From Pseudomonas sp. JQ170C (GTDB lineage Bacteria > Pseudomonadota > Gammaproteobacteria > Pseudomonadales > Pseudomonadaceae), in the NCBI RefSeq assembly GCF_035581345.1, contig NZ_CP141608.1, forward strand, positions 2,200,501 through 2,264,500: a stretch of DNA of 64,000 nt, in the 5' to 3' direction. The notes below the pieces were generated by a model. It had not been told where the DNA came from. It did not search any database and saw only the letters and a program-made list of their open reading frames with translations. The first letter of the stretch is position 1. Every line of letters begins with the position of its first letter. Positions 1-64,000 of this stretch are shown here, piece after piece. A program made the translations under genes and the position numbers.

Positions 1-1397
1 TGCTGGCGCGCCAGAAAGACGCCTTCAATACCGCCGGTGCCGTAAGCGCCGCCACTCGCCGCCAGCGCCTGCAGCAGGTGATCGAGCTTCTGGTACGCCA
101 CCACGGTGAACTGACCGAGGCCATCGACCTGGACTTTGGCGGCCGGCCTGCCGGCTTCTCGCTGATGAACGATGTGATCGGTTCCCTGTCTTCGCTCAAG
201 CACGCCCGCGATCACCTCGAGCACTGGATGCAGGACGAACAGCGCCCGCCGTTTGCGCCCTACGACCAGATGGGCGCCCAGGCCTGGGTGATGCACCAGC
301 CCAAGGGCAGCGTCGGCATCATCGGCACCTGGAATGCGCCGCTGTACACCTTGCTCAGCCCGCTGGCCTCGGCCCTGGCGGCAGGCAACCGGGCGATCCT
401 CAAGCCTTCGGACGTGCTGCCGCGTACCGCGCAATTGCTCGAGAACCTGTTCGCCGAGTACATCGATCCGCTGGATGTGGCGGTGATCACCGGTGACTCT
501 TCGGTGGCCAAAGTCTTTTCAGGCCAGCCGTTCGATCACCTGGTCTTTACCGGCAGCACCGAGGTGGGCCGCTCGGTCATGCGCAACGCGTCCGAGCACC
601 TGGTGCCGGTGACCCTGGAGCTGGGCGGCAAATCGCCGGTGATCGTTTCATCCAGCGCCGACATTGCCCGCGCCGCCTTCAGCATCGCCGTGGCCAAAGC
701 CAGCAACGGCGGGCAGATCTGCATCAACCCGGACCTGGTCTACGTGCCCGAGGCGCGTCTCGAAGACTTCCTCGCCGCGCTGCGCAGCAGCTACTGCGAA
801 CTCCACCCCACCATTGCCGGCAACCCGGACGTGGTGGCGGTGGTCAACCAGCGGCATGTGGAGCGGGTCGAACGCTATGTGCGCGAAGCGCGCGAGTCAG
901 GCGCGCGGGTCGAATGCCTGCCTGAAACCGTGGCACTGGATGCCGAAGATCGCCGGCGTCCGTTGCAGGTGGTGGTCAACCCGCCGCAGGACAGCCTGAT
1001 CATGCGCGAGGAAATCTTCGGCCCGGCGCTGGTGGTGCTGACCTATAAGGATGTCGATCAGGTGCTGGCCGAAATCAACGCGCGCCCCCGGCCGCTGGCC
1101 CTGTACTACTTCGGCACCGACCTCAACGAACAGCGACATGTGCTCGAGCACAGCCTGTCAGGCGGGGTGACCCTCAACGATGTGATGATGCACGCCGCCA
1201 TGCACGATGCGCCTTTCGGCGGCGTGGGGGCGTCGGGGCTGGGGCACTATCACGGGCGCGAGGGCTTCCTTGAGTTCAGCCACATGCGTACCGTGTTCAA
1301 GGCGCCGGCCCACGACCCGCGCCGCGAATGGGGCTTGCTGCCGCCCTACGGCGAGCACTACCTGGCCGCGATGACCGCCCTGGTAACCGCCGATTGA
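1..1397 (+). CDS. Aldehyde dehydrogenase, candidate steroid aldehyde dehydrogenase (5' end outside window)
   Basis: The reading frame is already open at base 3 and runs to the stop at 1397 (464 visible residues). The GTG at 78 lies inside the N-terminal helix typical of coniferyl-aldehyde-type ALDHs, so the true start is upstream of the window. Visible family features are the substrate and cofactor region GTWNAPLYTLLSP, the LELGGKSP glutamate motif, and the catalytic cysteine in GGQICINPD (codon 720-722). It should oxidise an aldehyde to an acid with NAD(P)+. In cholate-degrading Pseudomonas a steroid aldehyde dehydrogenase (Sad) oxidises the C22 aldehyde left by side-chain retro-aldol cleavage. 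The aldolase modules downstream make that role plausible, but the assignment is by context only. Confidence 0.8.
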   Translation, partial: LARQKDAFNTAGAVSAATRRQRLQQVIELLVRHHGELTEAIDLDFGGRPAGFSLMNDVIGSLSSLKHARDHLEHWMQDEQRPPFAPYDQMGAQAWVMHQPKGSVGIIGTWNAPLYTLLSPLASALAAGNRAILKPSDVLPRTAQLLENLFAEYIDPLDVAVITGDSSVAKVFSGQPFDHLVFTGSTEVGRSVMRNASEHLVPVTLELGGKSPVIVSSSADIARAAFSIAVAKASNGGQICINPDLVYVPEARLEDFLAALRSSYCELHPTIAGNPDVVAVVNQRHVERVERYVREARESGARVECLPETVALDAEDRRRPLQVVVNPPQDSLIMREEIFGPALVVLTYKDVDQVLAEINARPRPLALYYFGTDLNEQRHVLEHSLSGGVTLNDVMMHAAMHDAPFGGVGASGLGHYHGREGFLEFSHMRTVFKAPAHDPRREWGLLPPYGEHYLAAMTALVTAD

Positions 1398-1443
1398 TCA
1401 TCACCCCACGCACGCCTTCAGACCCGCACAGGAAGTAGCACTC

Positions 1444-3027
1444 ATGACCGAGCACAGCACCGCCCCCACGCCTTCGACCCCTGAAGGACCCGCCACCTGG
1501 CCCCGGCGCAGCGTTCTCAAGGCCGGGGCCCTGGCCGCGGGCGTCGGCTTGCTCGGCCGCTTTGCCGATGCTCGCGCTGCGGGCCTCTCGGACCGTGAGT
1601 ACCAGGGCCTGGATGCCTGGGCCATGAGCGAGGCGGTGCGCAAGGGCGAACTCAGCGGCGAAGACCTGCTCGCCGCTGCGCTCGCCCGCTGCAGTGCGGT
1701 CAATGGCAAGGTCAAGGCCGTGAACATGCTGCACGAGGACTACGCCCGCGCCTTGCTGGTCCAGCGTCGCCAGGCCGGTACACAGGCCCAGGGTGCGCTG
1801 GCCGGGGTGCCGATCCTGATCAAGGACCTGAACACCTACCTCAAGGGCACACCCACCAGCAATGGCAGCCGGCTGTTCAAGGATGCGCCGCCAGCGACCC
1901 GCACCAGCACCCTGATCACGCGCTACGAGCAGGCCGGCGCCGTGCCGTTCGGCAAGACCACATGCCCCGAATTCGGCCTGACCACCACCACCGAATCGCT
2001 GCTCTGGGGCCAGACCCGCAACCCCTGGAACCTGGAACACAGCGCCGGTGGTTCCTCCGGTGGCGCGGCCAGTGCGGTGGCCGCGGGCATCGTCCCGGTG
2101 GCCCATGCCACCGACGGTGGCGGGTCGATCCGTATTCCGGCGTCCTATTGCGGGCTGATCGGGCTCAAGCCCAGCCGCTACCGCACACCCAGCGGGCCGG
2201 CGCATTTCGAGGGCTGGTTCGGTGCCAGCGTGGGTAACGTGGTGTCGCGCAGTGTGCGCGACATGGCGTTGTTCCTGGATGCGGGGCAGGGGCACGAGGC
2301 CGGCAGTCCCTACTGGAGTGCACCGCTGGCGCGGCCGTATGTCGATGAGCTGTCCCGTGAGCCGGGCAAGCTGCGGATTGCCGTGGTGCGCCAGTCGTTG
2401 ACCGGTGCGCCGCTGGAGCCGGCCATTGCGGCGACCCTGGAGCAGACCATCAAGCAGTTGACCGGCCTGGGCCATGAGCTTGAAGAACTGACCCTGGGGG
2501 TCGACCCCCGGCAGATGTTCGGGGCCCACGGCGCCGTGATCGGCACCGCCCTGACCACCCTGGTGAAGGACCGGGAACAGGCGCTGGGCCGGGCGGCCAC
2601 GGCCCAGGACCTGGAGAAAGTCACCCAGGTGGTGCTTGAGCGGGCGCGGAGCACCACGGCGGACGGGCTGTATCGGGCGCGACAGTCGTTCGAGACCATT
2701 GGTGCGCTGATGGAGCGCCATTTCGAGCGCTTCGACCTGATTCTCTCGCCGGTCACCACCAACCTCACCCCGCGCATCGGCCTGCTGTCGCTCGACCAGC
2801 CGTGGGACAGCTATGCCCAGCACGCCATGGGCAGTGCCGGGTTTACCGCGCTGGCCAACGTCAGCGGCCAGCCGGCGATCTCGTTGCCGCTGGGCTGGAG
2901 CGAGGAGGGGTTGCCGGTGGGGATGATGTTCACCGCACGCCTGGGTGGCGAGGATGGCTTGCTGCGCATGGCGCGGCAGTTGGAGCAGGCGCAGCCATGG
3001 GCAGGCAAGCGTGCCGTATTGGCCTGA
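1444..3027 (+). CDS. Amidase-signature hydrolase with twin-arginine N-terminus
   Basis: This 527-residue amidase-signature protein has the Ser-cisSer-Lys triad in order: Lys127 in PILIKDLN, Ser204 in AGGSSGGAAS, Ser228 in DGGGSIRIPAS. Residues 20-46 (PRRSVLKAGALAAGVGLL, then an ARA-like end) resemble a Tat signal, suggesting export or membrane attachment. The start at 1444 follows GGAAGT-like purine-rich sequence after a 46-bp gap from the aldehyde dehydrogenase, so the two are probably co-transcribed. Family members hydrolyse linear or cyclic amides. In a bile-acid cluster a role in deconjugating glycine or taurine amides is conceivable, but nothing in the sequence proves the substrate. Confidence 0.8.
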   Translation: MTEHSTAPTPSTPEGPATWPRRSVLKAGALAAGVGLLGRFADARAAGLSDREYQGLDAWAMSEAVRKGELSGEDLLAAALARCSAVNGKVKAVNMLHEDYARALLVQRRQAGTQAQGALAGVPILIKDLNTYLKGTPTSNGSRLFKDAPPATRTSTLITRYEQAGAVPFGKTTCPEFGLTTTTESLLWGQTRNPWNLEHSAGGSSGGAASAVAAGIVPVAHATDGGGSIRIPASYCGLIGLKPSRYRTPSGPAHFEGWFGASVGNVVSRSVRDMALFLDAGQGHEAGSPYWSAPLARPYVDELSREPGKLRIAVVRQSLTGAPLEPAIAATLEQTIKQLTGLGHELEELTLGVDPRQMFGAHGAVIGTALTTLVKDREQALGRAATAQDLEKVTQVVLERARSTTADGLYRARQSFETIGALMERHFERFDLILSPVTTNLTPRIGLLSLDQPWDSYAQHAMGSAGFTALANVSGQPAISLPLGWSEEGLPVGMMFTARLGGEDGLLRMARQLEQAQPWAGKRAVLA

Positions 3028-3099
3028 GCCGCTCCAATTCACGCGGGGTAGGAGCGGGCCCGCCCCGCGATCACACTCCCTATCCCACCCCCTTACGCC

Positions 3100-3118
3100 T
3101 AGTCCGCTTTGACGATGA
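3100..3118 (+). promoter_or_regulatory. TAGTC-N5-GACGATGA operator, copy 1
   Basis: TAGTCCGCTTTGACGATGA ends 58 bases before the tesH-like start codon at 3177. A GATCAT hexamer centred about 30 bases downstream could be the -10, which places the palindrome over the -35 region as an activator site. It is nearly identical to the copy at 44657-44675. Confidence 0.75.
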
Positions 3119-3176
3119 GCCCGCCGCACGCTGAGTCGATCATCAGGTCTGTCTCTCAGCCAATGGCATAACAATA

Positions 3177-4886
3177 ATGACAGCTCAAGTTCAGACTCAA
3201 AGCGCCTATGACGTGATCGTCGTCGGCTCGGGTGCCGGAGCAATGGCTTCGGCAGTGTTCCTCGCCGATCAGGGGTTCAGCGTGCTGGTCGTGGAGAAGA
3301 GCGACAAGTACGGCGGCACCTCGGCGATTTCCGGCGGCGGTATCTGGATTCCCAACAATCATTATTTTGCCCGCAAGGGCGGCAATGACAGTGTCGAGCT
3401 GGCCCTGACCTACCTCAAGGCGGCCGCGGGCGACCATGTGGACGAAGCGCGTTTGCGTGCCTACCTCGACAACGCGCCGAAGATGATCGAAACCCTCACC
3501 CGCACCAGCCGCGTGCGCTACGCGGTGGCGGAGAAATACCCCGACTACTATCCGCACCTGCCCGGCGCCTTGCCCGGTGGCCGGACCCTTGACCCCGAGC
3601 TGTTCGATACCAGCCTGCTGGGCGAGGAACTGGACAACCTGCGCAAACCTTCGCCCTCGACGCTGCTGATGGGCCGCATTGCCTGGACCGCCCGCCACGC
3701 CCACAAGGCCATGGCCCGGGGCTTTGGCTGGCAGTTGCTGATTCTGCGGCTAATGGTGCGCTACAAGCTGGACTTCAAATGGCGGCGCAAGAGCAAGTAC
3801 GACCGCCGCGCCGCCCTGGGCAGTTCGCTGGTGGCGTCGCTGCGCCGTTCGTTGATGGACCGCAATGTGCCGCTGTGGCTGAACACCGATTTCTCTGGCC
3901 TGGTCAGCGAGCAGGGGCGTGTCACCGGTGTGACGGTGGTGCGCGACGGCCGCGAGGTGACGCTCACGGCGCGCCACGGGGTGATCCTCGGCTCCGGCGG
4001 TTTCGAGCAGAACCAGGCACTGCGCGAGCAGTACTTGCCGCAACCCACGCGCATGGCCTGGAGTGCCACGCCACCGGGCAACAACACCGGTGCCGCCTTG
4101 CAGGCCGGCCTGGCCCAGGGCGCGGCAACCGCGCTGATGGACTGGGCCTGGTGGGCGCCGACCATTGCTGTACCGGGGGAAGAAAAACCGCGCGGTATCT
4201 TTGCCGAGCGGGCGTTCCCCGGCGCCATCGTGGTCAACGGCCTCGGCCAGCGCTTCATCAATGAAGCCGCGCCGTACCTGGAATTTGTCGACGCCATGTA
4301 CCGCGACAACGACGTCACCGGCGGCAAGAGCGTACCGGCCTGGGTGATCTTCGACGGGCACTTCCGGCACAACTACGCCATGGGCCCGCTGATGCCGGCC
4401 CAGGTCATGCCCGACAGTCGCCTGCGCAAAGAATGGCGCAACAGCCTGTACTGGAAGGCCGACTCCCTGGCCGAACTGGCGCAGCTGATCGGCGTCGACG
4501 CCGCGGGGCTGGAAAGCACCGTGGCCAAGGTCAACGACTATGCCCGCACCGGTGTCGACCCGGACTTCGGCCGTGGCGGCAATGTGTTCGACCGCTACTA
4601 CGGCGACAGCAACGTCAAGCCCAATCCGTGCCTGGCACCGCTGCGCAAGGGCCCGTACTACGCCATGCGCATGGACGCCGGGGACATCGGCACCAAGGGC
4701 GGCCTGCTGACCAACGCCGATGCCCAGGTGGTGCGCGAGGACGGCCAGCCGATTGCCGGGCTGTACGCCATCGGCAACTGCTCGGCCTCGGTGATGGGCA
4801 CCAGCTACCCCGGTGCCGGTGGCACGTTGGGGCCGGCGATGACCTTCGCCTACGTGGCCGCCAACCACCTCGCCAGCCAACGCTAG
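3177..4886 (+). CDS. tesH: 3-ketosteroid delta-1-dehydrogenase (KstD/TesH type)
   Basis: This 569-residue flavoprotein should introduce the C1-C2 double bond into 3-ketosteroid ring A, a prerequisite for ring B opening. The FAD dinucleotide fold is at residues 12-42 (VIVVGSGAGAMASA, then VVEKSDKYGGTSAISGGG). The C-terminal signature GPYYAMRMDAGDIGTKGG...AGNCSASVMG.SYPGAGGTLGP matches the KstD active-site Tyr-x3-Gly region and FAD-contacting segment. Length is usual for the family. It is followed at 8 bp by the second ketosteroid dehydrogenase gene, the same pairing as tesH-tesI of Comamonas testosteroni. An operator copy (3100-3118) precedes it. The exact substrate preference cannot be read from the sequence. 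Confidence 0.85.
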   Translation: MTAQVQTQSAYDVIVVGSGAGAMASAVFLADQGFSVLVVEKSDKYGGTSAISGGGIWIPNNHYFARKGGNDSVELALTYLKAAAGDHVDEARLRAYLDNAPKMIETLTRTSRVRYAVAEKYPDYYPHLPGALPGGRTLDPELFDTSLLGEELDNLRKPSPSTLLMGRIAWTARHAHKAMARGFGWQLLILRLMVRYKLDFKWRRKSKYDRRAALGSSLVASLRRSLMDRNVPLWLNTDFSGLVSEQGRVTGVTVVRDGREVTLTARHGVILGSGGFEQNQALREQYLPQPTRMAWSATPPGNNTGAALQAGLAQGAATALMDWAWWAPTIAVPGEEKPRGIFAERAFPGAIVVNGLGQRFINEAAPYLEFVDAMYRDNDVTGGKSVPAWVIFDGHFRHNYAMGPLMPAQVMPDSRLRKEWRNSLYWKADSLAELAQLIGVDAAGLESTVAKVNDYARTGVDPDFGRGGNVFDRYYGDSNVKPNPCLAPLRKGPYYAMRMDAGDIGTKGGLLTNADAQVVREDGQPIAGLYAIGNCSASVMGTSYPGAGGTLGPAMTFAYVAANHLASQR

Positions 4887-4894
4887 GAGCCGCC

Positions 4895-6622
4895 ATGCAG
4901 ACGTCCGATACGTTTTCAAGCTGCAGCACCATCCTGGCGCCGCTGCGGGTCAGCGACAGCAAGACGCTGAAGTGGGATGAACAGTGCGATGTGCTGGTCA
5001 TCGGCTGGGGCGCGGCCGGTGCCTGCGCGGCCCTCGAAGCCCGCGCCAGTGGCGCCGATGTGGTGATCGCCGACCGCTTTACCGGCGGTGGCGCCAGTGC
5101 CAAGAGTGGCGGCGTGGTGTATGCCGGCGGGGGCACCCGCCAGCAGCAGGCCGCCGGTGTCGCCGACAGCCCGCAAGCGATGTTCGATTACCTCAAGCAT
5201 GAAACCTGCGGCGTGGTCAGCGACACCACCTTGCGGCGCTTCTGCGACCAGAGCGTGGCCAACCTTGAATGGCTGCAAGGCCACGGCGCGCCCTATGGCC
5301 ACCAGATGCCACCAGGCGGCAAGACCTCGTACCCGGCCGATGGCTATTTTCTCTACTTCTCCGGCAACGAACTGGTGCCCTCGCACACCGACACCCTGCC
5401 ACCCGCACCCCGGGGCCATCGCACCGTGGGCAAGGGGCAGGGCGGTGCGGTGCTGTATGGCCACCTCCAGGCCGCGTGCCTCAAGGCAGGCGCACGCCCG
5501 TTGCTGCAAGCGGCGGCACGGCGCCTGGTGCTCGACGGTCAGGGCCGGGTGATCGGTGCCGAGTTGTGGCGCCTGTCACCGGGCAGTGAGGCGGCGAAAA
5601 CCCACGCGCGCCTGGCCGCCCGCGCCGAGCGCTGGCAGAACCTGGCGCCGGGGTTCTGCGACAAGCTGCGCCAGCGCGTCAGCAGGCTTGAGCGCGAGCA
5701 TGCGCAGCCCTACCGGGTGCATGCCCGCCAGGGTGTGGTGCTGAGCACCGGTGGATTCATCTTCAACCGAGAGTTGATGCGTGAGCATGCGCCGGGCTAT
5801 CGGCGCAATTTCAAGGTGGGTGCCACCGGCTGTGACGGCAGCGGCCTGCGCCTGGGCCAGAGCGCCGGGGCCGCCAGTGGCGGGCTTGAGCGGGTGTCGG
5901 CCTGGCGCTTTATCAACCCGCCGCACTGCTGGCCCAAGGGCATTGTGGTCAACCGCGACGGCAAGCGTTTCTGCAACGAGGAAGTGTACGGCGCCACCCT
6001 CGGCCAGCCGCTGATGGAAGAGCAGGGGGGCCGCGCCTGGCTGGTGCTCGATGCCCGGTTGCGCGCCAAGGCCATACGCCAGGCCCTGTTCGGTGGCTAT
6101 TGGTGGTTCCAGACCGTACCGGCACTGGCGCTGATGCTGTGCAAGCCGCGCAAGGGCAAGACCCCGACGCAGCTTGCCCAGGCCACCGGCATGCAGGTCG
6201 AGGCGCTGGGCCAGGCGCTGCAGCGCAACAATGCGGCGGCGCGGGGTGAGGCCGAGGATGAGTGGGGCAAATCACCGGGCAGTCGCCAGGTGCTGGATCA
6301 GGGCCCGTTCTATGCCTGCGATATTTCCGTGGGCAATCCGATTTTTCCGCTGGGTGCACTGACCCTTGGCGGCCTGAAGGTGAATGAAGACAGCGGCGCC
6401 GTGCTCGACGCCCAGGGGCAGGCGATTCCTGGCTTGTATGCCGCGGGCCGCACGGCGTTGGGTATTCCTTCGCACCTGTACATCAGCGGTCTGTCGCTGG
6501 CGGACTGCGTGTTTTCCGGGCGTCGCGCGGGGGCCGCCATCGCGGCGCAAACCCGCGCCCAACGCACCGTAGCGGCGGGCTTGCCCCGCGAAGCATCAAC
6601 CACAACACGAGGTGAAATATGA
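4895..6622 (+). CDS. tesI: 3-oxosteroid 4-dehydrogenase-like flavoprotein (TesI/Kst4D type)
   Basis: The gene encodes 575 residues from the ATG at 4895, preceded by TAGGAGCCGCC. The same frame stays open back to 4433, but that stretch is antisense-type noise over tesH. An FAD-binding motif (DVLVIGWGAAGACAALEA) lies near residue 35, with GGASAKSGGVVYAGGG after it. The C-terminal GLYAAGRTALGIPSHLYISGLSLADC differs from the delta-1 enzyme and resembles the delta-4-(5alpha) dehydrogenase branch. It would desaturate C4-C5 of 3-keto-5alpha-steroids. The last dozen residues (TVAAGLPREAS...) are encoded by a REP palindrome. The stop overlaps the next start as ATGA, so translation is probably coupled to the SDR. 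The family is certain, the regiospecificity less so. Confidence 0.7.
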   Translation: MQTSDTFSSCSTILAPLRVSDSKTLKWDEQCDVLVIGWGAAGACAALEARASGADVVIADRFTGGGASAKSGGVVYAGGGTRQQQAAGVADSPQAMFDYLKHETCGVVSDTTLRRFCDQSVANLEWLQGHGAPYGHQMPPGGKTSYPADGYFLYFSGNELVPSHTDTLPPAPRGHRTVGKGQGGAVLYGHLQAACLKAGARPLLQAAARRLVLDGQGRVIGAELWRLSPGSEAAKTHARLAARAERWQNLAPGFCDKLRQRVSRLEREHAQPYRVHARQGVVLSTGGFIFNRELMREHAPGYRRNFKVGATGCDGSGLRLGQSAGAASGGLERVSAWRFINPPHCWPKGIVVNRDGKRFCNEEVYGATLGQPLMEEQGGRAWLVLDARLRAKAIRQALFGGYWWFQTVPALALMLCKPRKGKTPTQLAQATGMQVEALGQALQRNNAAARGEAEDEWGKSPGSRQVLDQGPFYACDISVGNPIFPLGALTLGGLKVNEDSGAVLDAQGQAIPGLYAAGRTALGIPSHLYISGLSLADCVFSGRRAGAAIAAQTRAQRTVAAGLPREASTTTRGEI

Positions 6623-7377
6623 GCGCACGTGTACACGGCAAAGTCGCCCTGGTCACCGGCGGCGCCAACGGCATAGGCCGCGCCTGCGCGCGCTTGCTGG
6701 CGGCAGAAGGGGCACAGGTGTTGATCAGTGATGTCGACGAAGCGTCCGGTCAGGCCCTGGCTGCCGAGATCGGCGCAGCGGCTGCGTTCATCCGCTCTGA
6801 TGCCAGCAGCGAAAGTGACTGGCAGCAGGTCATGGCGTTGCTGCGCGACCGCTACGGGCGCCTGGACATCCTGTTCAACAACGCGGGCATCCTGCGCAGC
6901 GGCTCGGTGGAAGACACCACGCTGGACACCTGGCACCAGGTGCTGCGGGTCAACAGCGACAGTGTGTTCCTGGGCTGCCGTGAGGCCATCGGGCTGATGA
7001 AGGCCACCGGCGGTTCGATCATCAACATGTCGTCGATCGCGGCGCTGGGCGGGCGCGGGGACTACCTGGCCTACAGTGCCTCCAAGGGTGCGGTGGCGGC
7101 GCTGTCGCGCTCGGTGGCGGTGCATTGCCGTCAGCGCAAGTACCGGATTCGCTGCAACACCCTGCACCCGGACAGCGTGCTCACCGCCATGACCCGTGGC
7201 AGTTACCCGGCGGGGCTGGACCCGGAGCGCATGACCATCGACAGTGACCCGATGCAGCGGATGTGCCTGCCCGAGGACGTGGCGGCCAGCGTGCTGTTCC
7301 TGGCCAGTGATGAGTCGCGGGCGATCAATGGGGTGGAGTTGCGGGTGGATAGCGGGCAGTTGTTGATGAGCATCTGA
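6619..7377 (+). CDS. Short-chain dehydrogenase/reductase (hydroxysteroid dehydrogenase-like)
   Basis: This classical SDR has 252 residues: nucleotide motif TGGANGIG (13-20), NNAG (87-90), Ser139, and Tyr152-x3-Lys156 in YSASK. It is the third gene of the tesH-tesI operon and overlaps tesI by 4 bp. The fold predicts NAD(P)-dependent alcohol/ketone interconversion. Its position beside two 3-ketosteroid dehydrogenases suggests oxidation of a ring hydroxyl (3beta- or 17beta-type), which is inference. A repeat-filled gap follows it, so transcription probably ends there. Confidence 0.75.
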   Translation: MSARVHGKVALVTGGANGIGRACARLLAAEGAQVLISDVDEASGQALAAEIGAAAAFIRSDASSESDWQQVMALLRDRYGRLDILFNNAGILRSGSVEDTTLDTWHQVLRVNSDSVFLGCREAIGLMKATGGSIINMSSIAALGGRGDYLAYSASKGAVAALSRSVAVHCRQRKYRIRCNTLHPDSVLTAMTRGSYPAGLDPERMTIDSDPMQRMCLPEDVAASVLFLASDESRAINGVELRVDSGQLLMSI

Positions 7378-7380
7378 GTG

Positions 7381-7835
7381 GTCCATCGCGGGGCAAGCCC
7401 GCTCCCACAGCACCGGTGGGAGCAACTGTCTTCACCATGCCATTCATCACCGCATTGGCGACTGCTACGCAGTCGATCGCAGCCTGGCGGCAGCGGCTAC
7501 GGGCGGTGTAGCCGCTGCCGAGGTACGAGGCTGCGATCGGCCGCGCAGCGGGCGTAGATCGTTTCCCGGACTGATCGCAGTGGGAGCGGGCTTGCCCCGC
7601 GATGCGACGGAACAGGACGACCGCTATCGCGGGGCAAGCCCGCTCCTACAGATTCGCGCAGCGCCTGACATCACCGCATTGGCGACTGCTACGCAGTCGA
7701 TCGCAGCCTGTCGGCAGCGGCTACGGGCGGTGTAGCCGCTGCCGAGATACGAGGCTGCGATCGGCCGCGCAGCGGGCGTAGATCGTTTCCCGGACTGATC
7801 GCTGTGGGAGCGGGCTTGCCCCGCGACCAACTGCG
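7381..7835 (+). repeat. Repeat cassette: REP palindromes plus two direct copies of a hairpin element
   Basis: No gene is seen in this 459-bp gap between convergent genes. It holds REP cores in both orientations (7384-7410, 7580-7604, 7625-7650, 7805-7830). It also has two direct copies, 224 bp apart (GCATTGGCGAC at 7452 and 7676), of an element whose arms read CGATCGCAGCCTG.CGGCAGCGGCTAC and the reverse complement GTAGCCGCTGCCGAG..ACGAGGCTGCGATCGG. Near-identical cassettes occur at 39667-40075 and 51660-51840. Confidence 0.85.
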
Positions 7836-7836
7836 C

Positions 7837-8622
7837 TCAGTACCCCTCGAACCGCGCCGGCCGTTTTTCAATGAACGCCTGCATGCCTTCCTTCTGGTCC
7901 CGCGAGGCAAACAACAACGCATTGGCCTTGCGCTCCAGCGCCAGGCCCGCTTCCAGCGGCGCGTCCATGCCGTTGAGGATCACTTCCTTGATCTGTTCGG
8001 CCGCCAGCGCCGGCATCGCGGCAATCACACCCGCCAGCTCCAGGGCCTTGGCCTGCACCTGGTCATCGTCCACCAGGTCACTCACCAACCCCGCCACCCA
8101 GGCCTCTTCAGCGCTGATCGGTTGCCCGGTCAGGGCCATGCGCATGGCCTTGACCTTGCCCACCGCCCGCACCAGGCGCTGGGTGCCGCCGATGCCCGGC
8201 ATGATGCCAATGCGGATCTCCGGCTGGCAGAAGCGTGCGCCACGGCCGGCGACAATCAAATCGGCGAGCATCGCCAGCTCACAGCCGCCGCCATAGGCAT
8301 AGCCGCACACCGCGGCGATCACGGGCTTGGGGCAGTGCTGGATCGGTGCCCACACCCGTTCGGTATGGCGTTTGTAGATGTCGATGGGCCCGACCCCGGC
8401 CATGCTGTTGATGTCGCCACCGGCAGCAAACACTTTGTCGCCGCCGGTGAGTAGGATGCAGCGCACACCGGGATCCTCGGCCAGCGCCGTGAAGTGCTGT
8501 GACAGCAGCGCCTGCAGTTCAAGGCTCAGGGCATTAGTCGCCTGGGGGCGGTTCAGGCGCAGCAGGGCGACGCCGGGCAGGGGGTGTTCGAGCAGAACCG
8601 GTGGGGCGTTGGAGTCGTCCAT
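7837..8622 (-). CDS. Enoyl-CoA hydratase (crotonase family)
   Basis: The product has 261 residues starting at the ATG at 8622, chosen because GAGG sits 6 bases before it. An in-frame ATG at 8628 abuts the GAGG directly, and the open frame extends to 8682 without a good ribosome site. The oxyanion motif AAGGDINSMAG and both hydratase glutamates are present (GGGCELAMLADL and CQPEIRIGIMPGIGGTQRL), so it should be a true 2-enoyl-CoA hydratase. It is transcribed alone, away from the long side-chain operon. An operator copy ends 57 bases upstream. A role hydrating an unsaturated steroid or side-chain acyl-CoA is inferred. Confidence 0.85.
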   Translation of the reverse strand: MDDSNAPPVLLEHPLPGVALLRLNRPQATNALSLELQALLSQHFTALAEDPGVRCILLTGGDKVFAAGGDINSMAGVGPIDIYKRHTERVWAPIQHCPKPVIAAVCGYAYGGGCELAMLADLIVAGRGARFCQPEIRIGIMPGIGGTQRLVRAVGKVKAMRMALTGQPISAEEAWVAGLVSDLVDDDQVQAKALELAGVIAAMPALAAEQIKEVILNGMDAPLEAGLALERKANALLFASRDQKEGMQAFIEKRPARFEGY

Positions 8623-8678
8623 GGGCATCCTCGTGCGCGTAAGTCGATGCCCCAGTGTCAGCACCTGCCCGGTGCAAT

Positions 8679-8697
8679 TCATCGTCCGTTCAGACGA
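8679..8697 (-). promoter_or_regulatory. TAGTC-N5-GGACGATGA operator, copy 2 (divergent)
   Basis: Read leftward it is TCGTCTGAACGGACGATGA, ending 57 bases before the hydratase start at 8622. GACACT lies at the expected -10 distance. On the other side it is 59 bases from the SDR start at 8756 and no second copy exists there, so this one palindrome may serve both divergent units. Confidence 0.7.
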
Positions 8698-8755
8698 AGT
8701 ACGGCGTCGGTGTTGTCCCTAGAGTGACCCTTGTCAAGCGAACAAGGAGCACGAC

Positions 8756-9541
8756 ATGGGTCAGCACGCGGGGTTGGATTACAGCGGCAAGGTGGTGCTC
8801 GTCACGGGCGGCACCAAGGGTATCGGCGCGGGGATCGCCAGCGAATTTCTCGCCGCCGGCGCCCAGGTGATTGTCTGTGCACGGCATGCGCCGCTGGAGG
8901 TGCCGACACATGGCAACAACCGCGCGGCGTTCATGCCGGCGGATGTGCGTGACAGCGATTCGCTGCAAGCGCTGTTCGATGCCATCGGTCACGAATACGG
9001 CCGCCTCGATGTGCTCGTCAACAATGCCGGCGGCAGCCCCCGGGCACCGGCCGCCGACGCATCGCCGCGGTTTCACGAGAGCATCATCCGTCTCAACCTG
9101 ATCGCCCCCTTCAATGTCGCCCAGCACGCCAACCGGCTGATGCAGGGGCAGGCCGAAGGTGGCTGCATTCTCTTTATCGGCAGCATCAGTGCCCTGCGTT
9201 CTTCGCCGGGTACCGCCGCCTATGGCGCGGCCAAGGCCGGCGTTCTGGCGCTGGTGCAGTCGCTGGCCGTGGAGTGGGCGCCGAAGGTACGGGTGGTGGC
9301 CGTCAGCCCGGGCCTGGTACTGACCGAGCAAGCCCACCTGCATTACGGCTCCGAAGCCGGTATCGCGGCCGTAAGCGCCGGCATTCCTGCCGGGCGCATG
9401 GCTGTGGCCGAAGACATCGCCAACGCCTGCCTGTACATGGCTTCGCCGCTGGCCGCTTACGCCAGCGGCTGCAATTTGCTGCTGCACGGCGGTGGCGAGC
9501 GCCCGGCGTTTCTTGATGCGGCCCAGGTGCTGCCGACCTGA
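8756..9541 (+). CDS. Short-chain dehydrogenase/reductase
   Basis: This classical SDR has 261 residues: TGGTKGIG (17-24), NNAG (89-92), Ser143 and Tyr156-x3-Lys160 (YGAAK). The start at 8756 has AAGGAG 7 bases upstream. It is the first gene of the rightward operon carrying the ChsH/Ltp2-like side-chain genes, so it may oxidise a 3-hydroxyacyl-CoA of the side chain or a ring hydroxyl. The sequence alone does not decide between these. Confidence 0.75.
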   Translation: MGQHAGLDYSGKVVLVTGGTKGIGAGIASEFLAAGAQVIVCARHAPLEVPTHGNNRAAFMPADVRDSDSLQALFDAIGHEYGRLDVLVNNAGGSPRAPAADASPRFHESIIRLNLIAPFNVAQHANRLMQGQAEGGCILFIGSISALRSSPGTAAYGAAKAGVLALVQSLAVEWAPKVRVVAVSPGLVLTEQAHLHYGSEAGIAAVSAGIPAGRMAVAEDIANACLYMASPLAAYASGCNLLLHGGGERPAFLDAAQVLPT

Positions 9542-9597
9542 TCGACCCCGGCAGCACCGGCGTGCCGGTCGCTGCCCTCACTTTGCAGGAGACGACT

Positions 9598-10584
9598 GTG
9601 GCAGATCCACAATTGCTGTCCAATGTGAGCGCCCTGGTGGGGCGCCAATACGGGCGGGTGTATGCCTGGGATGAGGTGAACGCACCGATGATTCGCCAGT
9701 GGTGCGAAATCATGGGCGTGGACAACCCGCTCTACACCAACCCCTGCGCAGCCCTTGAAAGCGTTCACGAAGGCCTGATCGCCCCGCCGGGGATGCTTCA
9801 GGTGTGGACCATGGAAGGCTTTCACGCCAACAACTACCCGCCAGGCTCCACCGACGAGAACCCCTACGAGGTGCTCAAGCTGTTTGAGGCCCACGGCTAC
9901 AACTCGGTGGTGGCGGTGAACTCCGAACTGACCTTCAACCGGCCCGTGCGCCTGGGCGAAAAGCTCTACTACACCACCCGCCTGGAGTCGGTAGGCGAGG
10001 AAAAAACCACCGGTCTTGGCACCGGCTTTTTCGTCACCCTGGTGATGAGCCATTTTGTCGAGAAAGCCGGGGGCGACGAGCCGGTGGGCGAGTTGCTGTT
10101 TCGCGTGTTCAAGTTCCGTCCGGCGGCCCAGGCCCCTGCAGCGCCTGCACCGGCCAGCGAGGCGCCGGTGGTGGCCAAGCGGCCGTTGCCGGGCATCAGT
10201 GACGACACCCGGTTCTTCTGGGAAGGCTGCGCCAAGGGCCAGTTGCTGATCCAGCGCTGCACGGCCTGCTCGACGCTGCGTCACCCACCGGCCCCGGTGT
10301 GCATCCAGTGCCACAGCTTCGATTGGGACACCGTGCAGGCCAGTGGCCGGGCCAGCCTGTATTCCTTCGTGGTCATGCATTACCCGGTGGTGGCGCCGTT
10401 CGAGCACCCCAACCCCATCGGCCTGATCGAGCTGGAGGAGGGCGTGCGCCTGATTGCCGGCCTGGTGGGCGTGGCGCCTGGCCAGTTGCAGATCGGCCAG
10501 CGCTTGCAGGTGGAGTTCCAGGTTTTCGATGAGCAGCAGACCTTGCCATTGTTCCGGCCGGTTGCCGGGCAGGAGGCGTCATGA
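9598..10584 (+). CDS. ChsH2-like MaoC-DUF35 fusion (steroid enoyl-CoA hydratase subunit)
   Basis: The start is the GTG at 9598 with AGGAG 7 bases upstream, giving 328 residues. Residues 1-175 form a MaoC-like hot-dog half without an obvious Asp/His hydratase dyad. An Ala/Pro-rich linker (176-195) leads to a DUF35 rubredoxin-like zinc ribbon and OB fold with Cys221, Cys224, Cys235 and Cys238. This is the domain order of mycobacterial ChsH2, whose MaoC half pairs with ChsH1 and whose DUF35 half binds the Ltp2 aldolase. ChsH1-like (11686) and Ltp2-like (12123) genes follow, so the trio should hydrate and then retro-aldol cleave a steroid side-chain enoyl-CoA. The cholate literature calls the equivalents Shy1/Sal1. 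Confidence 0.8.
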   Translation: MADPQLLSNVSALVGRQYGRVYAWDEVNAPMIRQWCEIMGVDNPLYTNPCAALESVHEGLIAPPGMLQVWTMEGFHANNYPPGSTDENPYEVLKLFEAHGYNSVVAVNSELTFNRPVRLGEKLYYTTRLESVGEEKTTGLGTGFFVTLVMSHFVEKAGGDEPVGELLFRVFKFRPAAQAPAAPAPASEAPVVAKRPLPGISDDTRFFWEGCAKGQLLIQRCTACSTLRHPPAPVCIQCHSFDWDTVQASGRASLYSFVVMHYPVVAPFEHPNPIGLIELEEGVRLIAGLVGVAPGQLQIGQRLQVEFQVFDEQQTLPLFRPVAGQEAS

Positions 10585-11714
10585 ACTTCGAGCTGAGCGA
10601 AGACCAGCGTGCCATCGCCCAGATGGCCGACAGCCTGTTTGCCGACCACTGTGACGACGACGCCCTGCGCCAATGGGACAACAGTGGCGAAGCCATGATG
10701 GGCGACCTCTGGGGCCTGTGCGTGGAAACCGGGCTGCATGCCCTGGCGATTCCCGAGCAGGCCGGTGGCAGCGACCTGGGGCTGACCGAGCTGATGCTGG
10801 TGCTCCAGGCCCAGGGTCGCAGCCTGGGTCAGGTGCCGCTGTGGCGTCACCAACTGGCGGCGGCGACCCTGGCGCATTTTGCCCTGGGCCAGGCTGCCGA
10901 CTGGGCGCAGCGGGCCGCCTCGGCCGAGGTGATCCTCAGCCTGTCCATCGACGCCCGCGCCAGTGCCTGCGGCATTGAACTCAAGGCGCAGCCTTGCGAA
11001 GGCGGCTGGTTGCTCGACGGCAGGGTATCGGCGCTCGCCTTCGGCCAGCAGGCCCAGGCCGCGCTGGTACTGGCCGAGGCCGAGGGCCAGCCACGGCTGG
11101 TGCTGCTGGACCTCGCTGCCGCGCAGGTTCGCCGCGTGCCGGGCGTGCTGACCCACGGCGAGCCGGTGGCCGAAGTCGAGGTCCGGGGTTTGCGCATCGG
11201 TGCCGAGCAACTGCTGCCCGGGCCTGCGCTGGACTGGCTGGAGCCGCGTGCCCAGGCGGCATTGGCCGCGCTGCAACTGGGCGTCAGTGCCGAGCACATC
11301 CGTCGCACCGTGGCCTACGTCAGCGAGCGCGAGCAGTTCGGCCGGCCGATCGGCAGCTTCCAGGCCGTGCAGATGAGCATGGCCGATGCCCACATCGCCC
11401 TCGAAGCCCTGCGCAGCAACCTCTGGCAGCTGTGCTACCGGCTCGATGCCGGCCTTGGCGCCAGCGCCCAGGCCCTGGCCACGGCGTACCTGGCCTGCGA
11501 GGCCGGGCACCGCATCGGCCATAACGCGCAGCACGTGCATGGCGGTATCGGCGTGGACCTTACCTACCCGATCCACCGCTTTCTCTATTGGAGCCGCGCC
11601 CTGGGCCTTGCCCTGGGGGGATCGGCGGCAAGCCTGGAACGCCTTGGCGACTGGCTGGGCGATAACGACAAGCTGGGATGGAAATATGACCTCGAAGAAC
11701 ACATTGCGCTTTGA
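10581..11714 (+). CDS. Acyl-CoA dehydrogenase family protein (probable heteromer subunit)
   Basis: This 377-residue protein has the ACAD fold: an N-terminal helical domain from residue 1, EREQFGRPIGSFQAVQ near 250, and HVHGGIGVDLTYPIHRF near 320. Its start overlaps the previous stop as ATGA. The central beta domain is divergent and lacks the usual S-E-x-x-A-G-S-D segment that the 13312 and 14584 products have, as expected for the non-flavin-contacting partner of a heteromeric steroid acyl-CoA dehydrogenase (ChsE/Scd1 type). Its likely partner is one of the ACADs downstream in the same operon. This pairing is inferred. Confidence 0.75.
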   Translation: MNFELSEDQRAIAQMADSLFADHCDDDALRQWDNSGEAMMGDLWGLCVETGLHALAIPEQAGGSDLGLTELMLVLQAQGRSLGQVPLWRHQLAAATLAHFALGQAADWAQRAASAEVILSLSIDARASACGIELKAQPCEGGWLLDGRVSALAFGQQAQAALVLAEAEGQPRLVLLDLAAAQVRRVPGVLTHGEPVAEVEVRGLRIGAEQLLPGPALDWLEPRAQAALAALQLGVSAEHIRRTVAYVSEREQFGRPIGSFQAVQMSMADAHIALEALRSNLWQLCYRLDAGLGASAQALATAYLACEAGHRIGHNAQHVHGGIGVDLTYPIHRFLYWSRALGLALGGSAASLERLGDWLGDNDKLGWKYDLEEHIAL

Positions 11715-12105
11715 AGACGTGCACCCCGGCGACGCGCTGCCGGCGCTGGTGATCCCGATCACCGTCGGCCTGATCGCAGGCGGTGCGATCGCCACCCGTG
11801 ACTACTTCCCGGGGCACCACGACCTGGAAGCGGCCAAGGCACTGGGCTCGCCACACCTGTTCATGAACATCCTCACCACCAACGGCCTGGTGCAGCGCTT
11901 CGTCGAAGGCTGGGCAGGGCCACTGGCGCAGTTCGTGTCGCTGAAGATCAAGCTGGGCGCGCCCAACTACCCCGGCGACAGCATGACCTTCAACGGCAGC
12001 GTGACCAGCAAGGATGCCGACACCGGCACCGTGCAGGTGACCTTGAGCGGCAAGAATTCCATGGGCAATCACGTGACCGGTACGGTCGCGCTGATCCTGC
12101 CCTGA
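11686..12105 (+). CDS. ChsH1-like MaoC hydratase subunit
   Basis: This small MaoC hot-dog protein has 139 residues. The ATG at 11686 lies inside the end of the preceding ACAD gene (29-bp overlap), indicating coupled translation. The segment RDYFPGHHDLEAAKALGSPH (residues 38-57) carries the acidic and histidine residues expected at the hydratase active site. In mycobacteria ChsH1 supplies the catalytic half and ChsH2 the structural half of the steroid-enoyl-CoA hydratase, and the same gene neighbourhood is present here. Confidence 0.78.
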   Translation: MTSKNTLRFEDVHPGDALPALVIPITVGLIAGGAIATRDYFPGHHDLEAAKALGSPHLFMNILTTNGLVQRFVEGWAGPLAQFVSLKIKLGAPNYPGDSMTFNGSVTSKDADTGTVQVTLSGKNSMGNHVTGTVALILP

Positions 12106-12122
12106 CAGGCGGAGACACACAG

Positions 12123-13301
12123 ATGACCGATTCATCGCTTGGCGGTCGCGCCGCCATTGTTGGCCTGGGCGCCACCGAATTTTCCAAGAACTCCGGGCGC
12201 ACCGAGCTGCGCCTGGCCCTGGAAGCCACCTTGAGTGCGCTCAAGGATGCCGGTATCGACCCCTCCGAGGTCGAGGGCTTCAGCTCGTACTCGGTGGACA
12301 AGGTGCCCGAATACGAAATTGCCCGCCTGCTCGGTTGCAAGGACGTCAAGTTCTTCTCCCAGGTGCCCCACGGCGGCGGCGCTGCCTGCGGGCCGGTGAT
12401 GCATGCGGCCATGGCCGTGGCCACCGGCGTTGCCAAGGTGGTGGTGGTCTACCGGGCCATGAACGAGCGTTCCTGGTACCGCTTCGGCACCGGCACCTAC
12501 GGCTTTGCCTCGACGCCGATCTTCGAGAACGTCAACTACGGCTGGTACATGCCCCACGGCTTTCACACCCCGGCCGCCTGGGTGGGCATGTTCGCCCAGC
12601 GCTACATGCACACCTACGGCGCAACCTCCGAAGATTTCGGCCGGGTAGCGGTAGCGGTGCGCGACTTTGCCGCCACCAACCCGGCAGCGTTCTTCTATGA
12701 GAAGCCGATCACCCTGGAAGAGCACCAGGCCTCGCGCTGGATCTGCGAACCGCTGCACCTGCTCGACTGCTGCCAGGAGTCCGATGGCGCGGTGGCCATG
12801 GTGATCACCTCGGCCGAGCGTGCCCGCGACCTGGCGCAGAAGCCGGTAATCATCAAGGCCGGCTCCCAAGGCATCACCGATGGCCAGCAGATCATGACCT
12901 CGTTCTACCGCGACGACATCACCGGCCTGCCGGAGATGGGCGTGGTGGCCCGCGAACTGTACCGCCAGTCGAAGCTCGGCCCGGACGACTTGCAGACCGC
13001 GGTGATCTACGACCACTTCACCCCGTTCGTGCTGCCGCAACTTGAAGCGTTCGGTTTTGCCCGTCGCGGCGAGGCCAAGGAATTCATCCGTGCCGGCCAC
13101 CACGCCCGTGGCGGCAAGTTGCCGATCAACACCCACGGCGGCCAGTTGGGCGAGGCCTATATCCACGGCATGAACGGCGTGGCCGAAGCGGTGCGCCAGG
13201 TGCGCGGCACGGCGGTCAACCAGGTGGACGATGTGCATAACGTGTTGGTGACCGCCGGTACCGGCGTGCCTACCAGCGGCCTGATTCTCGGCGCGGCCTA
13301 A
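12123..13301 (+). CDS. Ltp2-like thiolase-fold retro-aldolase
   Basis: This 392-residue non-condensing thiolase relative (SCP2-thiolase/lipid-transfer type) starts 17 bp after the MaoC gene. Family features are AAIVGLGATEFSKNSG at the N-terminus, LDCCQESDGAVAMVI in the middle, YDHFTPFVLPQLEAFGF and the C-terminal NTHGGQLGEAYIHGMNG. In Ltp2/Sal1 enzymes this fold cleaves a 22-hydroxy steroid-CoA to a ketone or aldehyde plus propionyl- or acetyl-CoA, in complex with the DUF35 domain of ChsH2. The adjacent ChsH2- and ChsH1-like genes support this. The exact cleavage product depends on the substrate and is not visible. Confidence 0.8.
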   Translation: MTDSSLGGRAAIVGLGATEFSKNSGRTELRLALEATLSALKDAGIDPSEVEGFSSYSVDKVPEYEIARLLGCKDVKFFSQVPHGGGAACGPVMHAAMAVATGVAKVVVVYRAMNERSWYRFGTGTYGFASTPIFENVNYGWYMPHGFHTPAAWVGMFAQRYMHTYGATSEDFGRVAVAVRDFAATNPAAFFYEKPITLEEHQASRWICEPLHLLDCCQESDGAVAMVITSAERARDLAQKPVIIKAGSQGITDGQQIMTSFYRDDITGLPEMGVVARELYRQSKLGPDDLQTAVIYDHFTPFVLPQLEAFGFARRGEAKEFIRAGHHARGGKLPINTHGGQLGEAYIHGMNGVAEAVRQVRGTAVNQVDDVHNVLVTAGTGVPTSGLILGAA

Positions 13302-13311
13302 GGAGCAGCTC

Positions 13312-14481
13312 ATGTTCGTTGATCTCACCCCCGAACAACAGGCGCTGCGCCATAAGGTGCGCGACTACTTCCAGGCCCTCATGACCCCGCAACTGCGTGA
13401 GCAGCTGCGCGGCCAGGAAGGCGGCGAGCTGTTTCGCCAGACCGTGCGCCAGATGGGCCGCGATGGCTGGCTGGCGGTGGGCTGGCCCAAGGAACATGGC
13501 GGCCAGGGCTATGCCGCCACCGAGCAGTTGATCTTTTTCGAGGAGGCCAACATTGCTGGCGCGCCATTGCCGTTCGTGACCATCAGCACCGTAGGCCCGG
13601 CCCTCATCGCCCACGGCAGCGCGCAGCAGAAAGAGCGCTTTTTGCCCGGCATCGCCGGCGGCGAAATCATGTTCGCCATCGGTTATTCCGAGCCCGGTGC
13701 CGGCAGTGACCTGGCGGTACTCAAGACCTCGGCGCGGCTCGAAGAGGACCACTTTCTGGTCAACGGCAACAAGCTGTGGACCTCGGGCGCGGAGTCGGCC
13801 GACTACATCTGGCTGGCAGCGCGTACCGACCCCACCCAGGCGCGGCACAAGGGGGTGTCGATCCTGATCCTCGACACCCAGCTGCCGGGCTTTTCCAGCA
13901 CCCTGATCCCGACCACCAGCAACCCCACCACCGCCACCTATTACGACAACGTGCGGGTGCCCAAGGACATGCTGGTGGGCGAGCTGCACGGCGGCTGGAA
14001 GCTGATCACCGCCCAGCTCAACCACGAACGCCTGGGCCTGGGCTCCTGGTCGGACAAGATCGCCGGGCTGTTCCGCCGCGTGTACCTGTGGGCCCGCAGC
14101 CGTGACGAGCAGGGCCGTCGGGCGATGGACAAGGCCTGGGTGCGCAGCTCGCTTGCCGAGTGCTATGCGCGCCTGGAGGCCATGCGCCTGACCAACTTTC
14201 GCATCGCTGCCGACCTTGAACACGATCGCGTGGATGTGGCCCTGGCCTCGACCACCAAGGTCTACGGCTCGGAGTCGGCCATCGAGATCTTGCGCAGGCT
14301 CTCGGCCATTGTCGGTGCCAACGGCTCGCTGCGCAGCGGCTCGGCGGCGGCCCTGCTGCACGGCGACCTGGAATACGAAGTGCGTGCCTCGGTGACCGTG
14401 ACCTTTGGTGGCGGTACCAACGAGATCCAGCGCGAACTGATCGCCCAGTTCGGCCTGGGCATGCCCCGGCCACACAGGTAG
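13312..14481 (+). CDS. Acyl-CoA dehydrogenase
   Basis: This complete 389-residue ACAD has IGYSEPGAGSDLAVLKT and KLWTSGAESADYIWL for flavin and substrate, LNHERLG, and C-terminal TFGGGTNEIQRELIAQFGLGMPR. GGAGCAGCTC precedes the ATG at 13312. It is in the side-chain operon 10 bp after the aldolase. It probably oxidises a steroid side-chain acyl-CoA to the 2-enoyl-CoA, possibly with the divergent ACAD at 10581. Its stop codon TAG is formed by the first bases of a REP palindrome that begins at 14478. Confidence 0.83.
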   Translation: MFVDLTPEQQALRHKVRDYFQALMTPQLREQLRGQEGGELFRQTVRQMGRDGWLAVGWPKEHGGQGYAATEQLIFFEEANIAGAPLPFVTISTVGPALIAHGSAQQKERFLPGIAGGEIMFAIGYSEPGAGSDLAVLKTSARLEEDHFLVNGNKLWTSGAESADYIWLAARTDPTQARHKGVSILILDTQLPGFSSTLIPTTSNPTTATYYDNVRVPKDMLVGELHGGWKLITAQLNHERLGLGSWSDKIAGLFRRVYLWARSRDEQGRRAMDKAWVRSSLAECYARLEAMRLTNFRIAADLEHDRVDVALASTTKVYGSESAIEILRRLSAIVGANGSLRSGSAAALLHGDLEYEVRASVTVTFGGGTNEIQRELIAQFGLGMPRPHR

Positions 14482-14549
14482 GCGCGGGCTTGCCCCGCGA
14501 TAGCGGTGTGTCAGGCACCCCGTATCGCGGGGCAAGCCCGCTCCCACAG
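14478..14549 (+). repeat. REP doublet (REPIN)
   Basis: Two inverted REP cores, GTAGGCGCGGGCTTGCCCCGCG and CGCGGGGCAAGCCCGCTCCCAC, are separated by about 25 bases. They fill most of the 102-bp gap between two ACAD genes. The first core contributes the stop codon of the upstream gene. The resulting hairpin could stabilise or attenuate the operon mRNA. Confidence 0.85.
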
Positions 14550-14583
14550 GCCGCGTAACCCAACAACAATAAAGGTCAATCTC

Positions 14584-15789
14584 ATGAGCACCATCGAGCA
14601 ATTTCGGCACGACACCCGGGCCTGGCTTGAGGCCAACTGCCCGCCCTCCATGCGCACCGCGATGGGTGAAGGCGATGTGGTCTGGGGCGCGCAGCAACCG
14701 CAGTTTCCGAGCACCGACGCGCAGCTGTGGTTCGAGCGCATGCGCGACAAGGGCTGGTTCTGCCCCGAGTGGCCCCAGGCCTACGGCGGCGCGGGCCTGA
14801 GTGCCGAGCAACTGGCGGTGCTGGAAAGCGAAATGCGTCGCCTCAAGTGCCGCCCGCCGCAGATCAACCTGGGCGTGTGGATGCTCGGCCCGGTGCTGCT
14901 GGAGTTCGGCAGCGAGGCGCAAAAACAGACCTTGCTGCCGCCCATGGCGCGCGGCGAAGTGCGCTGGTGCCAGGGCTTCTCCGAGCCCAACGCCGGCTCC
15001 GACCTCGCCAGCCTGAAGATGAGTGCCCGCGATGCGGGTGACCACTTCGTGGTCGATGGCAGCAAGATCTGGACGTCCTATGGCGACAAGTCCGACTGGA
15101 TGTACGCGCTGGTGCGCACCGACCCGGCCGCGCCCAAGCACGAGGGCATCAGCCTGATCGTGCTCGACATGCGCAGCCCTGGGGTGAACCCGGTGCCGAT
15201 TGATCTGATCAGCGGCAAATCGGCGTTCTGCCAGGTGTTCTTCGACGGCGTCAAAGTGCCCAAAAGCCAGTTGATCGGCCCGCTCAACGGTGGCTGGAAC
15301 CTGGCCAAGCGCCTGCTGCAACACGAGCGCAAGGCCATGTCCAAGTTCGGTGAGATCAGCCTGCCGTCCCACGTTGATCTGCTGGCCTTGCTGCGCGAGT
15401 ACCTGCCGCAGCCACGCAGCCAGAGTGAGTACGTGCTGCAGGGGCGCGCGGTGGCGTGTGCCATGAACGAACGCAGCTACGACCTCACGGTGCAGCGCAT
15501 GGGCCAGGCGGCGCAGGCGGGCGACGACATCAGCGGCCTGATGGCGATGATGAAGCTGGTGCACACCGAGCAGGAGCGCGACAAGTTCGAGGTGCTGCTC
15601 GACCTTATGGGCGGCTGTGCCATGGGCTGGCAGTCCGACGCCTTCAACGATGCGCAGTTGAACATTACCCGCAGCTGGCTCAACAGCTATGCCCTGACCA
15701 TCTCCGGCGGCGCGTCGGAGGTGCAGCTCAACGTGATTGCCAAGCGCGTGCTTGGTCTGCCCGATGCCAAGAAAGGAGTGACGCCATGA
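14584..15789 (+). CDS. Acyl-CoA dehydrogenase (large-subunit type)
   Basis: The product has 401 residues from the ATG at 14584 (AAAGG about 10 bases upstream). In-frame codons back to 14506 lie in the REP doublet and are discounted. It has GFSEPNAGSDLASLKMSA, SKIWTSYGDKSDWMYALVRT, LLQHERKAMSKFG, and ISGGASEVQLNVIAKRVLGLP near the C-terminus. Its stop overlaps the start of the next ACAD (ATGA), the usual arrangement of heterotetrameric steroid ACADs (FadE28/29, ChsE4/5 type). A role in side-chain or ring-derived acyl-CoA oxidation is inferred. Confidence 0.83.
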   Translation: MSTIEQFRHDTRAWLEANCPPSMRTAMGEGDVVWGAQQPQFPSTDAQLWFERMRDKGWFCPEWPQAYGGAGLSAEQLAVLESEMRRLKCRPPQINLGVWMLGPVLLEFGSEAQKQTLLPPMARGEVRWCQGFSEPNAGSDLASLKMSARDAGDHFVVDGSKIWTSYGDKSDWMYALVRTDPAAPKHEGISLIVLDMRSPGVNPVPIDLISGKSAFCQVFFDGVKVPKSQLIGPLNGGWNLAKRLLQHERKAMSKFGEISLPSHVDLLALLREYLPQPRSQSEYVLQGRAVACAMNERSYDLTVQRMGQAAQAGDDISGLMAMMKLVHTEQERDKFEVLLDLMGGCAMGWQSDAFNDAQLNITRSWLNSYALTISGGASEVQLNVIAKRVLGLPDAKKGVTP

Positions 15790-16940
15790 ACCTGGTCTAC
15801 AGCGACGAGCAGCGTTTGCTGGCCGACAGTGCGCGGGATTTTCTCGCCGCGCGCAGCCCGGTCAGTGCCCAGCGCCGGTTGCGTGACGAGGCCGGTAGCA
15901 CGGGGTTCGATCCACAGCTGTGGCGCGATGCCGTGGCGCTGGGCTGGAGCGCCATTCCGTTTCCCGAGCAACTGGGTGGCCTGGATTTCGGCTGCATGGG
16001 CCTGGGGCCGATCTTCGAGTCCATCGGCCGCAACCTGGCCGCCACGCCGTTGTTGTCCAGTGTGGTGCTGGGTGGCTCGCTGCTGCACCTGGCCGGCAGC
16101 GCCGCGCAGCTTGACCGCTGGCTGGCGCCGTTGATCGCCGGCGACCTGCGCCTGGCCCTGGCCCTGGACGAGCAGGCCCGTCATGCGCCGCAAGGCACCG
16201 TGCTTGAAGCCCGCGCCGAGGGCGACGGCTATTGCCTTGAAGGCGACAAGTACTGGGTGCTCGATGGCCTGGGCGCCGATGCCTACCTGGTGGCAGCACG
16301 GGTGGCGGGGCTTGCCGGGGACGAGCAGGGCATCAGCCTGTTCCTGCTGCCGGCCAACACGCCGGGGTTGCAGTGCAGCGCTTTGCCGCTGATCGATGCG
16401 CGCAATTGCGCCCGCTTGCGCCTTGAGCAGGTGCGGGTCGGGCGCGATGCGCTGTTGGGTGAACCGGGGCAGGGCTGGGCCAGCCTGGACCTGGCCCTGG
16501 ATCGCGGCCGGGCATGCCTGGCGGCCGAACTGCTGGGCGCTGCCGAGCAGCTGTTTGAAACCACCCTGGACTACCTCAAGACACGGGTGCAGTTCGACAC
16601 GCCGATTGGCAGCTTCCAGGCCCTGCAGCACCGCGCCGCCCAGCTCTACGTCGACCTGGCCCTGAGCCGCAGCGCGGTCATGGCCGCCTTGTCGGCACTC
16701 GATGACCACAGCCTGAGCGCCGCCGCCCGCGGCCGCCTGGTGAGCCTGGCGAAGTGGAAGGCCGGCGATACCGCGCTCAAGGTCAGCAATGAGGCGGTGC
16801 AGATGCACGGCGGCATCGGCGTCACCGACGAGCTGGATGTGGGCCTTTACCTGAAGCGGGTGCGGGTGGCCCAGGCCTGCCTGGGTGATCGCGACTTTCA
16901 TTGCGAGCGCTACGCGGCCCTGGCCACGGCGAGCGCCTGA
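15786..16940 (+). CDS. Acyl-CoA dehydrogenase (partner subunit)
   Basis: This 384-residue ACAD starts at the ATG overlapping the preceding stop (ATGA, 15786-15789). It contains RVQFDTPIGSFQALQHRAAQ and NEAVQMHGGIGVTDELDVGLYLKR, the C-terminal half signatures. The beta-domain S-E-P-x-A-G-S-D segment of its neighbour is absent, pointing to the alpha/beta division of labour in heteromeric steroid ACADs. It probably forms a complex with the 14584 product. It is followed at 12 bp by the acyl-CoA synthetase gene. Confidence 0.8.
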   Translation: MNLVYSDEQRLLADSARDFLAARSPVSAQRRLRDEAGSTGFDPQLWRDAVALGWSAIPFPEQLGGLDFGCMGLGPIFESIGRNLAATPLLSSVVLGGSLLHLAGSAAQLDRWLAPLIAGDLRLALALDEQARHAPQGTVLEARAEGDGYCLEGDKYWVLDGLGADAYLVAARVAGLAGDEQGISLFLLPANTPGLQCSALPLIDARNCARLRLEQVRVGRDALLGEPGQGWASLDLALDRGRACLAAELLGAAEQLFETTLDYLKTRVQFDTPIGSFQALQHRAAQLYVDLALSRSAVMAALSALDDHSLSAAARGRLVSLAKWKAGDTALKVSNEAVQMHGGIGVTDELDVGLYLKRVRVAQACLGDRDFHCERYAALATASA

Positions 16941-16952
16941 GCGGAGAACACT

Positions 16953-18641
16953 ATGATCGAGCAACGCTGGCAGAGCGCCTGGGAGCAACTGATTGCACCG
17001 GGCTCGCCGTTTGAAGTGGTGACCCCGGCCGACGGTGGCCCGCGCTATTTTCGCCACGCCGCCTGCGACCTGCTGCAACTCATCGACGCTGCGCGGGTGC
17101 ATGGCAACCGCGAGTTCGTGGTGTGGCAGGAGCAGCGGCTGACATTCGACCAGTACTTTGACCAGGTCGATCGACTGGCCGGGCAACTGATCGACAGCTT
17201 CAACGTGAAACCCGGCGAGCGCGTGGCCATCGCCATGCGCAACCAGCCGGCCTGGCTGGTGGTCTTTGCCGCCATCCAGCGCTGCGGCGCCGTGTGTGTG
17301 CCGCTCAACAGCTGGGGCCTGCGCGACGAGTTGCTGCACGGTGTGCAGGACAGCGGCGCCTGCCTGCTGCTGTGCGATGACGCCCGCTTGCAGGTGGTCG
17401 CCCAGGACCTGGCCGCGATCAACCTGCCCACCATCGTGGTCGGCGCCACGCCGGGGCTGGCACTGCCGGCTCACTGTCGCCGCTACGAGTACCTGCTGGC
17501 GGCACCACCGTTGCCGGTGCCGGCCCTGCAGCCGGACCCGGATGCGCCGGCGCTGATCCTCTATACCTCGGGTACCACCAGCCGCGCCAAAGGGGTGTTG
17601 TCCAGCCACCGGGCGATCTGCCAGGCGCTGACGGCACTGGAATTCCAGGGTGCGCACTGCGCCATGAGTTCGCCCGAGCGCATTGGTGCGGTGATCGACA
17701 GCGGCTTTGCCCCGACCAGCCTGATCGCCGTGCCGCTGTTTCATGTCAGTGGCCTGCATGCGCAGTTCTTGTTGGCCCTGCGCACCGGCCGGCGCCTGGT
17801 GCTGATGTACAAGTGGGATGTGGAGCGCGCGCTGGACCTGATTCGCGACGAGCACTGCACCCAGTTCAACGGCGCGCCGGTGATGATGCAGCAGTTGCTG
17901 GACTCGCCGCGCTTTGGCGGCGAGCACACCGCCAGCCTGTTCGGCCTTGGCCTGGGCGGCGGCGCCTCGACCACGGGATTGCTCGCCAGCATGATCGAGC
18001 GCAAACCCGATGCCATTGGCGGCAGCGGCTATGGCCTGACCGAAAGCAATGGCATCGGCGCGGCGGTGGGGGGCGACCAGTTCGTCTACAAGCCGTCCAG
18101 CTGTGGCTGGCCCTTGCCGATCGTCGATGTGCGTATCGGCAATGACCCGCAGCAGCCATTGCCGGTCGGCAGCAGCGGCCTGATCTGGCTGCGCGCGCCG
18201 ACCCTGATGCAGGGCTACTGGAACCTGCCGCAGGAAAGCGCCGCCACCTTGCGCGATGGCTGGCTCGATACCGGCGACACCGGCTACCTCGATGAAGAAG
18301 GCTTTCTGTGCATCAGCGGGCGAATCAAGGACCTGATCAACCGGGGCGGCGAGAAGATCTCGGCGGCCGAGATCGAGGCCTGCATCGGTGACATGCCGGG
18401 GGTGGAGGAGGCAGCTGCGTTTGCCATACCGCATCCGCAACTGGGCGAGGCGGTGGCACTGGCTGTGCGCGCCGTGCAGCACCTCGATGCCCAGGCCATC
18501 TGTGCCTATATCGGTGAACGCCTGGCGGCCTACAAGGTGCCGGCGCGGGTGTTCCTGCACGCAGGGCCGCTGCCGCGCAATGCCACCGGCAAAGTGATCA
18601 AGAGCGAGCTGCAAAAAACTGCCGCGCTGGCTGATTTTTAG
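16953..18641 (+). CDS. Acyl-CoA synthetase (AMP-forming), steroid carboxylate ligase candidate
   Basis: This 562-residue ANL-superfamily ligase has the P-loop LILYTSGTTSRAKGV, GSGYGLTESNG, the hinge CISGRIKDLINRGGEKIS and the C-terminal lysine motif RNATGKVIKSEL. It should activate a carboxylic acid to its CoA thioester through an acyl-adenylate. As the last gene of the side-chain operon it most likely primes a C24 bile acid or a shortened C22 acid for beta-oxidation. The open frame on the opposite strand (15687-18737) is a shadow. A stop at 18641 immediately precedes the operator for the next gene. Confidence 0.83.
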   Translation: MIEQRWQSAWEQLIAPGSPFEVVTPADGGPRYFRHAACDLLQLIDAARVHGNREFVVWQEQRLTFDQYFDQVDRLAGQLIDSFNVKPGERVAIAMRNQPAWLVVFAAIQRCGAVCVPLNSWGLRDELLHGVQDSGACLLLCDDARLQVVAQDLAAINLPTIVVGATPGLALPAHCRRYEYLLAAPPLPVPALQPDPDAPALILYTSGTTSRAKGVLSSHRAICQALTALEFQGAHCAMSSPERIGAVIDSGFAPTSLIAVPLFHVSGLHAQFLLALRTGRRLVLMYKWDVERALDLIRDEHCTQFNGAPVMMQQLLDSPRFGGEHTASLFGLGLGGGASTTGLLASMIERKPDAIGGSGYGLTESNGIGAAVGGDQFVYKPSSCGWPLPIVDVRIGNDPQQPLPVGSSGLIWLRAPTLMQGYWNLPQESAATLRDGWLDTGDTGYLDEEGFLCISGRIKDLINRGGEKISAAEIEACIGDMPGVEEAAAFAIPHPQLGEAVALAVRAVQHLDAQAICAYIGERLAAYKVPARVFLHAGPLPRNATGKVIKSELQKTAALADF

Positions 18642-18657
18642 TCTTTCCGGACGATGA
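18639..18657 (+). promoter_or_regulatory. TAGTC-N5-GGACGATGA operator, copy 3
   Basis: TAGTCTTTCCGGACGATGA begins in the stop codon of the acyl-CoA synthetase and ends 65 bases before the DUF1329 start at 18722. An AAGAAT hexamer sits at the -10 distance. It gives this gene its own promoter inside an otherwise rightward run. Confidence 0.75.
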
Positions 18658-18721
18658 ATGCTGCGCCAGAACGCGAAGAATGAGCTGTACCCGAAAGCCT
18701 TATCAGCGAAGGAGGCAATAC

Positions 18722-20104
18722 ATGAAAATAACAACAACAGGTGTCGTGCTCGCGACCGCGATGGTGGTCAACACCGGTCTGATCGGTAGCGCACTGGCCC
18801 AGGTGTCGCCCCAGGAAGCAGAAAAATTGGGCAAGGAGCTGACCTGTGTCGGCGCCGAGCAGGCCGGCAACGCCGCTGGCACCATCCCGCCTTACACCGG
18901 CAAATACCTGGGTGAAGTACCGGGCTGGAACCATGTGAAATTCTCCGGCGACCAGCCGGTGGACCCGTATGCCGACGAGAAGCCGATCCTGGTGATCACC
19001 GCGCAGAACATGGCCCAGTACGAGGCGAACCTGACCGACGGCCAGAAAGCCCTGCTCAAGAAATACCCCACCAGCTACAAGATGAATATCTACCCGGGCC
19101 ATCGGGACTTCCGTTACCCCGACTACGTCTGCAACCGCGCCAAGTACAACGCCCTGAACGCCAAGCTGGTCAACGACGGGCTGGGTATCGAAGGCCTGGG
19201 CCAGGTACCGTTCCCGATTCCCAAGAACGGCATGGAAGTGCTGTGGAACCACCAACTGCCAGCCCGTGCCTACACCGAAGAGAAGATCAGCGACCTGGCG
19301 TCGGTATTGCCCAATGGCAGCATCGGCTGGGGCCGCGCCCACGCGCGTAACCTGTCACAGGCCAACTCGCCGACGGTCGAGCCCAAGACCGAAGACCGGA
19401 TCCAGGCCATGAGCTACAACACCACGCTCAAGCCTGCCCGTGACAACGGCGTGATCAGCATCTCCCATGAACCCTACAACTTCGCCGTCGATGCGCGTCA
19501 GGCGTGGAACTACAGCCCCTCCACCCGCCGCGTGCGCCAGTTGCCGGGCTACGGCTACGACCAGCCGATGATCGGCACCAACGGCACCATGATTGTCGAC
19601 GAAGACCGCCTGTTCAACGGCGGGCCGGAGCGTTACAACTGGAAGCTGATCGGCAAGCGCGAGATCTACGCCCCGGCCAACGCCTTCAAGGCCAACGCGG
19701 CCAACGTCAAGTACGCTGAACTGCTGACGCCCAATCATCCCAACCCTGAGTACATGCGTTATGAGCTGCGCCGGGTGTGGGTGGTGGAGGCCGACCTGAA
19801 GGAAGGCTATCGCCATGTGTATGGCAAGCGTGTGCTGTTTATCGACGAGGACACCTGGAACGCGGTGATGGCCGATAACTTCGATGTCCGTGGGCAGTTG
19901 TGGAAGCACGCGATGATCAACTACTACTACCACCCGGACATGAGTGGCTGGCAGGCGGGGTCGCAGTTTTTCATGGACCTGAACTCGGGGCAGTACACCG
20001 GGTATGGGATGACCAACGAGGCGAAGAAGGGGCCGATTCTCAACGAGTCGAAGTTTACCCCGGATATGTATACGGCGGATGCGGCGCGGGCTATCGGGCG
20101 CTGA
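18722..20104 (+). CDS. DUF1329 exported protein
   Basis: The product has 460 residues from the ATG at 18722, with AAGGAGG 7 bases upstream. The longer frame from 18680 is rejected because it skips that site. A Sec signal peptide spans residues 1-26 (MKITTTGVVLATAMVV..ALA, cleavage before Gln27). The rest is soluble and rich in Tyr/Asn with no further membrane segment. DUF1329 proteins have no firmly known function, have a LolA/LolB-like fold, and occur with DUF1302 outer-membrane proteins and MMPL pumps in Pseudomonas catabolic clusters. DUF1302, YCF48 and MMPL genes are all in this window, so a periplasmic carrier for steroids is the working idea. Confidence 0.8.
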   Translation: MKITTTGVVLATAMVVNTGLIGSALAQVSPQEAEKLGKELTCVGAEQAGNAAGTIPPYTGKYLGEVPGWNHVKFSGDQPVDPYADEKPILVITAQNMAQYEANLTDGQKALLKKYPTSYKMNIYPGHRDFRYPDYVCNRAKYNALNAKLVNDGLGIEGLGQVPFPIPKNGMEVLWNHQLPARAYTEEKISDLASVLPNGSIGWGRAHARNLSQANSPTVEPKTEDRIQAMSYNTTLKPARDNGVISISHEPYNFAVDARQAWNYSPSTRRVRQLPGYGYDQPMIGTNGTMIVDEDRLFNGGPERYNWKLIGKREIYAPANAFKANAANVKYAELLTPNHPNPEYMRYELRRVWVVEADLKEGYRHVYGKRVLFIDEDTWNAVMADNFDVRGQLWKHAMINYYYHPDMSGWQAGSQFFMDLNSGQYTGYGMTNEAKKGPILNESKFTPDMYTADAARAIGR

Positions 20105-20122
20105 TCCAGTCATATGCCTGCT

Positions 20123-20156
20123 CCCACCACGGTGTTGTGGTGGGGGTGGGTTTTTT
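20123..20156 (+). terminator. Rho-independent terminator after DUF1329 gene
   Basis: CCCACCAC and GTGGTGGG form an 8-bp perfect stem with a 6-base loop. A G-rich spacer and six Ts follow, starting 19 bases after the stop at 20104. Confidence 0.8.
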
Positions 20157-20159
20157 GCG

Positions 20160-20722
20160 ATTTGCGCCCTTGTGGCGCATTTTTTTTGGGGCTTTGAGTC
20201 CTGTTGGTGTTGCGGCTGTAGGCTTATCCATTTCATGCGGTGACGCTGCCGGCCCCTTCCGCCTTTACGGCGGCCTACTTTTTTCTTGAAAATCGCCTGC
20301 CCCACCAGGGGCCCTACGCTGCGCTTCGGGTCCCCTCACTGGTTAACTGGGCAGAAGATCAAGATCAAAAGCACAATTCGCTGCGCTCTTGCTGGCCTGC
20401 GCTGGCTGTAGGAGCGGGTTTGCTGTGGGAGCGGGCTTGCCCCGCGATAGGCCCCTGAGTCATGCACATCCAGGCGCAACGGCGAAGCGGGATCACCGGC
20501 AGGAATGGATTTGTCGGCCGGATTCTAGATCCATCGCGGGGCAAGCCCGCTCCCACAGCAGGCCCGCACCCACCGGCAATTTTTTGGTAGCCGCTGCCGA
20601 GGAACGAGGCTGCGATCGGCCGCAAGGCGGCCGTAATCCGGAGCACTCCAGATTCACGCACTTGCGCTGGCCGAGGGTTTTCGATTTGCTGTGGGTTCCA
20701 CGGTGATCGCTCAAAGGTATTC
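20160..20722. repeat. Non-coding stretch with degenerate repeat and REP elements
   Basis: No gene is seen. Bases 20240-20410 (GACGCTGCCGGCCCCTTCC..., CCCCACCAGGGGCCCT, ...AAAAGCACAATTCGCTGCGC) are a shorter version of a sequence also found at 21835-22144 on the other side of traX. REP cores occur at 20408-20450 and 20533-20562, and a half hairpin element GTAGCCGCTGCCGAGGAACGAGGCTGCGATCGG lies near 20588-20620. Confidence 0.75.
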
Positions 20723-21436
20723 ATGCCCCCCTTCAACCAACGCTCGGCAGGCCTCGATCTGGTCAAGTGGTTGGCCATGGTCACGATGGTGGCCGATCAT
20801 CTGCGGTTTATCTGGCCGTCGGCCGAATGGCTGTTCGTTGTCGGCCGTCTCGCGTTCCCGCTGTTCTGCCTGGCCATTGCCGCCAACGTCGCACGTTCGG
20901 CGGTGGGGCAGGTATTCACGTCGGCCAATGGCCGTTACCTGGGCTGGATGCTGGTGTTCTCGGTGCTTTCGGAGTGGCCCTATCACGTGCTGGATGTCGG
21001 TACCCGCACGTTCAGCATCATGCCGACCCTGACCCTGGGGTTGCTGCTGGCCTGGGGTGTCCATCACGCCACCCGGCCCATGAGGCTGCTTGCCCTGGGT
21101 ACGCTATTGGTGGCGCTGCTGGCGTCGGACGTGCTGATGTACGGCTGGCCCGGGGTGGTGTTGCCGTCGGCATTTTTATTGGCGCTTCGGGGCGGTCGGG
21201 GCACCTGGCTGGTGCCCGGGTTTGTGGCAGTGATGGCCAACCTGAGCAACGACTGGCTGCGGGCCAATCTGCTCGAGCCGATTACGCTGATGACCGTCAT
21301 GGCGGCGCTGGTGTCGGCCCCGTTGGGGATAGGGATACTGCGCGCGCAGTATTCACTGCAGGTCTGGCGGGTAGGGCGCTGGGGGTATTGGTTTTACCCC
21401 CTGCACTTGTCGCTGATCAAACTGTGGACCCTGTAG
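20723..21436 (+). CDS. TraX-family membrane protein
   Basis: This 237-residue polytopic protein starts QRSAGLDLVKWLAMVTMVADHLRFI, the hallmark N-terminus of TraX-type proteins, whose plasmid F member N-acetylates pilin. About seven hydrophobic segments follow. It ends WGYWFYPLHLSLIKLW, also typical. Chromosomal TraX homologues are common in Pseudomonas and need not be linked to conjugation; no other transfer gene is present. Its TAG stop is supplied by the REP core that begins at 21433. It sits between two copies of a degenerate repeat and has no operator copy, so it is probably unrelated to steroid use. Confidence 0.8.
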   Translation: MPPFNQRSAGLDLVKWLAMVTMVADHLRFIWPSAEWLFVVGRLAFPLFCLAIAANVARSAVGQVFTSANGRYLGWMLVFSVLSEWPYHVLDVGTRTFSIMPTLTLGLLLAWGVHHATRPMRLLALGTLLVALLASDVLMYGWPGVVLPSAFLLALRGGRGTWLVPGFVAVMANLSNDWLRANLLEPITLMTVMAALVSAPLGIGILRAQYSLQVWRVGRWGYWFYPLHLSLIKLWTL

Positions 21437-22196
21437 GCGCGGGCTTGCCCCGCGAGGCGATGTGACTGACCAATCGCTAGCGTGGGGCAAGCTTGCCCCG
21501 CGATGGCCCCTGAGTCGTACACATCCGGTAGGACCATCACTGGCCCCGCTTTGGGGTGTTGGTATGGGTGGTCTTATCCATTGGCTACGCGCCCAATCGC
21601 AGCCTGGCGGCAGCGGCTACGGGGTGTGGCCGCTGCCGAGGCATGAGGCTGCGATCGGCTGCGTAGCAGCCGCAAGAGGGTCGATACACAATCAAATGCC
21701 GTGGCCGCTACGCGCCCAATCGCAGCCTGTCGGCAGCGGCTACGGGTGTAGCCGCTGCCGAGGCACGAGGCTGCGATCGGCTGCGCAGCAGCCGCAAGAG
21801 GGTCGATACACAATCCAATGCCATGGCCGCTATGGTGACGCTGATTCACCTTTGCGCCCTTACGGCGCCTTACTTTGGCAGTCGCCCCAAAGTAAGCAAA
21901 GGGCTTGCCCCACCAGGGGCCCTGCGCTGCGCTTCGGGTCCCCTCACTGCGGTGTCGCTACGGGGCATTGCGAGCTACGCGTTGCAAGCAACGCTACGCT
22001 TCGCATCTTCGGCATTCGCCGAAGGCGCTTCGCGCTAGCCCCTCCGCGACACCTCCGTTCGGCCCTTCTGGAACGGGGCCGGTGGATCAAAAGCCAGATC
22101 AAGATCAAAAGCACAATTCGCTGCGCTCTTGCTGGCCAGCGCTGTTCTTTCAAACTGCACCAAACCACTGTAGGAGCGGGCTCCTACAGTGAATGC
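21433..22196. repeat. Repeat-rich intergenic region with two hairpin-element units
   Basis: No gene is seen in 760 bp. REP cores lie at 21433-21510. Two units of the 122-bp element also forming the 32333-32941 array span about 21580-21832 (shared text GAGGGTCGATACACAATC). Bases 21835-22144 are a degenerate element (GCCCTTACGGCGCCTTACTTTGGC, CCCCAAAGTAAGCAAAGGGC) whose short relative lies at 20240-20410. A small inverted repeat GTAGGAGCGGGCTCCTAC at about 22171-22188 precedes the MFS stop. Confidence 0.8.
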
Positions 22197-23525
22197 TCAC
22201 GCGGTGGCGGCGACGGGTGCGGCTTCGATGACCGGGGCTTTGAGTTGCCGACGATACCCCGGCAACGCCAACGCCAGGAAGATCGCCGCCAACGCCAGCA
22301 TCGACACCGACGCCGCCAGCGCATAACGCAGCGATTCAGCCCCCAGGGTCGGCAGGAAGAAGTCGCTGAGCATGCCGATCAACAAGGGGCCAACCCCCAC
22401 GCCGAGCAAGGTCATCGACATCACGAAGATCGCGGTCGCCTGGGCCAGGCGGGTGGCCGGGAACAGGTGGGTGATGGCGCCCAGGCACGGTGTTGCCCAC
22501 CACACGCCAAAGAAGCCGAACACGCTGTAGAACAGGAAGGCCGTCGGTACGTCGATGCTGCCGATTTGGAAGGCCGTGCCCTGGGGCCAGAGGAAGTAGG
22601 CCAGGGCAAACGGGATGCTGATCAGCGTGCCCAGCAGTGGTACGCCGATCTGCCAGCCAACATCGCGACGGGCCATGCGGTCGGTGACGATGCCGCACAC
22701 CAGGGTGCCCAGGGTCGAGCCGGTGCCCCCGACCACGCCGACCAGAAAGCCCGCTTGCTGGATGTTCAAGCCGTGGGAGCGAATCAGGAAGCTCGGGCTC
22801 CAGGTGCCGATGGCGTAGCCGGCAATCGCTGCGGCGCCGCCGGTCAGTACCAGCCACAGGAACGACGGCGTTTTCATCAGTTCCTGCAGGGTCTTCAACC
22901 AACCCTCATGTTGCGTGGCCACCAGGTGCGCAGGCACGGGGGCGGTCTTGGGGGTGCGCACGGTCAGCAGCAACAGCAGGCCGAGGAAGATCCCCGGCGC
23001 GCCGATCAGCAAAAACGCCAGGCGCCAGCCGTGGTGCTGGGCGATCCAGCCGCCCAGGCCCAGGCCGACAATGGCGCCCAGGCTCGAACCGAGCATCAGC
23101 ACCGCAAGCGCCGTGGAGCGGCGCCGCGCCGGGTATAAATCCGACACCATGGCCACCGACGGCGCCGTGCCGCCCGCTTCACCCACCGCCACGCCAATGC
23201 GCGCCAGCACCAGCATCAGGAAGCTGCCGGCCACCCCGCAGAGCATGGTCATCAGGCTCCAGGCGATGCAGCTCAGGGCAATCACCGGCTTGCGCCCGAT
23301 GCGGTCGGACAGGCGCCCCAGCGGGAAGCCGAACAGGGTGTAGAACACCGCGAAGGTCACCCCCGACAGCAGGCCGATGCCGGTGTCGGAAATGCCGAAT
23401 TCGAGCTTCACCGGCTCGATCAGGATCGCCATCAACTGGCGGTCGATGTAGTTGAACACGTAGATCGCGGCGAGCACGAACAACGCATAGTGCGTGCGCC
23501 ATGTAACAGGGGTCGAGGTCGTCAC
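22197..23525 (-). CDS. MFS transporter
   Basis: The product has 442 residues from the GTG at 23525 (GGGAG about 9 bases upstream). The ATG at 23582 is rejected because it lies 2 bases from the operator and inside the presumed promoter. Twelve hydrophobic segments are visible. Major-facilitator motifs are NYIDRQLMAILIEPVK in the first helix and GFPLGRLSDRIGRKPV in the loop 2-3 (G-x3-D-R-x-G-R-[KR]). It should carry an organic anion such as a steroid acid across the inner membrane, in symport or as an exporter. It is divergent from the OYE-acyl-CoA synthetase operon and has its own operator copy. Confidence 0.82.
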   Translation of the reverse strand: MTTSTPVTWRTHYALFVLAAIYVFNYIDRQLMAILIEPVKLEFGISDTGIGLLSGVTFAVFYTLFGFPLGRLSDRIGRKPVIALSCIAWSLMTMLCGVAGSFLMLVLARIGVAVGEAGGTAPSVAMVSDLYPARRRSTALAVLMLGSSLGAIVGLGLGGWIAQHHGWRLAFLLIGAPGIFLGLLLLLTVRTPKTAPVPAHLVATQHEGWLKTLQELMKTPSFLWLVLTGGAAAIAGYAIGTWSPSFLIRSHGLNIQQAGFLVGVVGGTGSTLGTLVCGIVTDRMARRDVGWQIGVPLLGTLISIPFALAYFLWPQGTAFQIGSIDVPTAFLFYSVFGFFGVWWATPCLGAITHLFPATRLAQATAIFVMSMTLLGVGVGPLLIGMLSDFFLPTLGAESLRYALAASVSMLALAAIFLALALPGYRRQLKAPVIEAAPVAATA

Positions 23526-23583
23526 AGCGGGTGCTCCCGGTCTTGTTCTAGTCGGCAGATCGTCGGGGGTTGCGCAGGGCATT

Positions 23584-23602
23584 TCATCGTCCGTTCAGAC
23601 CA
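23584..23602 (-). promoter_or_regulatory. TAGTC-N5-GGACGATGA operator, copy 4
   Basis: Read leftward it is TGGTCTGAACGGACGATGA, ending 59 bases before the chosen MFS start at 23525. That distance independently supports the GTG start over the upstream ATG. Confidence 0.75.
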
Positions 23603-23633
23603 GTTCCGCAGAGTTCCAGCCAGCCGGCAAATC

Positions 23634-23652
23634 TAGTCTCGACGGACGATGT
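23634..23652 (+). promoter_or_regulatory. TAGTC-N5-GGACGATGT operator, copy 5
   Basis: TAGTCTCGACGGACGATGT is followed by CAATCAT at 23671-23677 at the -10 distance. It precedes the OYE gene at 23768 with a longer leader (115 bases). It lies 31 bases from copy 4, one for each direction. Confidence 0.75.
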
Positions 23653-23767
23653 TTCGTCTCGGCCGTAGGTCAATCATTCAGCCCATCTTCGGCGTTTCAC
23701 CAATCCCTGCCGCCGTGCAGCGCGATTCTGGCACAGCCGGAAAATTCCAAGAAGTGAAGGAGCTGAC

Positions 23768-24853
23768 ATGAGCATCTTGTTCGAGCCGCTGCGCCTGGGC
23801 GACCTGCAACTGGCCAATCGCATCGTCATGGCGCCGATGACCCGCAGCCGTGCCGGCAGCGATGCGCTGCCGGGCGCCGAGATGGTCGAGTACTACCGCC
23901 AGCGTGCCAGTGCCGGGCTGATCGTGGCCGAAGGCACCGCGCCGTCGGCCAGCGGCCTGGGCTATTGCCGCACCCCGGCGATCTACAGCACTGAACAGAT
24001 TGCCGCCTGGCGCCGGGTGACCGATGCCGTGCATGAGCGCGGTGGCCAGATCGTGCTGCAACTGATGCATGTGGGCCGCGCCGCCAGCCATCACAACAAG
24101 CCCCGTGGCGCGAGCACCGTGGCGCCGTCGGCGCTGCGGGCACACACCCGGCTGTTTACCGATGTCGCCGGGATGGTCGACACCGATGCGCCCCAGGCCC
24201 TGACCCTGGAAGGCATCAACACGGTGATCGGCGACTACCGACAGGCGGCGCTCAACGCCCGTGAAGCGGGTTTTGACGGTGTCGAACTGCACTGCACCAG
24301 CGGTTACCTGCCAATGCAGTTCATGGCCTCGGGCAGCAATCAGCGCGAGGACGCCTACGGCGGCAGCGCAGCCAACCGGGTAAGGTTCGTCAAGGAAGTG
24401 CTCGAGGCCATGGCCGCCGCCATCGGTGCCGGTCGGGTGGGTTACCGTCAATGCCCGGGCAACCCCTACAACGACATCAGCGATGCCAACCCGGCTGAAA
24501 CCGCGACTGCCCTGTGCGCCGCCGTGGCGCCCCTGCGTCTGGCCTACCTGCACATCATGCGCTCGCCAGCGGCGGGCCTCGACGCCTTCGCCCTGGCCCG
24601 CCAGCACAGTGATTGCGGCCTGATCCTCAATGACGGGTTCGATGGGCCGTCGGCCCAGGCAGCGCTGGAGGCGGGCGAGGGGGATGCGGTGTCGTTCGGT
24701 CGTCACTTCATCGCCAACCCGGACCTGGTCGAGCGCCTTCAACAGGGCTTGCCGCTGGCCGGGTTCGACCGCCACACCCTCTACACCCCAGGTGCAAAGG
24801 GCTACTCGGATTACCCCGCGTACCAGGCCGCCACCCTGGAGGTGACGCCATGA
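23768..24853 (+). CDS. Old Yellow Enzyme-family flavin oxidoreductase with altered His/Asn pair
   Basis: This 361-residue classical OYE barrel has LFEPLRLGDLQLANRIVMAPMTRSRA at the N-terminus, QLMHVGRAA, and GSNQREDAYGG. AAGGAGCTGAC precedes the ATG. OYEs reduce activated C=C bonds with NAD(P)H through FMN. The substrate-binding His-x-x-Asn/His pair of the family (HSANGYL in OYE1) reads His175-Cys-Thr-Ser178-Gly-Tyr180 here, so the second residue is Ser. Substrate binding is therefore probably atypical, perhaps a dienone or a steroid CoA ester. The gene overlaps the next start by 4 bp (ATGA). Confidence 0.82.
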   Translation: MSILFEPLRLGDLQLANRIVMAPMTRSRAGSDALPGAEMVEYYRQRASAGLIVAEGTAPSASGLGYCRTPAIYSTEQIAAWRRVTDAVHERGGQIVLQLMHVGRAASHHNKPRGASTVAPSALRAHTRLFTDVAGMVDTDAPQALTLEGINTVIGDYRQAALNAREAGFDGVELHCTSGYLPMQFMASGSNQREDAYGGSAANRVRFVKEVLEAMAAAIGAGRVGYRQCPGNPYNDISDANPAETATALCAAVAPLRLAYLHIMRSPAAGLDAFALARQHSDCGLILNDGFDGPSAQAALEAGEGDAVSFGRHFIANPDLVERLQQGLPLAGFDRHTLYTPGAKGYSDYPAYQAATLEVTP

Positions 24854-26703
24854 GCCTGGCCCAACGGACGAGCCTGCCGAGCGCTGCGCCGGTGCCCCGC
24901 GAGCAGACCCAGGCGCTGCTTGATCGCCGCGCCAGCGCCAGTGGGCAGATCAAGCCACGGGACCTCTATACCCTGGCCGACCGCTTCGAGGAGCAGGTGC
25001 GCGAGTATGGCCAACGGCCCTTTCTGATCTATGCCGGCCAGCCGCTGACCTACGCGCAAGTCGATGCACAGGCCAACCAGATGGCCCATACCTTCTACGC
25101 CAAGGGCCTGCGCGCGGGGGATGTGTGCGCCTTGGCGATGGAAAACCGCCCGGCGTTCTTCTGCACCTGGTTCGGCCTGGTCAAGCTGGGGGTGGTGGTG
25201 GCGTTCATCAACACCCAAGTCACCGGCCGGGCGCTGTTGCATGCCCTGGACACCACCGGCGCCAAGGCCATGGTCGTGGGTGAGGAATGCCTGGCCAACC
25301 TGCAAGCCACCGATAACCTGCCCAACCTGGCCTACTGGCTGGTGCCCGATGCCGAGAACCCCTGGTCCGGCCTGCTGCCCAAGGGCGTGGATGGCCAGTT
25401 CGCCGCGCGCCTGCACAGCGCCCCGGCCACTACCTTCCCACGGGAGATGCGCGCCGCTATCGAGGCCCAGGCCACGACCCTGCTGATTTTTACCTCCGGC
25501 ACCACCGGCTTGCCCAAGGCGGCGCGCTACAGCCACATGCGCTGGATGTCGTCGGGCGATGTGATGGAAGTGACGCTGCCGGCCACTTGCGAAGACGTGT
25601 TCTATTGCTGCCTGCCGCTGTACCACGGTGCGGCGGCCACCTCGGTGACCTCCACCGCGCTGCGTGCCGGCGCCAGCATCGTGGTGCGGCGCAAGTTCAG
25701 CGTGCGCGAATTCTGGAAGGACGTGCGCGAGCACCGCATCAGTGTGTTCCAGTACATCGGCGAGATCTGCCGCTACCTGCTCAACCAGCCGGTGAGTGCA
25801 GGTGAGCGTGAGCACAGCCTGCGCTGCATGCTCGGCGCCGGTCTGACGCCTGATTCGTGGCAGCGCTGGGTCGAACGCTTCGGGCCGCTGCAGATCTTCG
25901 AGGGCTGGGGCGCCACCGAGGCCAACGCCAACCTGATCAACGTCGACAACTACCCCGGTTCCTGCGGCCGAGTGCCGGACTGGAACCGCACCAACCTGCG
26001 CCTGGTGCGCTACGACGTCGAGAACGACTGCCACCCGCGTGACGCGCAAGGTTTCTATCAGGTGTGTGAAGTGGGCGAGGTGGGCGAGGCCATGGGCTTT
26101 ATCGTCGACCACCCCGATATCGGCGGTGGACGCTTCGAGGGCTACACCTCGGCCGAGGCCAGCGAAAGCAAGATCCGTCGCAATGTCCTGCGCGAAGGCG
26201 ATGCCTACTGGAGCTCGGGCGATTTGCTGCGCCAGGACGCCGATGGCTACTGCTACTTCGTCGACCGCATCGGCGACACCTTCCGCTGGAAGAGCGAGAA
26301 CGTCTCGACCCAGGAAGTGGCCGATGCCCTGGGCGATTTCCCCGGCCTTGAGCTGATCAACATCTATGGCGTACAGGTGCCCGGCCATGAAGGCCGCGCC
26401 GGTATGGCGGCGGTGTTGATGCAGGCGGGGCAGGGCTTCGACCCCGAGGCGTTCTACGCCCTGACCGACAGCTGTCTGCCGCGCTATGCCGCCCCGGTGT
26501 TCGTGCGGGTCAGCGCTGCTGCCGACCTCACCAGCACCTTCAAACTGCGCAAGGTCGACCTGCAACGCCAGGGCTATTGCCCCGATGCATGCACCGACCC
26601 GCTGTTCATCCGCGACGAGCCGTCGCGCACCTATCAGCCATATTCGGCCGAGGTGCTGCAACGCGCCGGCCTTGCGCCGTTTGCAGGTGCCCATCATGGC
26701 TGA
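24850..26703 (+). CDS. Acyl-CoA synthetase, FATP/very-long-chain type
   Basis: This 617-residue ANL ligase belongs to the FATP/FadD6-FadD17 branch. It shows LLIFTSGTTGLPKAARYSHMRW, the FEGWGATEANANLINVD motif, GDAYWSSGDLLRQDADGYCYFVDRIGDTFRWKSENVST, and the C-terminal TSTFKLRKVDLQRQGY. This branch includes steroid- and bile-acid-CoA ligases of actinobacteria and mammals, so a bile-acid or steroid side-chain carboxylate is the likely substrate. Translation is coupled to both neighbours (4-bp overlap upstream, 8-bp overlap downstream). The opposite-strand 628-codon frame is a shadow. Confidence 0.82.
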   Translation: MSLAQRTSLPSAAPVPREQTQALLDRRASASGQIKPRDLYTLADRFEEQVREYGQRPFLIYAGQPLTYAQVDAQANQMAHTFYAKGLRAGDVCALAMENRPAFFCTWFGLVKLGVVVAFINTQVTGRALLHALDTTGAKAMVVGEECLANLQATDNLPNLAYWLVPDAENPWSGLLPKGVDGQFAARLHSAPATTFPREMRAAIEAQATTLLIFTSGTTGLPKAARYSHMRWMSSGDVMEVTLPATCEDVFYCCLPLYHGAAATSVTSTALRAGASIVVRRKFSVREFWKDVREHRISVFQYIGEICRYLLNQPVSAGEREHSLRCMLGAGLTPDSWQRWVERFGPLQIFEGWGATEANANLINVDNYPGSCGRVPDWNRTNLRLVRYDVENDCHPRDAQGFYQVCEVGEVGEAMGFIVDHPDIGGGRFEGYTSAEASESKIRRNVLREGDAYWSSGDLLRQDADGYCYFVDRIGDTFRWKSENVSTQEVADALGDFPGLELINIYGVQVPGHEGRAGMAAVLMQAGQGFDPEAFYALTDSCLPRYAAPVFVRVSAAADLTSTFKLRKVDLQRQGYCPDACTDPLFIRDEPSRTYQPYSAEVLQRAGLAPFAGAHHG

Positions 26704-27781
26704 CCTGGACGCCAGCGGCGCTGAACTGCGCGACGGCCTGCGCTACCCCTGGCCTCAGCCACCGGCCAGCGGCCAGGTGTGTGAGGTGGCCAGCGGGGTG
26801 TTCTGGCTGCGCATGCCACTCCCGTTTCGCCTCGACCACATCAACCTTTACCTGCTGCAGCACCAGGACGGCTGGGTGGTGGTCGATACCGGCATGAACA
26901 CCGCGCAGACCCGTGAGGTCTGGGAGCAGGTGTTCAGCGAGGTGTTCCAGGGCCAGCCGGTGCAGGCGGTGATCTGCACCCACTTTCACAGTGACCACGC
27001 CGGTGTCGCGGCCTGGCTGACCGAGCGCTTCGAGTGCCCGCTCTACATGACCGCCGCGGAGTTCCAGTGGCTGCATGTTCAGGTGCCCTCGGACCAACCG
27101 CCGGCCTGGGCCTTCGTCGACTTCTACCGCAAGGCCGGGTTCAGCACCGAGCAGGCCGGCGAGTTTTTCGCGGCTGTCCAGGACAAGCACTTTCACCCCT
27201 TGCCCTGCACCGGCTTTCGCCGCCTGCGTCAGGGCAGTGAACTGCGCATCGGTGGTCGTAATTGGCAGGTGCTGATCGGTAACGGCCATTCGCCCGAGCA
27301 CGCCTGCCTGTACAGCGCCGAGGACGGCCTGCTGATTTCCGGCGACCAGGTGCTGCCGCGCATCACCTCCACGGTCGGGGTGCAGGCCACCGAGCCCGAG
27401 GCCAATCCGCTGCGTGACTGGCTGGACTCGATCGAGCGGCTGCGGGCACTGCCCGACACCGTGCTGGTGCTGCCGGCCCACGAGCGTCCGTTTTTCAACC
27501 TGCACACGCGCCTGGATCAATTGGTGGCCCACCACCAGGGCCATTTGGCGCGAATGCAGGACAGCTGTGAGGCGCCGCGCGGCGCGCTCGAGCTGATGGC
27601 GGTGTTGTTTCCCAGGCTGTCAGGTCGCTTCGACGAACTGATGGCGCTGGGGGAAACCTTGGCGCATGCCAATTACCTCATGGCCGAAGGCGCCCTGGTG
27701 CGCGAGGAACACGGGGGGCTGCTGCGGTACCGGCAGGCCCCTGCGGGGGCCACGGCGCCCGACCCGCTGCGGGTGTTCTGA
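26696..27781 (+). CDS. Metallo-beta-lactamase-fold hydrolase
   Basis: The product has 361 residues from the ATG at 26696, which overlaps the synthetase stop by 8 bp. The metal motif THFHSDHAG gives His96, His98, Asp100 and His101. A downstream His in GNGHSPEHACLY and Asp in LISGDQVLPR complete a two-metal site. Residues 230-361 hold the extra C-terminal helical part seen in glyoxalase-II-like and CoA-thioesterase-like members. Coupling to an acyl-CoA synthetase and an OYE suggests hydrolysis of a steroid thioester or lactone, but the substrate cannot be read from sequence. Confidence 0.8.
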   Translation: MADLDASGAELRDGLRYPWPQPPASGQVCEVASGVFWLRMPLPFRLDHINLYLLQHQDGWVVVDTGMNTAQTREVWEQVFSEVFQGQPVQAVICTHFHSDHAGVAAWLTERFECPLYMTAAEFQWLHVQVPSDQPPAWAFVDFYRKAGFSTEQAGEFFAAVQDKHFHPLPCTGFRRLRQGSELRIGGRNWQVLIGNGHSPEHACLYSAEDGLLISGDQVLPRITSTVGVQATEPEANPLRDWLDSIERLRALPDTVLVLPAHERPFFNLHTRLDQLVAHHQGHLARMQDSCEAPRGALELMAVLFPRLSGRFDELMALGETLAHANYLMAEGALVREEHGGLLRYRQAPAGATAPDPLRVF

Positions 27782-27849
27782 ACAATCCGGCGTCACGGTC
27801 ATGGTGAACAGTCCAGGCGGCCTTGGGGTTGCCCTTCAGGAGAGTCAGT

Positions 27850-29517
27850 GTGAATTACAAGAACAACAATAACTGTACTGGCCTAGGCACGCACGGTGTC
27901 CAGGCCGCCAGCCTGGCGGTGGCCGTGGCGCTGGCATCAATGCCTGCATGGTCGGGGGAAACCATCGAATTCGACAACGGCGCCACCATCGACTGGTCGG
28001 TGACCACCAGCTATGGCCTGGGCGTGCGCGTGGGCAAACCCAGCGACCGGCTGATGGGCATCAACGCCGACGACGCCAACCGCAACTTCAACCAGGGCAG
28101 CCTGACCACCAACCGCATCGGCGCGCTGGGCGAGATGATCCTGCGCAAGGACAACTACGGCGCCGTGGTGCGCGCCAGTACCTTCTACGACGATGTCTAT
28201 CACCAGGGCAACGACAACGACTCGCCGCAAACCGTGAACAAGGACGGGCGCAACGACGAGTTCACCAGCCGCACCAAGTACTACAGCGGCGGCCGCACCC
28301 GCTTGCTCGACGCCTATGTGTTCGGCGGCTGGCGCTTCGAGAACGACACCATGCTCGACGCCAAGGCCGGCCGGCACATCGAGTCTTGGGGCGAGAGCCT
28401 GTACTACCCGGGCGTCAACGGCGTGCAGAACCCCTCCGATGCGGTCAAGGCGGCCCAGCCCGGGGTCGAGGTCAAGGAGATCCTCCTGCCGGTGGGGCAG
28501 TTCTCGGCGTCCTACCGGATCAACCCGCAAATCACCTTCGGCGCCTACGTGCAATACGAGTGGAAGGGCACCGAACTGCCGCCGGTGGGCAGCTATTTGT
28601 CGGGCAGCGACGTGATCGGCCCGGGCCGCGAGTTCATCCGTACCGCCAACGGCAACGTGCGCTACCAGGGCACCGACGAGCCACGCGACGATGGCCAGTG
28701 GGGCGTGCAGGTGCGCTACCGCCCGGTGCCGGCCATCGAGTTGTCGCTGTTTCACGTCAACTACCACGACAAGAACCCGGCCACCGCGCTGGTGGGCTAC
28801 AACGCCGTGCCACTGGGCAATGGCCAGTTTGCCTTCGCCACCAACGGCTATCGCGTCGAGTACTTCGAGGACATCAAACTCACGGGCCTGAGCATGTCGA
28901 CCAAGCTGGGCGATACCCAGATCGGTGCCGAGTGGTCGTACCGCGACGGTGCCCCGGTCATGGTCAACACCGGGCTCGGACCGGTGCCGGCCAAGGGCAA
29001 GGGCCAGCAGATTCAGCTGTCGGCCATGCGCATCCTCGGCGACCGGCCGTGGGCCAGCCAGACCACCCTGACCGCAGAAATCATTCACGTACGCGCCGAC
29101 AGCGTCGACTCGGCCTCGGCCGCCCCGAACCTGCAAGGCGTCAACCTGCTGCCGTCACTGGCGCCGATGGTTGGAGAATCCGATGACTACACCTACAAGA
29201 CCAGCTCAGCCTGGCGAAGCAAGGACTCCAGCGCCTACACCGTCGGTGCCTCGTTCAGTTATCCGGGGGTTTTCCAGGGCTGGGATCTGGAAGTGCCACT
29301 GCGATTCTCCAACGTGTTCAGTGGCGCATCACCCATGGCCGGCAGCATCGCCGGCGTTCAGGGCGACCGCCGCTACAGCGTCGGCACCACCTTCAAGTAC
29401 CTGAGCAACCTGGAAGTGGCACTGACCATGATCGGCTACCTGGGCTCGCCAGACCCGGTCAAGCGGCCGATGGCTGACCGTGACTACGCCACCTTCTCAA
29501 TGAAATACACCTTCTAA
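27850..29517 (+). CDS. DUF1302 outer-membrane beta-barrel protein (first copy)
   Basis: The start is the GTG at 27850 (CAGGAGAG 6-8 bases upstream), giving 555 residues with a signal peptide ending near PAWSG. The body alternates short beta strands and turns. Repeated aromatic strands and a C-terminal Phe (ATFSMKYTF) are as expected for outer-membrane insertion. DUF1302 proteins are tentative channels for hydrophobic substrates. A paralogue (48769-50400) shares the segments FYDDVYH.GNDNDSP.TVNK, LLDAYV.G and ADRDY..F..KYTF. It follows the MBL gene by 68 bp with no operator of its own and is probably read from the OYE promoter. Confidence 0.8.
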   Translation: MNYKNNNNCTGLGTHGVQAASLAVAVALASMPAWSGETIEFDNGATIDWSVTTSYGLGVRVGKPSDRLMGINADDANRNFNQGSLTTNRIGALGEMILRKDNYGAVVRASTFYDDVYHQGNDNDSPQTVNKDGRNDEFTSRTKYYSGGRTRLLDAYVFGGWRFENDTMLDAKAGRHIESWGESLYYPGVNGVQNPSDAVKAAQPGVEVKEILLPVGQFSASYRINPQITFGAYVQYEWKGTELPPVGSYLSGSDVIGPGREFIRTANGNVRYQGTDEPRDDGQWGVQVRYRPVPAIELSLFHVNYHDKNPATALVGYNAVPLGNGQFAFATNGYRVEYFEDIKLTGLSMSTKLGDTQIGAEWSYRDGAPVMVNTGLGPVPAKGKGQQIQLSAMRILGDRPWASQTTLTAEIIHVRADSVDSASAAPNLQGVNLLPSLAPMVGESDDYTYKTSSAWRSKDSSAYTVGASFSYPGVFQGWDLEVPLRFSNVFSGASPMAGSIAGVQGDRRYSVGTTFKYLSNLEVALTMIGYLGSPDPVKRPMADRDYATFSMKYTF

Positions 29518-29520
29518 CCC

Positions 29521-29593
29521 GGTAGGAGCGGGCTGGTCCCGCGATCGCGTTGTGTCAGGAAAAATGCGATCGCCGGGCAAGCCCGCTCCTGCC
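29521..29593 (+). repeat. REP doublet (REPIN)
   Basis: GGTAGGAGCGGGCTGGTCCC and the inverted CGGGCAAGCCCGCTCCTGCC are separated by a GCGATCGCGTTGTG...GCGATCG stem. It occupies most of the 95-bp gap between the DUF1302 gene and the second aldolase module. Confidence 0.8.
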
Positions 29594-29612
29594 TAGACCA
29601 CCCGGGGGACTT

Positions 29613-30824
29613 ATGGGACTCAAAGGACACGCCGCGATTGTCGGCACCGCACAGTACAAACCGGAAAAATACGCCACCGCACCGCGTATGTTCCACCTCG
29701 AACAGGTCGCTGACCTGGCGGCCCAGGCCCTGCGCGATGCCGGCCTGCGCGCCGAAGATCTCGACGGGCTGGTGATCAACGGCCCGCACTTTCACGAAGC
29801 CTCGGTGTTCGTGCCGGCCATGGCCGCCGAATACCTGGGCCTGCAGCTGAACTTCGCCGAAGTGGTGGACCTGGGCGGCTGCACCGCAGCCGGCATGGTC
29901 TGGCGGGCGGCGGCGGCCATCGAGCTGGGCCTGTGCCAGGCGGTGCTCTGTGTGATGCCGGCCCGCATGGCGCCAATGGGCCCGGATGAAGACCCGAGCT
30001 GGATGGGCCGGGCCATGCGCTTTGGCGGGCACAGCACCGCCTATGGCGCGCCGGAGGCCGAATTCGACCTGCCGTATGGGCACATGGGCCAGAACACCGG
30101 CTACGCCATGATCGCCCAGCGCTACGCGGCCCAGTACGGTTACGACCCGCGGGCCATGGCCAAGATCGCCGTGGACCAGCGCACCAACGCCCAGTTCAAC
30201 GACCAGGCGATGTTCTTCGGCCAGCCCCTGACCATCGAGCAGGTGCTGGCGAGCAAGAAAGTCGCCGATCCGTTGCATGTGCTGGAGATCGTCATGCCGG
30301 TGGCCGGCGGCGCGGCGTTGATCATCACCTCCCGCGAAGTGGCGGCGCGCGCCCGCAAGCGCCCGACGTACATCACAGGCTTTGGCGAGCACCTGGCGTT
30401 CAAGTCGCCGTCCTATGCCAAGGACATGGTCCACACCCCGATCGGCCCGGCCTCGCAGCGGGCCTTCGCCATGGCCGGGCTCAAGCCGCAGGACATGCAC
30501 GCGGCGCAGATCTACGACTGCTACACCATCACCGCGCTGCTCACCCTGGAAGACGCAGGCTTCTGCGCCAAGGGCGAGGGCATGGCTTTTGTGCGCGAGC
30601 ACGACCTGACCTGGCGCGGCGATTTCCCCATGAACACCCACGGTGGCCAGCTCAGCTTCGGCCAGGCCGGCTCGGCCGGGGGCATGTCCCAGGTGATCGA
30701 AGCGGTCACCCAGATTGCCGGCGCCGCCGGTGAACGCCAGCTATCGCGCTGCGACAACGTCTACGTCTCCGGAACCGGCGGCGTGATGAGCGAGCAGGGC
30801 GCATTGATTCTCCAGGGAGCCTGA
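29613..30824 (+). CDS. Thiolase-fold retro-aldolase, second module
   Basis: The product has 403 residues from the ATG at 29613 (GGGGGAC upstream); codons back to 29550 come from the REPIN. It is an SCP2-thiolase relative: KGHAAIVGTAQYKPEKYA, VVDLGGCTAAGM, IYDCYTITALLTLEDAGFC, NTHGGQLSFGQAGSAGG. With the DUF35-MaoC fusion 5 bp downstream it forms a second hydratase/aldolase module distinct from that at 9598-13301. In bile-acid degraders two side-chain aldolases act in turn, one on the C24 and one on the C22 stage, so this may be the second. Which stage it serves is not visible. Confidence 0.78.
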   Translation: MGLKGHAAIVGTAQYKPEKYATAPRMFHLEQVADLAAQALRDAGLRAEDLDGLVINGPHFHEASVFVPAMAAEYLGLQLNFAEVVDLGGCTAAGMVWRAAAAIELGLCQAVLCVMPARMAPMGPDEDPSWMGRAMRFGGHSTAYGAPEAEFDLPYGHMGQNTGYAMIAQRYAAQYGYDPRAMAKIAVDQRTNAQFNDQAMFFGQPLTIEQVLASKKVADPLHVLEIVMPVAGGAALIITSREVAARARKRPTYITGFGEHLAFKSPSYAKDMVHTPIGPASQRAFAMAGLKPQDMHAAQIYDCYTITALLTLEDAGFCAKGEGMAFVREHDLTWRGDFPMNTHGGQLSFGQAGSAGGMSQVIEAVTQIAGAAGERQLSRCDNVYVSGTGGVMSEQGALILQGA

Positions 30825-30829
30825 CGACC

Positions 30830-31771
30830 ATGTCCAACAACAAACCCATGCCGCTGGCCACTGAAATTTCCGCGCCATTCTGGGAAGGGCTCAAGGCCCG
30901 CAGCGTGCTGATCCAGCAGTGCAACGCCTGCAGCCAGTGGATCTTCTACCCGCGTCGGCATTGCCCGGCCTGCCTGGCCCACGACCTGAGCTGGCGTGCC
31001 GTGAGTGGCGGCGCGACGCTGTACAGCTACACCGTGACGCGCATCGCCACCTTGCCTGACTTTGCCGACGAAATGCCGCAGAAGCTGGCGGTCGTCGAGC
31101 TGGACGAAGGGGTGCGGATCAATACCAACCTGGTGGGCCTGGAGGAAGACGAAATCCACATCGGCATGCGCCTGCAGCCGGTGTTCGCCGAAGTCGATGC
31201 CAAGGGCAACCGCCTGTTGCGCTTTACCGGCACCGACAAGAACGCGGCGGCCTTCGAGCCGTTCGCGGTGGAAGACAGCGCACCGAGTGCGGCGCCTGCG
31301 GCGGTGCGGCAGATTGCTGTGGATGATGCCGAGGGGTTGCAGGCGCTGGTCAGTGAGCAGTTCAGCGACTGGAGCAACAGCGTGCTGGTGGACCAGGCGC
31401 TGATTGACGCCTTTGCCCAGTTGTCGGGGGATGACTACTGGATTCACACCGATCCGCAGAAGGCCCGCTTGCAGAGCCCGTTTGGCGGCACCATCGCCCA
31501 TGGCGCGCTGGTGCAGGTGCTGCAGTCGCGGATGAAACTGGCGCTGGGGTATGAGATCACCGGGTTCACCACCCAGATCAACTACGGTTCAGACCGGTTG
31601 CGCTTCCCGGCGCCGGTGCCGGCGGGGGCGCGCATTCATGCGCGGGCGCGGGTCAAGGCGGTGCAGGTGCAGCCTCGGGGTACGCAGTTGACCCTGGAGT
31701 TGCATACCCATGTGGTGGGGCAGGAGCGGCCTTCGGTGATCAATGATCTGGTGATTTTGTACCAGGCTTGA
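30830..31771 (+). CDS. DUF35-MaoC fusion hydratase (reversed domain order)
   Basis: In this 313-residue protein the DUF35 part comes first, with zinc cysteines 31, 34, 45 and 48 (CNACSQ...CPACLA). It is followed by an Ala/Pro-rich linker near 150-160 and a MaoC domain. That domain keeps the hydratase-2 motif in SGDDYWIHTDPQ (Asp202, His206) and GGTIAHGALVQ. The order is the reverse of the fusion at 9598. Its MaoC half has its own dyad, so it may hydrate without a separate ChsH1 subunit; none is encoded nearby. It should bind the 29613 aldolase through DUF35. The gene ends 6 bp from the convergent RAYT gene. Confidence 0.78.
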   Translation: MSNNKPMPLATEISAPFWEGLKARSVLIQQCNACSQWIFYPRRHCPACLAHDLSWRAVSGGATLYSYTVTRIATLPDFADEMPQKLAVVELDEGVRINTNLVGLEEDEIHIGMRLQPVFAEVDAKGNRLLRFTGTDKNAAAFEPFAVEDSAPSAAPAAVRQIAVDDAEGLQALVSEQFSDWSNSVLVDQALIDAFAQLSGDDYWIHTDPQKARLQSPFGGTIAHGALVQVLQSRMKLALGYEITGFTTQINYGSDRLRFPAPVPAGARIHARARVKAVQVQPRGTQLTLELHTHVVGQERPSVINDLVILYQA

Positions 31772-31777
31772 TTGCAC

Positions 31778-32233
31778 TCAAATCCAGGTGGCATCCCAGA
31801 GCGGATAGTCACCTGCCTTCCGAGCCAGCCCCGCCCGAATGGGGTTGGCGACGATGTAGCGGGCGATGTCCTGCACCTCTTCTGTACGAACCGCCCTGTC
31901 GTAAAATCCCTTTTGCCACATTCGCCCATGGCCGTTGGTCAATCGGTTGATGGACAGGCTACTTCTGGACTTTACCGTGCACATGACTTGGGAAAGACAG
32001 GGGGCCTGTAGCGTGAACAGCCAGTGGAAATGGTCCGGCATCACCACCCATGCCAACGAGCAGACCCATTGCTCTTCATGCGCCCGCCGCAGCTCCCTGA
32101 CGAGCAAACGACCTGACGGGAACTCGCCCAGAACGGGTCGACGTCGATGGGTTACAACCGTTACCGAGTAGATCTGTCCTGGTTCCGAGTGACGTCCTGC
32201 CAACAGCCGATAACCGTTTGAATGAACAAGCAT
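31778..32233 (-). CDS. REP-associated tyrosine transposase (RAYT, IS200-like)
   Basis: This 151-residue Y1 transposase of the RAYT/TnpA-REP group has the HUH-type motif MPDHFHWLF (His68, His70), the probable catalytic Tyr111 in QKGFYDRAV, and the C-terminal RYIVANPIRAGL. GAGGG lies 8 bases before the ATG at 32233. RAYTs are thought to mobilise REP/REPIN palindromes, and a five-unit REP-like array starts 100 bp upstream of this gene. Both ORF and motif look intact. It is convergent with the steroid hydratase gene, with only 6 bp between stops. Confidence 0.88.
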   Translation of the reverse strand: MLVHSNGYRLLAGRHSEPGQIYSVTVVTHRRRPVLGEFPSGRLLVRELRRAHEEQWVCSLAWVVMPDHFHWLFTLQAPCLSQVMCTVKSRSSLSINRLTNGHGRMWQKGFYDRAVRTEEVQDIARYIVANPIRAGLARKAGDYPLWDATWI

Positions 32234-32332
32234 TCCATTGCCCTCAATTCACGTAATTGCACCTAATCACCGTAGGTCGCCGAATCACGCCTCGTTGCGT
32301 CGAACCGTGAGCGAGTATTTCCAAAGGAAGGG

Positions 32333-32941
32333 GTAGCCGCTGCCGAGGCATGAGGCTGCGATCGGCTGCGCAGCAGCCGCAAGAGGGTCGAGACACAATC
32401 AAATGCCGTGGCCGCTACGCGCCCAATCGCAGCCTGTCGGCAGCGGCTACGGGGTGTAGCCGCTGCCGAGGCACGAGGCTGCGATCGGCTGCGCAGCAGC
32501 CGCAAGAGGGTCGATACACAATCCAATGCCGTGGCCGCTACGCGCCCAATCGCAGCCTGTCGGCAGCGGCTACGGGTGTAGCCGCTGCCGAGGCACGAGG
32601 CTGCGATCGGCTGCGCAGCAGTCGTAAAAGGGTCGATACACAATCAAATGCCGTGGCCGCTACGCGCCCAATCGCAGCCTGTCGGCAGCGGCTACGGGGT
32701 GTAGCCGCTGCCGAGGCACGAGGCTGCGATCGGCTGCGCAGCAGTCGTAAAACGGTCGATACACAATCAAATGCCATGGCCGCTACGCGCCCAATCGCAG
32801 CCTGTCGGCAGCGGCTACGGGTGTAGCCGCTGCCGAGGTACGAGGCTGCGATCGGCTGCGCAGCAGCCGCAAGAGGGTCGATACACAATCAAATGCCGTG
32901 GCCGCTACGCGCCCAATCGCAGCCTGTCGGCAGCGGCTACA
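32333..32941. repeat. Tandem array of five 122-123-bp REP-like hairpin units
   Basis: Units start (GTAGCCGCTGCCGAGG) at 32333, 32456, 32578, 32701 and 32823. Spacings alternate 123, 122, 123, 122 because the joint is CTACGGGGTGTAG or CTACGGGTGTAG. Each unit contains GAGGCTGCGATCGGCTGCGCAGCAG, GGTCGA.ACACAAT, GCCGCTACGCGCCCAATCGCAGCCTGTCGGCAGCGGC, and the outer arms are complementary. Frames across it give repetitive ORFs on both strands that are not genes. The array lies directly upstream of the RAYT gene. Confidence 0.9.
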
Positions 32942-32983
32942 GGATCTGCTGGCGTAACGCTATAGGGCATTCATGCCTTTTTG

Positions 32984-33002
32984 TAAGCCGTTTGGACGAT
33001 GT
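32984..33002 (+). promoter_or_regulatory. TAGTC-N5-GGACGATGT operator, copy 6
   Basis: TAAGCCGTTTGGACGATGT keeps the right half exactly, with two changes in the left half. TATCGA at 33025-33030 is at the -10 distance. It lies 143 bases before the YCF48-like gene, implying a longer leader than at most copies. Confidence 0.6.
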
Positions 33003-33145
33003 TTCCAAGCAGTCTTCCCGCGAGTATCGAGTGCAGGCAATGCCCCCTTCACGCCCCGCGCAGCCCGCACGGGAGCGGAGCAGAACAAGAGGATTGGCCG
33101 CATGAATGTCCGTGTGTTCCTGTGTCATGAAACGGAGCGACCCCT

Positions 33146-34117
33146 ATGCGCTCGTTGATCGGTTACCTGGTGTGCCTGGTGGTCGCCGGCACTATCGCTT
33201 TCGCTTTCGCTCCCCGTACTGCCCCAGAACCGGTGGACGAACCCCTGCGCACCGACCGCGTGCAGATCAATGCCTTGCTCAAGCAGGGCGAGCATGTGCT
33301 GGCAGTCGGGGAGCGCGGCAGCATTCTGCGCAGTGTCGATCAGGGGGTGAGTTGGCAACCGGCCACCGTACAACCCCAACGCAATGCGGCGCTGACCGCC
33401 GTGGTCGATCTCGGCCAGCAGCGGTTGCTGGCGGTGGGCCACGATGGCTGGGTGCTGCGTTCAACCGACGGCGGCAGCCACTGGCAAGAGGTTCGCTACG
33501 ACGACAGCCTCGGCGAGCCGCTGCTGGGCGCCTGGTCGGCCGGTGGCGAGCGGGTGCTGGCCTACGGCAGTTTCGGTAAGTTCTACCAGTCCGACGATGC
33601 CGGGCTCACCTGGCACACCCTGGCGCTGGATGTCGACAGCGCTCACCTCAATGGCATGGACGGCGGTGCCGACGGCCGGCGCATGCTGGTCGGCGAGCAG
33701 GGCCTGGTGCTGCGCAGCCGCGATGACGGCCAGCATTGGCAGACGCTGCCCGCTTTCTACAGCGGTTCGCTGTTCGGTGTGGTGCGCCTGAGCCCCGATC
33801 ACTGGGTCAGCTACGGCATGCGTGGCCATGTGTTCGTCAGCCATGACTTCGGTGACAGCTGGACCCAGGTCAAGGTCGGCAATCAACTGCCGCTGTACGG
33901 CCATGTCCGTCTGCCCGACCAGGGCGGTCTGCTGATCGTCGGCGCCGGTGGTTCGCTGGTGCGGCTCGATGATCGGGGCCAGTTGGTCGGCGTCGGCCGC
34001 CTGGCCGGGCTCGGCACGTTGACCTCGGCGGTCATGCTCGGCTCGCGTTTGCTGGTAGGCGGCGAGCGTGGGGTGTTCCAGGATTCCGGTGGCAGCCTTG
34101 CCGCCCTTGGCAAGTGA
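33146..34117 (+). CDS. YCF48/BNR-repeat exported protein
   Basis: This 323-residue protein has an N-terminal hydrophobic segment (residues 3-22, LIGYLVCLVVAGTIAFAFA) acting as signal or anchor. About six beta-propeller blades follow, each with the pattern V(G)E.G.(I/V)LRS.D.G..W (for example AVGERGSILRSVDQGVSW, AVGHDGWVLRSTDGGSHW, GEQGLVLRSRDDGQHW). YCF48-like proteins are assembly factors in photosynthetic organisms. In Pseudomonas they commonly precede MMPL transporter genes, as here (10-bp gap). It is probably a periplasmic partner of the transporter. Specific function is unknown. Confidence 0.78.
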   Translation: MRSLIGYLVCLVVAGTIAFAFAPRTAPEPVDEPLRTDRVQINALLKQGEHVLAVGERGSILRSVDQGVSWQPATVQPQRNAALTAVVDLGQQRLLAVGHDGWVLRSTDGGSHWQEVRYDDSLGEPLLGAWSAGGERVLAYGSFGKFYQSDDAGLTWHTLALDVDSAHLNGMDGGADGRRMLVGEQGLVLRSRDDGQHWQTLPAFYSGSLFGVVRLSPDHWVSYGMRGHVFVSHDFGDSWTQVKVGNQLPLYGHVRLPDQGGLLIVGAGGSLVRLDDRGQLVGVGRLAGLGTLTSAVMLGSRLLVGGERGVFQDSGGSLAALGK

Positions 34118-34127
34118 GAGGCGGGCA

Positions 34128-36545
34128 ATGAATCAAGCTAAAAGCTGGACGACGCGCAGTGTCGAGCGTATCGCCGATTATCTGATGGCATGGCGCAAGG
34201 GCCTGTTAGTGCTGTTCGTGCTGCTGACCCTGGGCCTGGGCTACAGCGCCACCCATACCCACCTGGACCCGGGCTTCAGCAAGCAGATTCCGGTGCGCCA
34301 TGAGTTCATGGTCAATTTCCTGCGTTTCAGCCAGTACTTCACCGGCGCCAACCGCTTCCTGGTCAGCGTGCACTGGAAAGGCGAGGGCGACATCTATAAC
34401 GCGCAGTTCCTCGATACCCTGCGCAAGGTCAGCGACGAGGTGTTCTTCATCTCCGGGGTCAACCGCGCCAGTGTCACCTCGTTGTTCACGGCCAACGTGC
34501 GCTACATCGAAATCACCGAAGAGGGCTTTTTCGGTGACGTGGTGGTACCGCCGCGTTTCGACGGCTCGCCCCGCGACCTTGCCCAGGTGCGCAGCAACGC
34601 CGCAGCCTCCGGGCAGATCGGCCGGCTGGTGGCCAACGACCTGAAATCGGCCATGGTCCGCGCCGACCTGCAAGACCTCGACCCGCAAACCGGCAAGCCG
34701 GTGGACTACGCCCTGGTCGCCCAGCGCCTGGAAGACATCCGCGCCAAGTACGGCAACGACCAGATCGAGATCAATATCGTCGGCTTCGCCAAGCTGGTGG
34801 GCGATGTGGTGGAAGGGCTGATGACGGTGATCGGTTTCTTCGTGGTGGCCTTTGTGATTACCGCTGTGCTGCTGTGGATCTACTCGCGCTCGTTGCGCCT
34901 GACCGTAGTAGCCCTGGTGGTGGCGTTGCTGCCGGTGGTCTGGCTGCTGGGCCTGCTGCCGTTGCTGGGCCTGGGCATCGACCCGATGTCGATCCTGGTG
35001 CCGTTCCTGATTTTCTCCATCGGCGTCTCCCACGCGGTGCAGATGACCAACGCCTGGAAGCAGGAGGTGATGGCCGGGCGCAATTCGGTGCAGGCGGCCC
35101 ACGGGGCGTTCTGCAAGATCTTCATCCCCGGCTCCCTGGCCCTGCTGATGAATGCCCTGGGCTTTGCCGTGATCATGTTGATCGACATCCCGATCGTGCA
35201 TGAGCTGGGGGTCACTGCCTGTATCGGGGTGATGCTGATGATCGCCACCAACAAACTGATGCTGCCGGTGATCATCGCCTACCTGCGCCTGGAGCCTTCG
35301 GTGCTGGCCCGGGCCAAAGCCGACGACGGTAGCCGCCATCGGCTGTGGTGGCGGCTGTCGGCGCTGGCCGAGCCCAAGCCTGCCCTGGGGGTGTTCGCCC
35401 TGAGCCTGTTGCTGCTGGCGGCGGGTGCCTACAAATCCCGCGACCTGGCCGTGGGCGACATCGGCACCGGGGCGCCGGAGCTGCGTGCCGATTCGCGCTA
35501 CAACCTCGACAACCAGAAAATCGTCGACAGCTACTCCATCGGCCTGGACGTGCTCTCGGTGTTCGTCGAGGTCAACGGTATCGAGGAGGGGTGCCTGTCG
35601 CCTGCGGTGATGCGTGCCGTGGAAGCCTTCGATTTCCGCATGCGTGCGGTCAATGGCGTGCAGTCGGTGCAGAGTGTGGCCGGCAAGGGCAAGGTCGTGA
35701 TTGCCGGCAACAACGAAGGCAACCCGCGCTGGGCGGCCATCCCGGGCTCGGCCCGCGGCTTGAGCCAGGGCGCCCGGGCCTACATGCCCGACGACGGCAT
35801 GGTGACCGACGGCTGCCAGCAAATGGAGATCCTGGTGTTTCTGGCCGACCATGAAGGCGCCACCATCAGCCATGTGCTGGGCGAGGCGCAGCGCATCATC
35901 AAGCAGATAAGCACCCCGGAACTGACCTTCTACCTGGCCGGCGGCAACGTCGGGGTCATGGCGGCCTCCAACGAGGCGGTCAAGCATGCCGAGGTGTTCA
36001 TGCTCGCCGCGCTGTTCGGTTCGGTGGCGCTGTTCTGCTGGCTGACCTTCCGCTCCTTGCGTGCCGTGCTGTGCATCCTGGTGCCGCTGGCGATCGTCGC
36101 GATCCTGTGCAATGCGCTGATGGCGATGCTGGGCATCGGCCTCAAGGTCGCCACCCTGCCGGTGATGGCTTTGGGTGTCGGTGTCGGGGTCGACTACGGC
36201 ATTTACCTGTACGAGCGTATCCAGCACGAGATGGCCGCCGGTGCCGACCTGCGCGAGGCGTTCTACCAGGCCATGTGCCAGCGTGGCACGGCGGCGGTGT
36301 TCACCGCCCTGACCATGTCCATCGGGGTGATTACCTGGGCGTTCGCACCGCTCAAGTTCCAGGCCGACATGGGCGTGCTGCTGTCGTTCATGTTCCTGGT
36401 CAATGTGCTGGGGGCGATCTTCCTGTTGCCGGCCCTGGCGGCCTGGTTCAACCGTGGCCGACGACTGGTCGTGGCCAGGCCTGCAGCGAAGCAGGCGCCG
36501 CAAGGGGAGTACAGCCTGAAGTCGAGCCCGGCGGCGCGAAAATAA
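34128..36545 (+). CDS. MMPL/RND-superfamily transporter
   Basis: The product has 805 residues from the ATG at 34128 (GAGAGGCGGGCA upstream). Topology is the MMPL type: a first membrane helix at about 24-42 (GLLVLFVLLTLGLGYSATH), a large periplasmic loop, then five helices from about 228. After a second loop come a helix near 430 and a second set of five near the C-terminus (ALGVGVGVDYGIYLYERI is the intramembrane Asp/Gly motif). It should be proton-driven and move hydrophobic substrates between membrane and periplasm. Together with YCF48, DUF1302 and DUF1329 proteins it probably exports or takes up steroids or intermediates. Direction is unknown. Confidence 0.85.
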   Translation: MNQAKSWTTRSVERIADYLMAWRKGLLVLFVLLTLGLGYSATHTHLDPGFSKQIPVRHEFMVNFLRFSQYFTGANRFLVSVHWKGEGDIYNAQFLDTLRKVSDEVFFISGVNRASVTSLFTANVRYIEITEEGFFGDVVVPPRFDGSPRDLAQVRSNAAASGQIGRLVANDLKSAMVRADLQDLDPQTGKPVDYALVAQRLEDIRAKYGNDQIEINIVGFAKLVGDVVEGLMTVIGFFVVAFVITAVLLWIYSRSLRLTVVALVVALLPVVWLLGLLPLLGLGIDPMSILVPFLIFSIGVSHAVQMTNAWKQEVMAGRNSVQAAHGAFCKIFIPGSLALLMNALGFAVIMLIDIPIVHELGVTACIGVMLMIATNKLMLPVIIAYLRLEPSVLARAKADDGSRHRLWWRLSALAEPKPALGVFALSLLLLAAGAYKSRDLAVGDIGTGAPELRADSRYNLDNQKIVDSYSIGLDVLSVFVEVNGIEEGCLSPAVMRAVEAFDFRMRAVNGVQSVQSVAGKGKVVIAGNNEGNPRWAAIPGSARGLSQGARAYMPDDGMVTDGCQQMEILVFLADHEGATISHVLGEAQRIIKQISTPELTFYLAGGNVGVMAASNEAVKHAEVFMLAALFGSVALFCWLTFRSLRAVLCILVPLAIVAILCNALMAMLGIGLKVATLPVMALGVGVGVDYGIYLYERIQHEMAAGADLREAFYQAMCQRGTAAVFTALTMSIGVITWAFAPLKFQADMGVLLSFMFLVNVLGAIFLLPALAAWFNRGRRLVVARPAAKQAPQGEYSLKSSPAARK

Positions 36546-36748
36546 ACATGGCTGGGCTACTTGTGGAGATGTTGGTGGCACTGGAGACTGGGAGCTCTTC
36601 GCGGGGCAAGCCCGCTCCTACAGGGGCCTTTCGCGGGGCTAGCCCGCTCCTACAGAGGTGGTGGTGGCGGGCTTGCCCGTGATCCCGGCCGAAATAATAA
36701 AAATAACAAGGGAAGGCCACCGGGCCTTACCCGAGCAAGGAGACGACT
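36546..36748. repeat. REP cores upstream of the regulator gene
   Basis: REP cores are at 36599-36624, 36632-36655 and a partial one at 36665-36684. They are followed by an A-rich stretch (GAAATAATAAAAATAACAAGG) that could hold the promoter. GGCCACCGGGCC is a small palindrome. No operator copy is present. Confidence 0.75.
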
Positions 36749-37984
36749 GTGGAAAATCCCGTGTTGACTCACGCTGCACTGGCCGAGCTGGGCCTGGACC
36801 TTGCCGGCTACGACCGCCTGGTTGGCGACATCTATGATGGCGCCCTCGATCCCAGGCCCATGGCGCACACCCTCGAGAACCTGCGCCAGGCGTTTCAGGC
36901 CAACTACGTGACCCTGATTTTGCGCGTTCCCGACCAGCCCGACATGGGCGTGATGATCGTCGCCGGCGACATCGAGGGCGAAGGCGAGGTCATCTACATG
37001 GCCTACCCCCAGGCCCATACGCCCTTCAGCGGTCAGCCGCTGGACCAGGTGGTCACCATCGACGACATCATGACCTCGGCGCAGTGGGAGCAGGACCCTT
37101 ACTTCAAGATGTACTGCAGCCAGCAGAACGTCTACCACGTGATGGGCGTCGATATCTCCACCCCCGACAGCGGCAAACTGCGCTTTCGCGTGACCCGGGC
37201 CAAGACATCCCCCAACTTCTCGCTCAGTGATCGGGCACTGTGCGCAAGCTTCATTCCGCACCTTCGCCGGGCCCTGAACATTCATAACCTGCTCGATCGC
37301 AGCGAGTCGATCAGCGAGCTGTATGCCCAGGCCATCAGCCGCCTGTCGGTGGCCACCCTGGTGCTGGACGAGAGCGGCAGCGTGCTGCGGGTCAACCCCG
37401 TGGCGCAGAGCATCCTTGCCAGCGGCGATGGCCTGAAGCTAGTGGGCGGCCGCCTGGAGGCCACCTACCCGAGCGACAACCGCGAACTGCAGCGCCTGAT
37501 CCGCTCGGCCTTCTCCGAAGATACCCTCAAGACCGCCGAGGCCATGTCGGTGACCCGGCCTTCGGGGCAGGTGAACCTGGGGCTGGTGGTCGAGCCCATT
37601 CCGTCCATGGACTGGGCCGACGAGAAGGGCAAGCCGGCGGCGCTGGTGTACATCCGCGATGCGGCGAGCAAGTCGCTGGCCAGCGAGGTGGTCACCAAGC
37701 AGCTGTTCAACCTGACCAAGGCCGAAACCGCCCTGGCCATGGAGCTGGCCAACGGCCTGTCGCTGGAGGAGGCCGCCGAGATTCTCAACATTCGCCGCAA
37801 CACGGCCCGTGCGCACCTGCGCTCGATCTTCTCCAAGACCGGTGTGCGTCGCCAGACAGAGCTGGTGCGCATCCTGCTCAACAGCGTGGTGGCGCTGGGT
37901 AAGCCCCAGGCGACCCTTAAGGTCGCGGCAAAACCCAAGGTCCAGGTGCCCCCCTTGGCCCTGGCCAGCCGTCGCCAGGCGTAG
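36749..37984 (+). CDS. LuxR-type transcriptional regulator (TeiR-like)
   Basis: The start is the GTG at 36749 with AAGGAG 7 bases upstream; the product has 411 residues. The C-terminal helix-turn-helix spans about residues 318-385 (LTKAETALAMELANGLSLEEAAEILNIRRNTARAHLRSIFSKTGV), a classic LuxR/GerE fold. The long N-terminal part (1-190) looks like a sensory domain with no autoinducer-binding signature I recognise, followed by a PAS-like stretch near 190-290. Comamonas testosteroni TeiR, a LuxR-type activator of testosterone degradation, has the same size and layout. It is the only transcriptional regulator in the window and the natural candidate to bind the 14 operator copies. Its own upstream region has none. 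Confidence 0.82.
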   Translation: MENPVLTHAALAELGLDLAGYDRLVGDIYDGALDPRPMAHTLENLRQAFQANYVTLILRVPDQPDMGVMIVAGDIEGEGEVIYMAYPQAHTPFSGQPLDQVVTIDDIMTSAQWEQDPYFKMYCSQQNVYHVMGVDISTPDSGKLRFRVTRAKTSPNFSLSDRALCASFIPHLRRALNIHNLLDRSESISELYAQAISRLSVATLVLDESGSVLRVNPVAQSILASGDGLKLVGGRLEATYPSDNRELQRLIRSAFSEDTLKTAEAMSVTRPSGQVNLGLVVEPIPSMDWADEKGKPAALVYIRDAASKSLASEVVTKQLFNLTKAETALAMELANGLSLEEAAEILNIRRNTARAHLRSIFSKTGVRRQTELVRILLNSVVALGKPQATLKVAAKPKVQVPPLALASRRQA

Positions 37985-38000
37985 TCCGCACGGACGATGC
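37982..38000 (+). promoter_or_regulatory. TAGTC-N5-GGACGATGC operator, copy 7
   Basis: TAGTCCGCACGGACGATGC has the best dyad of all copies (AGTCC/GGAC(g)). It begins with the TAG stop of the regulator gene and ends 53 bases before hsdA. GATACT at 38021-38026 is a good -10 at the expected spacing. Confidence 0.8.
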
Positions 38001-38053
38001 CGGCGCAGGGCAGGGCTTTGGATACTGCCTGCACCCCTCATGGAGATTGATCT

Positions 38054-38821
38054 ATGCCAGTTACAGCTATCACCGGCAGCGCCTCGGGTATCGGCGCTGC
38101 CGTCAGCGCCGCGCTGCGCGCCGCCGGCCACCGGGTCATCGGTATCGACCGGGCCAATGCCGAAGTGCTTGCCGACCTGTCCACCGCCAGTGGCCGTCAA
38201 GCGGCCATCGCCGCCGTGCTGGAGCAGAGCGAAGGCGTGCTCGACGGCCTGGTGTGCTGCGCCGGCGTGGGCGTCACGGCGCCGTCGTGCGGCCTGATCC
38301 TGTCGGTCAACTACTTCGGCGTCAGCCAACTGCTCGACGGCCTGTCCGGCGCGCTGGCCAAGGGCGCTCAGCCGGCGGCGCTGGTGATCGGCTCGGTGGC
38401 CTCGACCCAGCCGGGCGCGGACCAGCAACCGATGACCGAGGCGCAGTTGGCCGGCAACGAAGCCGACGCCTGTGTCCTGGCCGACAGCCTCGGCCAGCCC
38501 CACGTGGCCTATGCCAGTTCCAAATACGCCATCACCCAGCACGCACGCCGCCTGGCCAAGCCGTGGGCCGAGCAGGGCATCCGCCTCAACGTGGTCGCCC
38601 CCGGCGCGGTACAGACGCCCCTGCACCAGGCCTCGCTGGACGACGCCCGCTTCGGCAAGGCCGTGCGCGACTTCGTCGCCCCGCTGGGGCGCGCCGGCAC
38701 CCCTGAAGAAATCGCCAGCCTGGTGGCCTTCCTGCAATCGTCCAAGGCGGCCTTTATCCACGGCAGCGTGGTGTTCATCGACGGCGGCATGGATGCTATG
38801 GTCCGCCCGCAACGCTTCTAG
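38054..38821 (+). CDS. hsdA: 3alpha-hydroxysteroid dehydrogenase/carbonyl reductase
   Basis: This 255-residue SDR is very close in layout to Comamonas testosteroni 3alpha-HSD/CR. It has TGSASGIG (7-14), GIDRANAEVLADLST, SVNYFG, Ser114 in VIGSVAS, Tyr153-x3-Lys157 in YASSK, and the C-terminal FIDGGMDAMVRP. It oxidises the 3alpha-hydroxyl of bile acids and androsterone to the 3-ketone with NAD+, the first ring-A step. It lies 69 bp after the regulator gene with its own operator, and 11 bp before another SDR. Among the SDRs in the window this has the firmest assignment. Confidence 0.88.
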   Translation: MPVTAITGSASGIGAAVSAALRAAGHRVIGIDRANAEVLADLSTASGRQAAIAAVLEQSEGVLDGLVCCAGVGVTAPSCGLILSVNYFGVSQLLDGLSGALAKGAQPAALVIGSVASTQPGADQQPMTEAQLAGNEADACVLADSLGQPHVAYASSKYAITQHARRLAKPWAEQGIRLNVVAPGAVQTPLHQASLDDARFGKAVRDFVAPLGRAGTPEEIASLVAFLQSSKAAFIHGSVVFIDGGMDAMVRPQRF

Positions 38822-38832
38822 AAGGAAACCCC

Positions 38833-39666
38833 ATGAACAAGGTGGCATTCATAACCGGCGCCAGCCGTGGCATCGGCCGTGAGGCAGCGCTGGCGTTCGC
38901 CCGTGCAGGCTTTGACCTGGCGATCAGTGCGCGCACCGTCGACGAGGGCGAGCAGCATGAACACGCCCTTCGCGATGCGGCGGGCGAGCCGCTGGCCGGT
39001 AGCCTCAACAGCACCGCGGCGGCCATTCGCGAGTTGGGCCGGCGCGTGCTGGTGATACCGATGGACCTGCTCGACAGCGCCTCGGCCCTGGCGGCGTGTG
39101 CACAGGTGATCGCCGAGTTCGGCCGCATCGACGTGCTGGTCAACAACGCGATCTACCAGGGGCGTGACCTCAACAGCGGCTTTCTGGCCTTGCAACCGCA
39201 GACCCTGGAGCGGGTGTTCCAGGGCTACATCCTCACCCCCTTCCTGCTGACCCGGGCGGTGGCGGAGCACATGCTGGAGCAGGGCGGCGGGGTGGTCATC
39301 AACGTCACCTCCGGCGCCGGCGAGAGCGATCCGCCGGTGGCGGCCGAAAAGGGTGGCTGGGGCTATGCCTATGGCGCAGGCAAGGCAGCGGTGTCGCGGC
39401 TGGCGGGCGTGATCGCGGCGGAGCTGGGTGAGCGGGGTATTTGCGCCTACACGATCAACCCGGGCGTGGTGAGCACCGAAGCATTGAAGGCGACCATTGG
39501 CGACAAAGGCGTCATTGCCTTGCGCGCGGGCATTGCGCCGCCACAGGTGCCGGCGCAAGTGATGCTGTGGCTGGCGACCTCACCCGAGGCGCCGCGTTAT
39601 CAGAAACGCACCATCGCCGCCCAGCCGTTCGCCCTGGAGCAACAGATAGTGGCGGACTGGCGCTAA
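38833..39666 (+). CDS. Short-chain dehydrogenase/reductase, extended loop
   Basis: This 277-residue SDR has TGASRGIG (8-15), NNAIYQG, Ser160 and Tyr180-x3-Lys184 (YGAGK). It has extra residues around 38-60 (an insertion rich in Glu/His) compared with the other SDRs here. AGAAGGAAACCCC precedes the ATG at 38833. It is co-transcribed with hsdA. A hydroxysteroid or 3-hydroxyacyl-CoA substrate is likely. The sequence does not say which. Confidence 0.72.
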   Translation: MNKVAFITGASRGIGREAALAFARAGFDLAISARTVDEGEQHEHALRDAAGEPLAGSLNSTAAAIRELGRRVLVIPMDLLDSASALAACAQVIAEFGRIDVLVNNAIYQGRDLNSGFLALQPQTLERVFQGYILTPFLLTRAVAEHMLEQGGGVVINVTSGAGESDPPVAAEKGGWGYAYGAGKAAVSRLAGVIAAELGERGICAYTINPGVVSTEALKATIGDKGVIALRAGIAPPQVPAQVMLWLATSPEAPRYQKRTIAAQPFALEQQIVADWR

Positions 39667-40075
39667 CGCTGTGGAAGCAGCATTGGCGACTGCTACGCAG
39701 TCGATCGCAGCCTGTCGGCAGCGGCTACGGCGATGTAGCCGCTGCCGAGGTACGAGGCTGCGATCGGCCGCGCAGCGGGCGTAGATCGTTTCCCGGACTG
39801 ATCGCAGTGGGAGCAGGCTTGCCCCACGATGCGACGGAACAGGACGACGCTATCGCGGGGCAAGCCCGCTCCTACAGATTCGCGCAGCGCCTGACATCAC
39901 CGCATTGGCGACTGCTACGCAGTCGATCGCAGCCTGTCGGCAGCGGCTACGGGCGGTGTAGCCGCTGCCGAGGTACGAGGCTGCGATCGGCCGCGCAGCG
40001 GGCGTAGATCGTTTCCCGGACTGATCGCTGTGGGCTTGTATCGGGATGATCGCTATCGCGGGGCAAGCCCGCTCC
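39667..40075 (+). repeat. Repeat cassette, second copy
   Basis: No gene is seen apart from the end of the ACT gene at 40053. Two direct copies of the hairpin element (GCATTGGCGAC at 39680 and 39902, 222 bp apart) with intervening REP cores reproduce the cassette at 7381-7835 almost base for base, in the same orientation. Confidence 0.85.
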
Positions 40076-40466
40076 TACCTAGCGCTTCCAGTACCTCGAC
40101 GGCCCGCTGGGCATCCGCTTTTGCGACAAAAATATGGTCATGGTAGTAAGCGGCAATCACATTGCAGCTGATCCCTGCATTGCCAAGCGCGGTCGCGAAC
40201 GCAGCCGTCAGCCCCACGGCCTCCAGGGCCGAGTGGATGGTCAGGGTGATCCAGGCCGCCACGTAGCTGTATTGCAGGCCCAGCGCCTCGGCCTGGCTTC
40301 GCTCCAGAATGACCGTCAGCCCTTCTTTTTCCCGGAAGCTACCCAGCACCTCTGCCTCCAGGCGCGTGCCCGGTTCGAGTGTGCAGAACACGTAGTCGCC
40401 ATCGTTGAGTTCGGGCTTCATGCCGCTCAGGAGTTTGGACAGGGATTTTTCGCCGGACATTGGCAC
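40053..40466 (-). CDS. ACT-domain protein
   Basis: This 137-residue protein has the small ligand-binding ACT fold pattern: beta-rich N-terminus (GDYVFCTLEPGT), then AAWITLTIHSALEAVGLTAAFATALGNAGISCNVIAAYYHDHIFVAKADAQRAVEVL. These ACT proteins are usually stand-alone amino-acid sensors of unknown target. It has no operator copy and is read against its neighbours, so it is likely not part of the steroid pathway. The last seven residues (RSGLAPR) and the stop are encoded by a REP core. Confidence 0.7.
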   Translation of the reverse strand: MPMSGEKSLSKLLSGMKPELNDGDYVFCTLEPGTRLEAEVLGSFREKEGLTVILERSQAEALGLQYSYVAAWITLTIHSALEAVGLTAAFATALGNAGISCNVIAAYYHDHIFVAKADAQRAVEVLEALGRSGLAPR

Positions 40467-40558
40467 GCCTCAGTGGAAGGATGAGGCGTCAGTGTGTCGC
40501 AAAATCGCCATAAGCCCAGTTAATTGTGATGATGATGGATTAGCCAGGCTAATGGGGC

Positions 40559-40630
40559 TGTAGGAGCGGGCTTGCCCCGCGATAGCGTTTTTCCTGACAC
40601 AACGCTATCGCGGGGCAAGCCCGCTCCTAC
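40559..40630. repeat. REP doublet (REPIN) after tesG
   Basis: GTAGGAGCGGGCTTGCCCCG and its inverse CGGGGCAAGCCCGCTCCTAC are joined by GATAGCGTTTTTCCTGACACAACGCTATC. This forms a long hairpin between the ACT gene and the tesG stop. The rest of the 172-bp gap shows nothing further. Confidence 0.88.
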
Positions 40631-40638
40631 ACGCGCGA

Positions 40639-41661
40639 TCACGCGCGCAAGCGCGCCAGGGTCATTGCGGTGTCTTCGATCATGTCTTCCTGGCCACCGA
40701 CCATCCCGCGCCGGCCCATTTCCACCAGGATCTCCCGCGCCGGCACGCCGTACTTCTGCTCGGCACGCTTGGCGAACAGCAGGAACGAGCCATACACCCC
40801 GGCATAACCCATGGTCAGGGCATCGCGGTCGCTGCGGATCGGGAAGTCCATGATCGGCACCACCAGGTCTTCGGCCACATCCTGAATGCCGAACACGCTG
40901 ACGCCGGTTTCGATACCCATGCGGTCGCACACCGCCACCAGCACTTCCATCGGTGTGTTGCCGGCACCGGCACCCAGGCCTGCGCAGGCCGCATCGATGC
41001 GGTTGGCACCCGCGGCGATGGCGGCGATGGAGTTGGCCACGCCCATGGACAGGTTGTGGTGGCCATGAAAACCGATCTCGGTCTCAGGCTTGAGCGCCGC
41101 CCGCATGGCCGCCACCCGGGCGCTGACGTCATGGGGCAGCAGGTAACCGGCCGAGTCGGTCAGGTAGATGCAGTTGGCGCCGTAGCTCTCCATCAGCAGG
41201 CCCTGCTTGACCAGGCCCTCGGGGCTGTTCATGTGCGCCATCATCAGGAAGCCGACGGTGTCCATGCCCAGGTGGCGGGCGTGGACGATGTGTTGCTCGC
41301 TGACATCCGCCTCGGTGCAGTGGGTGGCCACGCGGATAGTGTTGACCCCCAGCTCATGGGCCATTTTCAGGTGATCGACCGTGCCGATGCCCGGCAGCAG
41401 CAGGGCCGAGACTTTGGCGTTGTTCATCAGCGGGATCACCGCCGACAGGTATTCCTCGTCGCTGTGCGCCGGAAAGCCGTAGTTCACCGAGCTGCCGCCC
41501 AGGCCATCGCCGTGGGTGACTTCGATCAGCGGCACACCTGCCTGGTCGAGGCCGCAGGCGATGTCTTTCATCTGCTGCAGGCTGATGCGGTGGCGCTTGG
41601 GGTGCATACCGTCACGCAGGCACATGTCGTGGACGGTAATTTTCTTGCCGTTAAGTTCCAT
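40639..41661 (-). CDS. tesG: 4-hydroxy-2-oxovalerate/2-oxohexanoate aldolase (TesG/HsaF)
   Basis: The product has 340 residues from the ATG at 41661 (GAGGA 8 bases upstream); six extra codons to 41679 overlap tesF and are discounted. DRE-TIM metallolyase features are [11 protein letters not shown] (Arg-Asp), [10 protein letters not shown], and the metal site [14 protein letters not shown]. It cleaves 4-hydroxy-2-oxo acids to pyruvate and an aldehyde, which is channelled to the dehydrogenase encoded upstream. It is the last gene of the leftward SDR-tesE-tesF-tesG group. Confidence 0.9.
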
Positions 41662-41671
41662 GGGCCGTTCC

Positions 41672-42598
41672 TCAGGCAATGGCAGATTCGGGGGTGGCGC
41701 GCAGCACCAGTTCGCCCTTGAGGATTTCCTCGGCGAACATCTCGGCGGTGCGGGCGGCGGCGGCAGTCATGATGTCGAGGTTGCCGGCGTACTTGGGCAG
41801 GTAGTCGCCCAGGCCTTCGACTTCCATGAAGATCGACACCCGGTTGCCGTCGAACACCGGGCCGTTGACCAGCTTGTAGCCGGGTACATAGCGCTGCACT
41901 TGCTCGATCATCGCGTCGATGGCGGCACGGATGGCCGGCTCGTCCGGGGTGTCCGCGGTCAGGCAGTGCACGGTGTCGCGCATGATCAGCGGCGGCTCGG
42001 CAGGGTTGACGATGATGATCGCCTTGCCTTGCCTGGCGCCGCCCACCTGTTCCACCGCGCGGGCGGTGGTGCGGGTGAATTCGTCGATGTTCTTGCGGGT
42101 GCCCGGGCCGACCGACTTCGATGCGGCGGTGGCGATGATCTCGGCGTAGTCCACCGGCTGCACGCTGGACACCGCCGCCACCAGCGGGATGGTCGCCTGG
42201 CCACCGCAGGTGACCATGTTGACGTTCATCGCGCCGCGGGAAAGGTTGGCCTTGAGGTTGACCGGTGGCACGCAGTAGGGGCCGATGGCGCAGGGGGTGA
42301 GGTCGATCATCAGCACACCGAGGGCATTGAGCTTGCGCGAGTTCTCGGCGTGGACGTAGGCGGAGGTGGCGTCGAAGGCGATCTGCACCTGGTCTTCCAG
42401 CACATGGGGCAGCAAGCCGTCGACACCGTCGGCGGTGGTCTTGAGACCCAGCTCACGGGCGCGCTGCAGGCCTTCGGAGCCGGCCTCGATGCCGACCATC
42501 CAGACGGGCTCCAGCACGTCGCTGCGCATCAATTTGTAGAGCAGGTCGGTGCCGATATTGCCCGGCCCGATCAGCGCACATTTGATCTTCTTGCTCAT
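41672..42598 (-). CDS. tesF: Acylating acetaldehyde/propionaldehyde dehydrogenase (TesF/HsaG)
   Basis: The product has 308 residues: Rossmann motif [12 protein letters not shown] (8-19), catalytic Cys131 in [10 protein letters not shown], and [14 protein letters not shown]. It converts the aldehyde released by TesG to acetyl- or propionyl-CoA with NAD+ and CoA, in a tight complex with the aldolase. The stop lies 10 bp before the tesG start. Length and motifs match the BphJ/DmpF family. Confidence 0.92.
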
Positions 42599-42628
42599 GG
42601 TTCATCGCTCCTGAAAATAGGAAAGGCG

Positions 42629-43420
42629 TCAGGCGACAAAGCGCAGGCTGGCGTTGCCCAGGCCGCTCATCGACAGATTGATGCGATCGCCCGGCACCAG
42701 CGGCACCAGGGGCGCCAGCGCGCCGGAAAGAATGATTTCGCCCTGGCGAAAGGGGATGCCCAATTCACCCAGAGTGTTGGCCAGCCATGCCACCGCTTCA
42801 CACGGATGGCCTTGCACCGCCGAACCTAGGCCGCTGCCGGCCGGCTGGCCGTTCTTGAGCATGTGCATCTCGACCCGGGCCAGGTCCAGGTCGCGCGGGT
42901 CGATGCGCTGCTCGCCCAGGGCGAAGACCCCGCACGAGGCGTTGTCGGCCACGGTGTCCTGGATGCGGATCTGCCAATTGTCGATCCGCGAATCGACGAT
43001 CTCGAAGCACGGCGCCACGGCCTTGCTCGCCGCCAGCACGTCTTCAGCGCGGATGCCGGGGCCCTTGAGGTCTTCACCGAGGATGAAGGCGATTTCGCCC
43101 TCGGCCCGGGGCTGGATCAACTGGTACCGGGCAAAGCTGACTTCGCTGCCGTCGTCCACTTGCATGGCATCGGTGAGAAAGCCGAAGTCGGGTTGGTGGA
43201 CGTCGAGCATCTGTTGCACGGCGCGGCTGGTGACGCCGATCTTCTTGCCGATGACGCGCTCGCCCAGGGCCTCACGGCGCTGCAGGAAACGCAGGGAAAT
43301 CCGGTAGGCCTGGTCCAGGCTGATGGCCGGGTGGCGTTGGGTCAGCGGGGCGAGGGTAGTGCGCCCGCGCAGGGCGTTGAACAGTTCATCGCCCAGGGCG
43401 GTGATCAGAGAGGCATCCAT
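42629..43420 (-). CDS. tesE: 2-hydroxyhexa-2,4-dienoate hydratase (TesE/HsaE)
   Basis: The product has 263 residues from the ATG at 43420; codons back to 43528 cross a hairpin and are discounted. Features are GKKIGVTSRAVQQMLDV.QPDFG, the metal-binding glutamates in RAEGEIAFILGEDL, and CFEIVDSRIDNW. It hydrates 2-hydroxyhexa-2,4-dienoate to 4-hydroxy-2-oxohexanoate, feeding TesG. It is 30 bp upstream of tesF. The ribosome site is weak (AGAG). A terminator-like hairpin lies just upstream. Confidence 0.88.
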   Translation of the reverse strand: MDASLITALGDELFNALRGRTTLAPLTQRHPAISLDQAYRISLRFLQRREALGERVIGKKIGVTSRAVQQMLDVHQPDFGFLTDAMQVDDGSEVSFARYQLIQPRAEGEIAFILGEDLKGPGIRAEDVLAASKAVAPCFEIVDSRIDNWQIRIQDTVADNASCGVFALGEQRIDPRDLDLARVEMHMLKNGQPAGSGLGSAVQGHPCEAVAWLANTLGELGIPFRQGEIILSGALAPLVPLVPGDRINLSMSGLGNASLRFVA

Positions 43421-43449
43421 GGTGGTTTCGCTCTGTGCAGGGGAATAAA

Positions 43450-43482
43450 AAAGCCGGTCCCAAGGGTCCAGGGCACCGGCAA
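43450..43482 (-). terminator. Hairpin plus T-run between the SDR gene and tesE
   Basis: Read leftward, GCCGGT-GCCC...GGGA-CCGGC pairs (one bulge), followed immediately by TTTTTT. It starts 13 bases after the SDR stop and leaves about 30 bases before tesE, too little for a separate full promoter. It could be an attenuator that lowers tesEFG expression. Confidence 0.6.
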
Positions 43483-43493
43483 AAAGGGGGGTG

Positions 43494-44267
43494 TCAGCCG
43501 GGCCAGACGCTGCTGTCGGCACCGCCATCGACGTCGATGATCTTGCCGGTGACCCAGGCCGATGCCGGGCTTGCCAGGTACAGGGCGGCTGCGGCGATGT
43601 CTTCGGGGCTGCCCAGGCATTTGAGCGGGGTGTTGGCCTCCATCGCCTCGCGCATGGCGGTGGGCATGACCTTGTTCAGGGCTTCGGTCAGGGTCGGGCC
43701 CGGGGCCACGGCGTTGACCCGCACCTGGGGGGCGAAGTCCTGGGCCAGCAGGCGGGTCAGGTGACTGAGGGCGGCCTTGGCGGTGCCGTAGGCGCTGAAG
43801 TGCCGCTGGGCATAGCGTGCCGCCACGGAACTGATATTGATGATGTTGCCGCCGCCGGCCTCGCGCATCAGCGGCACGCACAGCTGGCACAGGGCGTAGG
43901 CGCTGGAGACGTTGAAGCGCAGGATGTCCTCGAACTGTTCCGGGGTCATCCCCAGGGCGTCGTTGGGGCCGCCACCGCCGGCGTTGTTGACCAGGTGGGT
44001 GATGCGGCCGAAGTGTTCCTGGCTCTGGCGCACCAGGGCCTGGCGCTGTTCGCTGTCGTTGACGTCGCAGGCAATCGCCAGGGCGCGGCGGCCGAGGCTG
44101 CGCACTTCGTCGGCGACGCGCTCGATGTCCTCAGGGCTGCGGGCGCTGCAGATGACATCGGCGCCGGCTTCGGCGTAGGCCAGGGCGATGGCGCGGCCAA
44201 TGCCACGGCCGCTGCCGGTGACGATGGCGACACTGCCGGGGAGCTGGAATCGTTGCAGGATACTCAT
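43494..44267 (-). CDS. 7alpha-hydroxysteroid dehydrogenase-like SDR
   Basis: The product has 257 residues from the ATG at 44267 (AAGGA about 10 bases upstream). SDR motifs are TGSGRGIG (17-24), VNNAGGGGP, Ser146/147, Tyr160-x3-Lys164. As I recall E. coli HdhA (7alpha-HSD), this protein shares its NNAGGGGP, SHL.R..A.D......RVN..APG..LT.AL, TP...LG.P.DIA.AAL.L.SPA.SWV.G pattern. Oxidation of the 7alpha-hydroxyl of cholate-type substrates is therefore plausible. It heads the tesEFG group and has an operator copy ending 65 bases upstream. Confidence 0.7.
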   Translation of the reverse strand: MSILQRFQLPGSVAIVTGSGRGIGRAIALAYAEAGADVICSARSPEDIERVADEVRSLGRRALAIACDVNDSEQRQALVRQSQEHFGRITHLVNNAGGGGPNDALGMTPEQFEDILRFNVSSAYALCQLCVPLMREAGGGNIINISSVAARYAQRHFSAYGTAKAALSHLTRLLAQDFAPQVRVNAVAPGPTLTEALNKVMPTAMREAMEANTPLKCLGSPEDIAAAALYLASPASAWVTGKIIDVDGGADSSVWPG

Positions 44268-44332
44268 TGGCTGGTTTTCCTTGAGCGTGAGTGGACGCAT
44301 GGCAGCAGTATTTCCCCGGGGTTGGTGAGGGG

Positions 44333-44351
44333 GCATCGTCTCAATGGACTA
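44333..44351 (-). promoter_or_regulatory. TAGTC-N5-GGACGATGC operator, copy 8
   Basis: Read leftward it is TAGTCCATTGAGACGATGC, ending 65 bases before the SDR start at 44267. AATACT is positioned as a -10. Confidence 0.72.
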
Positions 44352-44656
44352 AGGCTGGCCCCGGTATTGGGAGAGATGAAAGCACGACCGCTGCGCGGCC
44401 GATCGCAGGCTGACGCCAGCGGCTACGGGGCCGGGTCTGCACTTGTAGCCGCTGCCGAGGCACGAGGCTGCGATCGACTGCGCAGCAGTCGCCTTTCAGT
44501 CACGGGCTCAAGCCCGCGGACCAAAGCGCGTGCTGGCCTGCGCCTTACCCGGTAGGAGCGGGCTTGCCCCGCGATAGCGGTGTGTCAGGGAAAACGCTAT
44601 CGCGGGGCAAGCCCGCTCCTACTGTGTTCCAGTCGTCGCCCAGGTGGTGCAGGCTC
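44352..44656. repeat. Hairpin element fragment and REP doublet between divergent operons
   Basis: No gene is seen. Bases 44392-44490 are a diverged hairpin element (GATCGCAGGCTGACGCCAGCGGCTAC...GTAGCCGCTGCCGAGGCACGAGGCTGCGATCG). Bases 44552-44622 are a REPIN of the same form as 40559-40630. Confidence 0.8.
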
Positions 44657-44675
44657 TAGTCCGCTTTGACGATGA
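44657..44675 (+). promoter_or_regulatory. TAGTC-N5-GACGATGA operator, copy 9
   Basis: TAGTCCGCTTTGACGATGA is identical over 19 bases to copy 1, with the same GATCAT hexamer 29 bases from its centre (44695-44700). It precedes tesA2. Confidence 0.8.
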
Positions 44676-44748
44676 AGTCACCGCTGTGCAATCCGATCAT
44701 CAATCACGGCTCGCGCATTGGCGCTACGAGATTGGGAGAACAAGAAGG

Positions 44749-45936
44749 ATGCACAGCATGCGAGAAAAGACCCAGGACGAAATCGAACTGCTGGAACGGG
44801 CGCGGCGCCTGGTGCCGGCGCTGCGCGAGCGCTCGGCGCAAGGGGATCGCGACCTCAGGGTCGCGGATGAAAACATTGCCGAGCTGAAGTCGGCCGGTCT
44901 GTTGCGCGCCCTGCAGCCGCGGGCATTCGGCGGCTATGAGGTCGACCCGCGCACCTTCTTCGAGATTCAGATGACCCTCGCCGAAGGCTGCATGTCCACC
45001 GCCTGGGTCTACGGCGTGATGGGTGTTCACCCCTGGCAGTTGGCCCGCTACCCGGTCGAGACCCAGCGCGAAGTGTGGAGCGACGATCACGACACCCTGG
45101 TGTCGTCTACCTATATGCCCACCGCCAAGGTGACCGTGGTCGAAGGCGGCTACCGTATCAGCGGCCGCTGGGGTTTTTCGAGCGGCAGTGAGCACTGCCA
45201 ATGGGTGCTGCTGGGTGGCATTCTGCCGCCTGACGGTGAGCTGGCCGCCGAGCACGGCACCTTCCTGCTGCCGCGCGCCGACTACCAGATCCAGCGCAAC
45301 TGGGACGTGCTCGGCCTGCGCGGCACCGGCAGCCACGACATCGTCGTCGAAGACGCCTTTGTGCCGGCGCACCGGGTGCAGCGCACCAACAACTGCACCC
45401 TGGACGCCACCCCGGGCCGACTGGTCAACACCAACCCGATCTACGCCATTCCGTTCGCCCAGGTGTTCTCCCGTGCGGTGTCCACTTCGGCCATCGGCGC
45501 GCTGCAGGGGGCCATCGACCTGTTCCGTGCCAACGCTGCGCAGCACATCGGCAAGCACGGCGCGCGCACGGCAGACGACCCGGCGGCGCAAACTGCCGTG
45601 GCCGAGGCCACGCTCACCGTCGACAGCCTCAAGCTGGTGCTGGAACGCAACTACGAGCACCTGATGCAACTGGCCCGCGCCGGTGAGTACCCGGATGTGG
45701 AAACCCGCCTGCTGTACCGCTACCAGTCGGCCTATGTCACCAACCTGTGCGCCGAAAAGGTCAACGAGCTGCTGCGCTGCATGGCGGCTTCGGGGCTGTA
45801 CAACAGCAACCCGGTGGCGCGCCTGTTCCGCGACCTGCACCAGGCCCGCGGGCACATCGCCAACAACTATCAGGCGTATGGCCGCACGCTCGGCGCGGTG
45901 CAGCTGGGCCTGCCCAACCCGGACCCTTACGTCTGA
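44749..45936 (+). CDS. tesA2: 3-hydroxy-9,10-secoandrosta-triene-dione 4-hydroxylase, oxygenase (TesA2/HsaA)
   Basis: The product has 395 residues from the ATG at 44749; an alternative ATG at 44758 has AAGG 9 bases upstream. The frame is open to 44644 but that part crosses the operator. It is a group D flavin monooxygenase with ACAD-like fold: LLRALQPRAFGGYEVDP, STAWVYGVMGVHPWQLA, GRWGFSSGSEHCQWVLLG, DVLGLRGTGSHDIVVEDAFVP. It hydroxylates the phenolic ring of 3-HSA at C4 using reduced flavin, making the catechol cleaved by TesB. The flavin reductase partner (TesA1/HsaB) is not in the window. It leads the operon with the KshB-like and FadD3-like genes. Confidence 0.88.
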   Translation: MHSMREKTQDEIELLERARRLVPALRERSAQGDRDLRVADENIAELKSAGLLRALQPRAFGGYEVDPRTFFEIQMTLAEGCMSTAWVYGVMGVHPWQLARYPVETQREVWSDDHDTLVSSTYMPTAKVTVVEGGYRISGRWGFSSGSEHCQWVLLGGILPPDGELAAEHGTFLLPRADYQIQRNWDVLGLRGTGSHDIVVEDAFVPAHRVQRTNNCTLDATPGRLVNTNPIYAIPFAQVFSRAVSTSAIGALQGAIDLFRANAAQHIGKHGARTADDPAAQTAVAEATLTVDSLKLVLERNYEHLMQLARAGEYPDVETRLLYRYQSAYVTNLCAEKVNELLRCMAASGLYNSNPVARLFRDLHQARGHIANNYQAYGRTLGAVQLGLPNPDPYV

Positions 45937-45992
45937 AGCCATCGCCCGTCCACCTGCCCGCGTGCCGGGCAGGGGACTTTGAGAGTTGAGCC

Positions 45993-47015
45993 ATGAATGA
46001 CTTTGTTGCCTTGCGCGTGGCGCGGGTGGTCGAGGAAACGGCCGATGCCCGTTCACTGATCTTCGATGTGCCCGAGCACCTGGCCGAGCGCTTTCGCTAC
46101 CAGCCCGGGCAGTTTCTGACCTTGCGCATCCCTTACGGCGACGACTGGCTGCCGCGTTGTTATTCGCTGTCGAGCACGCCGCTGCTGGACGAGCCGCTGC
46201 GGGTCACGGTCAAGCGTGTGCGCGACGGGCGTGCCTCGAACTGGTTGTGCACCGATCTGCAGGAAGGCCAGACCGTGCAGGTGCTGCCACCGGCCGGGGT
46301 GTTCGTGCCGCGCAACCTGGACGGCGACCTGCTGTTGTTCGGCGGCGGCAGCGGGGTGACGCCGGTGCTGTCGATCCTGCGCTCGGCATTGCTGGCCGGG
46401 CAGGGACGCATTCTGCTGATCTACGCCAACCGTGACGAAAGCTCGGTGATCTTTCGCGACGAGTTGCGCTTTCTCGCCAATGCCCACCCGGAACGCTTGC
46501 AGATCGTTCACTGGCTGGACTCGGTGCAGGGCATTCCGCTGGCTGCGCAACTGGCGGCACTGGCGCAACCGTTCCTGGATGCCCAGGCCTTTATCTGCGG
46601 CCCCGGGCCGTTCATGGACACCGCCGTCAGTGCGCTGAAAAGCCTGGGCGTGCCCAGTGAGCGGGTGCATGTCGAGCGCTTTGTCTCCTTGCCTGGCGAA
46701 AGCGAGGTGGCCCATGTGGTCGCCAGCGAGGCGGCGGTAGCCGCGCAACTGGCGGTGCGCCTGGATGGCGAGGATCACACCCTGGCCTGTGACAGCGGCG
46801 AGACCCTGCTGGCGGCAATGGAGCGGGCTGGCCTGAAACCGCCAAGCGCCTGCCGCGTCGGGGGCTGTGCCTCGTGCATGTGCACCCTGGAAAGCGGCGA
46901 TATCGAGCTGTTGATCAACGATGCGCTGGACGCCGACGAACTGGCCGAGGGCTGGATCCTGGCCTGCCAGGCCGTGCCGACCAGCGCGAACCTGCGAATC
47001 CGTTTTCCTGAGTGA
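45993..47015 (+). CDS. kshB: Ferredoxin-NAD(P)H reductase of KshB type
   Basis: This 340-residue protein has an FAD domain (RCYSLSSTP, 55-63), an NAD domain (LLLFGGGSGVTPVLSIL, 114-129) and a C-terminal plant-type [2Fe-2S] domain with Cys287, Cys292, Cys295 and Cys325. This order (FNR then ferredoxin) is that of KshB, which feeds electrons to the Rieske oxygenase KshA for 9alpha-hydroxylation, the step that opens ring B. KshA is not encoded here and must lie elsewhere. It sits between tesA2 and the FadD3-like gene, overlapping the latter. Confidence 0.8.
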   Translation: MNDFVALRVARVVEETADARSLIFDVPEHLAERFRYQPGQFLTLRIPYGDDWLPRCYSLSSTPLLDEPLRVTVKRVRDGRASNWLCTDLQEGQTVQVLPPAGVFVPRNLDGDLLLFGGGSGVTPVLSILRSALLAGQGRILLIYANRDESSVIFRDELRFLANAHPERLQIVHWLDSVQGIPLAAQLAALAQPFLDAQAFICGPGPFMDTAVSALKSLGVPSERVHVERFVSLPGESEVAHVVASEAAVAAQLAVRLDGEDHTLACDSGETLLAAMERAGLKPPSACRVGGCASCMCTLESGDIELLINDALDADELAEGWILACQAVPTSANLRIRFPE

Positions 47016-48640
47016 TGCCGATGAACGAAATGACTTCACCGCGGGTCGATGCACCCACCACCATCGCCCGGCTGCTGTTCGACAGCGCCCGGCGTTTTGC
47101 CGGGCGCACGGCCATTGAAGACGAGGGCGTGTGCACCGATTACGCCGAGCTGCCGGCCCTGGCCCTGACCGTCACCCGTGGCCTCATGGCCCTGGGTATC
47201 CAGCCCGGCGACCGGGTGGCGGTGTGGGCGCCCAATGGCCGCGACTGGATCATCGCCGCCCTGGGCATTCAGTGTGCAGGCGCCGTGCTGGTGCCGATCA
47301 ACACCCGCATGAAAGGCACCGAGGCGGCCGACGTCCTGGCGCGCAGCGGTTGTCGGGTGCTGTTCGTGCAGCAGCGTTTTCTCGAGGTGGATTACCCCTC
47401 GATGCTTGAGGCCCATCGCCCCGACACCCTCGAGCACCTGGTGGTGTTCGCCAGCGACTCGCCCCGCGCGGCCTGTGACCTCAGCTACGAGCAGTTTGTC
47501 GCCGGGGCCGCGACCGTCGAGGTGCTCAAGGCCGAGCGCCGGGCCCTGGCGGTGCAGCCGGAGGCGGTCTGCGATCTGCTGTTTACCTCAGGCACCACCG
47601 GCAAGCCCAAGGGCGTGATGAGCGGCCATGGGCAGTGCCTGCGCGCCTTCAGTGAATACGTGCGGGTGATCGGCCTGGTGCCGGGCGATCGCTACCTGAT
47701 CGTCAACCCGTTCTTCCATGCCTTTGGCTACAAGGCCGGCTGGCTGACCTGCCTGATTGCCGGGGCGACCATCCTGCCCCATGCCGTGTTCGATGCCGAG
47801 GCCGTGTTCCAGCGCATCGCCGATGAGCGCATCAGCGTGCTGCCGGGGGCGCCGACCTTGTACCTGTCGCTGCTGGCCCACCCGCGTCTGCAGCAGACCG
47901 ACCTGTCCAGCCTGCGCATCGCGGTGACCGGCTCGGCAAGTATTCCCCCCAGCCTGATCGAACGGATGCGCAACGAGCTGGGCTTCAGTTGCGTGACCAC
48001 CGCCTATGGCCTGACCGAGTGCGGCGGCCTGGCCACCTTGTGCGACCCGCAGGATTCGGCAGAAGTGATCGCCGGCACCAGCGGCCGGCCGCTGGCCGGC
48101 ACCGAGGTGAGCATTCGCGATCCGGACAACCAGGCACTGGCCACCGGCGAGACCGGGGAAATCTGCCTGCGTGGCTTTCATGTGATGCAGGGGTACTTCC
48201 AGAACCCCGAGGCCACGGCCGAAACCATCGATCAGGACGCTTGGCTGCACACCGGCGATGTCGGGCGCCTGGATGCGGCGGGCAACCTGATCATCACTGA
48301 CCGGCTCAAGGACCTGTTCATTGTCGGCGGCTTCAACTGCTACCCGGCCGAGATCGAAGCGGCGCTGATTGCCCACCCGGCCATTGCCCAGGTGGCGGTG
48401 GTGGGGGTGGCTGACGAACGCATGGGCGAGGTGGGGTGTGCCTGTGTGGTGCTGCGTGAGGGGGAGCAATTGCAGGCCCAGGAACTGATCGCCTGGAGCC
48501 GTGAGCGCATGGCCAATTACAAAGTGCCGCGCCAGGTGCGGTTCATGGACGCGTTGCCGCTGAACCCGTCGGCCAAGGTCGCCAAGAACACGTTGCGGGC
48601 GCTGGTGGCAGGGGCGGGCTCGCCCCGCGAAGCGGTGTGA
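47015..48640 (+). CDS. fadD3: HIP-CoA ligase-like acyl-CoA synthetase (FadD3 type)
   Basis: The product has 541 residues from the ATG overlapping the reductase stop (TGATG); ATGs at 47021 and 47030 are alternatives. ANL motifs are LLFTSGTTGKPKGVMSGH, TTAYGLTECGG, ITDRLKDLFIVGGFNCYPAEIE and LNPSAKVAKNTL. Sequence style (RVAVWAPNGRDWIIAALG, VPINTR.KG.EAADVL) is that of FadD3, which activates the C/D-ring propionate HIP left after A/B-ring removal. The ipdA, ipdB, ipdC and echA20-like genes further right support this. The last residues (AGAGSPREAV) are encoded by a REP-like sequence. Confidence 0.8.
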   Translation: MPMNEMTSPRVDAPTTIARLLFDSARRFAGRTAIEDEGVCTDYAELPALALTVTRGLMALGIQPGDRVAVWAPNGRDWIIAALGIQCAGAVLVPINTRMKGTEAADVLARSGCRVLFVQQRFLEVDYPSMLEAHRPDTLEHLVVFASDSPRAACDLSYEQFVAGAATVEVLKAERRALAVQPEAVCDLLFTSGTTGKPKGVMSGHGQCLRAFSEYVRVIGLVPGDRYLIVNPFFHAFGYKAGWLTCLIAGATILPHAVFDAEAVFQRIADERISVLPGAPTLYLSLLAHPRLQQTDLSSLRIAVTGSASIPPSLIERMRNELGFSCVTTAYGLTECGGLATLCDPQDSAEVIAGTSGRPLAGTEVSIRDPDNQALATGETGEICLRGFHVMQGYFQNPEATAETIDQDAWLHTGDVGRLDAAGNLIITDRLKDLFIVGGFNCYPAEIEAALIAHPAIAQVAVVGVADERMGEVGCACVVLREGEQLQAQELIAWSRERMANYKVPRQVRFMDALPLNPSAKVAKNTLRALVAGAGSPREAV

Positions 48641-48686
48641 TTGGGGGGCGCGATCGCGGGGCACGGCCGCTCCTACGCCGATGGCC

Positions 48687-48705
48687 TAGGCCATATGGAT
48701 GATGT
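48687..48705 (+). promoter_or_regulatory. TAGTC-N5-GGACGATGT operator, copy 10
   Basis: TAGGCCATATGGATGATGT differs at two key bases but ends 63 bases before the DUF1302 start at 48769, the usual distance. A REP-like fragment lies just upstream (48610-48675). Confidence 0.6.
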
Positions 48706-48768
48706 TCGCGCCGCCGCCGCGTTTCACTCTGCGCACGTCAACCACAACAACAAGAAAAGGAATGCTGC

Positions 48769-50400
48769 ATGTCTAGGTTCAACGCGACTCACGGCGGGCT
48801 GTTGCTGACACTGACCGTGGCCTGTGCCCACGCCAACGCCGGTCCCCGGATCGAGCTGGGCGAGGACACCACCCTCGACTCATCGCTGACGGTCAACTAC
48901 ACCGCCTCGATGCGGACCGCCAAGCCCGCCCACCAATACCTCAATGACATCAACAATGACGACGGCACGCGCAACTTCGATCGCGGCGCACTGATCACCA
49001 ACCGCGTCAGCCTGTTCGGCGAATTGCTGCTCAAGCACAACAACCTCGGTGCGGTGCTGCGCGGCAGCCATTTCTACGATGACGTCTATCACAACCGCAA
49101 CGACAACGACTCGCCCGGCACGGTGAACAAGATCGGCCGCGCCGACGGCTTCACCGAGGACACCCGGCGCCTGAGCGGCAGCAAGGCGCGCTTGCTCGAT
49201 GCCTATGTGTACGGCAACTTCGACGTTGCCCAGAGCCAGTACTTGTCGGTCAAGGCCGGCCGCCACCTGGTGGCCTGGGGCGAGAGCCTGTTCTGGGCCA
49301 ACATCAGCCAGGGCCAGGCGCCGGTCGACGCGACCAAGTTCAACGTCCCCGGCACCGAAGCCAAGGACTCCTACCTGCCGGTCGGGCAGATATCGGCCTC
49401 CTGGGCGCTCAACGAAGACCTGGCCCTGGTCGGCTTCTACCAGTACGAGTGGGAGAAGACCCAGCTCAACCCGGTGGGCGACTATTTCGGCAGTGACACC
49501 TTCGGCCCTGGCGCCGAGTTCTATCGGCTCGGTGCCGGGGTGATCGACAGCCTGCCGGACAACACCTTCACCGCCGTGACCTATGCCGGCGATGTCGAGC
49601 CCCGCGACAGCGGCCAATGGGGCCTGGGCGTGCGTTACCGGCTGACCGAGAACACCGAGGTCGGGCTGTTCCACTACCGCTACCACGAGCGGGTCGGCGC
49701 CCTGTTCTTCGACTTCAGCGGCCAGACCCAGTACTCCTCGCTGCACAGCATCGGCAACTACGCCGCCGCCGGCAGTGGCCCGGTGTATCGCCTGGGCTAC
49801 TTCGACGATGTCGAACTGACCGGCGTGAGCTTCAGCTCCAAAGTGGGCGACTCGGTGCAGTTCGCCGGTGACCTGAGCTACCGCGACGGCGCCGCCGTGT
49901 ACCTGGACAACGGCGCCCCGGCCCGTGGCCAGATCTGGCAGGGCAACCTCAACGGCAGCTACATCATCGGCCCCAGCTTTCTGGCCCAGCAGACCACGGT
50001 CATGGCCGAAGTGGTGCACCAGCACATCGACGGCGTCGACACCCTGCACATCACCGGTGGCGGGCCGGGCGTGGATGGCAGCTTCGACAACTTCGAGTCC
50101 GAGACCCAGACCCGTGGCCAGACCCTGCTCGGGATCGGCACCTACATGGACTACCTGGGCATCGCCGACGGCCTGGACCTGACCACCCGCGTGGTGTGGA
50201 CCCAGAACGTCGACGGCAGCGCCTACCAGGGCCTGGGCCGTGACGAAAAACGCCTGACCGTGGGCGGCGACTTCAAATACCTGGGCAACTTCCAGGTCGG
50301 CCTGACCTACGTTGCCTACCTCAGCTCACCGGACGTCGCCCAGGGCCGCATGCTGGCCGACCGCGATTACCTGTCGTTCAACGCCAAATACACTTTCTGA
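48769..50400 (+). CDS. DUF1302 outer-membrane beta-barrel protein (second copy)
   Basis: This 543-residue protein has a signal peptide (LLLTLTVACAHANA, cleavage near residue 25) and beta-barrel-like alternation to a C-terminal Phe (LSFNAKYTF). AAAAGGAATGCTGC precedes the ATG. It shares FYDDVYHNRNDNDSPGTVNK, LLDAYVYGN, AGRHLVAWGESL and the C-terminal segment with the copy at 27850, so the two are paralogues in one cluster. An outer-membrane entry route for steroids is the likely role. It is followed at 16 bp by the second OYE gene. Confidence 0.8.
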   Translation: MSRFNATHGGLLLTLTVACAHANAGPRIELGEDTTLDSSLTVNYTASMRTAKPAHQYLNDINNDDGTRNFDRGALITNRVSLFGELLLKHNNLGAVLRGSHFYDDVYHNRNDNDSPGTVNKIGRADGFTEDTRRLSGSKARLLDAYVYGNFDVAQSQYLSVKAGRHLVAWGESLFWANISQGQAPVDATKFNVPGTEAKDSYLPVGQISASWALNEDLALVGFYQYEWEKTQLNPVGDYFGSDTFGPGAEFYRLGAGVIDSLPDNTFTAVTYAGDVEPRDSGQWGLGVRYRLTENTEVGLFHYRYHERVGALFFDFSGQTQYSSLHSIGNYAAAGSGPVYRLGYFDDVELTGVSFSSKVGDSVQFAGDLSYRDGAAVYLDNGAPARGQIWQGNLNGSYIIGPSFLAQQTTVMAEVVHQHIDGVDTLHITGGGPGVDGSFDNFESETQTRGQTLLGIGTYMDYLGIADGLDLTTRVVWTQNVDGSAYQGLGRDEKRLTVGGDFKYLGNFQVGLTYVAYLSSPDVAQGRMLADRDYLSFNAKYTF

Positions 50401-50416
50401 TCAAAAGGGCCCTGCC

Positions 50417-51634
50417 ATGCACACGTCTCCCTTCAGCCCGATCCAGATCGGCCCGCTGACCCTGAAAAACCGCTTTATCAAGGCGGCCACCAACGAAGGC
50501 ATGAGTACCCAGGGCCTGCCTTCCAAGCAGTTGGTCAAGCTGCACGCCGGGCTTGCCCGGGGTGCGGTGGCGCTGACCACCGTGGCCTACTGCGCGGTCA
50601 GCAAGGATGGGCGCACCTTGCCCAACCAACTGACCCTGACCCGTGAAAGCCTGCCGCACTTCAAGGCCCTGACCGATGCGGTGCACGGCGAGGGCGGGCT
50701 GGCCAGCGCACAGATCACCCACGGTGGCTGCTTTACCTTCCTGCGCGAACGCGCCACTCGCTACCCGCTGTCGGCCAGTGGCGGCTTCAACAAGATAGGC
50801 ATGATGAGCGGCATGTTCTTCAAGCAGGCCATGACCGAGACCGACATGCGCCAGGTGGTCGAGGACTTCGCCCAGGGCGCGCGGCTTGCCCGCGAGGCCG
50901 GCTTCGATGCGGTGGAGATCCACATGGGCCATGGCTACCTGCTCAGCCAGTTCATCTCGCCGATGTACAACAAGCGCCGTGACCAGTACGGCGGCACGCT
51001 GGAGAACCGCCTGCGCTTTCCGCGTCGGGTGCTGCGCGCAGTGCTCGATGCAGTGGGGCGCGACATGGCGGTGATCTGCAAATACAGCGTTACCGAGGGT
51101 GCGCGTGCTGGCAACAGCGCCGAGGATGGCGCTCGCATCGCGCGCATGCTGGAGCAGGAGGGTGCGCACCTGCTGGTGCTCAGTGCGGGTATGAACGTTG
51201 AGTCGATCACCACCATGTTCGGTTCCTCGTTCCCCAAGGAAAACCGCGTGCAGCAGAAGAACCCGATCATCGTCCTGGCCATGAAGATCCAGCGCCTGCG
51301 CGACCCGGTGGTGGAGTTCCACGAACTGTACCTGCTTGAACATGCCCGCAAGGTGCGGGCGGCGGTGAAAATGCCGCTGGCCTACCTGGGCGGTGCGAAG
51401 AGCCTTGAAAGCATCGAGCAGGTCATGGCCGAGGGTTTTGACCTGGTGGCCATGGGGCGGGTGTTGCTGGCTGAATCGGACTACGTCGAAAAACTGGCCA
51501 CTGGCGCCAGCACCGACTCCATCTGCACCGCCTGCAACCGCTGCGTGGCCATGATGTACACCCCGGGCGGGACATCGTGCGTACTGGGCAAGCCCGGCAA
51601 TGCCGAACTCAACCGCCTGCCAGCGGCGTCCTGA
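50417..51634 (+). CDS. Enoate reductase-type OYE with four-cysteine cluster motif, no C-terminal NADPH domain
   Basis: The product has 405 residues from the ATG at 50417. It is an OYE barrel of the 2,4-dienoyl-CoA reductase/BaiCD branch: FSPIQIGPLTLKNRFIKAATNEGM, QITHGGCF, and the binding pair His169-x2-His172-Gly-Tyr174. Near the C-terminus Cys370, Cys373, Cys376 and Cys388 (x2-x2-x11) form a [4Fe-4S] motif as in enoate reductases and trimethylamine dehydrogenase. The protein stops there and lacks the FAD/NAD(P)H half that follows in those enzymes, so it needs an external electron partner. Reduction or oxidation of a steroid enone (delta-4 or delta-6) is a reasonable guess. Confidence 0.8.
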   Translation: MHTSPFSPIQIGPLTLKNRFIKAATNEGMSTQGLPSKQLVKLHAGLARGAVALTTVAYCAVSKDGRTLPNQLTLTRESLPHFKALTDAVHGEGGLASAQITHGGCFTFLRERATRYPLSASGGFNKIGMMSGMFFKQAMTETDMRQVVEDFAQGARLAREAGFDAVEIHMGHGYLLSQFISPMYNKRRDQYGGTLENRLRFPRRVLRAVLDAVGRDMAVICKYSVTEGARAGNSAEDGARIARMLEQEGAHLLVLSAGMNVESITTMFGSSFPKENRVQQKNPIIVLAMKIQRLRDPVVEFHELYLLEHARKVRAAVKMPLAYLGGAKSLESIEQVMAEGFDLVAMGRVLLAESDYVEKLATGASTDSICTACNRCVAMMYTPGGTSCVLGKPGNAELNRLPAAS

Positions 51635-52364
51635 CCGGGGTGGTTGGGTGGCGACAGCCTGCGGGTGGGAGCAACTGTCTTCACCATGCCATTCATCATC
51701 GCATTGGCGACTGCTACACAGTCGATCGCAGCCTGTCGGCAGCGGCTACGGGCGGTGTAGCCGCTGCCGAGGTACGAGGCTGCGATCGGCCGCGCAGCGG
51801 GCGTAGATCGTTTCCCGGACTGATCGCTGTGTGCGGGCTTGCCCCGCGAGAGGCCGGTACAGCCAACAGAACGGGTGTTGCCTGAACGATTGATCGCGGG
51901 GCAAGCCCGCTCCTACCGGGCCAGGTTGAACCTGCCAGAACACCCGCCGTAGCCGCTGCCGCCAGGCTGCGATCGGCTGCGCAGCAGTCGTGGTTCTGTG
52001 CCAGTCGCCACCTTAGGGTGGTGGGCTTGCCCCGCGAGAGGCCGGTACAGCCAACAGAACGGGTGTTGCCTGAACGATTGATCGCGGGGCAAGCCCGCTC
52101 CTACCGGGTCAGCCGGCGGGGGCGACACACCTTTGGGCCTGGCAATGCCTAGGTCAATCTGCCGACCGGGTTGCGACTGCTGTGCAGTCGATCGCAGCCT
52201 CGTTTCTCGGCAGCGGCTACAGCGTGCAGGCCAGGCTTGGTACTGGGTAGGAGCGGGCTTGCCCCGCGAGAGGCCGGTACAGCCAACAGAACGGGTGTTG
52301 CCTGAACCATTGATCGCGGGGCAAGCCCGCTCCTACCGGGCCGGCCGGTGGGAGCGAATCACCT
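51635..52364. repeat. REPIN cluster and third copy of the hairpin cassette
   Basis: No gene is seen in 730 bp. Bases 51664-51830 repeat the start of the 7381-7835 cassette, including its flank GTGGGAGCAACTGTCTTCAC. Three near-identical REPINs follow at about 51834-51918, 52023-52108 and 52255-52340. Each encloses GAGAGGCCGGTACAGCCAAC and AGAACGGGTGTTGCCTGAAC, differing by about one base. Hairpin-element fragments lie between them (51948-51990, 52170-52225). Confidence 0.85.
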
Positions 52365-53198
52365 TCAACCGTGCTGCAGGAACTCCACGCAACTACGGTT
52401 GAACAACTCCCGATGCTCCACCTGCACCCAGTGCCCACACCGGTTCAGCACGATAAACCGCGCAGTGGGCGCGCCATCGATGATCCGCTGTGCACCGCTG
52501 ACCGGGTTGAAGTTGTCGTTGCTGCCCCAGAATCCAAGGATCGGGCACTGCACCTCGCCCAGACGCGATTCCATGTTCGGCACCTGCATGGTGCTGAACA
52601 GGTTCTTGGGCTGTGTCACCGCCACCGCCACCCGCTCCAGCAACAGGCTCTCAGGCAGGATCGAGTCATCGAACAACTGCAGGCGCATCATGCTGCGCAT
52701 TTCATCAAGTCCGATGGGCCCGGCATTGAACAGTGTCACCATGCGCACGATGCCTTCCATCTTGAAGTAGGCCTCGCGCTCTTCGACGCCACCGGGCGCC
52801 AGCAGGATCAGACGCTCCACTCGCGAAGGCAGGCGCAGCGCCAGGCCCAGGGCGATGGCGCCGCCCAGGGAATTGCCCAGCAGCGTGCAGCGCTCGATGT
52901 CCAGGCCATCGAGCAGCGCGGCGACGTTGTCGATGAAAAAATCCAGGTGGTACTGCACATCCTCGGGCTTGTCCGAGCGCCCGAAGCCCGGCAGGTCGAG
53001 GACGATGTTGCGGTAGCCGGCCTCGACAAACTGCGGGTAGTTGCCCTTGAAGTTGCTGAAGCCACTGGCGCCCGGGCCGCTGCCATGCAGCCAGACCACC
53101 ACCGGGCCGCTGCCTTCATCCAGGTAGTGCAGGCGCAGGCCGCTGGGTGTGGTGAAGTAGTGGCCGGTGGGTAGCGGCAGGTCGGGGGTTGAGGTCAT
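52365..53198 (-). CDS. tesD: Meta-cleavage product hydrolase (TesD/HsaD)
   Basis: The product has 277 residues from the ATG at 53198 (GGAG 7 bases upstream); the frame open to 53888 is antisense to an SDR. Alpha/beta hydrolase: oxyanion WLHGSGPGASG, nucleophile Ser110 in LLGNSLGGA, Asp228, His256 in RCGHWVQVEH. The Asp-His spacing of 28 equals that of HsaD. It cleaves the C-C bond of the ring-cleaved 4,5-9,10-diseco product, releasing 2-hydroxyhexadienoate for TesE and the C/D-ring propionate for FadD3. It is transcribed alone, leftward, with its own operator copy. Confidence 0.88.
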   Translation of the reverse strand: MTSTPDLPLPTGHYFTTPSGLRLHYLDEGSGPVVVWLHGSGPGASGFSNFKGNYPQFVEAGYRNIVLDLPGFGRSDKPEDVQYHLDFFIDNVAALLDGLDIERCTLLGNSLGGAIALGLALRLPSRVERLILLAPGGVEEREAYFKMEGIVRMVTLFNAGPIGLDEMRSMMRLQLFDDSILPESLLLERVAVAVTQPKNLFSTMQVPNMESRLGEVQCPILGFWGSNDNFNPVSGAQRIIDGAPTARFIVLNRCGHWVQVEHRELFNRSCVEFLQHG

Positions 53199-53315
53199 GG
53201 CGAGTCTCCAGTGTCGACGATAGGGGAGCGCGTGCGCAGGCCGCGTTGGGCCTGAAGGGGCGAAGGTGCCGGGCCTGGTTCGCGCAGGGTCGATCCTCCA
53301 TCGCCGCCACCCCGG

Positions 53316-53334
53316 CGGCATCGTCCATTCAGAC
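53316..53334 (-). promoter_or_regulatory. TAGTC-N5-GGACGATGC operator, copy 11
   Basis: Read leftward it is TGGTCTGAATGGACGATGC, 117 bases before the tesD start. It is paired with the rightward copy 12 only 21 bases away, the same back-to-back arrangement as copies 4 and 5. Confidence 0.7.
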
Positions 53335-53354
53335 CACACCCTGGTGGCCGTCGG

Positions 53355-53373
53355 TAGTCCTATCGGACGATGC
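53355..53373 (+). promoter_or_regulatory. TAGTC-N5-GGACGATGC operator, copy 12
   Basis: TAGTCCTATCGGACGATGC is followed by CAATCAT (53392-53398) at the -10 distance. It drives the SDR-SDR-BaiE-like operon starting at 53461. Confidence 0.78.
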
Positions 53374-53460
53374 CTGTTCAGGGCCTCGGCCCAATCATGC
53401 AGGTGACCGGCCTGCTGTGTTGTCAGTGGGCTTCTACGCACTGCACGGCAGGAGAACGCT

Positions 53461-54204
53461 ATGAAGTTGCTGAACAAAGTCGCCTTTGTCACAGGCGCAG
53501 GGCAGGGAATGGGGCAGGCCATGGTGCGCCGCTTCGTGGCCGAGGGCGCCAAGGTGGTGGCGGTGGACCTCAACCAGGAGGCCCTGGCCAACAGCCTCGC
53601 CGATCTGGCCGACCTGAATGATCGGGTCCTGGCGCTGGCCTGCAACGTCGCCGACGCCGCCTCCGTGGCCGATGCCATGGGGCAGGTCGAGGCGCGTTTC
53701 GGCGGGCTCGACATTCTGGTCAACAACGCCGGTGTCGGCGCCTTCGACAGCTTTCTCGACACCCCGGACGAAAACTGGGCGCGGGTGATCGGGGTGAACC
53801 TGGGCGGCACTTTCCTGTGCTGTCGCGAGGGCGCGAAGCTGATGGTCAAGGGCGCACGCAAGGGAGTCATCATCAACCTCTCCAGCACCGCCGCGCTGAC
53901 CGGTGAAGGTCCAAGCCACTACTGCGCCTCCAAGGCCGGGGTCATGGGCTTGACCCGTTCGATCGCCCGCGAACTGGCCCCCAGCGGCATCCGCGTCAAC
54001 AGCCTGGTACCGGGCCCGACCAACACCCCGATGATGGCCGGCGTTGCCGACGAACACATGCAGGCGATGCTCAAGAACGTGCCCCTGGGCCGCTTGTGCG
54101 AGACCGACGAAATCGCCGGGGTCGCGGTGTTCCTGGCCGGCGACGACGCCAGCTTCATCACCGGCCAGAACATCGCGGTCAACGGCGGCATGGCCTTTAT
54201 CTGA
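53461..54204 (+). CDS. Short-chain dehydrogenase/reductase
   Basis: This 247-residue classical SDR has TGAGQGMG (11-18), NNAGVG (88-93), Ser141/142 and Tyr154-x3-Lys158 (YCASK), and a C-terminal INVNGGMAF-like end. GGAGAACGCT precedes the ATG. It is the first gene of a three-gene operon with another SDR and a BaiE-like protein. A hydroxysteroid (for example 7- or 12-hydroxyl) is a likely substrate by context. Confidence 0.75.
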   Translation: MKLLNKVAFVTGAGQGMGQAMVRRFVAEGAKVVAVDLNQEALANSLADLADLNDRVLALACNVADAASVADAMGQVEARFGGLDILVNNAGVGAFDSFLDTPDENWARVIGVNLGGTFLCCREGAKLMVKGARKGVIINLSSTAALTGEGPSHYCASKAGVMGLTRSIARELAPSGIRVNSLVPGPTNTPMMAGVADEHMQAMLKNVPLGRLCETDEIAGVAVFLAGDDASFITGQNIAVNGGMAFI

Positions 54205-54214
54205 GGGGAATTCG

Positions 54215-54988
54215 ATGAGCAAACGATTAGCAGGCAAGATTGCCTTTATCACCGGGGCCGGCTCCGGCATTGGCCAGGCCACCGCGCTGCGCTTTGCCGA
54301 GGAAGGCGCCATGGTGGTGCTCTGCGGGCGACGCGAGCAGCCTTTGCAGCAGGTGCTGGAACTGATCCAGGCCGCAGGCGGGCAGGGCGACATCGCCGTG
54401 GCCGATGTGAGCAACGAGCAGGCCTATGTCGGCGCCCTGGAAGACGCCGCCCGGCGTCACGGGCGCCTGGACATCCTGGTCAACAACGCCATGGCCTACA
54501 CCTGGGGCGGCGTCGATACGCTGTCGACCGCCGACTGGCACGCCAACTTCAGCACCACCGTCGATGGCACCTTCTTCGGCACCCGCACCGCCATGCGCCT
54601 GATGAAAGACCAGGGCGGCGGCGCCATCGTCAACATCGCCTCGATCTGCGGCCTGTTCGGCACCGCCTGGATGGCCGGCTACTCGGCGGCCAAGGCCGCG
54701 GTGATCAACTTCAGCCGGGCAGTGGCCAGCGAAGGCGCAGCGCACAACATTCGCTGCAACGTGGTCATCCCGGGCGTGGTCGACACCCCGGCCACCGCGG
54801 GCATGCTCAGCGACGCGAAAACCCGTCGCAACACTGAAAAGGTCATCCCGATGCAGCGGGTCGGCCTGCCGGTGGAACTGGCCAACGCGATCCTGTTCCT
54901 GGCCAGCGACGAAGCCTCCTATGTAACGGGCGCCAGCCTGGCGGTGGATGGCGGGCGCAGCGCGGACCTGTACACGGTGCTGGAGTGA
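54215..54988 (+). CDS. Short-chain dehydrogenase/reductase
   Basis: The product has 257 residues from the ATG at 54215 (GAGGGGAATTCG upstream). SDR motifs are TGAGSGIG (13-20), NNAMAYTWG (the third position is Met in place of Gly), Ser143 and Tyr156-x3-Lys160 (YSAAK). It follows the previous SDR by 10 bp, and its stop overlaps the next start (TGATG), so it is tightly coupled to the dehydratase-like gene. It probably acts on the same substrate position as that enzyme. Confidence 0.75.
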   Translation: MSKRLAGKIAFITGAGSGIGQATALRFAEEGAMVVLCGRREQPLQQVLELIQAAGGQGDIAVADVSNEQAYVGALEDAARRHGRLDILVNNAMAYTWGGVDTLSTADWHANFSTTVDGTFFGTRTAMRLMKDQGGGAIVNIASICGLFGTAWMAGYSAAKAAVINFSRAVASEGAAHNIRCNVVIPGVVDTPATAGMLSDAKTRRNTEKVIPMQRVGLPVELANAILFLASDEASYVTGASLAVDGGRSADLYTVLE

Positions 54989-55617
54989 TGGACATGGACG
55001 CGCTGCACGCGCGCATCGACCGCCTGGAGTCGCTGGATGCGATTCGCCAGCTGGCCGGCAAGTACGCCCTGGCCCTGGACATGCGCGACATGGATGCCAT
55101 GGCCAATTGCTTTGTGCCGGACGTCAAAGTCGGCCGCGACAAGCACGGCCGCGCGCACTTCAAGGCCTGGCTGGACGACACCATGCGCCGCCAGTTCCAC
55201 GGCACCTCCCATCACCTGGGCCAGCACATCATCGAGTTCAGCGATGCCGACCATGCCACGGGCGTGGTCTATTCCAAGAACGAGCATGAGACCGGTGCGG
55301 AATGGGTGATCATGCAGATGCTGTACTGGGACGACTATGAGCGGGTAGACGGGCGCTGGTGCTTCCGCCGGCGCCTGCCGTGCTACTGGTACGCCACCGA
55401 CCTGAACAAACCGCCGATCGGCGGCATGAAAATGCGCTGGCCGGGGCGTGAGCCGTACGCCGGCAGCTTTCATGAACTGTTCCCGTCGTGGGATGCCTTC
55501 TGGGCGCAGCGGCCGGACAAGGACGCCTTGCCGCAGATTGCCGAGCCTGCGCCGCTCGAGGAATTCCTGCTGACCCTGCGCCGGGGTGCGGGTGAGCCGA
55601 GGATTCGCGTGCGCTGA
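54988..55617 (+). CDS. SnoaL/NTF2-like protein resembling bile-acid 7alpha-dehydratase BaiE
   Basis: The product has 209 residues from the ATG that overlaps the SDR stop. It has a SnoaL-like cone fold pattern. The N-terminal stretch DAIRQLAGKYALALDMRDMD lines up with DIEAIKELKGKYFRCLDGK of BaiE as I remember it. This places Tyr26 and Asp31 on BaiE Tyr30 and Asp35, and His76 in SHHLGQH on BaiE His83, the three catalytic residues. The protein is about 40 residues longer at the C-terminus. A 7alpha- (or other) hydroxysteroid dehydratase, like Hsh2 of Sphingobium, is therefore the best hypothesis. A generic polyketide-cyclase or isomerase relative remains possible. Confidence 0.65.
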   Translation: MDMDALHARIDRLESLDAIRQLAGKYALALDMRDMDAMANCFVPDVKVGRDKHGRAHFKAWLDDTMRRQFHGTSHHLGQHIIEFSDADHATGVVYSKNEHETGAEWVIMQMLYWDDYERVDGRWCFRRRLPCYWYATDLNKPPIGGMKMRWPGREPYAGSFHELFPSWDAFWAQRPDKDALPQIAEPAPLEEFLLTLRRGAGEPRIRVR

Positions 55618-55623
55618 ACCGGC

Positions 55624-55677
55624 CATCGCGGGGCAAGCCCGCTCCTACCGAGGTAGGAGCGGGCTTGCCCCGCGATG
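55624..55677. repeat. REP doublet between convergent genes
   Basis: CATCGCGGGGCAAGCCCGCTCCTACC is followed directly by its inverse GGTAGGAGCGGGCTTGCCCCGCGATG. This perfect long hairpin fills the 68-bp gap between convergent stops and probably acts as a bidirectional mRNA end. Confidence 0.88.
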
Positions 55678-55685
55678 ACTTTCTG

Positions 55686-56873
55686 TCAGGCCCGCACCTC
55701 GCGCGGCATGCCCAGCGCCCGCTCGGCAATGATGTTGCGCTGGATCTCGTTACTGCCGCCATACACCGTGTCAGCCCGGCTGAACAGAAACAGCGCCTGT
55801 AACCGGCTCAGTTGATACGGCGCCGCTTCGAGCACTTCCGCTTCATCCCCCAGCACATCCATCGCCAGCTTGCCCAATGCGGCATGCCAGGTGGACCACG
55901 CCAGTTTGTAGATCATCGCTTCACGCCGCAGGCTGCCATCCTGGGCACCGGAGAGCATGCGCAGGGAGTTGTAGCGCAGCACTTTCAACCCCGCCCAGGC
56001 CTGGGCGATGCGCTGGCGCATGAGCGGGTCGCGCGCCGCGCCATTGCGCTTGGCCACGGCGATCACCTCCGCCAGCTCGTTGTGAAACTGCATCTGTTGC
56101 CCCAGGGTCGAGGCGCCGCGCTCAAAGCCCAGCAGGGCCATGGCGATTTTCCAGCCTTCGCCAGGCTGGCCGATCATGTTGTCGACCGAGGTGCGGGCCT
56201 GGTCGAAGAACACTTCGTTGAACTCGCTGCTGCCGGTCAACTGCTCGATCGGTTGCACGCGAATCTGCGCCTGGGCCATCGGCACCAGCAGGAACGACAG
56301 GCCATGATGACCACGGCTGCCCGGCTCGGTGCGGGCCAGTACAAAGCACCAGTCGGACTCATGGGCCAGGGATGTCCAGACCTTTTGCCCGCTGATCAGC
56401 CAGTGCTCGCCGCTGTCGTCCAGGCGGGCGCGGGTCTGGACGTTGGCAAGGTCGGACCCCGCGCCGGGCTCCGAGTAGCCCTGGCACCAGAACTGGGTGC
56501 CGTCGAGGATGCCCGGCAGGAAGCGCTGTTTTTGCGCCGGGCTGCCAAAGGCGGCCAGGGTCGGGCCGACCAGGCCTTCGCCAATGTGCCCCATGCGACC
56601 CGGCCCGCCAGCACGGGCGTACTCCTCATGAAAGATCACCTGGCGGCTAAGGCTCAGGCCACGGCCGCCGTCTGCTTCAGCCCAGCCCACGCCGACCCAG
56701 CCGCCTGCGGCCAGTTCGCGTTCCCAGGCTTTGCGCTCTTCTGGAAAGCTGTGCTCGTCGCCGGGGCCGCCGCGAAAGCGCAGGGCCGCAAACTCACCCT
56801 GCAGGTGCTCGCCGAGCCACTGGGCGACCTGGGCGCGGAAGGCTTCGTCGTCGGCGTTGAATCCTATTTTCAT
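55686..56873 (-). CDS. Acyl-CoA dehydrogenase (flavin-binding subunit type)
   Basis: The product has 395 residues: WCQGYSEPGAGSDLANVQT, QKVWTSLAHESDWCFVLART, ALLGFERGAS, and C-terminal VYGGSNEIQRNIIAERALGMPRE. It starts at an ATG overlapping the upstream gene's stop (ATGA). Together with the 56870 product it forms a leftward pair, presumably an alpha2beta2 steroid ACAD. Position opposite the ipd genes suggests oxidation of a C/D-ring-derived acyl-CoA (FadE30 to FadE33 roles), which is inference. Confidence 0.83.
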   Translation of the reverse strand: MKIGFNADDEAFRAQVAQWLGEHLQGEFAALRFRGGPGDEHSFPEERKAWERELAAGGWVGVGWAEADGGRGLSLSRQVIFHEEYARAGGPGRMGHIGEGLVGPTLAAFGSPAQKQRFLPGILDGTQFWCQGYSEPGAGSDLANVQTRARLDDSGEHWLISGQKVWTSLAHESDWCFVLARTEPGSRGHHGLSFLLVPMAQAQIRVQPIEQLTGSSEFNEVFFDQARTSVDNMIGQPGEGWKIAMALLGFERGASTLGQQMQFHNELAEVIAVAKRNGAARDPLMRQRIAQAWAGLKVLRYNSLRMLSGAQDGSLRREAMIYKLAWSTWHAALGKLAMDVLGDEAEVLEAAPYQLSRLQALFLFSRADTVYGGSNEIQRNIIAERALGMPREVRA

Positions 56874-58039
56874 GAGGTCTCTCCAAAAAGCTGCGTCGCC
56901 AGGCGTTCGCGGTGCAGGGCAGGGCTGCCCAGCAGCTGTTCGCTGGCGCGGGCGCGTTTGAAATACAGGTGGGGGTCGTATTCCCAGGTAAAGCCCACGC
57001 CGCCGTGCAACTGGATCGACTCGGCGGCGCAGGTGAAGAACGCTTCGCTGGCATGGATCTGCGCGGTGGCCGCCGCTTCCAGCAACTCGCTCGCCACCCG
57101 CGCGTCGCCTGCAGGATCAAGACGCTCCTGGGCCACGCAGGCGGCGTACCAGGCGGCCGAGCGGGCGCATTCCAGTTGCAGCATGAGGTCGGCGCAGCGG
57201 TGCTTGATCGCCTGGAAACTGGCGATGGCGCGGCCGAACTGATGACGCTCGCTGATATAAGCCAGGGTCAGGTCGAGAGTCTGTTGCGCGCCGCCGGTCT
57301 GTTCGGCGGCAAGGCCGATGGCGCCCAGCAGCAGGACATCGCGCAGCAACGGCCAGCCTTGGCCGACCTCGGTGAGCGCGGTGGCCGCAGGTACCTGCAC
57401 ATCCTGCAATTCGATGCGCGCCAGGCGGCGGGTCTGGTCGAGAGTGGGCAGGGTGTGGCGGGTGATGCCGGGGCAGTCTGCCGGCACGGCAAACAGGCTG
57501 ATGCCCGTGTCGCCCTGGCTGCCCGGCGTGCGCGCCGCGACGATCAGCAGCTGGGCCTGGGCACCATCGATCACCTGCAGGTACTGGCCGTTCAGGCGGT
57601 AGCCGTCGGCTGTCGGAGCGGCCACGGCCTGTACGCTGTCGGCCTCAAGCCCCGGCGCACTGGCAAACGCCAGGGTGGCGGTGGCGCCGCTGGCAATCGC
57701 GCCCAGCCAGTGGTCCTGCACCGCAAGGTTACTGGCCAGCAACAGGGCCGGGGTGGCCAGGCAGGTGGTGGCAAACAGGGGGGCACACAGCAAGTGGCGG
57801 CCACTCTGTTCCAGCAGGATCGCCAGCTCCACAAACCCCAGCCCCAGGCCGCCGAAGCGTTCCGGGATCATCAGGGCCGGCCAGTACAGTTCTTCGCCGA
57901 TGCGCTGCCATAGGGCCGGGTCGTAGCCCTCGGGGCGGGCCATGGCGGCACGTACCGCCTGGGAATCGCTGACCTGGGCCAGAAAGCGCGCGGCGCTGTC
58001 CTGGATCATCAATTGTTCTTCGTTGAATGCGAACTCCAT
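56870..58039 (-). CDS. Acyl-CoA dehydrogenase (partner subunit)
   Basis: The product has 389 residues from the ATG at 58039; a TTG at 58057 in frame is an alternative and neither has a strong ribosome site. It contains ERHQFGRAIASFQAIKHRCAD and AAESIQLHGGVGFTWEYDPHLYFKRA. The beta-domain flavin motif of its neighbour is not conserved. Its stop overlaps the next start, so the two subunits are made together. It has a weak operator copy ending 60 bases upstream. Confidence 0.8.
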   Translation of the reverse strand: MEFAFNEEQLMIQDSAARFLAQVSDSQAVRAAMARPEGYDPALWQRIGEELYWPALMIPERFGGLGLGFVELAILLEQSGRHLLCAPLFATTCLATPALLLASNLAVQDHWLGAIASGATATLAFASAPGLEADSVQAVAAPTADGYRLNGQYLQVIDGAQAQLLIVAARTPGSQGDTGISLFAVPADCPGITRHTLPTLDQTRRLARIELQDVQVPAATALTEVGQGWPLLRDVLLLGAIGLAAEQTGGAQQTLDLTLAYISERHQFGRAIASFQAIKHRCADLMLQLECARSAAWYAACVAQERLDPAGDARVASELLEAAATAQIHASEAFFTCAAESIQLHGGVGFTWEYDPHLYFKRARASEQLLGSPALHRERLATQLFGETS

Positions 58040-58099
58040 AAGCGTCGACTCGGTCAAGGCGGGTAGAGGCCCGAGTCTAGGAGCGGGGCTTTTGTCGCC

Positions 58100-58118
58100 G
58101 AATCATTGAAACGGACTA
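58100..58118 (-). promoter_or_regulatory. Degenerate operator, copy 13
   Basis: Read leftward it is TAGTCCGTTTCAATGATTC. The left half is perfect and the right half keeps only A.GAT. It ends 60 bases before the ACAD start and TAGACT sits at the -10 distance, so position supports it although the sequence is weak. Confidence 0.45.
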
Positions 58119-58149
58119 GTCTGCAAGCCGCCCGCAGCACCAGGGCGCG

Positions 58150-58168
58150 TAGTCTCAACGGACGATGA
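58150..58168 (+). promoter_or_regulatory. TAGTC-N5-GGACGATGA operator, copy 14
   Basis: TAGTCTCAACGGACGATGA ends 63 bases before the tesB start at 58232. CACAAT (58188-58193) is at the -10 distance. It is the only copy for the whole 58.2-64 kb operon. Confidence 0.8.
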
Positions 58169-58231
58169 GGTCGATCAGCGCGCTTCGCACAATGGCAGCC
58201 AGTACCGGATTTGCCATTCAGGAGCAGCGGC

Positions 58232-59122
58232 ATGATCGAGATTCGCGGTTTGAGCTATTTCGTCGCCATGAGCGAGAACCTCAGCCAGTGGCAGCGCTAC
58301 GCCGAAGACGTCCTCGGCATGCAGGTGCAGCCAGCGCCTGCAGGCGGGCTGTACGTGAAGATGGATGAGCGTCCGTTTCGCATGCTGATCGTCGAAGGCA
58401 GCGAACAGCGCTACGTGGCCTCGGGCTGGGAGCTGGCCTCGGAGCAGGCGTTCGAGGCCGCCCTGGCGCACTTGAGCGGCCTGGGCATCGAGTGGCAGCG
58501 CGGCACGGCCGAGCAGATCGAGCAGCGCGGCGTGCAAGCGCTGGTCAGCCTGGTCGACCCCTCGGGCAACTGCCACGAGCTGAGCTGGGGCCATCGCTCC
58601 GACTGCCAGCCGTTCGTTTCGCCCCAGGGCGTGCCGCGCTTCATTACCGGTGACATGGGCCTGGGCCACACCGTGCTGCCGGCCCCGAACTTCGACGCCA
58701 CCCTGGCCTTTGCCAAGGAGGTGCTGGGCTTCGAGCTTTCGGACATCTTCAACTTCCGCCCGGATCCGTCGGCGCCACCGATCCGCATCCACTTTCTGCA
58801 TTGCCGCAATGCCCGCCACCACAGCCTGGCCCTGGCCGAGTACCCGGTGCCCTCGGGCTGCGTGCATGTGATGGTCGAGGTCGACTCGATGACCGAAGTC
58901 GGCCGTGCCCATGACCGCCTGCTGGCCCACGACGTGCGCCTGTCGGCGACCCTCGGCCAGCACCTGAACGACCGCATGACCAGCTTCTACATGAAGACGC
59001 CGTCGGCCTTTGACCTGGAATACGGCTTTGGCGGCCTGCAGGTCGACTGGGCCGAGCATTCGGCGTTCGAATTCACCCGCGTGAGCATCTGGGGGCACGA
59101 CTTCTCGGTCGGCCAACAGTAA
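58232..59122 (+). CDS. tesB: Extradiol catechol dioxygenase (TesB/HsaC)
   Basis: The product has 296 residues from the ATG at 58232 (AGGAG 8 bases upstream); a TTG at 58211 is rejected. It is a two-domain vicinal oxygen chelate enzyme. The C-terminal half holds the iron ligands His146 (MGLGHTVL), a His in ARHHSLAL (196/197) and Glu263 (DLEYGFGG). It performs meta-cleavage of the 3,4-dihydroxy seco-steroid made by TesA2. It begins the operon that continues with ring C/D degradation genes. Confidence 0.9.
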   Translation: MIEIRGLSYFVAMSENLSQWQRYAEDVLGMQVQPAPAGGLYVKMDERPFRMLIVEGSEQRYVASGWELASEQAFEAALAHLSGLGIEWQRGTAEQIEQRGVQALVSLVDPSGNCHELSWGHRSDCQPFVSPQGVPRFITGDMGLGHTVLPAPNFDATLAFAKEVLGFELSDIFNFRPDPSAPPIRIHFLHCRNARHHSLALAEYPVPSGCVHVMVEVDSMTEVGRAHDRLLAHDVRLSATLGQHLNDRMTSFYMKTPSAFDLEYGFGGLQVDWAEHSAFEFTRVSIWGHDFSVGQQ

Positions 59123-59133
59123 GGAACCTGCAC

Positions 59134-60009
59134 ATGAACAAACAACTGACGGCGGCCGATGCGGTCGCACAACTGCGCGATGGCATGACCATCGGCTTCG
59201 GTGGCTGGGGGCCGCGGCGCAAGCCCATGGCCATTGTCCGCGAGATCCTGCGCTCACCGGTCAAGGACCTCACCGTGGTCGCCTACGGCGGCCCGGAAGT
59301 CGGCATGCTGTGCGCCGCCGGCAAGGTGCGCAAGCTGATCTTCGGCTTTGTCACCCTCGACGCCATTCCACTGGAACCCTACTACCGCAAGGCCCGCGAA
59401 GCCGGTGAGCTGGAGCTGCTGGAGCTGGACGAAGGCATGTTCCAGTGGGGCCTGCGCGCCGCCGGCATGCGCCTGCCGTTCCTGCCGACCCGCTGCGGCC
59501 TGGCCACCGATGTGACGGCGCTCAACCCCGCGCTCAAGACCATCGCCTCACCCTACGCCGATGGCGAGGTGTTGCTGGCCATGCCGGCGCTGGAGCTGGA
59601 CGTGGCCTTCCTGCACGTCAACGTTGCCGACCGCCTGGGCAATTGCCTGGTGACCGGGCCCGACCCGTATTTCGATCACCTGTTCGCCCGCGCCGCCCAG
59701 CAGTGCTTCGTCTCGTGCGAGCGCCTGGAAGAGCGCCTGTCGCTGGATGCCGAGCAAGCCCGCTTCAACACCTTCGAGCGTTACCTGGTGACCGGTGTGG
59801 TGCACGCGCCGCTGGGCGCCCACCCCACCTCGTGCCCGTCGGACTACGGCTGGGACCTGCAGCACCTGAAGGGCTACGTCGCCAGCAGCCAGCAAGAGCA
59901 GGGCTGGGAGCAGTACGTCGCTACCTACGTGGCAGGCGGCGAGCAGGCCTATCAAGACGCCAACGGCGGCGCCGCACGCATGGGCACCTTGCCCCTGCCC
60001 GTGTTCTGA
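59134..60009 (+). CDS. ipdA: IpdA: COCHEA-CoA hydrolase alpha subunit (CoA-transferase family)
   Basis: This 291-residue class I CoA-transferase alpha-type protein starts DAVAQLRDGMTIGFGGWGPRRKP and contains VVAYGGPEVGMLCAAGKV and DVAFLHVNVADRLGNC. AAGGAACCTGCAC precedes the ATG. In Mycobacterium tuberculosis IpdAB hydrolyses the last carbocyclic ring (ring C) of the steroid nucleus in COCHEA-CoA rather than transferring CoA. The paired ipdB gene follows at 12 bp and echA20/ipdC relatives come next, as in other steroid degraders. Confidence 0.85.
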   Translation: MNKQLTAADAVAQLRDGMTIGFGGWGPRRKPMAIVREILRSPVKDLTVVAYGGPEVGMLCAAGKVRKLIFGFVTLDAIPLEPYYRKAREAGELELLELDEGMFQWGLRAAGMRLPFLPTRCGLATDVTALNPALKTIASPYADGEVLLAMPALELDVAFLHVNVADRLGNCLVTGPDPYFDHLFARAAQQCFVSCERLEERLSLDAEQARFNTFERYLVTGVVHAPLGAHPTSCPSDYGWDLQHLKGYVASSQQEQGWEQYVATYVAGGEQAYQDANGGAARMGTLPLPVF

Positions 60010-60021
60010 GGAGGATGAAAA

Positions 60022-60819
60022 ATGTCTGCAACGTGTGAGTTCACCCTCGCCGAACTGATGATCGTCGCCGCGTCCGAAGCCTGGCGCGGTGACGGCGAAG
60101 TGATCGCCTCGGGCCTTGGCGTGATTCCGCGCCTGGGCGCGAGCCTGGCCAAACTGACCCATAGCCCGCAGCTGTTGATGACCGACAGCGAGGCGTTCCT
60201 GGTCGAAGAACCGATACCGCTGGGCCCACGGGACGGCTACCAGCCGCGCTATTCGGGCTATCTGTCGTTCGAGCGGGTGTTCGAGTGTGTGTGGGGCGGT
60301 CGTCGCCACGCCATGATCGGCCCGACCCAGATCGACCGCTGGGGCCAGACCAACTTGTCGTGCATCGGCGACTACCAAAAGCCCAAGAGCGCGATCCTCG
60401 GCGTGCGCGGCCTGCCGGGCAACAGCATCAACCACCTCAACTCGTTCTTCGTACCCAACCACAACAACCGCGTGTTCGTCAGCGGTGAAGTGGACATGGT
60501 CTCGGGCGTCGGCTTCAAGGCCGAGCGCTGGCCTGAGGGCGCGCGCCGCGACCTGATGGACATCCGCCGGGTGGTCACCGACCTCTGCACCCTGGATTTC
60601 GATGGCCCCAACCGCGCAGCCCAGGTGCGCACCCTGCACCCGGGCGTGAGTTTCGATGAGGTCCAGGACAAGACCGGCTTCCCGCTGCTCAAGTCGCCGC
60701 TGCTGCAGGAAACCGCGCACCCCACGGCCGAACAACTGGCCGTGATCCGCCGGCTCGATCCCCACGATTACCGCGCTGCGGCAATCAAGGGCAACCCGCC
60801 CGGCATTCGTACCGCCTGA
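60022..60819 (+). CDS. ipdB: IpdB: COCHEA-CoA hydrolase beta subunit
   Basis: This 265-residue beta-type CoA-transferase relative has FTLAELMIVAASEAWRGDGEVIASGLGVIPRLGA, a segment GRRHAMIGPTQIDRWGQTNLS, and GVRGLPGNSINHLNSFF. AGGAGGATGAAAA precedes the ATG. It forms the heteromer with IpdA for ring C opening. Length is normal for the family. Confidence 0.85.
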   Translation: MSATCEFTLAELMIVAASEAWRGDGEVIASGLGVIPRLGASLAKLTHSPQLLMTDSEAFLVEEPIPLGPRDGYQPRYSGYLSFERVFECVWGGRRHAMIGPTQIDRWGQTNLSCIGDYQKPKSAILGVRGLPGNSINHLNSFFVPNHNNRVFVSGEVDMVSGVGFKAERWPEGARRDLMDIRRVVTDLCTLDFDGPNRAAQVRTLHPGVSFDEVQDKTGFPLLKSPLLQETAHPTAEQLAVIRRLDPHDYRAAAIKGNPPGIRTA

Positions 60820-60835
60820 TCCGAGGAGCGCCAAC

Positions 60836-61756
60836 ATGCACAGCAGCGACAGCCAGTTCGTGGAACGTGAAGACCGTGCGGTCTACGAGACCGAGGCGCC
60901 CGTGCTCTATAGCGTGGCCGAGCACATCGCCACGCTGACGCTGAACCGGCCGACCTTCAACAATGCGCAGAACTCGCAGATGACCTACGCGCTGGATGCC
61001 GCGCTGCGCCAGGCGGTGGACGATGACCAGGTCAAGGTCATCGTGCTGCGCGGGGCCGGCAAGCATTTTTCTGCCGGCCACGACATCGGCACGCCGGGGC
61101 GCGATATCAACAAACCGTTCGAGCGCGCGCACCTGTGGTGGGACCACACCAACAAGCCCGGTGGCGAGCAGTTGTATGCCCGCGAGCAGGAGGTGTACCT
61201 GGGCATGTGCCGGCGCTGGCGCGAGTTGCCCAAGCCGACCATCGCCATGGTCCACGGCGCCTGCATTGCCGGCGGCCTGATGCTGGCCTGGGTGTGCGAC
61301 CTGATCGTTGCCAGCGACGATGCCTTTTTCCAGGACCCGGTGGTACGCATGGGCATTCCGGGGGTGGAGTATTTTGCCCACCCCTATGAACTCAACCCGC
61401 GCATCGCCAAGGAATTCCTGTTCACGGGCGACCGGATGACGGCCACCCGTGCCTATGAAATGGGCATGGTCAACCGCGTGCTGCCGGCCGCCGAACTGGA
61501 ACAGGCCACCTACGCCTTGGCCGCCAGCATTGCCCGCCAGCCGCGCATGGGCCTGGCCCTGACCAAGCAGGCGATCAACCACGTCGAAGACCTGCAAGGC
61601 AAGCGCACGGCCATGGACGCGGCGTTCGCCTGGCACCACTTTGCCCATGCCCACAACGAACTGTTGTCGGGCGACAAGCTTGGCGGCTTCGACGCCAAGG
61701 GCATGGCCGATGCCAACCGCCAGGCGCACGCCAACCGCCAGGAGCAGTCGTCATGA
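60836..61756 (+). CDS. EchA20-like crotonase-fold hydrolase
   Basis: This 306-residue crotonase superfamily protein has an oxyanion region KHFSAGHDIGTPG and HGACIAGGLMLAWVCDL. Both glutamates of true enoyl-CoA hydratases are missing: Leu-Met-Leu stands where C-E-L is usual, and QDPVVRMGIPG replaces the PE motif. That fits EchA20, which opens ring D of a steroid CoA ester by hydrolysis. GAGGAGCGCCAAC precedes the ATG, and the stop overlaps ipdC by 4 bp. Confidence 0.75.
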   Translation: MHSSDSQFVEREDRAVYETEAPVLYSVAEHIATLTLNRPTFNNAQNSQMTYALDAALRQAVDDDQVKVIVLRGAGKHFSAGHDIGTPGRDINKPFERAHLWWDHTNKPGGEQLYAREQEVYLGMCRRWRELPKPTIAMVHGACIAGGLMLAWVCDLIVASDDAFFQDPVVRMGIPGVEYFAHPYELNPRIAKEFLFTGDRMTATRAYEMGMVNRVLPAAELEQATYALAASIARQPRMGLALTKQAINHVEDLQGKRTAMDAAFAWHHFAHAHNELLSGDKLGGFDAKGMADANRQAHANRQEQSS

Positions 61757-62877
61757 ACACCTGGATGAACACGGCGCTGACCGAGGCCCTGGGCTGCCGC
61801 TACCCGATCGTGCAGACGGCGATGGGCTGGGTTGCCGACGCCAACCTGGTGATCGCCACCAGCCGCGCCGGAGGCTTCGGCTTCCTGGCCGGGGCGACCA
61901 TTGCCGGCAAGGACCTGGAAGGCGAGATCCGCAAGGTGATCGATGCCACCGGCGGCAGCAATTTCGGCCTGAATTTCCATATGTTCCAGGACAACGCCGC
62001 CCAGTGCGTGGACCTGGCCATTCGTTACCGCCTGCGTGCCGTCAGCTACGGGCGCGGCCCGGATGCGCAGACCATTGCCCGCTTCAAGGCAGCGAACGTG
62101 CTGTGCATCCCCACGGTGGGCGCCGTCAAGCATGCGCAGAAGGCCCAGGCCCTGGGCGCCGACCTGATCACCATCCAGGGCGGCGAGGGCGGCGGGCACA
62201 CCGGCGGTGTGCCCAGCTCGATCCTGCTGCCGCAGGTGCTGGATGCGGTCAGTGTCCCGGTGATCGCCGCGGGTGGATTTGCCACTGGGCGCGGCCTGGC
62301 CTCGGCCCTGGCGGCCGGCGCCAGTGGCATCGCCATGGGCACGCGGTTCCTGATGACCCGCGAATCGCCGACCCCGGCCTCGACCCTGGCCCGTTACCTG
62401 AAGGTCAATGACCCGCAGCAGGTGAGGGTGACCACCGCCGTGGACGGCATGCGTCACCGCATGATCGAAAACCCCTTTATCAACCGCCTGGAGCAGGCCG
62501 GGCCGTTCGGCCGCCTGCGCATTGCCCTGGGCAGCGCCTGGCAGTGGAAGCAGCACACCGGCATGAGCCTTGGGCACATGCTCGGGGTGTTCATGCGCGG
62601 CCTGCGTGAAGACCCGGCGGCGTTGTCGCAAGTGGTGATGGCCGCCAACCAGCCGGTGCTGCTGCAACGCTCGATGGTCGATGGCCTGCCCGACGAGGGC
62701 ATCTTGCCCAGCGGCCAGGTGGCCGCCGCCATCGACGAGCTGCTGAGCTGCCGCGAAGTTATCGAAGGCATTGCCGAAGAAGCCGAGCGCTGCCTGAACG
62801 CGCTCGTGGCCCGGCGCGAGCCGGCCTGTGAACCTGCCCCCTCAATTCGCCTGGCGAATACTGGAGAAACCCTGTGA
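61753..62877 (+). CDS. ipdC: IpdC-like NAD(P)H-dependent flavin oxidoreductase (nitronate monooxygenase family)
   Basis: This 374-residue FMN-binding TIM-barrel protein has YPIVQTAMGWVADANLVIATSRAGGFGFLAG, IQGGEGGGHTGG, VIAAGGFATGRG and GASGIAMGTRFLMT. This is the nitronate monooxygenase/2-nitropropane dioxygenase fold. In steroid degraders IpdC desaturates the C/D-ring CoA thioester ahead of EchA20 and IpdAB. Four-base overlaps on both sides (ATGA, GTGA) show tight coupling. Immediate neighbours support the IpdC assignment. Confidence 0.8.
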   Translation: MNTWMNTALTEALGCRYPIVQTAMGWVADANLVIATSRAGGFGFLAGATIAGKDLEGEIRKVIDATGGSNFGLNFHMFQDNAAQCVDLAIRYRLRAVSYGRGPDAQTIARFKAANVLCIPTVGAVKHAQKAQALGADLITIQGGEGGGHTGGVPSSILLPQVLDAVSVPVIAAGGFATGRGLASALAAGASGIAMGTRFLMTRESPTPASTLARYLKVNDPQQVRVTTAVDGMRHRMIENPFINRLEQAGPFGRLRIALGSAWQWKQHTGMSLGHMLGVFMRGLREDPAALSQVVMAANQPVLLQRSMVDGLPDEGILPSGQVAAAIDELLSCREVIEGIAEEAERCLNALVARREPACEPAPSIRLANTGETL

Positions 62878-63626
62878 ATCCTGCCTTTACCTCTGAACTC
62901 AACGCCGGGATCGCAGAACTTGTGATCGCCAATCCTCCGGTCAACGCCCTGGACAGCCAGCAATGGCAGGGCCTGGCCGACCATATCGAAGCCCTGGGGG
63001 CCAACCCCGAGGTGCGCGTCATTGTCATTCGTGCCGAGGGCCGGGGCTTTTGCGCCGGTGTCGACATCAAGGAACTCGACGCCCATCCCGAACGCATCGT
63101 CGCGGTCAACGCCGGCAACTACGCCACCTTCAAGGCCGTGCACCGCAGCCCGGTTCCGGTGATTGCGGCCGTACACGGCTATGTGCTCGGCGGTGGTATC
63201 GGCATTACCGGCGCGGCCGACATCGTCGTGGCCGCCGAGTGCGCAAGCTTTGCCCTGCCGGAAGTCGACCGCGGCGCCATGGGCGGCGGCGCGCACCTGC
63301 AGCGCCTGTTCGGGGTGCAAAAGGTCCGCTACCTGTTCTTCACCGGCGACAGCATCGGTGCCCGCGAGGCCAGCCAGTACGGCTTTATCGAGCGTGTGGT
63401 GCCCCGTGAGCAACTGCGCGAAACCGCCCTGGAGATTGCCGGGCGCATCGCCAGCAAGAGCCCGCAGATGATCCGCATCGCCAAAGAGGCGCTCAACGGT
63501 ATCGAAGACGGCAACCTGGAAGACAAATACCGCTGGGAGCAAGGCTTCACCCTGCAGGCCTACAACAGCCCGGACTCGGCCGAGACGCGCCGGGCCTTCG
63601 TCGAAAAACGCGACGCCAAGTTCTGA
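62874..63626 (+). CDS. Enoyl-CoA hydratase/isomerase family protein
   Basis: This 250-residue crotonase starts at a GTG overlapping the ipdC stop, with GGAGAAACCCT upstream. The oxyanion motif FCAGVDIKELD and HGYVLGGGIGITGAADIV are present. The first catalytic glutamate position is Gly-Ile-Gly, and the second region reads LPEVDRGAMGGGAHLQRL. So it may be an isomerase or atypical hydratase. It is in the ring C/D operon between ipdC and an ACAD gene, a place taken by echA-type genes in other steroid clusters. Confidence 0.78.
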   Translation: MNPAFTSELNAGIAELVIANPPVNALDSQQWQGLADHIEALGANPEVRVIVIRAEGRGFCAGVDIKELDAHPERIVAVNAGNYATFKAVHRSPVPVIAAVHGYVLGGGIGITGAADIVVAAECASFALPEVDRGAMGGGAHLQRLFGVQKVRYLFFTGDSIGAREASQYGFIERVVPREQLRETALEIAGRIASKSPQMIRIAKEALNGIEDGNLEDKYRWEQGFTLQAYNSPDSAETRRAFVEKRDAKF

Positions 63627-63635
63627 GGGAACGCC

Positions 63636-64000
63636 ATGGAACTTACTTACACGCCTGAACAGATCGCCTTTCGCGCCGAAGTGCGTGCCTGGCTCAAGCA
63701 CAACCTTCCGGCCGCGCCGCTGGCCAGCTACGACACCCGCGAAGGCTTCGAGCAGCACCGCGCCTGGGAGGCCAGGCTGTTCGACAGCCGCCTGTCGATG
63801 GTGATGTGGCCGGCCGAGCTCGGCGGGCGCGGTTGCGGCCTGATCGAGTGGCTTATTTTTGAAGAGGAATACTACGGCGCCGGCGCGCCGATGCGGGTCA
63901 ACCAGAACGGCCAGCTGCTGCTGGGGCCGACCCTGATGGAGTTCGGCACCGAGCAACAGAAAAAGCACTTCCTGCCACGCATGGCGGCCAGCACCGACAT
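63636..64000 (+). CDS. Acyl-CoA dehydrogenase, N-terminal part (cut by window end)
   Basis: The ATG at 63636 (GAGGGAACGCC upstream) opens a frame that runs off the window. The visible 121 residues begin MELTYTPEQIAFRAEVRAWL and contain MVMWPAELGGRGCGLIEWLIFEEEYYGAGAP and LGPTLMEFGTEQQKKHFLPRMA, the N-terminal helical domain of an ACAD. It continues the tesB-ipd operon and is a FadE30- or FadE-type candidate for C/D-ring propionate oxidation. Confidence 0.8.
   Translation, partial: MELTYTPEQIAFRAEVRAWLKHNLPAAPLASYDTREGFEQHRAWEARLFDSRLSMVMWPAELGGRGCGLIEWLIFEEEYYGAGAPMRVNQNGQLLLGPTLMEFGTEQQKKHFLPRMAASTD

Follow-up and report, generated by a model that had tools for sequence, protein, structure and literature searches.

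The steroid genes of the 64,000-nucleotide stretch of Pseudomonas sp. JQ170C analysed here (the window) raise the question of whether one repeated DNA element controls them and, if so, which protein reads it. The genes surrounding the LuxR-type regulator gene at 36749 encode KstD-, TesB-, CoA-transferase- and ChsH2-like products, with KshA in the right flank, making up a 9,10-seco steroid cluster. Regulation in bile-acid-degrading Proteobacteria is described in the accessible part of a 2021 review as largely unknown, unlike that by KstR in Actinobacteria.

A sequence-only reading of the window had reported 14 copies of a 19-bp palindromic operator. We recovered 13 of them with its pattern, allowing up to three mismatches, and read the 14th, 58100(-), directly; 13 of the coordinates were right, and the site given as 53316(-) really starts at 53318(-), 2 bases off. 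At this stringency the window has 18 matches, compared with 2.53 expected and a maximum of 9 in 100 shuffles, and five of the 18 are not among the 14 sites. With a scoring matrix built from the 14 window sites, 13 sites reach leave-one-out (LOO) scores of 17.6-26.0 bits, and 58100 scores 12.4 bits. One extra match, 49793(+), scored 17.5 bits, but it lies within a coding sequence and has no -10 element, and is probably due to chance. The description as a 19-bp palindrome holds only in part: there is an imperfect dyad at columns 1-16, but columns 17-19 (TGA) are unmirrored on the left, where column 0 is never A across the 14 sites. The element is thus better read as a 16-bp dyad, T[A/C]GTCY-N4-RGACGA, followed by an asymmetric TG(A) tail.

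The -10-like hexamer that had been noted downstream of the sites does recur, beginning at column 39, 30.5 bases away from the centre of the dyad, and has the sigma-70 form nAnnAT. At columns 38-40, a hexamer scoring as -10-like is present for 9/14 sites of the window, compared with at most 1/14 for any other three-column window, and the match is under the cut-off in the remaining 5/14. Taking the hexamer as columns 39-44, and hence the predicted start as column 51, the dyad centre falls near -42.5. The -10 lies about 19 bases beyond the TG(A) tail, which is probably a sigma-70 -35 element; the dyad abuts or overlaps this element, and the spacer is 17 if the -35 occupies columns 16-21. For the distance between the end of a site and its start codon, earlier given as 54-66 bases for ten sites, our own choice of starts gave 53-65 bases for 9/14 and 73-143 for the other five.

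The putative operators are distributed over the window as follows. The leftmost (3100..3118, +; 26.5 bits, LOO 24.6; -10 GATCAT at 3138-3143) belongs to the kstD unit (3177), whose product is KstD-like by NCBIfam, and the same 19-mer, or one differing by a single base, is found in 6/8 close homologues. An identical 19-mer at 44657..44675 (+; 26.5 bits; -10 GATCAT at 44695-44700; 22/27 homologues) is assigned to a unit, running to 48640, of an acyl-CoA-dehydrogenase-fold protein, a flavin-2Fe2S reductase and an AMP-ligase (Pfam). The copy at 8679..8697 (-; 25.5 bits; -10 GACACT at 8654-8659), kept in 11/11 homologues, belongs to the enoyl-CoA hydratase unit (to 7837) and, read in reverse, is directed towards the SDR-ChsH2 unit at 8756. 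That of the DUF1329 gene (to 20104) at 18639..18657 (+; 25.2 bits) is kept in 9/9 close but 0/9 distant homologues. Back to back lie 23584..23602 (-; 26.2 bits; -10 GACGAT at 23559-23564; 9/10 homologues), for the MFS transporter unit, and 23634..23652 (+; 24.0 bits; -10 AATCAT at 23672-23677; 6/9 close and 0/7 distant homologues), for the OYE-type reductase unit (23768 onward), both being exact matches to a composite of site plus -10 at fixed spacing. Upstream of the regulator gene, the site at 32984..33002 (+; 22.7 bits; -10 GAGTAT at 33022-33027) of the YCF48/BNR-MMPL unit (33146-36545) is kept in 21/21 homologues having enough upstream sequence.

Beyond the regulator gene, the -10 is shifted one base further at two sites, namely, 37982..38000 (+; 26.1 bits; GATACT; 15/19 homologues) of the SDR unit (38054-39666), and 44333..44351 (-; 22.3 bits; AATACT; 11/14 homologues) of the unit of an SDR, an FAA hydrolase-like protein, an acetaldehyde dehydrogenase and an HMGL-DmpG aldolase (44336 to 40639; Pfam). 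The site of the DUF1302 unit (48769 onward) at 48687..48705 (+; 22.9 bits; -10 CACTCT at 48725-48730) is kept in only 7/18 homologues. Two further exact composites are found at 53318..53336 (-; 25.8 bits; -10 GAGGAT at 53293-53298; 9/13 homologues), for the alpha/beta hydrolase (TesD-type) unit, and at 53355..53373 (+; 26.5 bits; -10 AATCAT at 53393-53398; 19/20 homologues), for the SDR/SDR/SnoaL unit (53461-55617). The weak candidate at 58100..58118 (-), with a -10 TAGACT also shifted one base further, belongs to the acyl-CoA dehydrogenase unit (58057 to 55686), and the same or a similar variant is present in 6/10 close Pseudomonas homologues (four letter for letter) and 0/6 distant ones. The last, 58150..58168 (+; 27.6 bits; -10 CACAAT at 58188-58193), is an exact composite of the tesB (58211)-CoA-transferase-ECH-NMO-ECH unit (to 63626), kept in 15/15 homologues, including those of Caballeronia and genome G224.

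Genome-wide, the composite has seven exact matches in 5.94 Mb, all inside the window. As for equally good sites elsewhere in the genome, there is no exact composite but there are eight one-mismatch composites; the near-matches comprise 13 with one mismatch (5 in the cluster) and 55 with two (3 in the cluster), and the reversed control gave 14 altogether. Since mismatched matches lie largely outside the cluster, specificity is limited to exact or near-exact composite matches. The bare pattern with at most one mismatch has 11 genome matches, 10 of them in 2203600-2278037, whereas with at most two the background prevails (37+38 matches vs 45+40 for the reversal). Genes outside the pathway, namely, those for TraX (20723), a Y1-type transposase (31778) and an ACT protein (40053), identified by Pfam, have no strong site, as had been stated. 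The proposed cluster-wide regulon was supported, but its range extends beyond both window ends: six further sites lie just outside, and the predicted regulon is therefore about 78 kb, kshA included.

In a set of 149 Pseudomonas genomes, a 36749-like regulator is present in 21, and every one of these carries 2-7 exact composite matches, a count in which one match apiece for G414 and G475 is of non-operator type. Of the 128 without the regulator, 13 have any match and one has two; the reversed composite gave a single match across the 149. This co-occurrence also tracks the steroid cluster as a whole and would fit any regulator invariably carried with it. In homologous promoters, a site of at least 15 bits is kept in 228/305 rows (200 distinct sites), compared with none for the reversed matrix and a mean of 0.55 (largest 3) for 20 permuted matrices. 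The 77 rows without a site include distant homologues of DUF1329 genes (0/9 with a site for each) and of the OYE gene (0/7), and some of them may represent genes internal to other operons. Between close species the flanks are mostly 30-50% identical (range 28-70%) and the site 74-100%, and the four central bases show 79% identity within one promoter, compared with 34% between promoters. The box also occurs in Aromatoleum, Thauera, Zoogloea, Caballeronia, a Vibrio plasmid and genome G224. In G224, sites lie upstream of tesB, of the divergent KstD-type and TesDEFG-type units (a weak site in the TesDEFG-type case) and of one of its regulator genes. No composite match was found in Sphingobium, whose regulator is 35% identical.

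The promoter geometry recurs in these hosts, although -10 hexamers played no part in choosing their sites. The -10 lies at columns 38-40 in 132/184 non-redundant sites of other Pseudomonas (other three-column windows, at most 18), in 35/45 sites from 16 named loci of Aromatoleum, Azoarcus, Thauera, Zoogloea and MAGs (elsewhere, at most 6), and in 5/11 sites of G224 (other windows, at most 2). When 206 dyads were picked blind to the tail, TG flanked a single side in 174 of them, both sides in 7 and neither in 25. A correctly spaced -10 accompanies 141/188 TG sides but only 39/224 other sides.

The 411-aa product of the regulator gene (36749..37984, +) has a GAF-like plus PAS-like sensor part and a C-terminal LuxR/GerE HTH (PF00196, 28.2 bits vs a cut-off of 23.5). 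It is 45% identical to TeiR over 369 aligned columns of 391 residues (E 9e-112), a full-length similarity not confined to the HTH. The predicted structure (mean pLDDT 70.6) gave tandem GAF-type matches of low TM-score, pointing with moderate confidence to a GAF/PAS-like fold. A Pfam search found no kinase domain and no autoinducer-binding domain, only GerE and a sub-threshold HTH_30 match. The regulator of G224 is 96% identical to TeiR of Comamonas testosteroni (P0251), whose recognition helix is identical to that of 36749. Among the box-bearing hosts compared, the recognition-helix region keeps 88-100% identity, as against 33-62% in the sensor part.

The accessible text of reviews and papers describes TeiR of C. 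testosteroni as regulating steroid-degradation genes positively, and as a polar membrane protein acting through kinase activity; the reported kinase role would permit an indirect route. TesR of strain TA441 is likewise reported, in the available portion of the source, as necessary to induce tesB-tesR, tesA1-tesG and tesA2-ORF18 (PMC6895838). No TeiR operator was found in the open papers searched, a set apart from the original TeiR papers. The present system resembles TeiR (ATCC 11996)/TesR in its full-length homology, its recognition helix and the occurrence of the same box beside a 96% identical protein; it differs in having two paralogues and a cluster of apparent bile-acid type, as read from gene content, whereas TeiR is described for testosterone use, with the reported kinase activity and polar location. 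Class II GerE-type sites, including the lux box of LuxR, are dyads of about 16-20 bp near -42.5 that overlap the -35 and are bound by a GerE HTH dimer. Our element shares this size, -35 overlap and HTH type and, going by the predicted start, the position, but differs in site sequence and in the absence of an autoinducer-binding domain match in 36749, whose input we infer is probably a steroid metabolite rather than an acyl-homoserine lactone. The KstR/KstR2 regulons of Actinobacteria have a common palindromic box. They also resemble ours, as far as the sources extend, in covering steroid genes pathway-wide, but KstR and KstR2 are TetR-type repressors of sterol catabolism, whereas here we find a LuxR/GerE-type protein and activator-like geometry. 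EdcR of Caenibius tardaugens, in the accessible part of its description, is also a steroid-pathway regulator in a proteobacterium, but a TetR-like repressor of a different pathway, estrogen degradation (PMC8700777).

Taken together, co-occurrence, conservation, -10 spacing and TeiR homology best support the proposal of the sequence-only reading, a pathway-wide activator box near -42 read by the 36749 product, and the repeated element is very probably a promoter module (operator) for TeiR/TesR-type LuxR-family activators. We infer binding, activation, start sites and inducer from the sites, their spacing, co-occurrence and conservation, and the conservation of the recognition helix. A dimer of the 36749 product, and probably also of its paralogue, would bind the 16-bp dyad through two GerE HTH domains, covering positions from about -50 to -35 relative to the predicted start. 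The downstream edge of the dyad would touch ATGA, a poor sigma-70 -35 element, with 17 bases separating it from a -10 (nAnnAT) that is also poor. Because of this contact the regulator would be positioned next to RNA polymerase in the manner of a class II activator, and would turn the unit on once a steroid or steroid metabolite is detected by the sensor part. The dyad appears almost direction-neutral, direction being presumably set by the TG tail and the -10, which would explain why divergent units have back-to-back copies or one common dyad.

The 36749 product need not be the sole reader of the box, because a paralogue encoded about 10.8 kb to the right of the window (G000:C1:2275293-2276513), 62% identical to it over the matched part and 46% to TeiR over 377 aa, has a 100% identical recognition-helix region. 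This paralogue could be the main reader, or share or divide the sites with 36749, possibly as heterodimers, a possibility that we take seriously while leaning against it. One site lies 8 bases past the paralogue stop, as another overlaps the 36749 stop codon, and the accessible text on P. stutzeri Chol1 mentions two TeiR-like genes, with a strong delay on deleting one, given as unpublished data (PMC8399759); but the 36749 type alone seems enough in G474, G484 and G500, which have a single regulator each, of that type, and the box. Counting against the activator reading itself, no site directly precedes either of the two regulator genes of this genome, and 4/9 of the 4-kb loci round nine regulator copies have no site of 15 bits. 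It is improbable that another transcription factor travelling with the steroid cluster binds the site. Co-occurrence cannot separate the regulator from the remaining cluster genes, and the Vibrio plasmid cluster has a further HTH protein, but a scan covering most of the window proteins revealed no other DNA-binding regulator and no TetR, the HTH is nearly fixed while sensor parts diverge, and TeiR/TesR are reported as needed in Comamonas.

A dyad abutting the -35 element is in a position used by repressors too, and a LuxR-type repressor of a steroid gene is reported for C. testosteroni in the accessible literature, so that a protein on the -35 region might block transcription until a steroid frees the site. 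Poor -35 and -10 elements strictly spaced to the dyad are, however, as in activator-dependent promoters, and the reports of positive regulation by TeiR/TesR also make this quite improbable. Still less probable is that the 19-mer is the -35 region of an alternative sigma factor promoter that needs no activator; the fixed distance to the hexamer would fit, but the upstream part has the two-fold symmetry of a dyad and can serve either direction, the -10 has the sigma-70 form, and a GerE regulator co-occurs in 21/21 genomes. A mobile repeat family or coding accident with no regulatory role has a negligible probability: although at two mismatches the bare pattern does not exceed its reversal in frequency, the sites have unrelated flanks, copies lie upstream of units in the correct direction, the site stays conserved between close species where flanks diverge, and the genome-wide composite matches, co-occurrence and homologous-promoter conservation contradict it.

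The proposed TeiR/TesR-type activator module, with its fixed promoter geometry, predicts TeiR/TesR targets, makes regulation directly testable, and bears on the reported view of TeiR as a kinase. To a wider generalization we would give even chances: that one operator-regulator code serves aerobic 9,10-seco steroid breakdown in Gamma- and Betaproteobacteria, borne with the cluster, plasmids included; that TeiR is an ordinary one-component DNA-binding activator, not an indirectly acting membrane kinase; and that many Pseudomonas merge two chemical inputs at one box through two diverged steroid sensors with the same helix. The box also suggests pathway membership for genes of unknown function, namely, the DUF1302, DUF1329 and YCF48-MMPL units. 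With it, further genomes and plasmids can be screened for steroid clusters, and steroid biosensors might use it as a promoter component.

When the window was scanned for TAGTC-N5-GGACGATGA with up to 3 mismatches, we found 18 matches against 2.53 expected, a number reached by 0 of 100 shuffles. Thirteen of the 14 operator copies claimed by the sequence-only reading are among these matches, and the 14th, at 58100(-) before the acyl-CoA dehydrogenase unit, is degenerate; in leave-one-out scoring with a matrix of the 14 sites, 13 score at least 17.6 bits and 58100 scores 12.4 bits. Genes outside the pathway had been said to lack the site, and indeed no strong operator was found at the TraX-like (20723-21436), Y1-transposase (RAYT-type, 31778-32233) or ACT-domain (40053-40466) genes. 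These three genes sit embedded within the steroid cluster. The matrix scan, which took in 244 kb surrounding the window plus 20 kb from other parts of the genome, added six adjoining sites of at least 17 bits, giving 20 sites over about 78 kb. They lie at G000:C1:2200343(-) by a flavin reductase-like gene, 2200379(+), 2269205, 2271767 by a YCF48-like gene, 2276522 by a DUF1329 gene and 2278019 by the KshA gene. The site at 2200379 (window -121 to -106) is a perfect 16-bp palindrome, TCGTCCGATCGGACGA, with neither TG tail nor -10, and, standing near the full site 2200343(-), may be auxiliary or silent. Two matches far from the cluster, 2365255(-) (21.5) and 3768857(+) (18.6), which have no -10 and fall within called genes, were taken as chance. 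The identical 19-mer TAGTCCGCTTTGACGATGA occurs at window positions 3100 and 44657 with unrelated flanks, and three other identical 19-mers, 3.6-2.8 kb left of the window (G000:C1:2196917, 2197333 and 2197749), have an exact 416-base spacing, an indication that a unit of about 416 bp is repeated in tandem there.

The element is real, strong and specific. With at most one mismatch, the bare pattern has 11 matches in the 5.94-Mb genome, 10 of them within 2203600-2278037; a match with one mismatch lies at 2436622(-). The bare 19-mer at 2 mismatches was dropped as a genome-wide test, its background being equal to the reversed control. The composite consists of the site plus a -10 hexamer at fixed spacing. 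The specificity check proposed with the sequence-only reading was run in part: all 7 exact composites of the genome are inside the window, but most composites with one or two mismatches are off cluster, only 5 of 13 and 3 of 55, respectively, belonging to it. At 2 mismatches the composite is unspecific and was rejected (75 matches in total, mostly off cluster, versus 14 for the reversed pattern).

Column counts over the 14 sites, with column 1 as the first site base, show a dyad in columns 1-16 (centre 8.5), a TG in columns 17-18, an nAnnAT hexamer in columns 39-44, and little between. The proposed 19-bp palindrome is thus narrowed to a dyad in columns 1-16, which the TG follows. The same column profile, hexamer included, is found in 221 matrix matches from 16 other genomes, where the scanned stretches were picked around regulators and bare-pattern matches and the hexamer was not used in choosing matches. 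We counted -10-like hexamers with a scoring table for -10 elements. The recurrent hexamer reported earlier was recovered at columns 38-40 in 9 of the 14 window sites, other 3-column windows having at most 1. The corresponding counts are 132 of 184 non-redundant sites in other Pseudomonas (other windows at most 18), 35 of 45 sites from 16 named loci belonging to Aromatoleum, Azoarcus, Thauera, Zoogloea and MAGs (no more than 6), and 5 of 11 in genome G224 (at most 2), which is probably Comamonas or close kin, as one of its regulators is 96% identical to TeiR of Comamonas testosteroni (P0251). If column 44 is -7, the predicted start is column 51 and the dyad spans -50 to -35, centred at -42.5, and a spacer of 17 bases would place the -35 hexamer, ATGAnn, in columns 16-21.

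In a dyad-only search with a symmetrised model that ignored the tail, 206 dyads outside the own genome carried TG on one side only (174), on both (7) or on neither (25). A -10 at the right distance accompanies 141 of 188 TG sides versus 39 of 224 other sides (p about 3e-33, a guide only, since sites of related genomes are not independent). Accordingly, the symmetric part contributes little to direction and the TG tail belongs with the promoter, where, judging from sequence, it would behave as a -35 element does. We consider it highly probable that the box is a class II activator module recognised by either TeiR-type protein or by both; the regulator would sense a steroid, bind the dyad and activate transcription of the boxed unit. 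In kind, this is an ordinary LuxR-family regulon.

The TeiR/TesR-type regulator gene of the window (36749-37984, +) encodes a GerE HTH and, by Pfam, no kinase domain, and its product has no match at E 0.001 among solved structures searched by sequence. In its model (mean pLDDT 70.6) the HTH is accompanied by one GAF-like and one PAS-like part, and Foldseek matched this model, at low TM-scores, to GAF tandems of phytochromes, PDEs and sensors. A second copy in the own genome (G000:C1:2275293-2276513) is 62% identical to it, and TeiR is 45% identical over 369 columns. Measured against this protein, regulators of the box-carrying hosts that were compared are 33-62% identical in the sensor part and 88-100% in the recognition-helix region; the values are 26% and 82% for the regulator of Sphingobium, a host without composite matches. 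The gene has no site of its own but stands about 200 bases behind the boxed YCF48-MMPL genes, and transcription running on from them may therefore provide feedback. In G224, one regulator gene (start as called) has a site some 70 bases ahead of it.

We surveyed 18 units at homologous promoters in 308 rows, of which 3 were left out for too little upstream sequence, taking as homologues the best tblastn matches in fetched regions, their orthology being unproven, and a site cut-off of at least 15 bits. The site is kept in 228 of 305 rows (131/159 in close Pseudomonas, 97/146 in distant hosts), corresponding to 200 distinct sites; the rows are not all independent because two queries sometimes share one best homologue. 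The reversed matrix gave 0 and 20 permuted matrices a mean of 0.55 (maximum 3). Well kept are the sites of YCF48/MMPL (site 32984; 21/21), tesB (58150; 15/15), kshA (16/17) and SDR 53461 (site 53355; 19/20), and poorly kept is that of DUF1302 (48687; 7/18). Distant hosts have no site at either DUF1329 gene (0/9 each), OYE (site 23634; 0/7) or 58100 (0/6). Among close species, site identity is 74-100%, a range inflated by matrix-based selection, versus 28-70% (mostly 30-50%) for flanks and spacers, the figures for the DUF1302 unit including a G500 row with an over-long scanned sequence at a contig end. For the central four bases, identity reaches 79% within a promoter versus 34% between promoters, indicating that every promoter retains its own version.

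Among 149 Pseudomonas genomes, 21 have the regulator (E 1e-20 or better), and its association with the composite was assessed by a Fisher test. All 21 contain 2-7 exact composites, G414 and G475 each including one of non-operator type, whereas only 13 of the 128 regulator-free genomes contain any (two in one of them); the reversed control gave 1 match over the 149. The 14 composites of the regulator-free genomes comprise two recurring sequences only, TCGTCCAG(A/G)TCGACGATG... in 12 genomes and TGGTCCTG(C/T)TCGACGATG... in 2; they were judged non-operator but retained in the counts. The mimic TCGTCCAG(A/G)TCGACGATGTGGAA..., present in 12 of the 13 match-bearing regulator-free genomes and at G414:C1:3240356, with a similar sequence at own-genome position 5518817, seems to belong to a single conserved gene. 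In 9 of the 21 regulator genomes the sole regulator is just 39-41% identical. Three of this kind, G414, G397 and G461, compared gene by gene, also have a steroid cluster that carries the same box, with KstD- and TesB-like genes and, in G414, a KshA identified by Pfam. The cluster is arranged differently there (loci L098-L101 and L132-L134).

A class-wide search of 369 genomes yielded, beyond the own genome and G224, only regulator relatives of at most 35% identity. No match was found among 3 genomes drawn from the order around G155, and 4 of 399 matched in the order of G517, including G517 itself and G613 (apparently G224 again); five of nine four-kb loci around regulator copies from this draw hold a site of at least 15 bits. 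Viral contigs lack the exact tesB-type 19-mer. In G224, sites stand ahead of tesB, of one regulator gene and of the divergent KstD-type and TesDEFG-type units, the TesDEFG-type site being weak at 13.9 bits. According to PMC6895838, published genetics found TesR to be needed for tesB-tesR, tesA1-tesG and tesA2-ORF18, and the putative G224 sites fit this, with genes paired by homology only. A review calls regulation of this pathway largely unknown, and full-text searches, together with passages from PMC6678751, PMC8399759, PMC13101464, PMC6895838, PMC8700777 and PMC12239570, returned no TeiR/TesR operator, an earlier mention in the original TeiR papers being possible. Our result defines a box common to proteobacterial steroid clusters.

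On the Sphingobium plasmid pTomTYG64a there are 0 composites at 1 mismatch; a lone dyad without TG tail, 53 bases before the annotated 3-ketosteroid 9-alpha-monooxygenase oxygenase gene, was insufficient for an operator claim. With at most 1 mismatch and 0 reversed matches in each, composites number 19 in Zoogloea dura, 17 in Thauera sp. 28, 15 in Aromatoleum toluclasticum (11 on contig C12), 11 in Stutzerimonas stutzeri K1, 9 on the Vibrio alfacsensis plasmid NZ_CP140104.1 (L215), 8 on the Caballeronia SBC1 megaplasmid and 2 on a Cupriavidus plasmid; some are off cluster, surely due to chance. The Vibrio plasmid, from a turbot gut isolate, carries a steroid-type catabolic cluster and a TeiR-like regulator.
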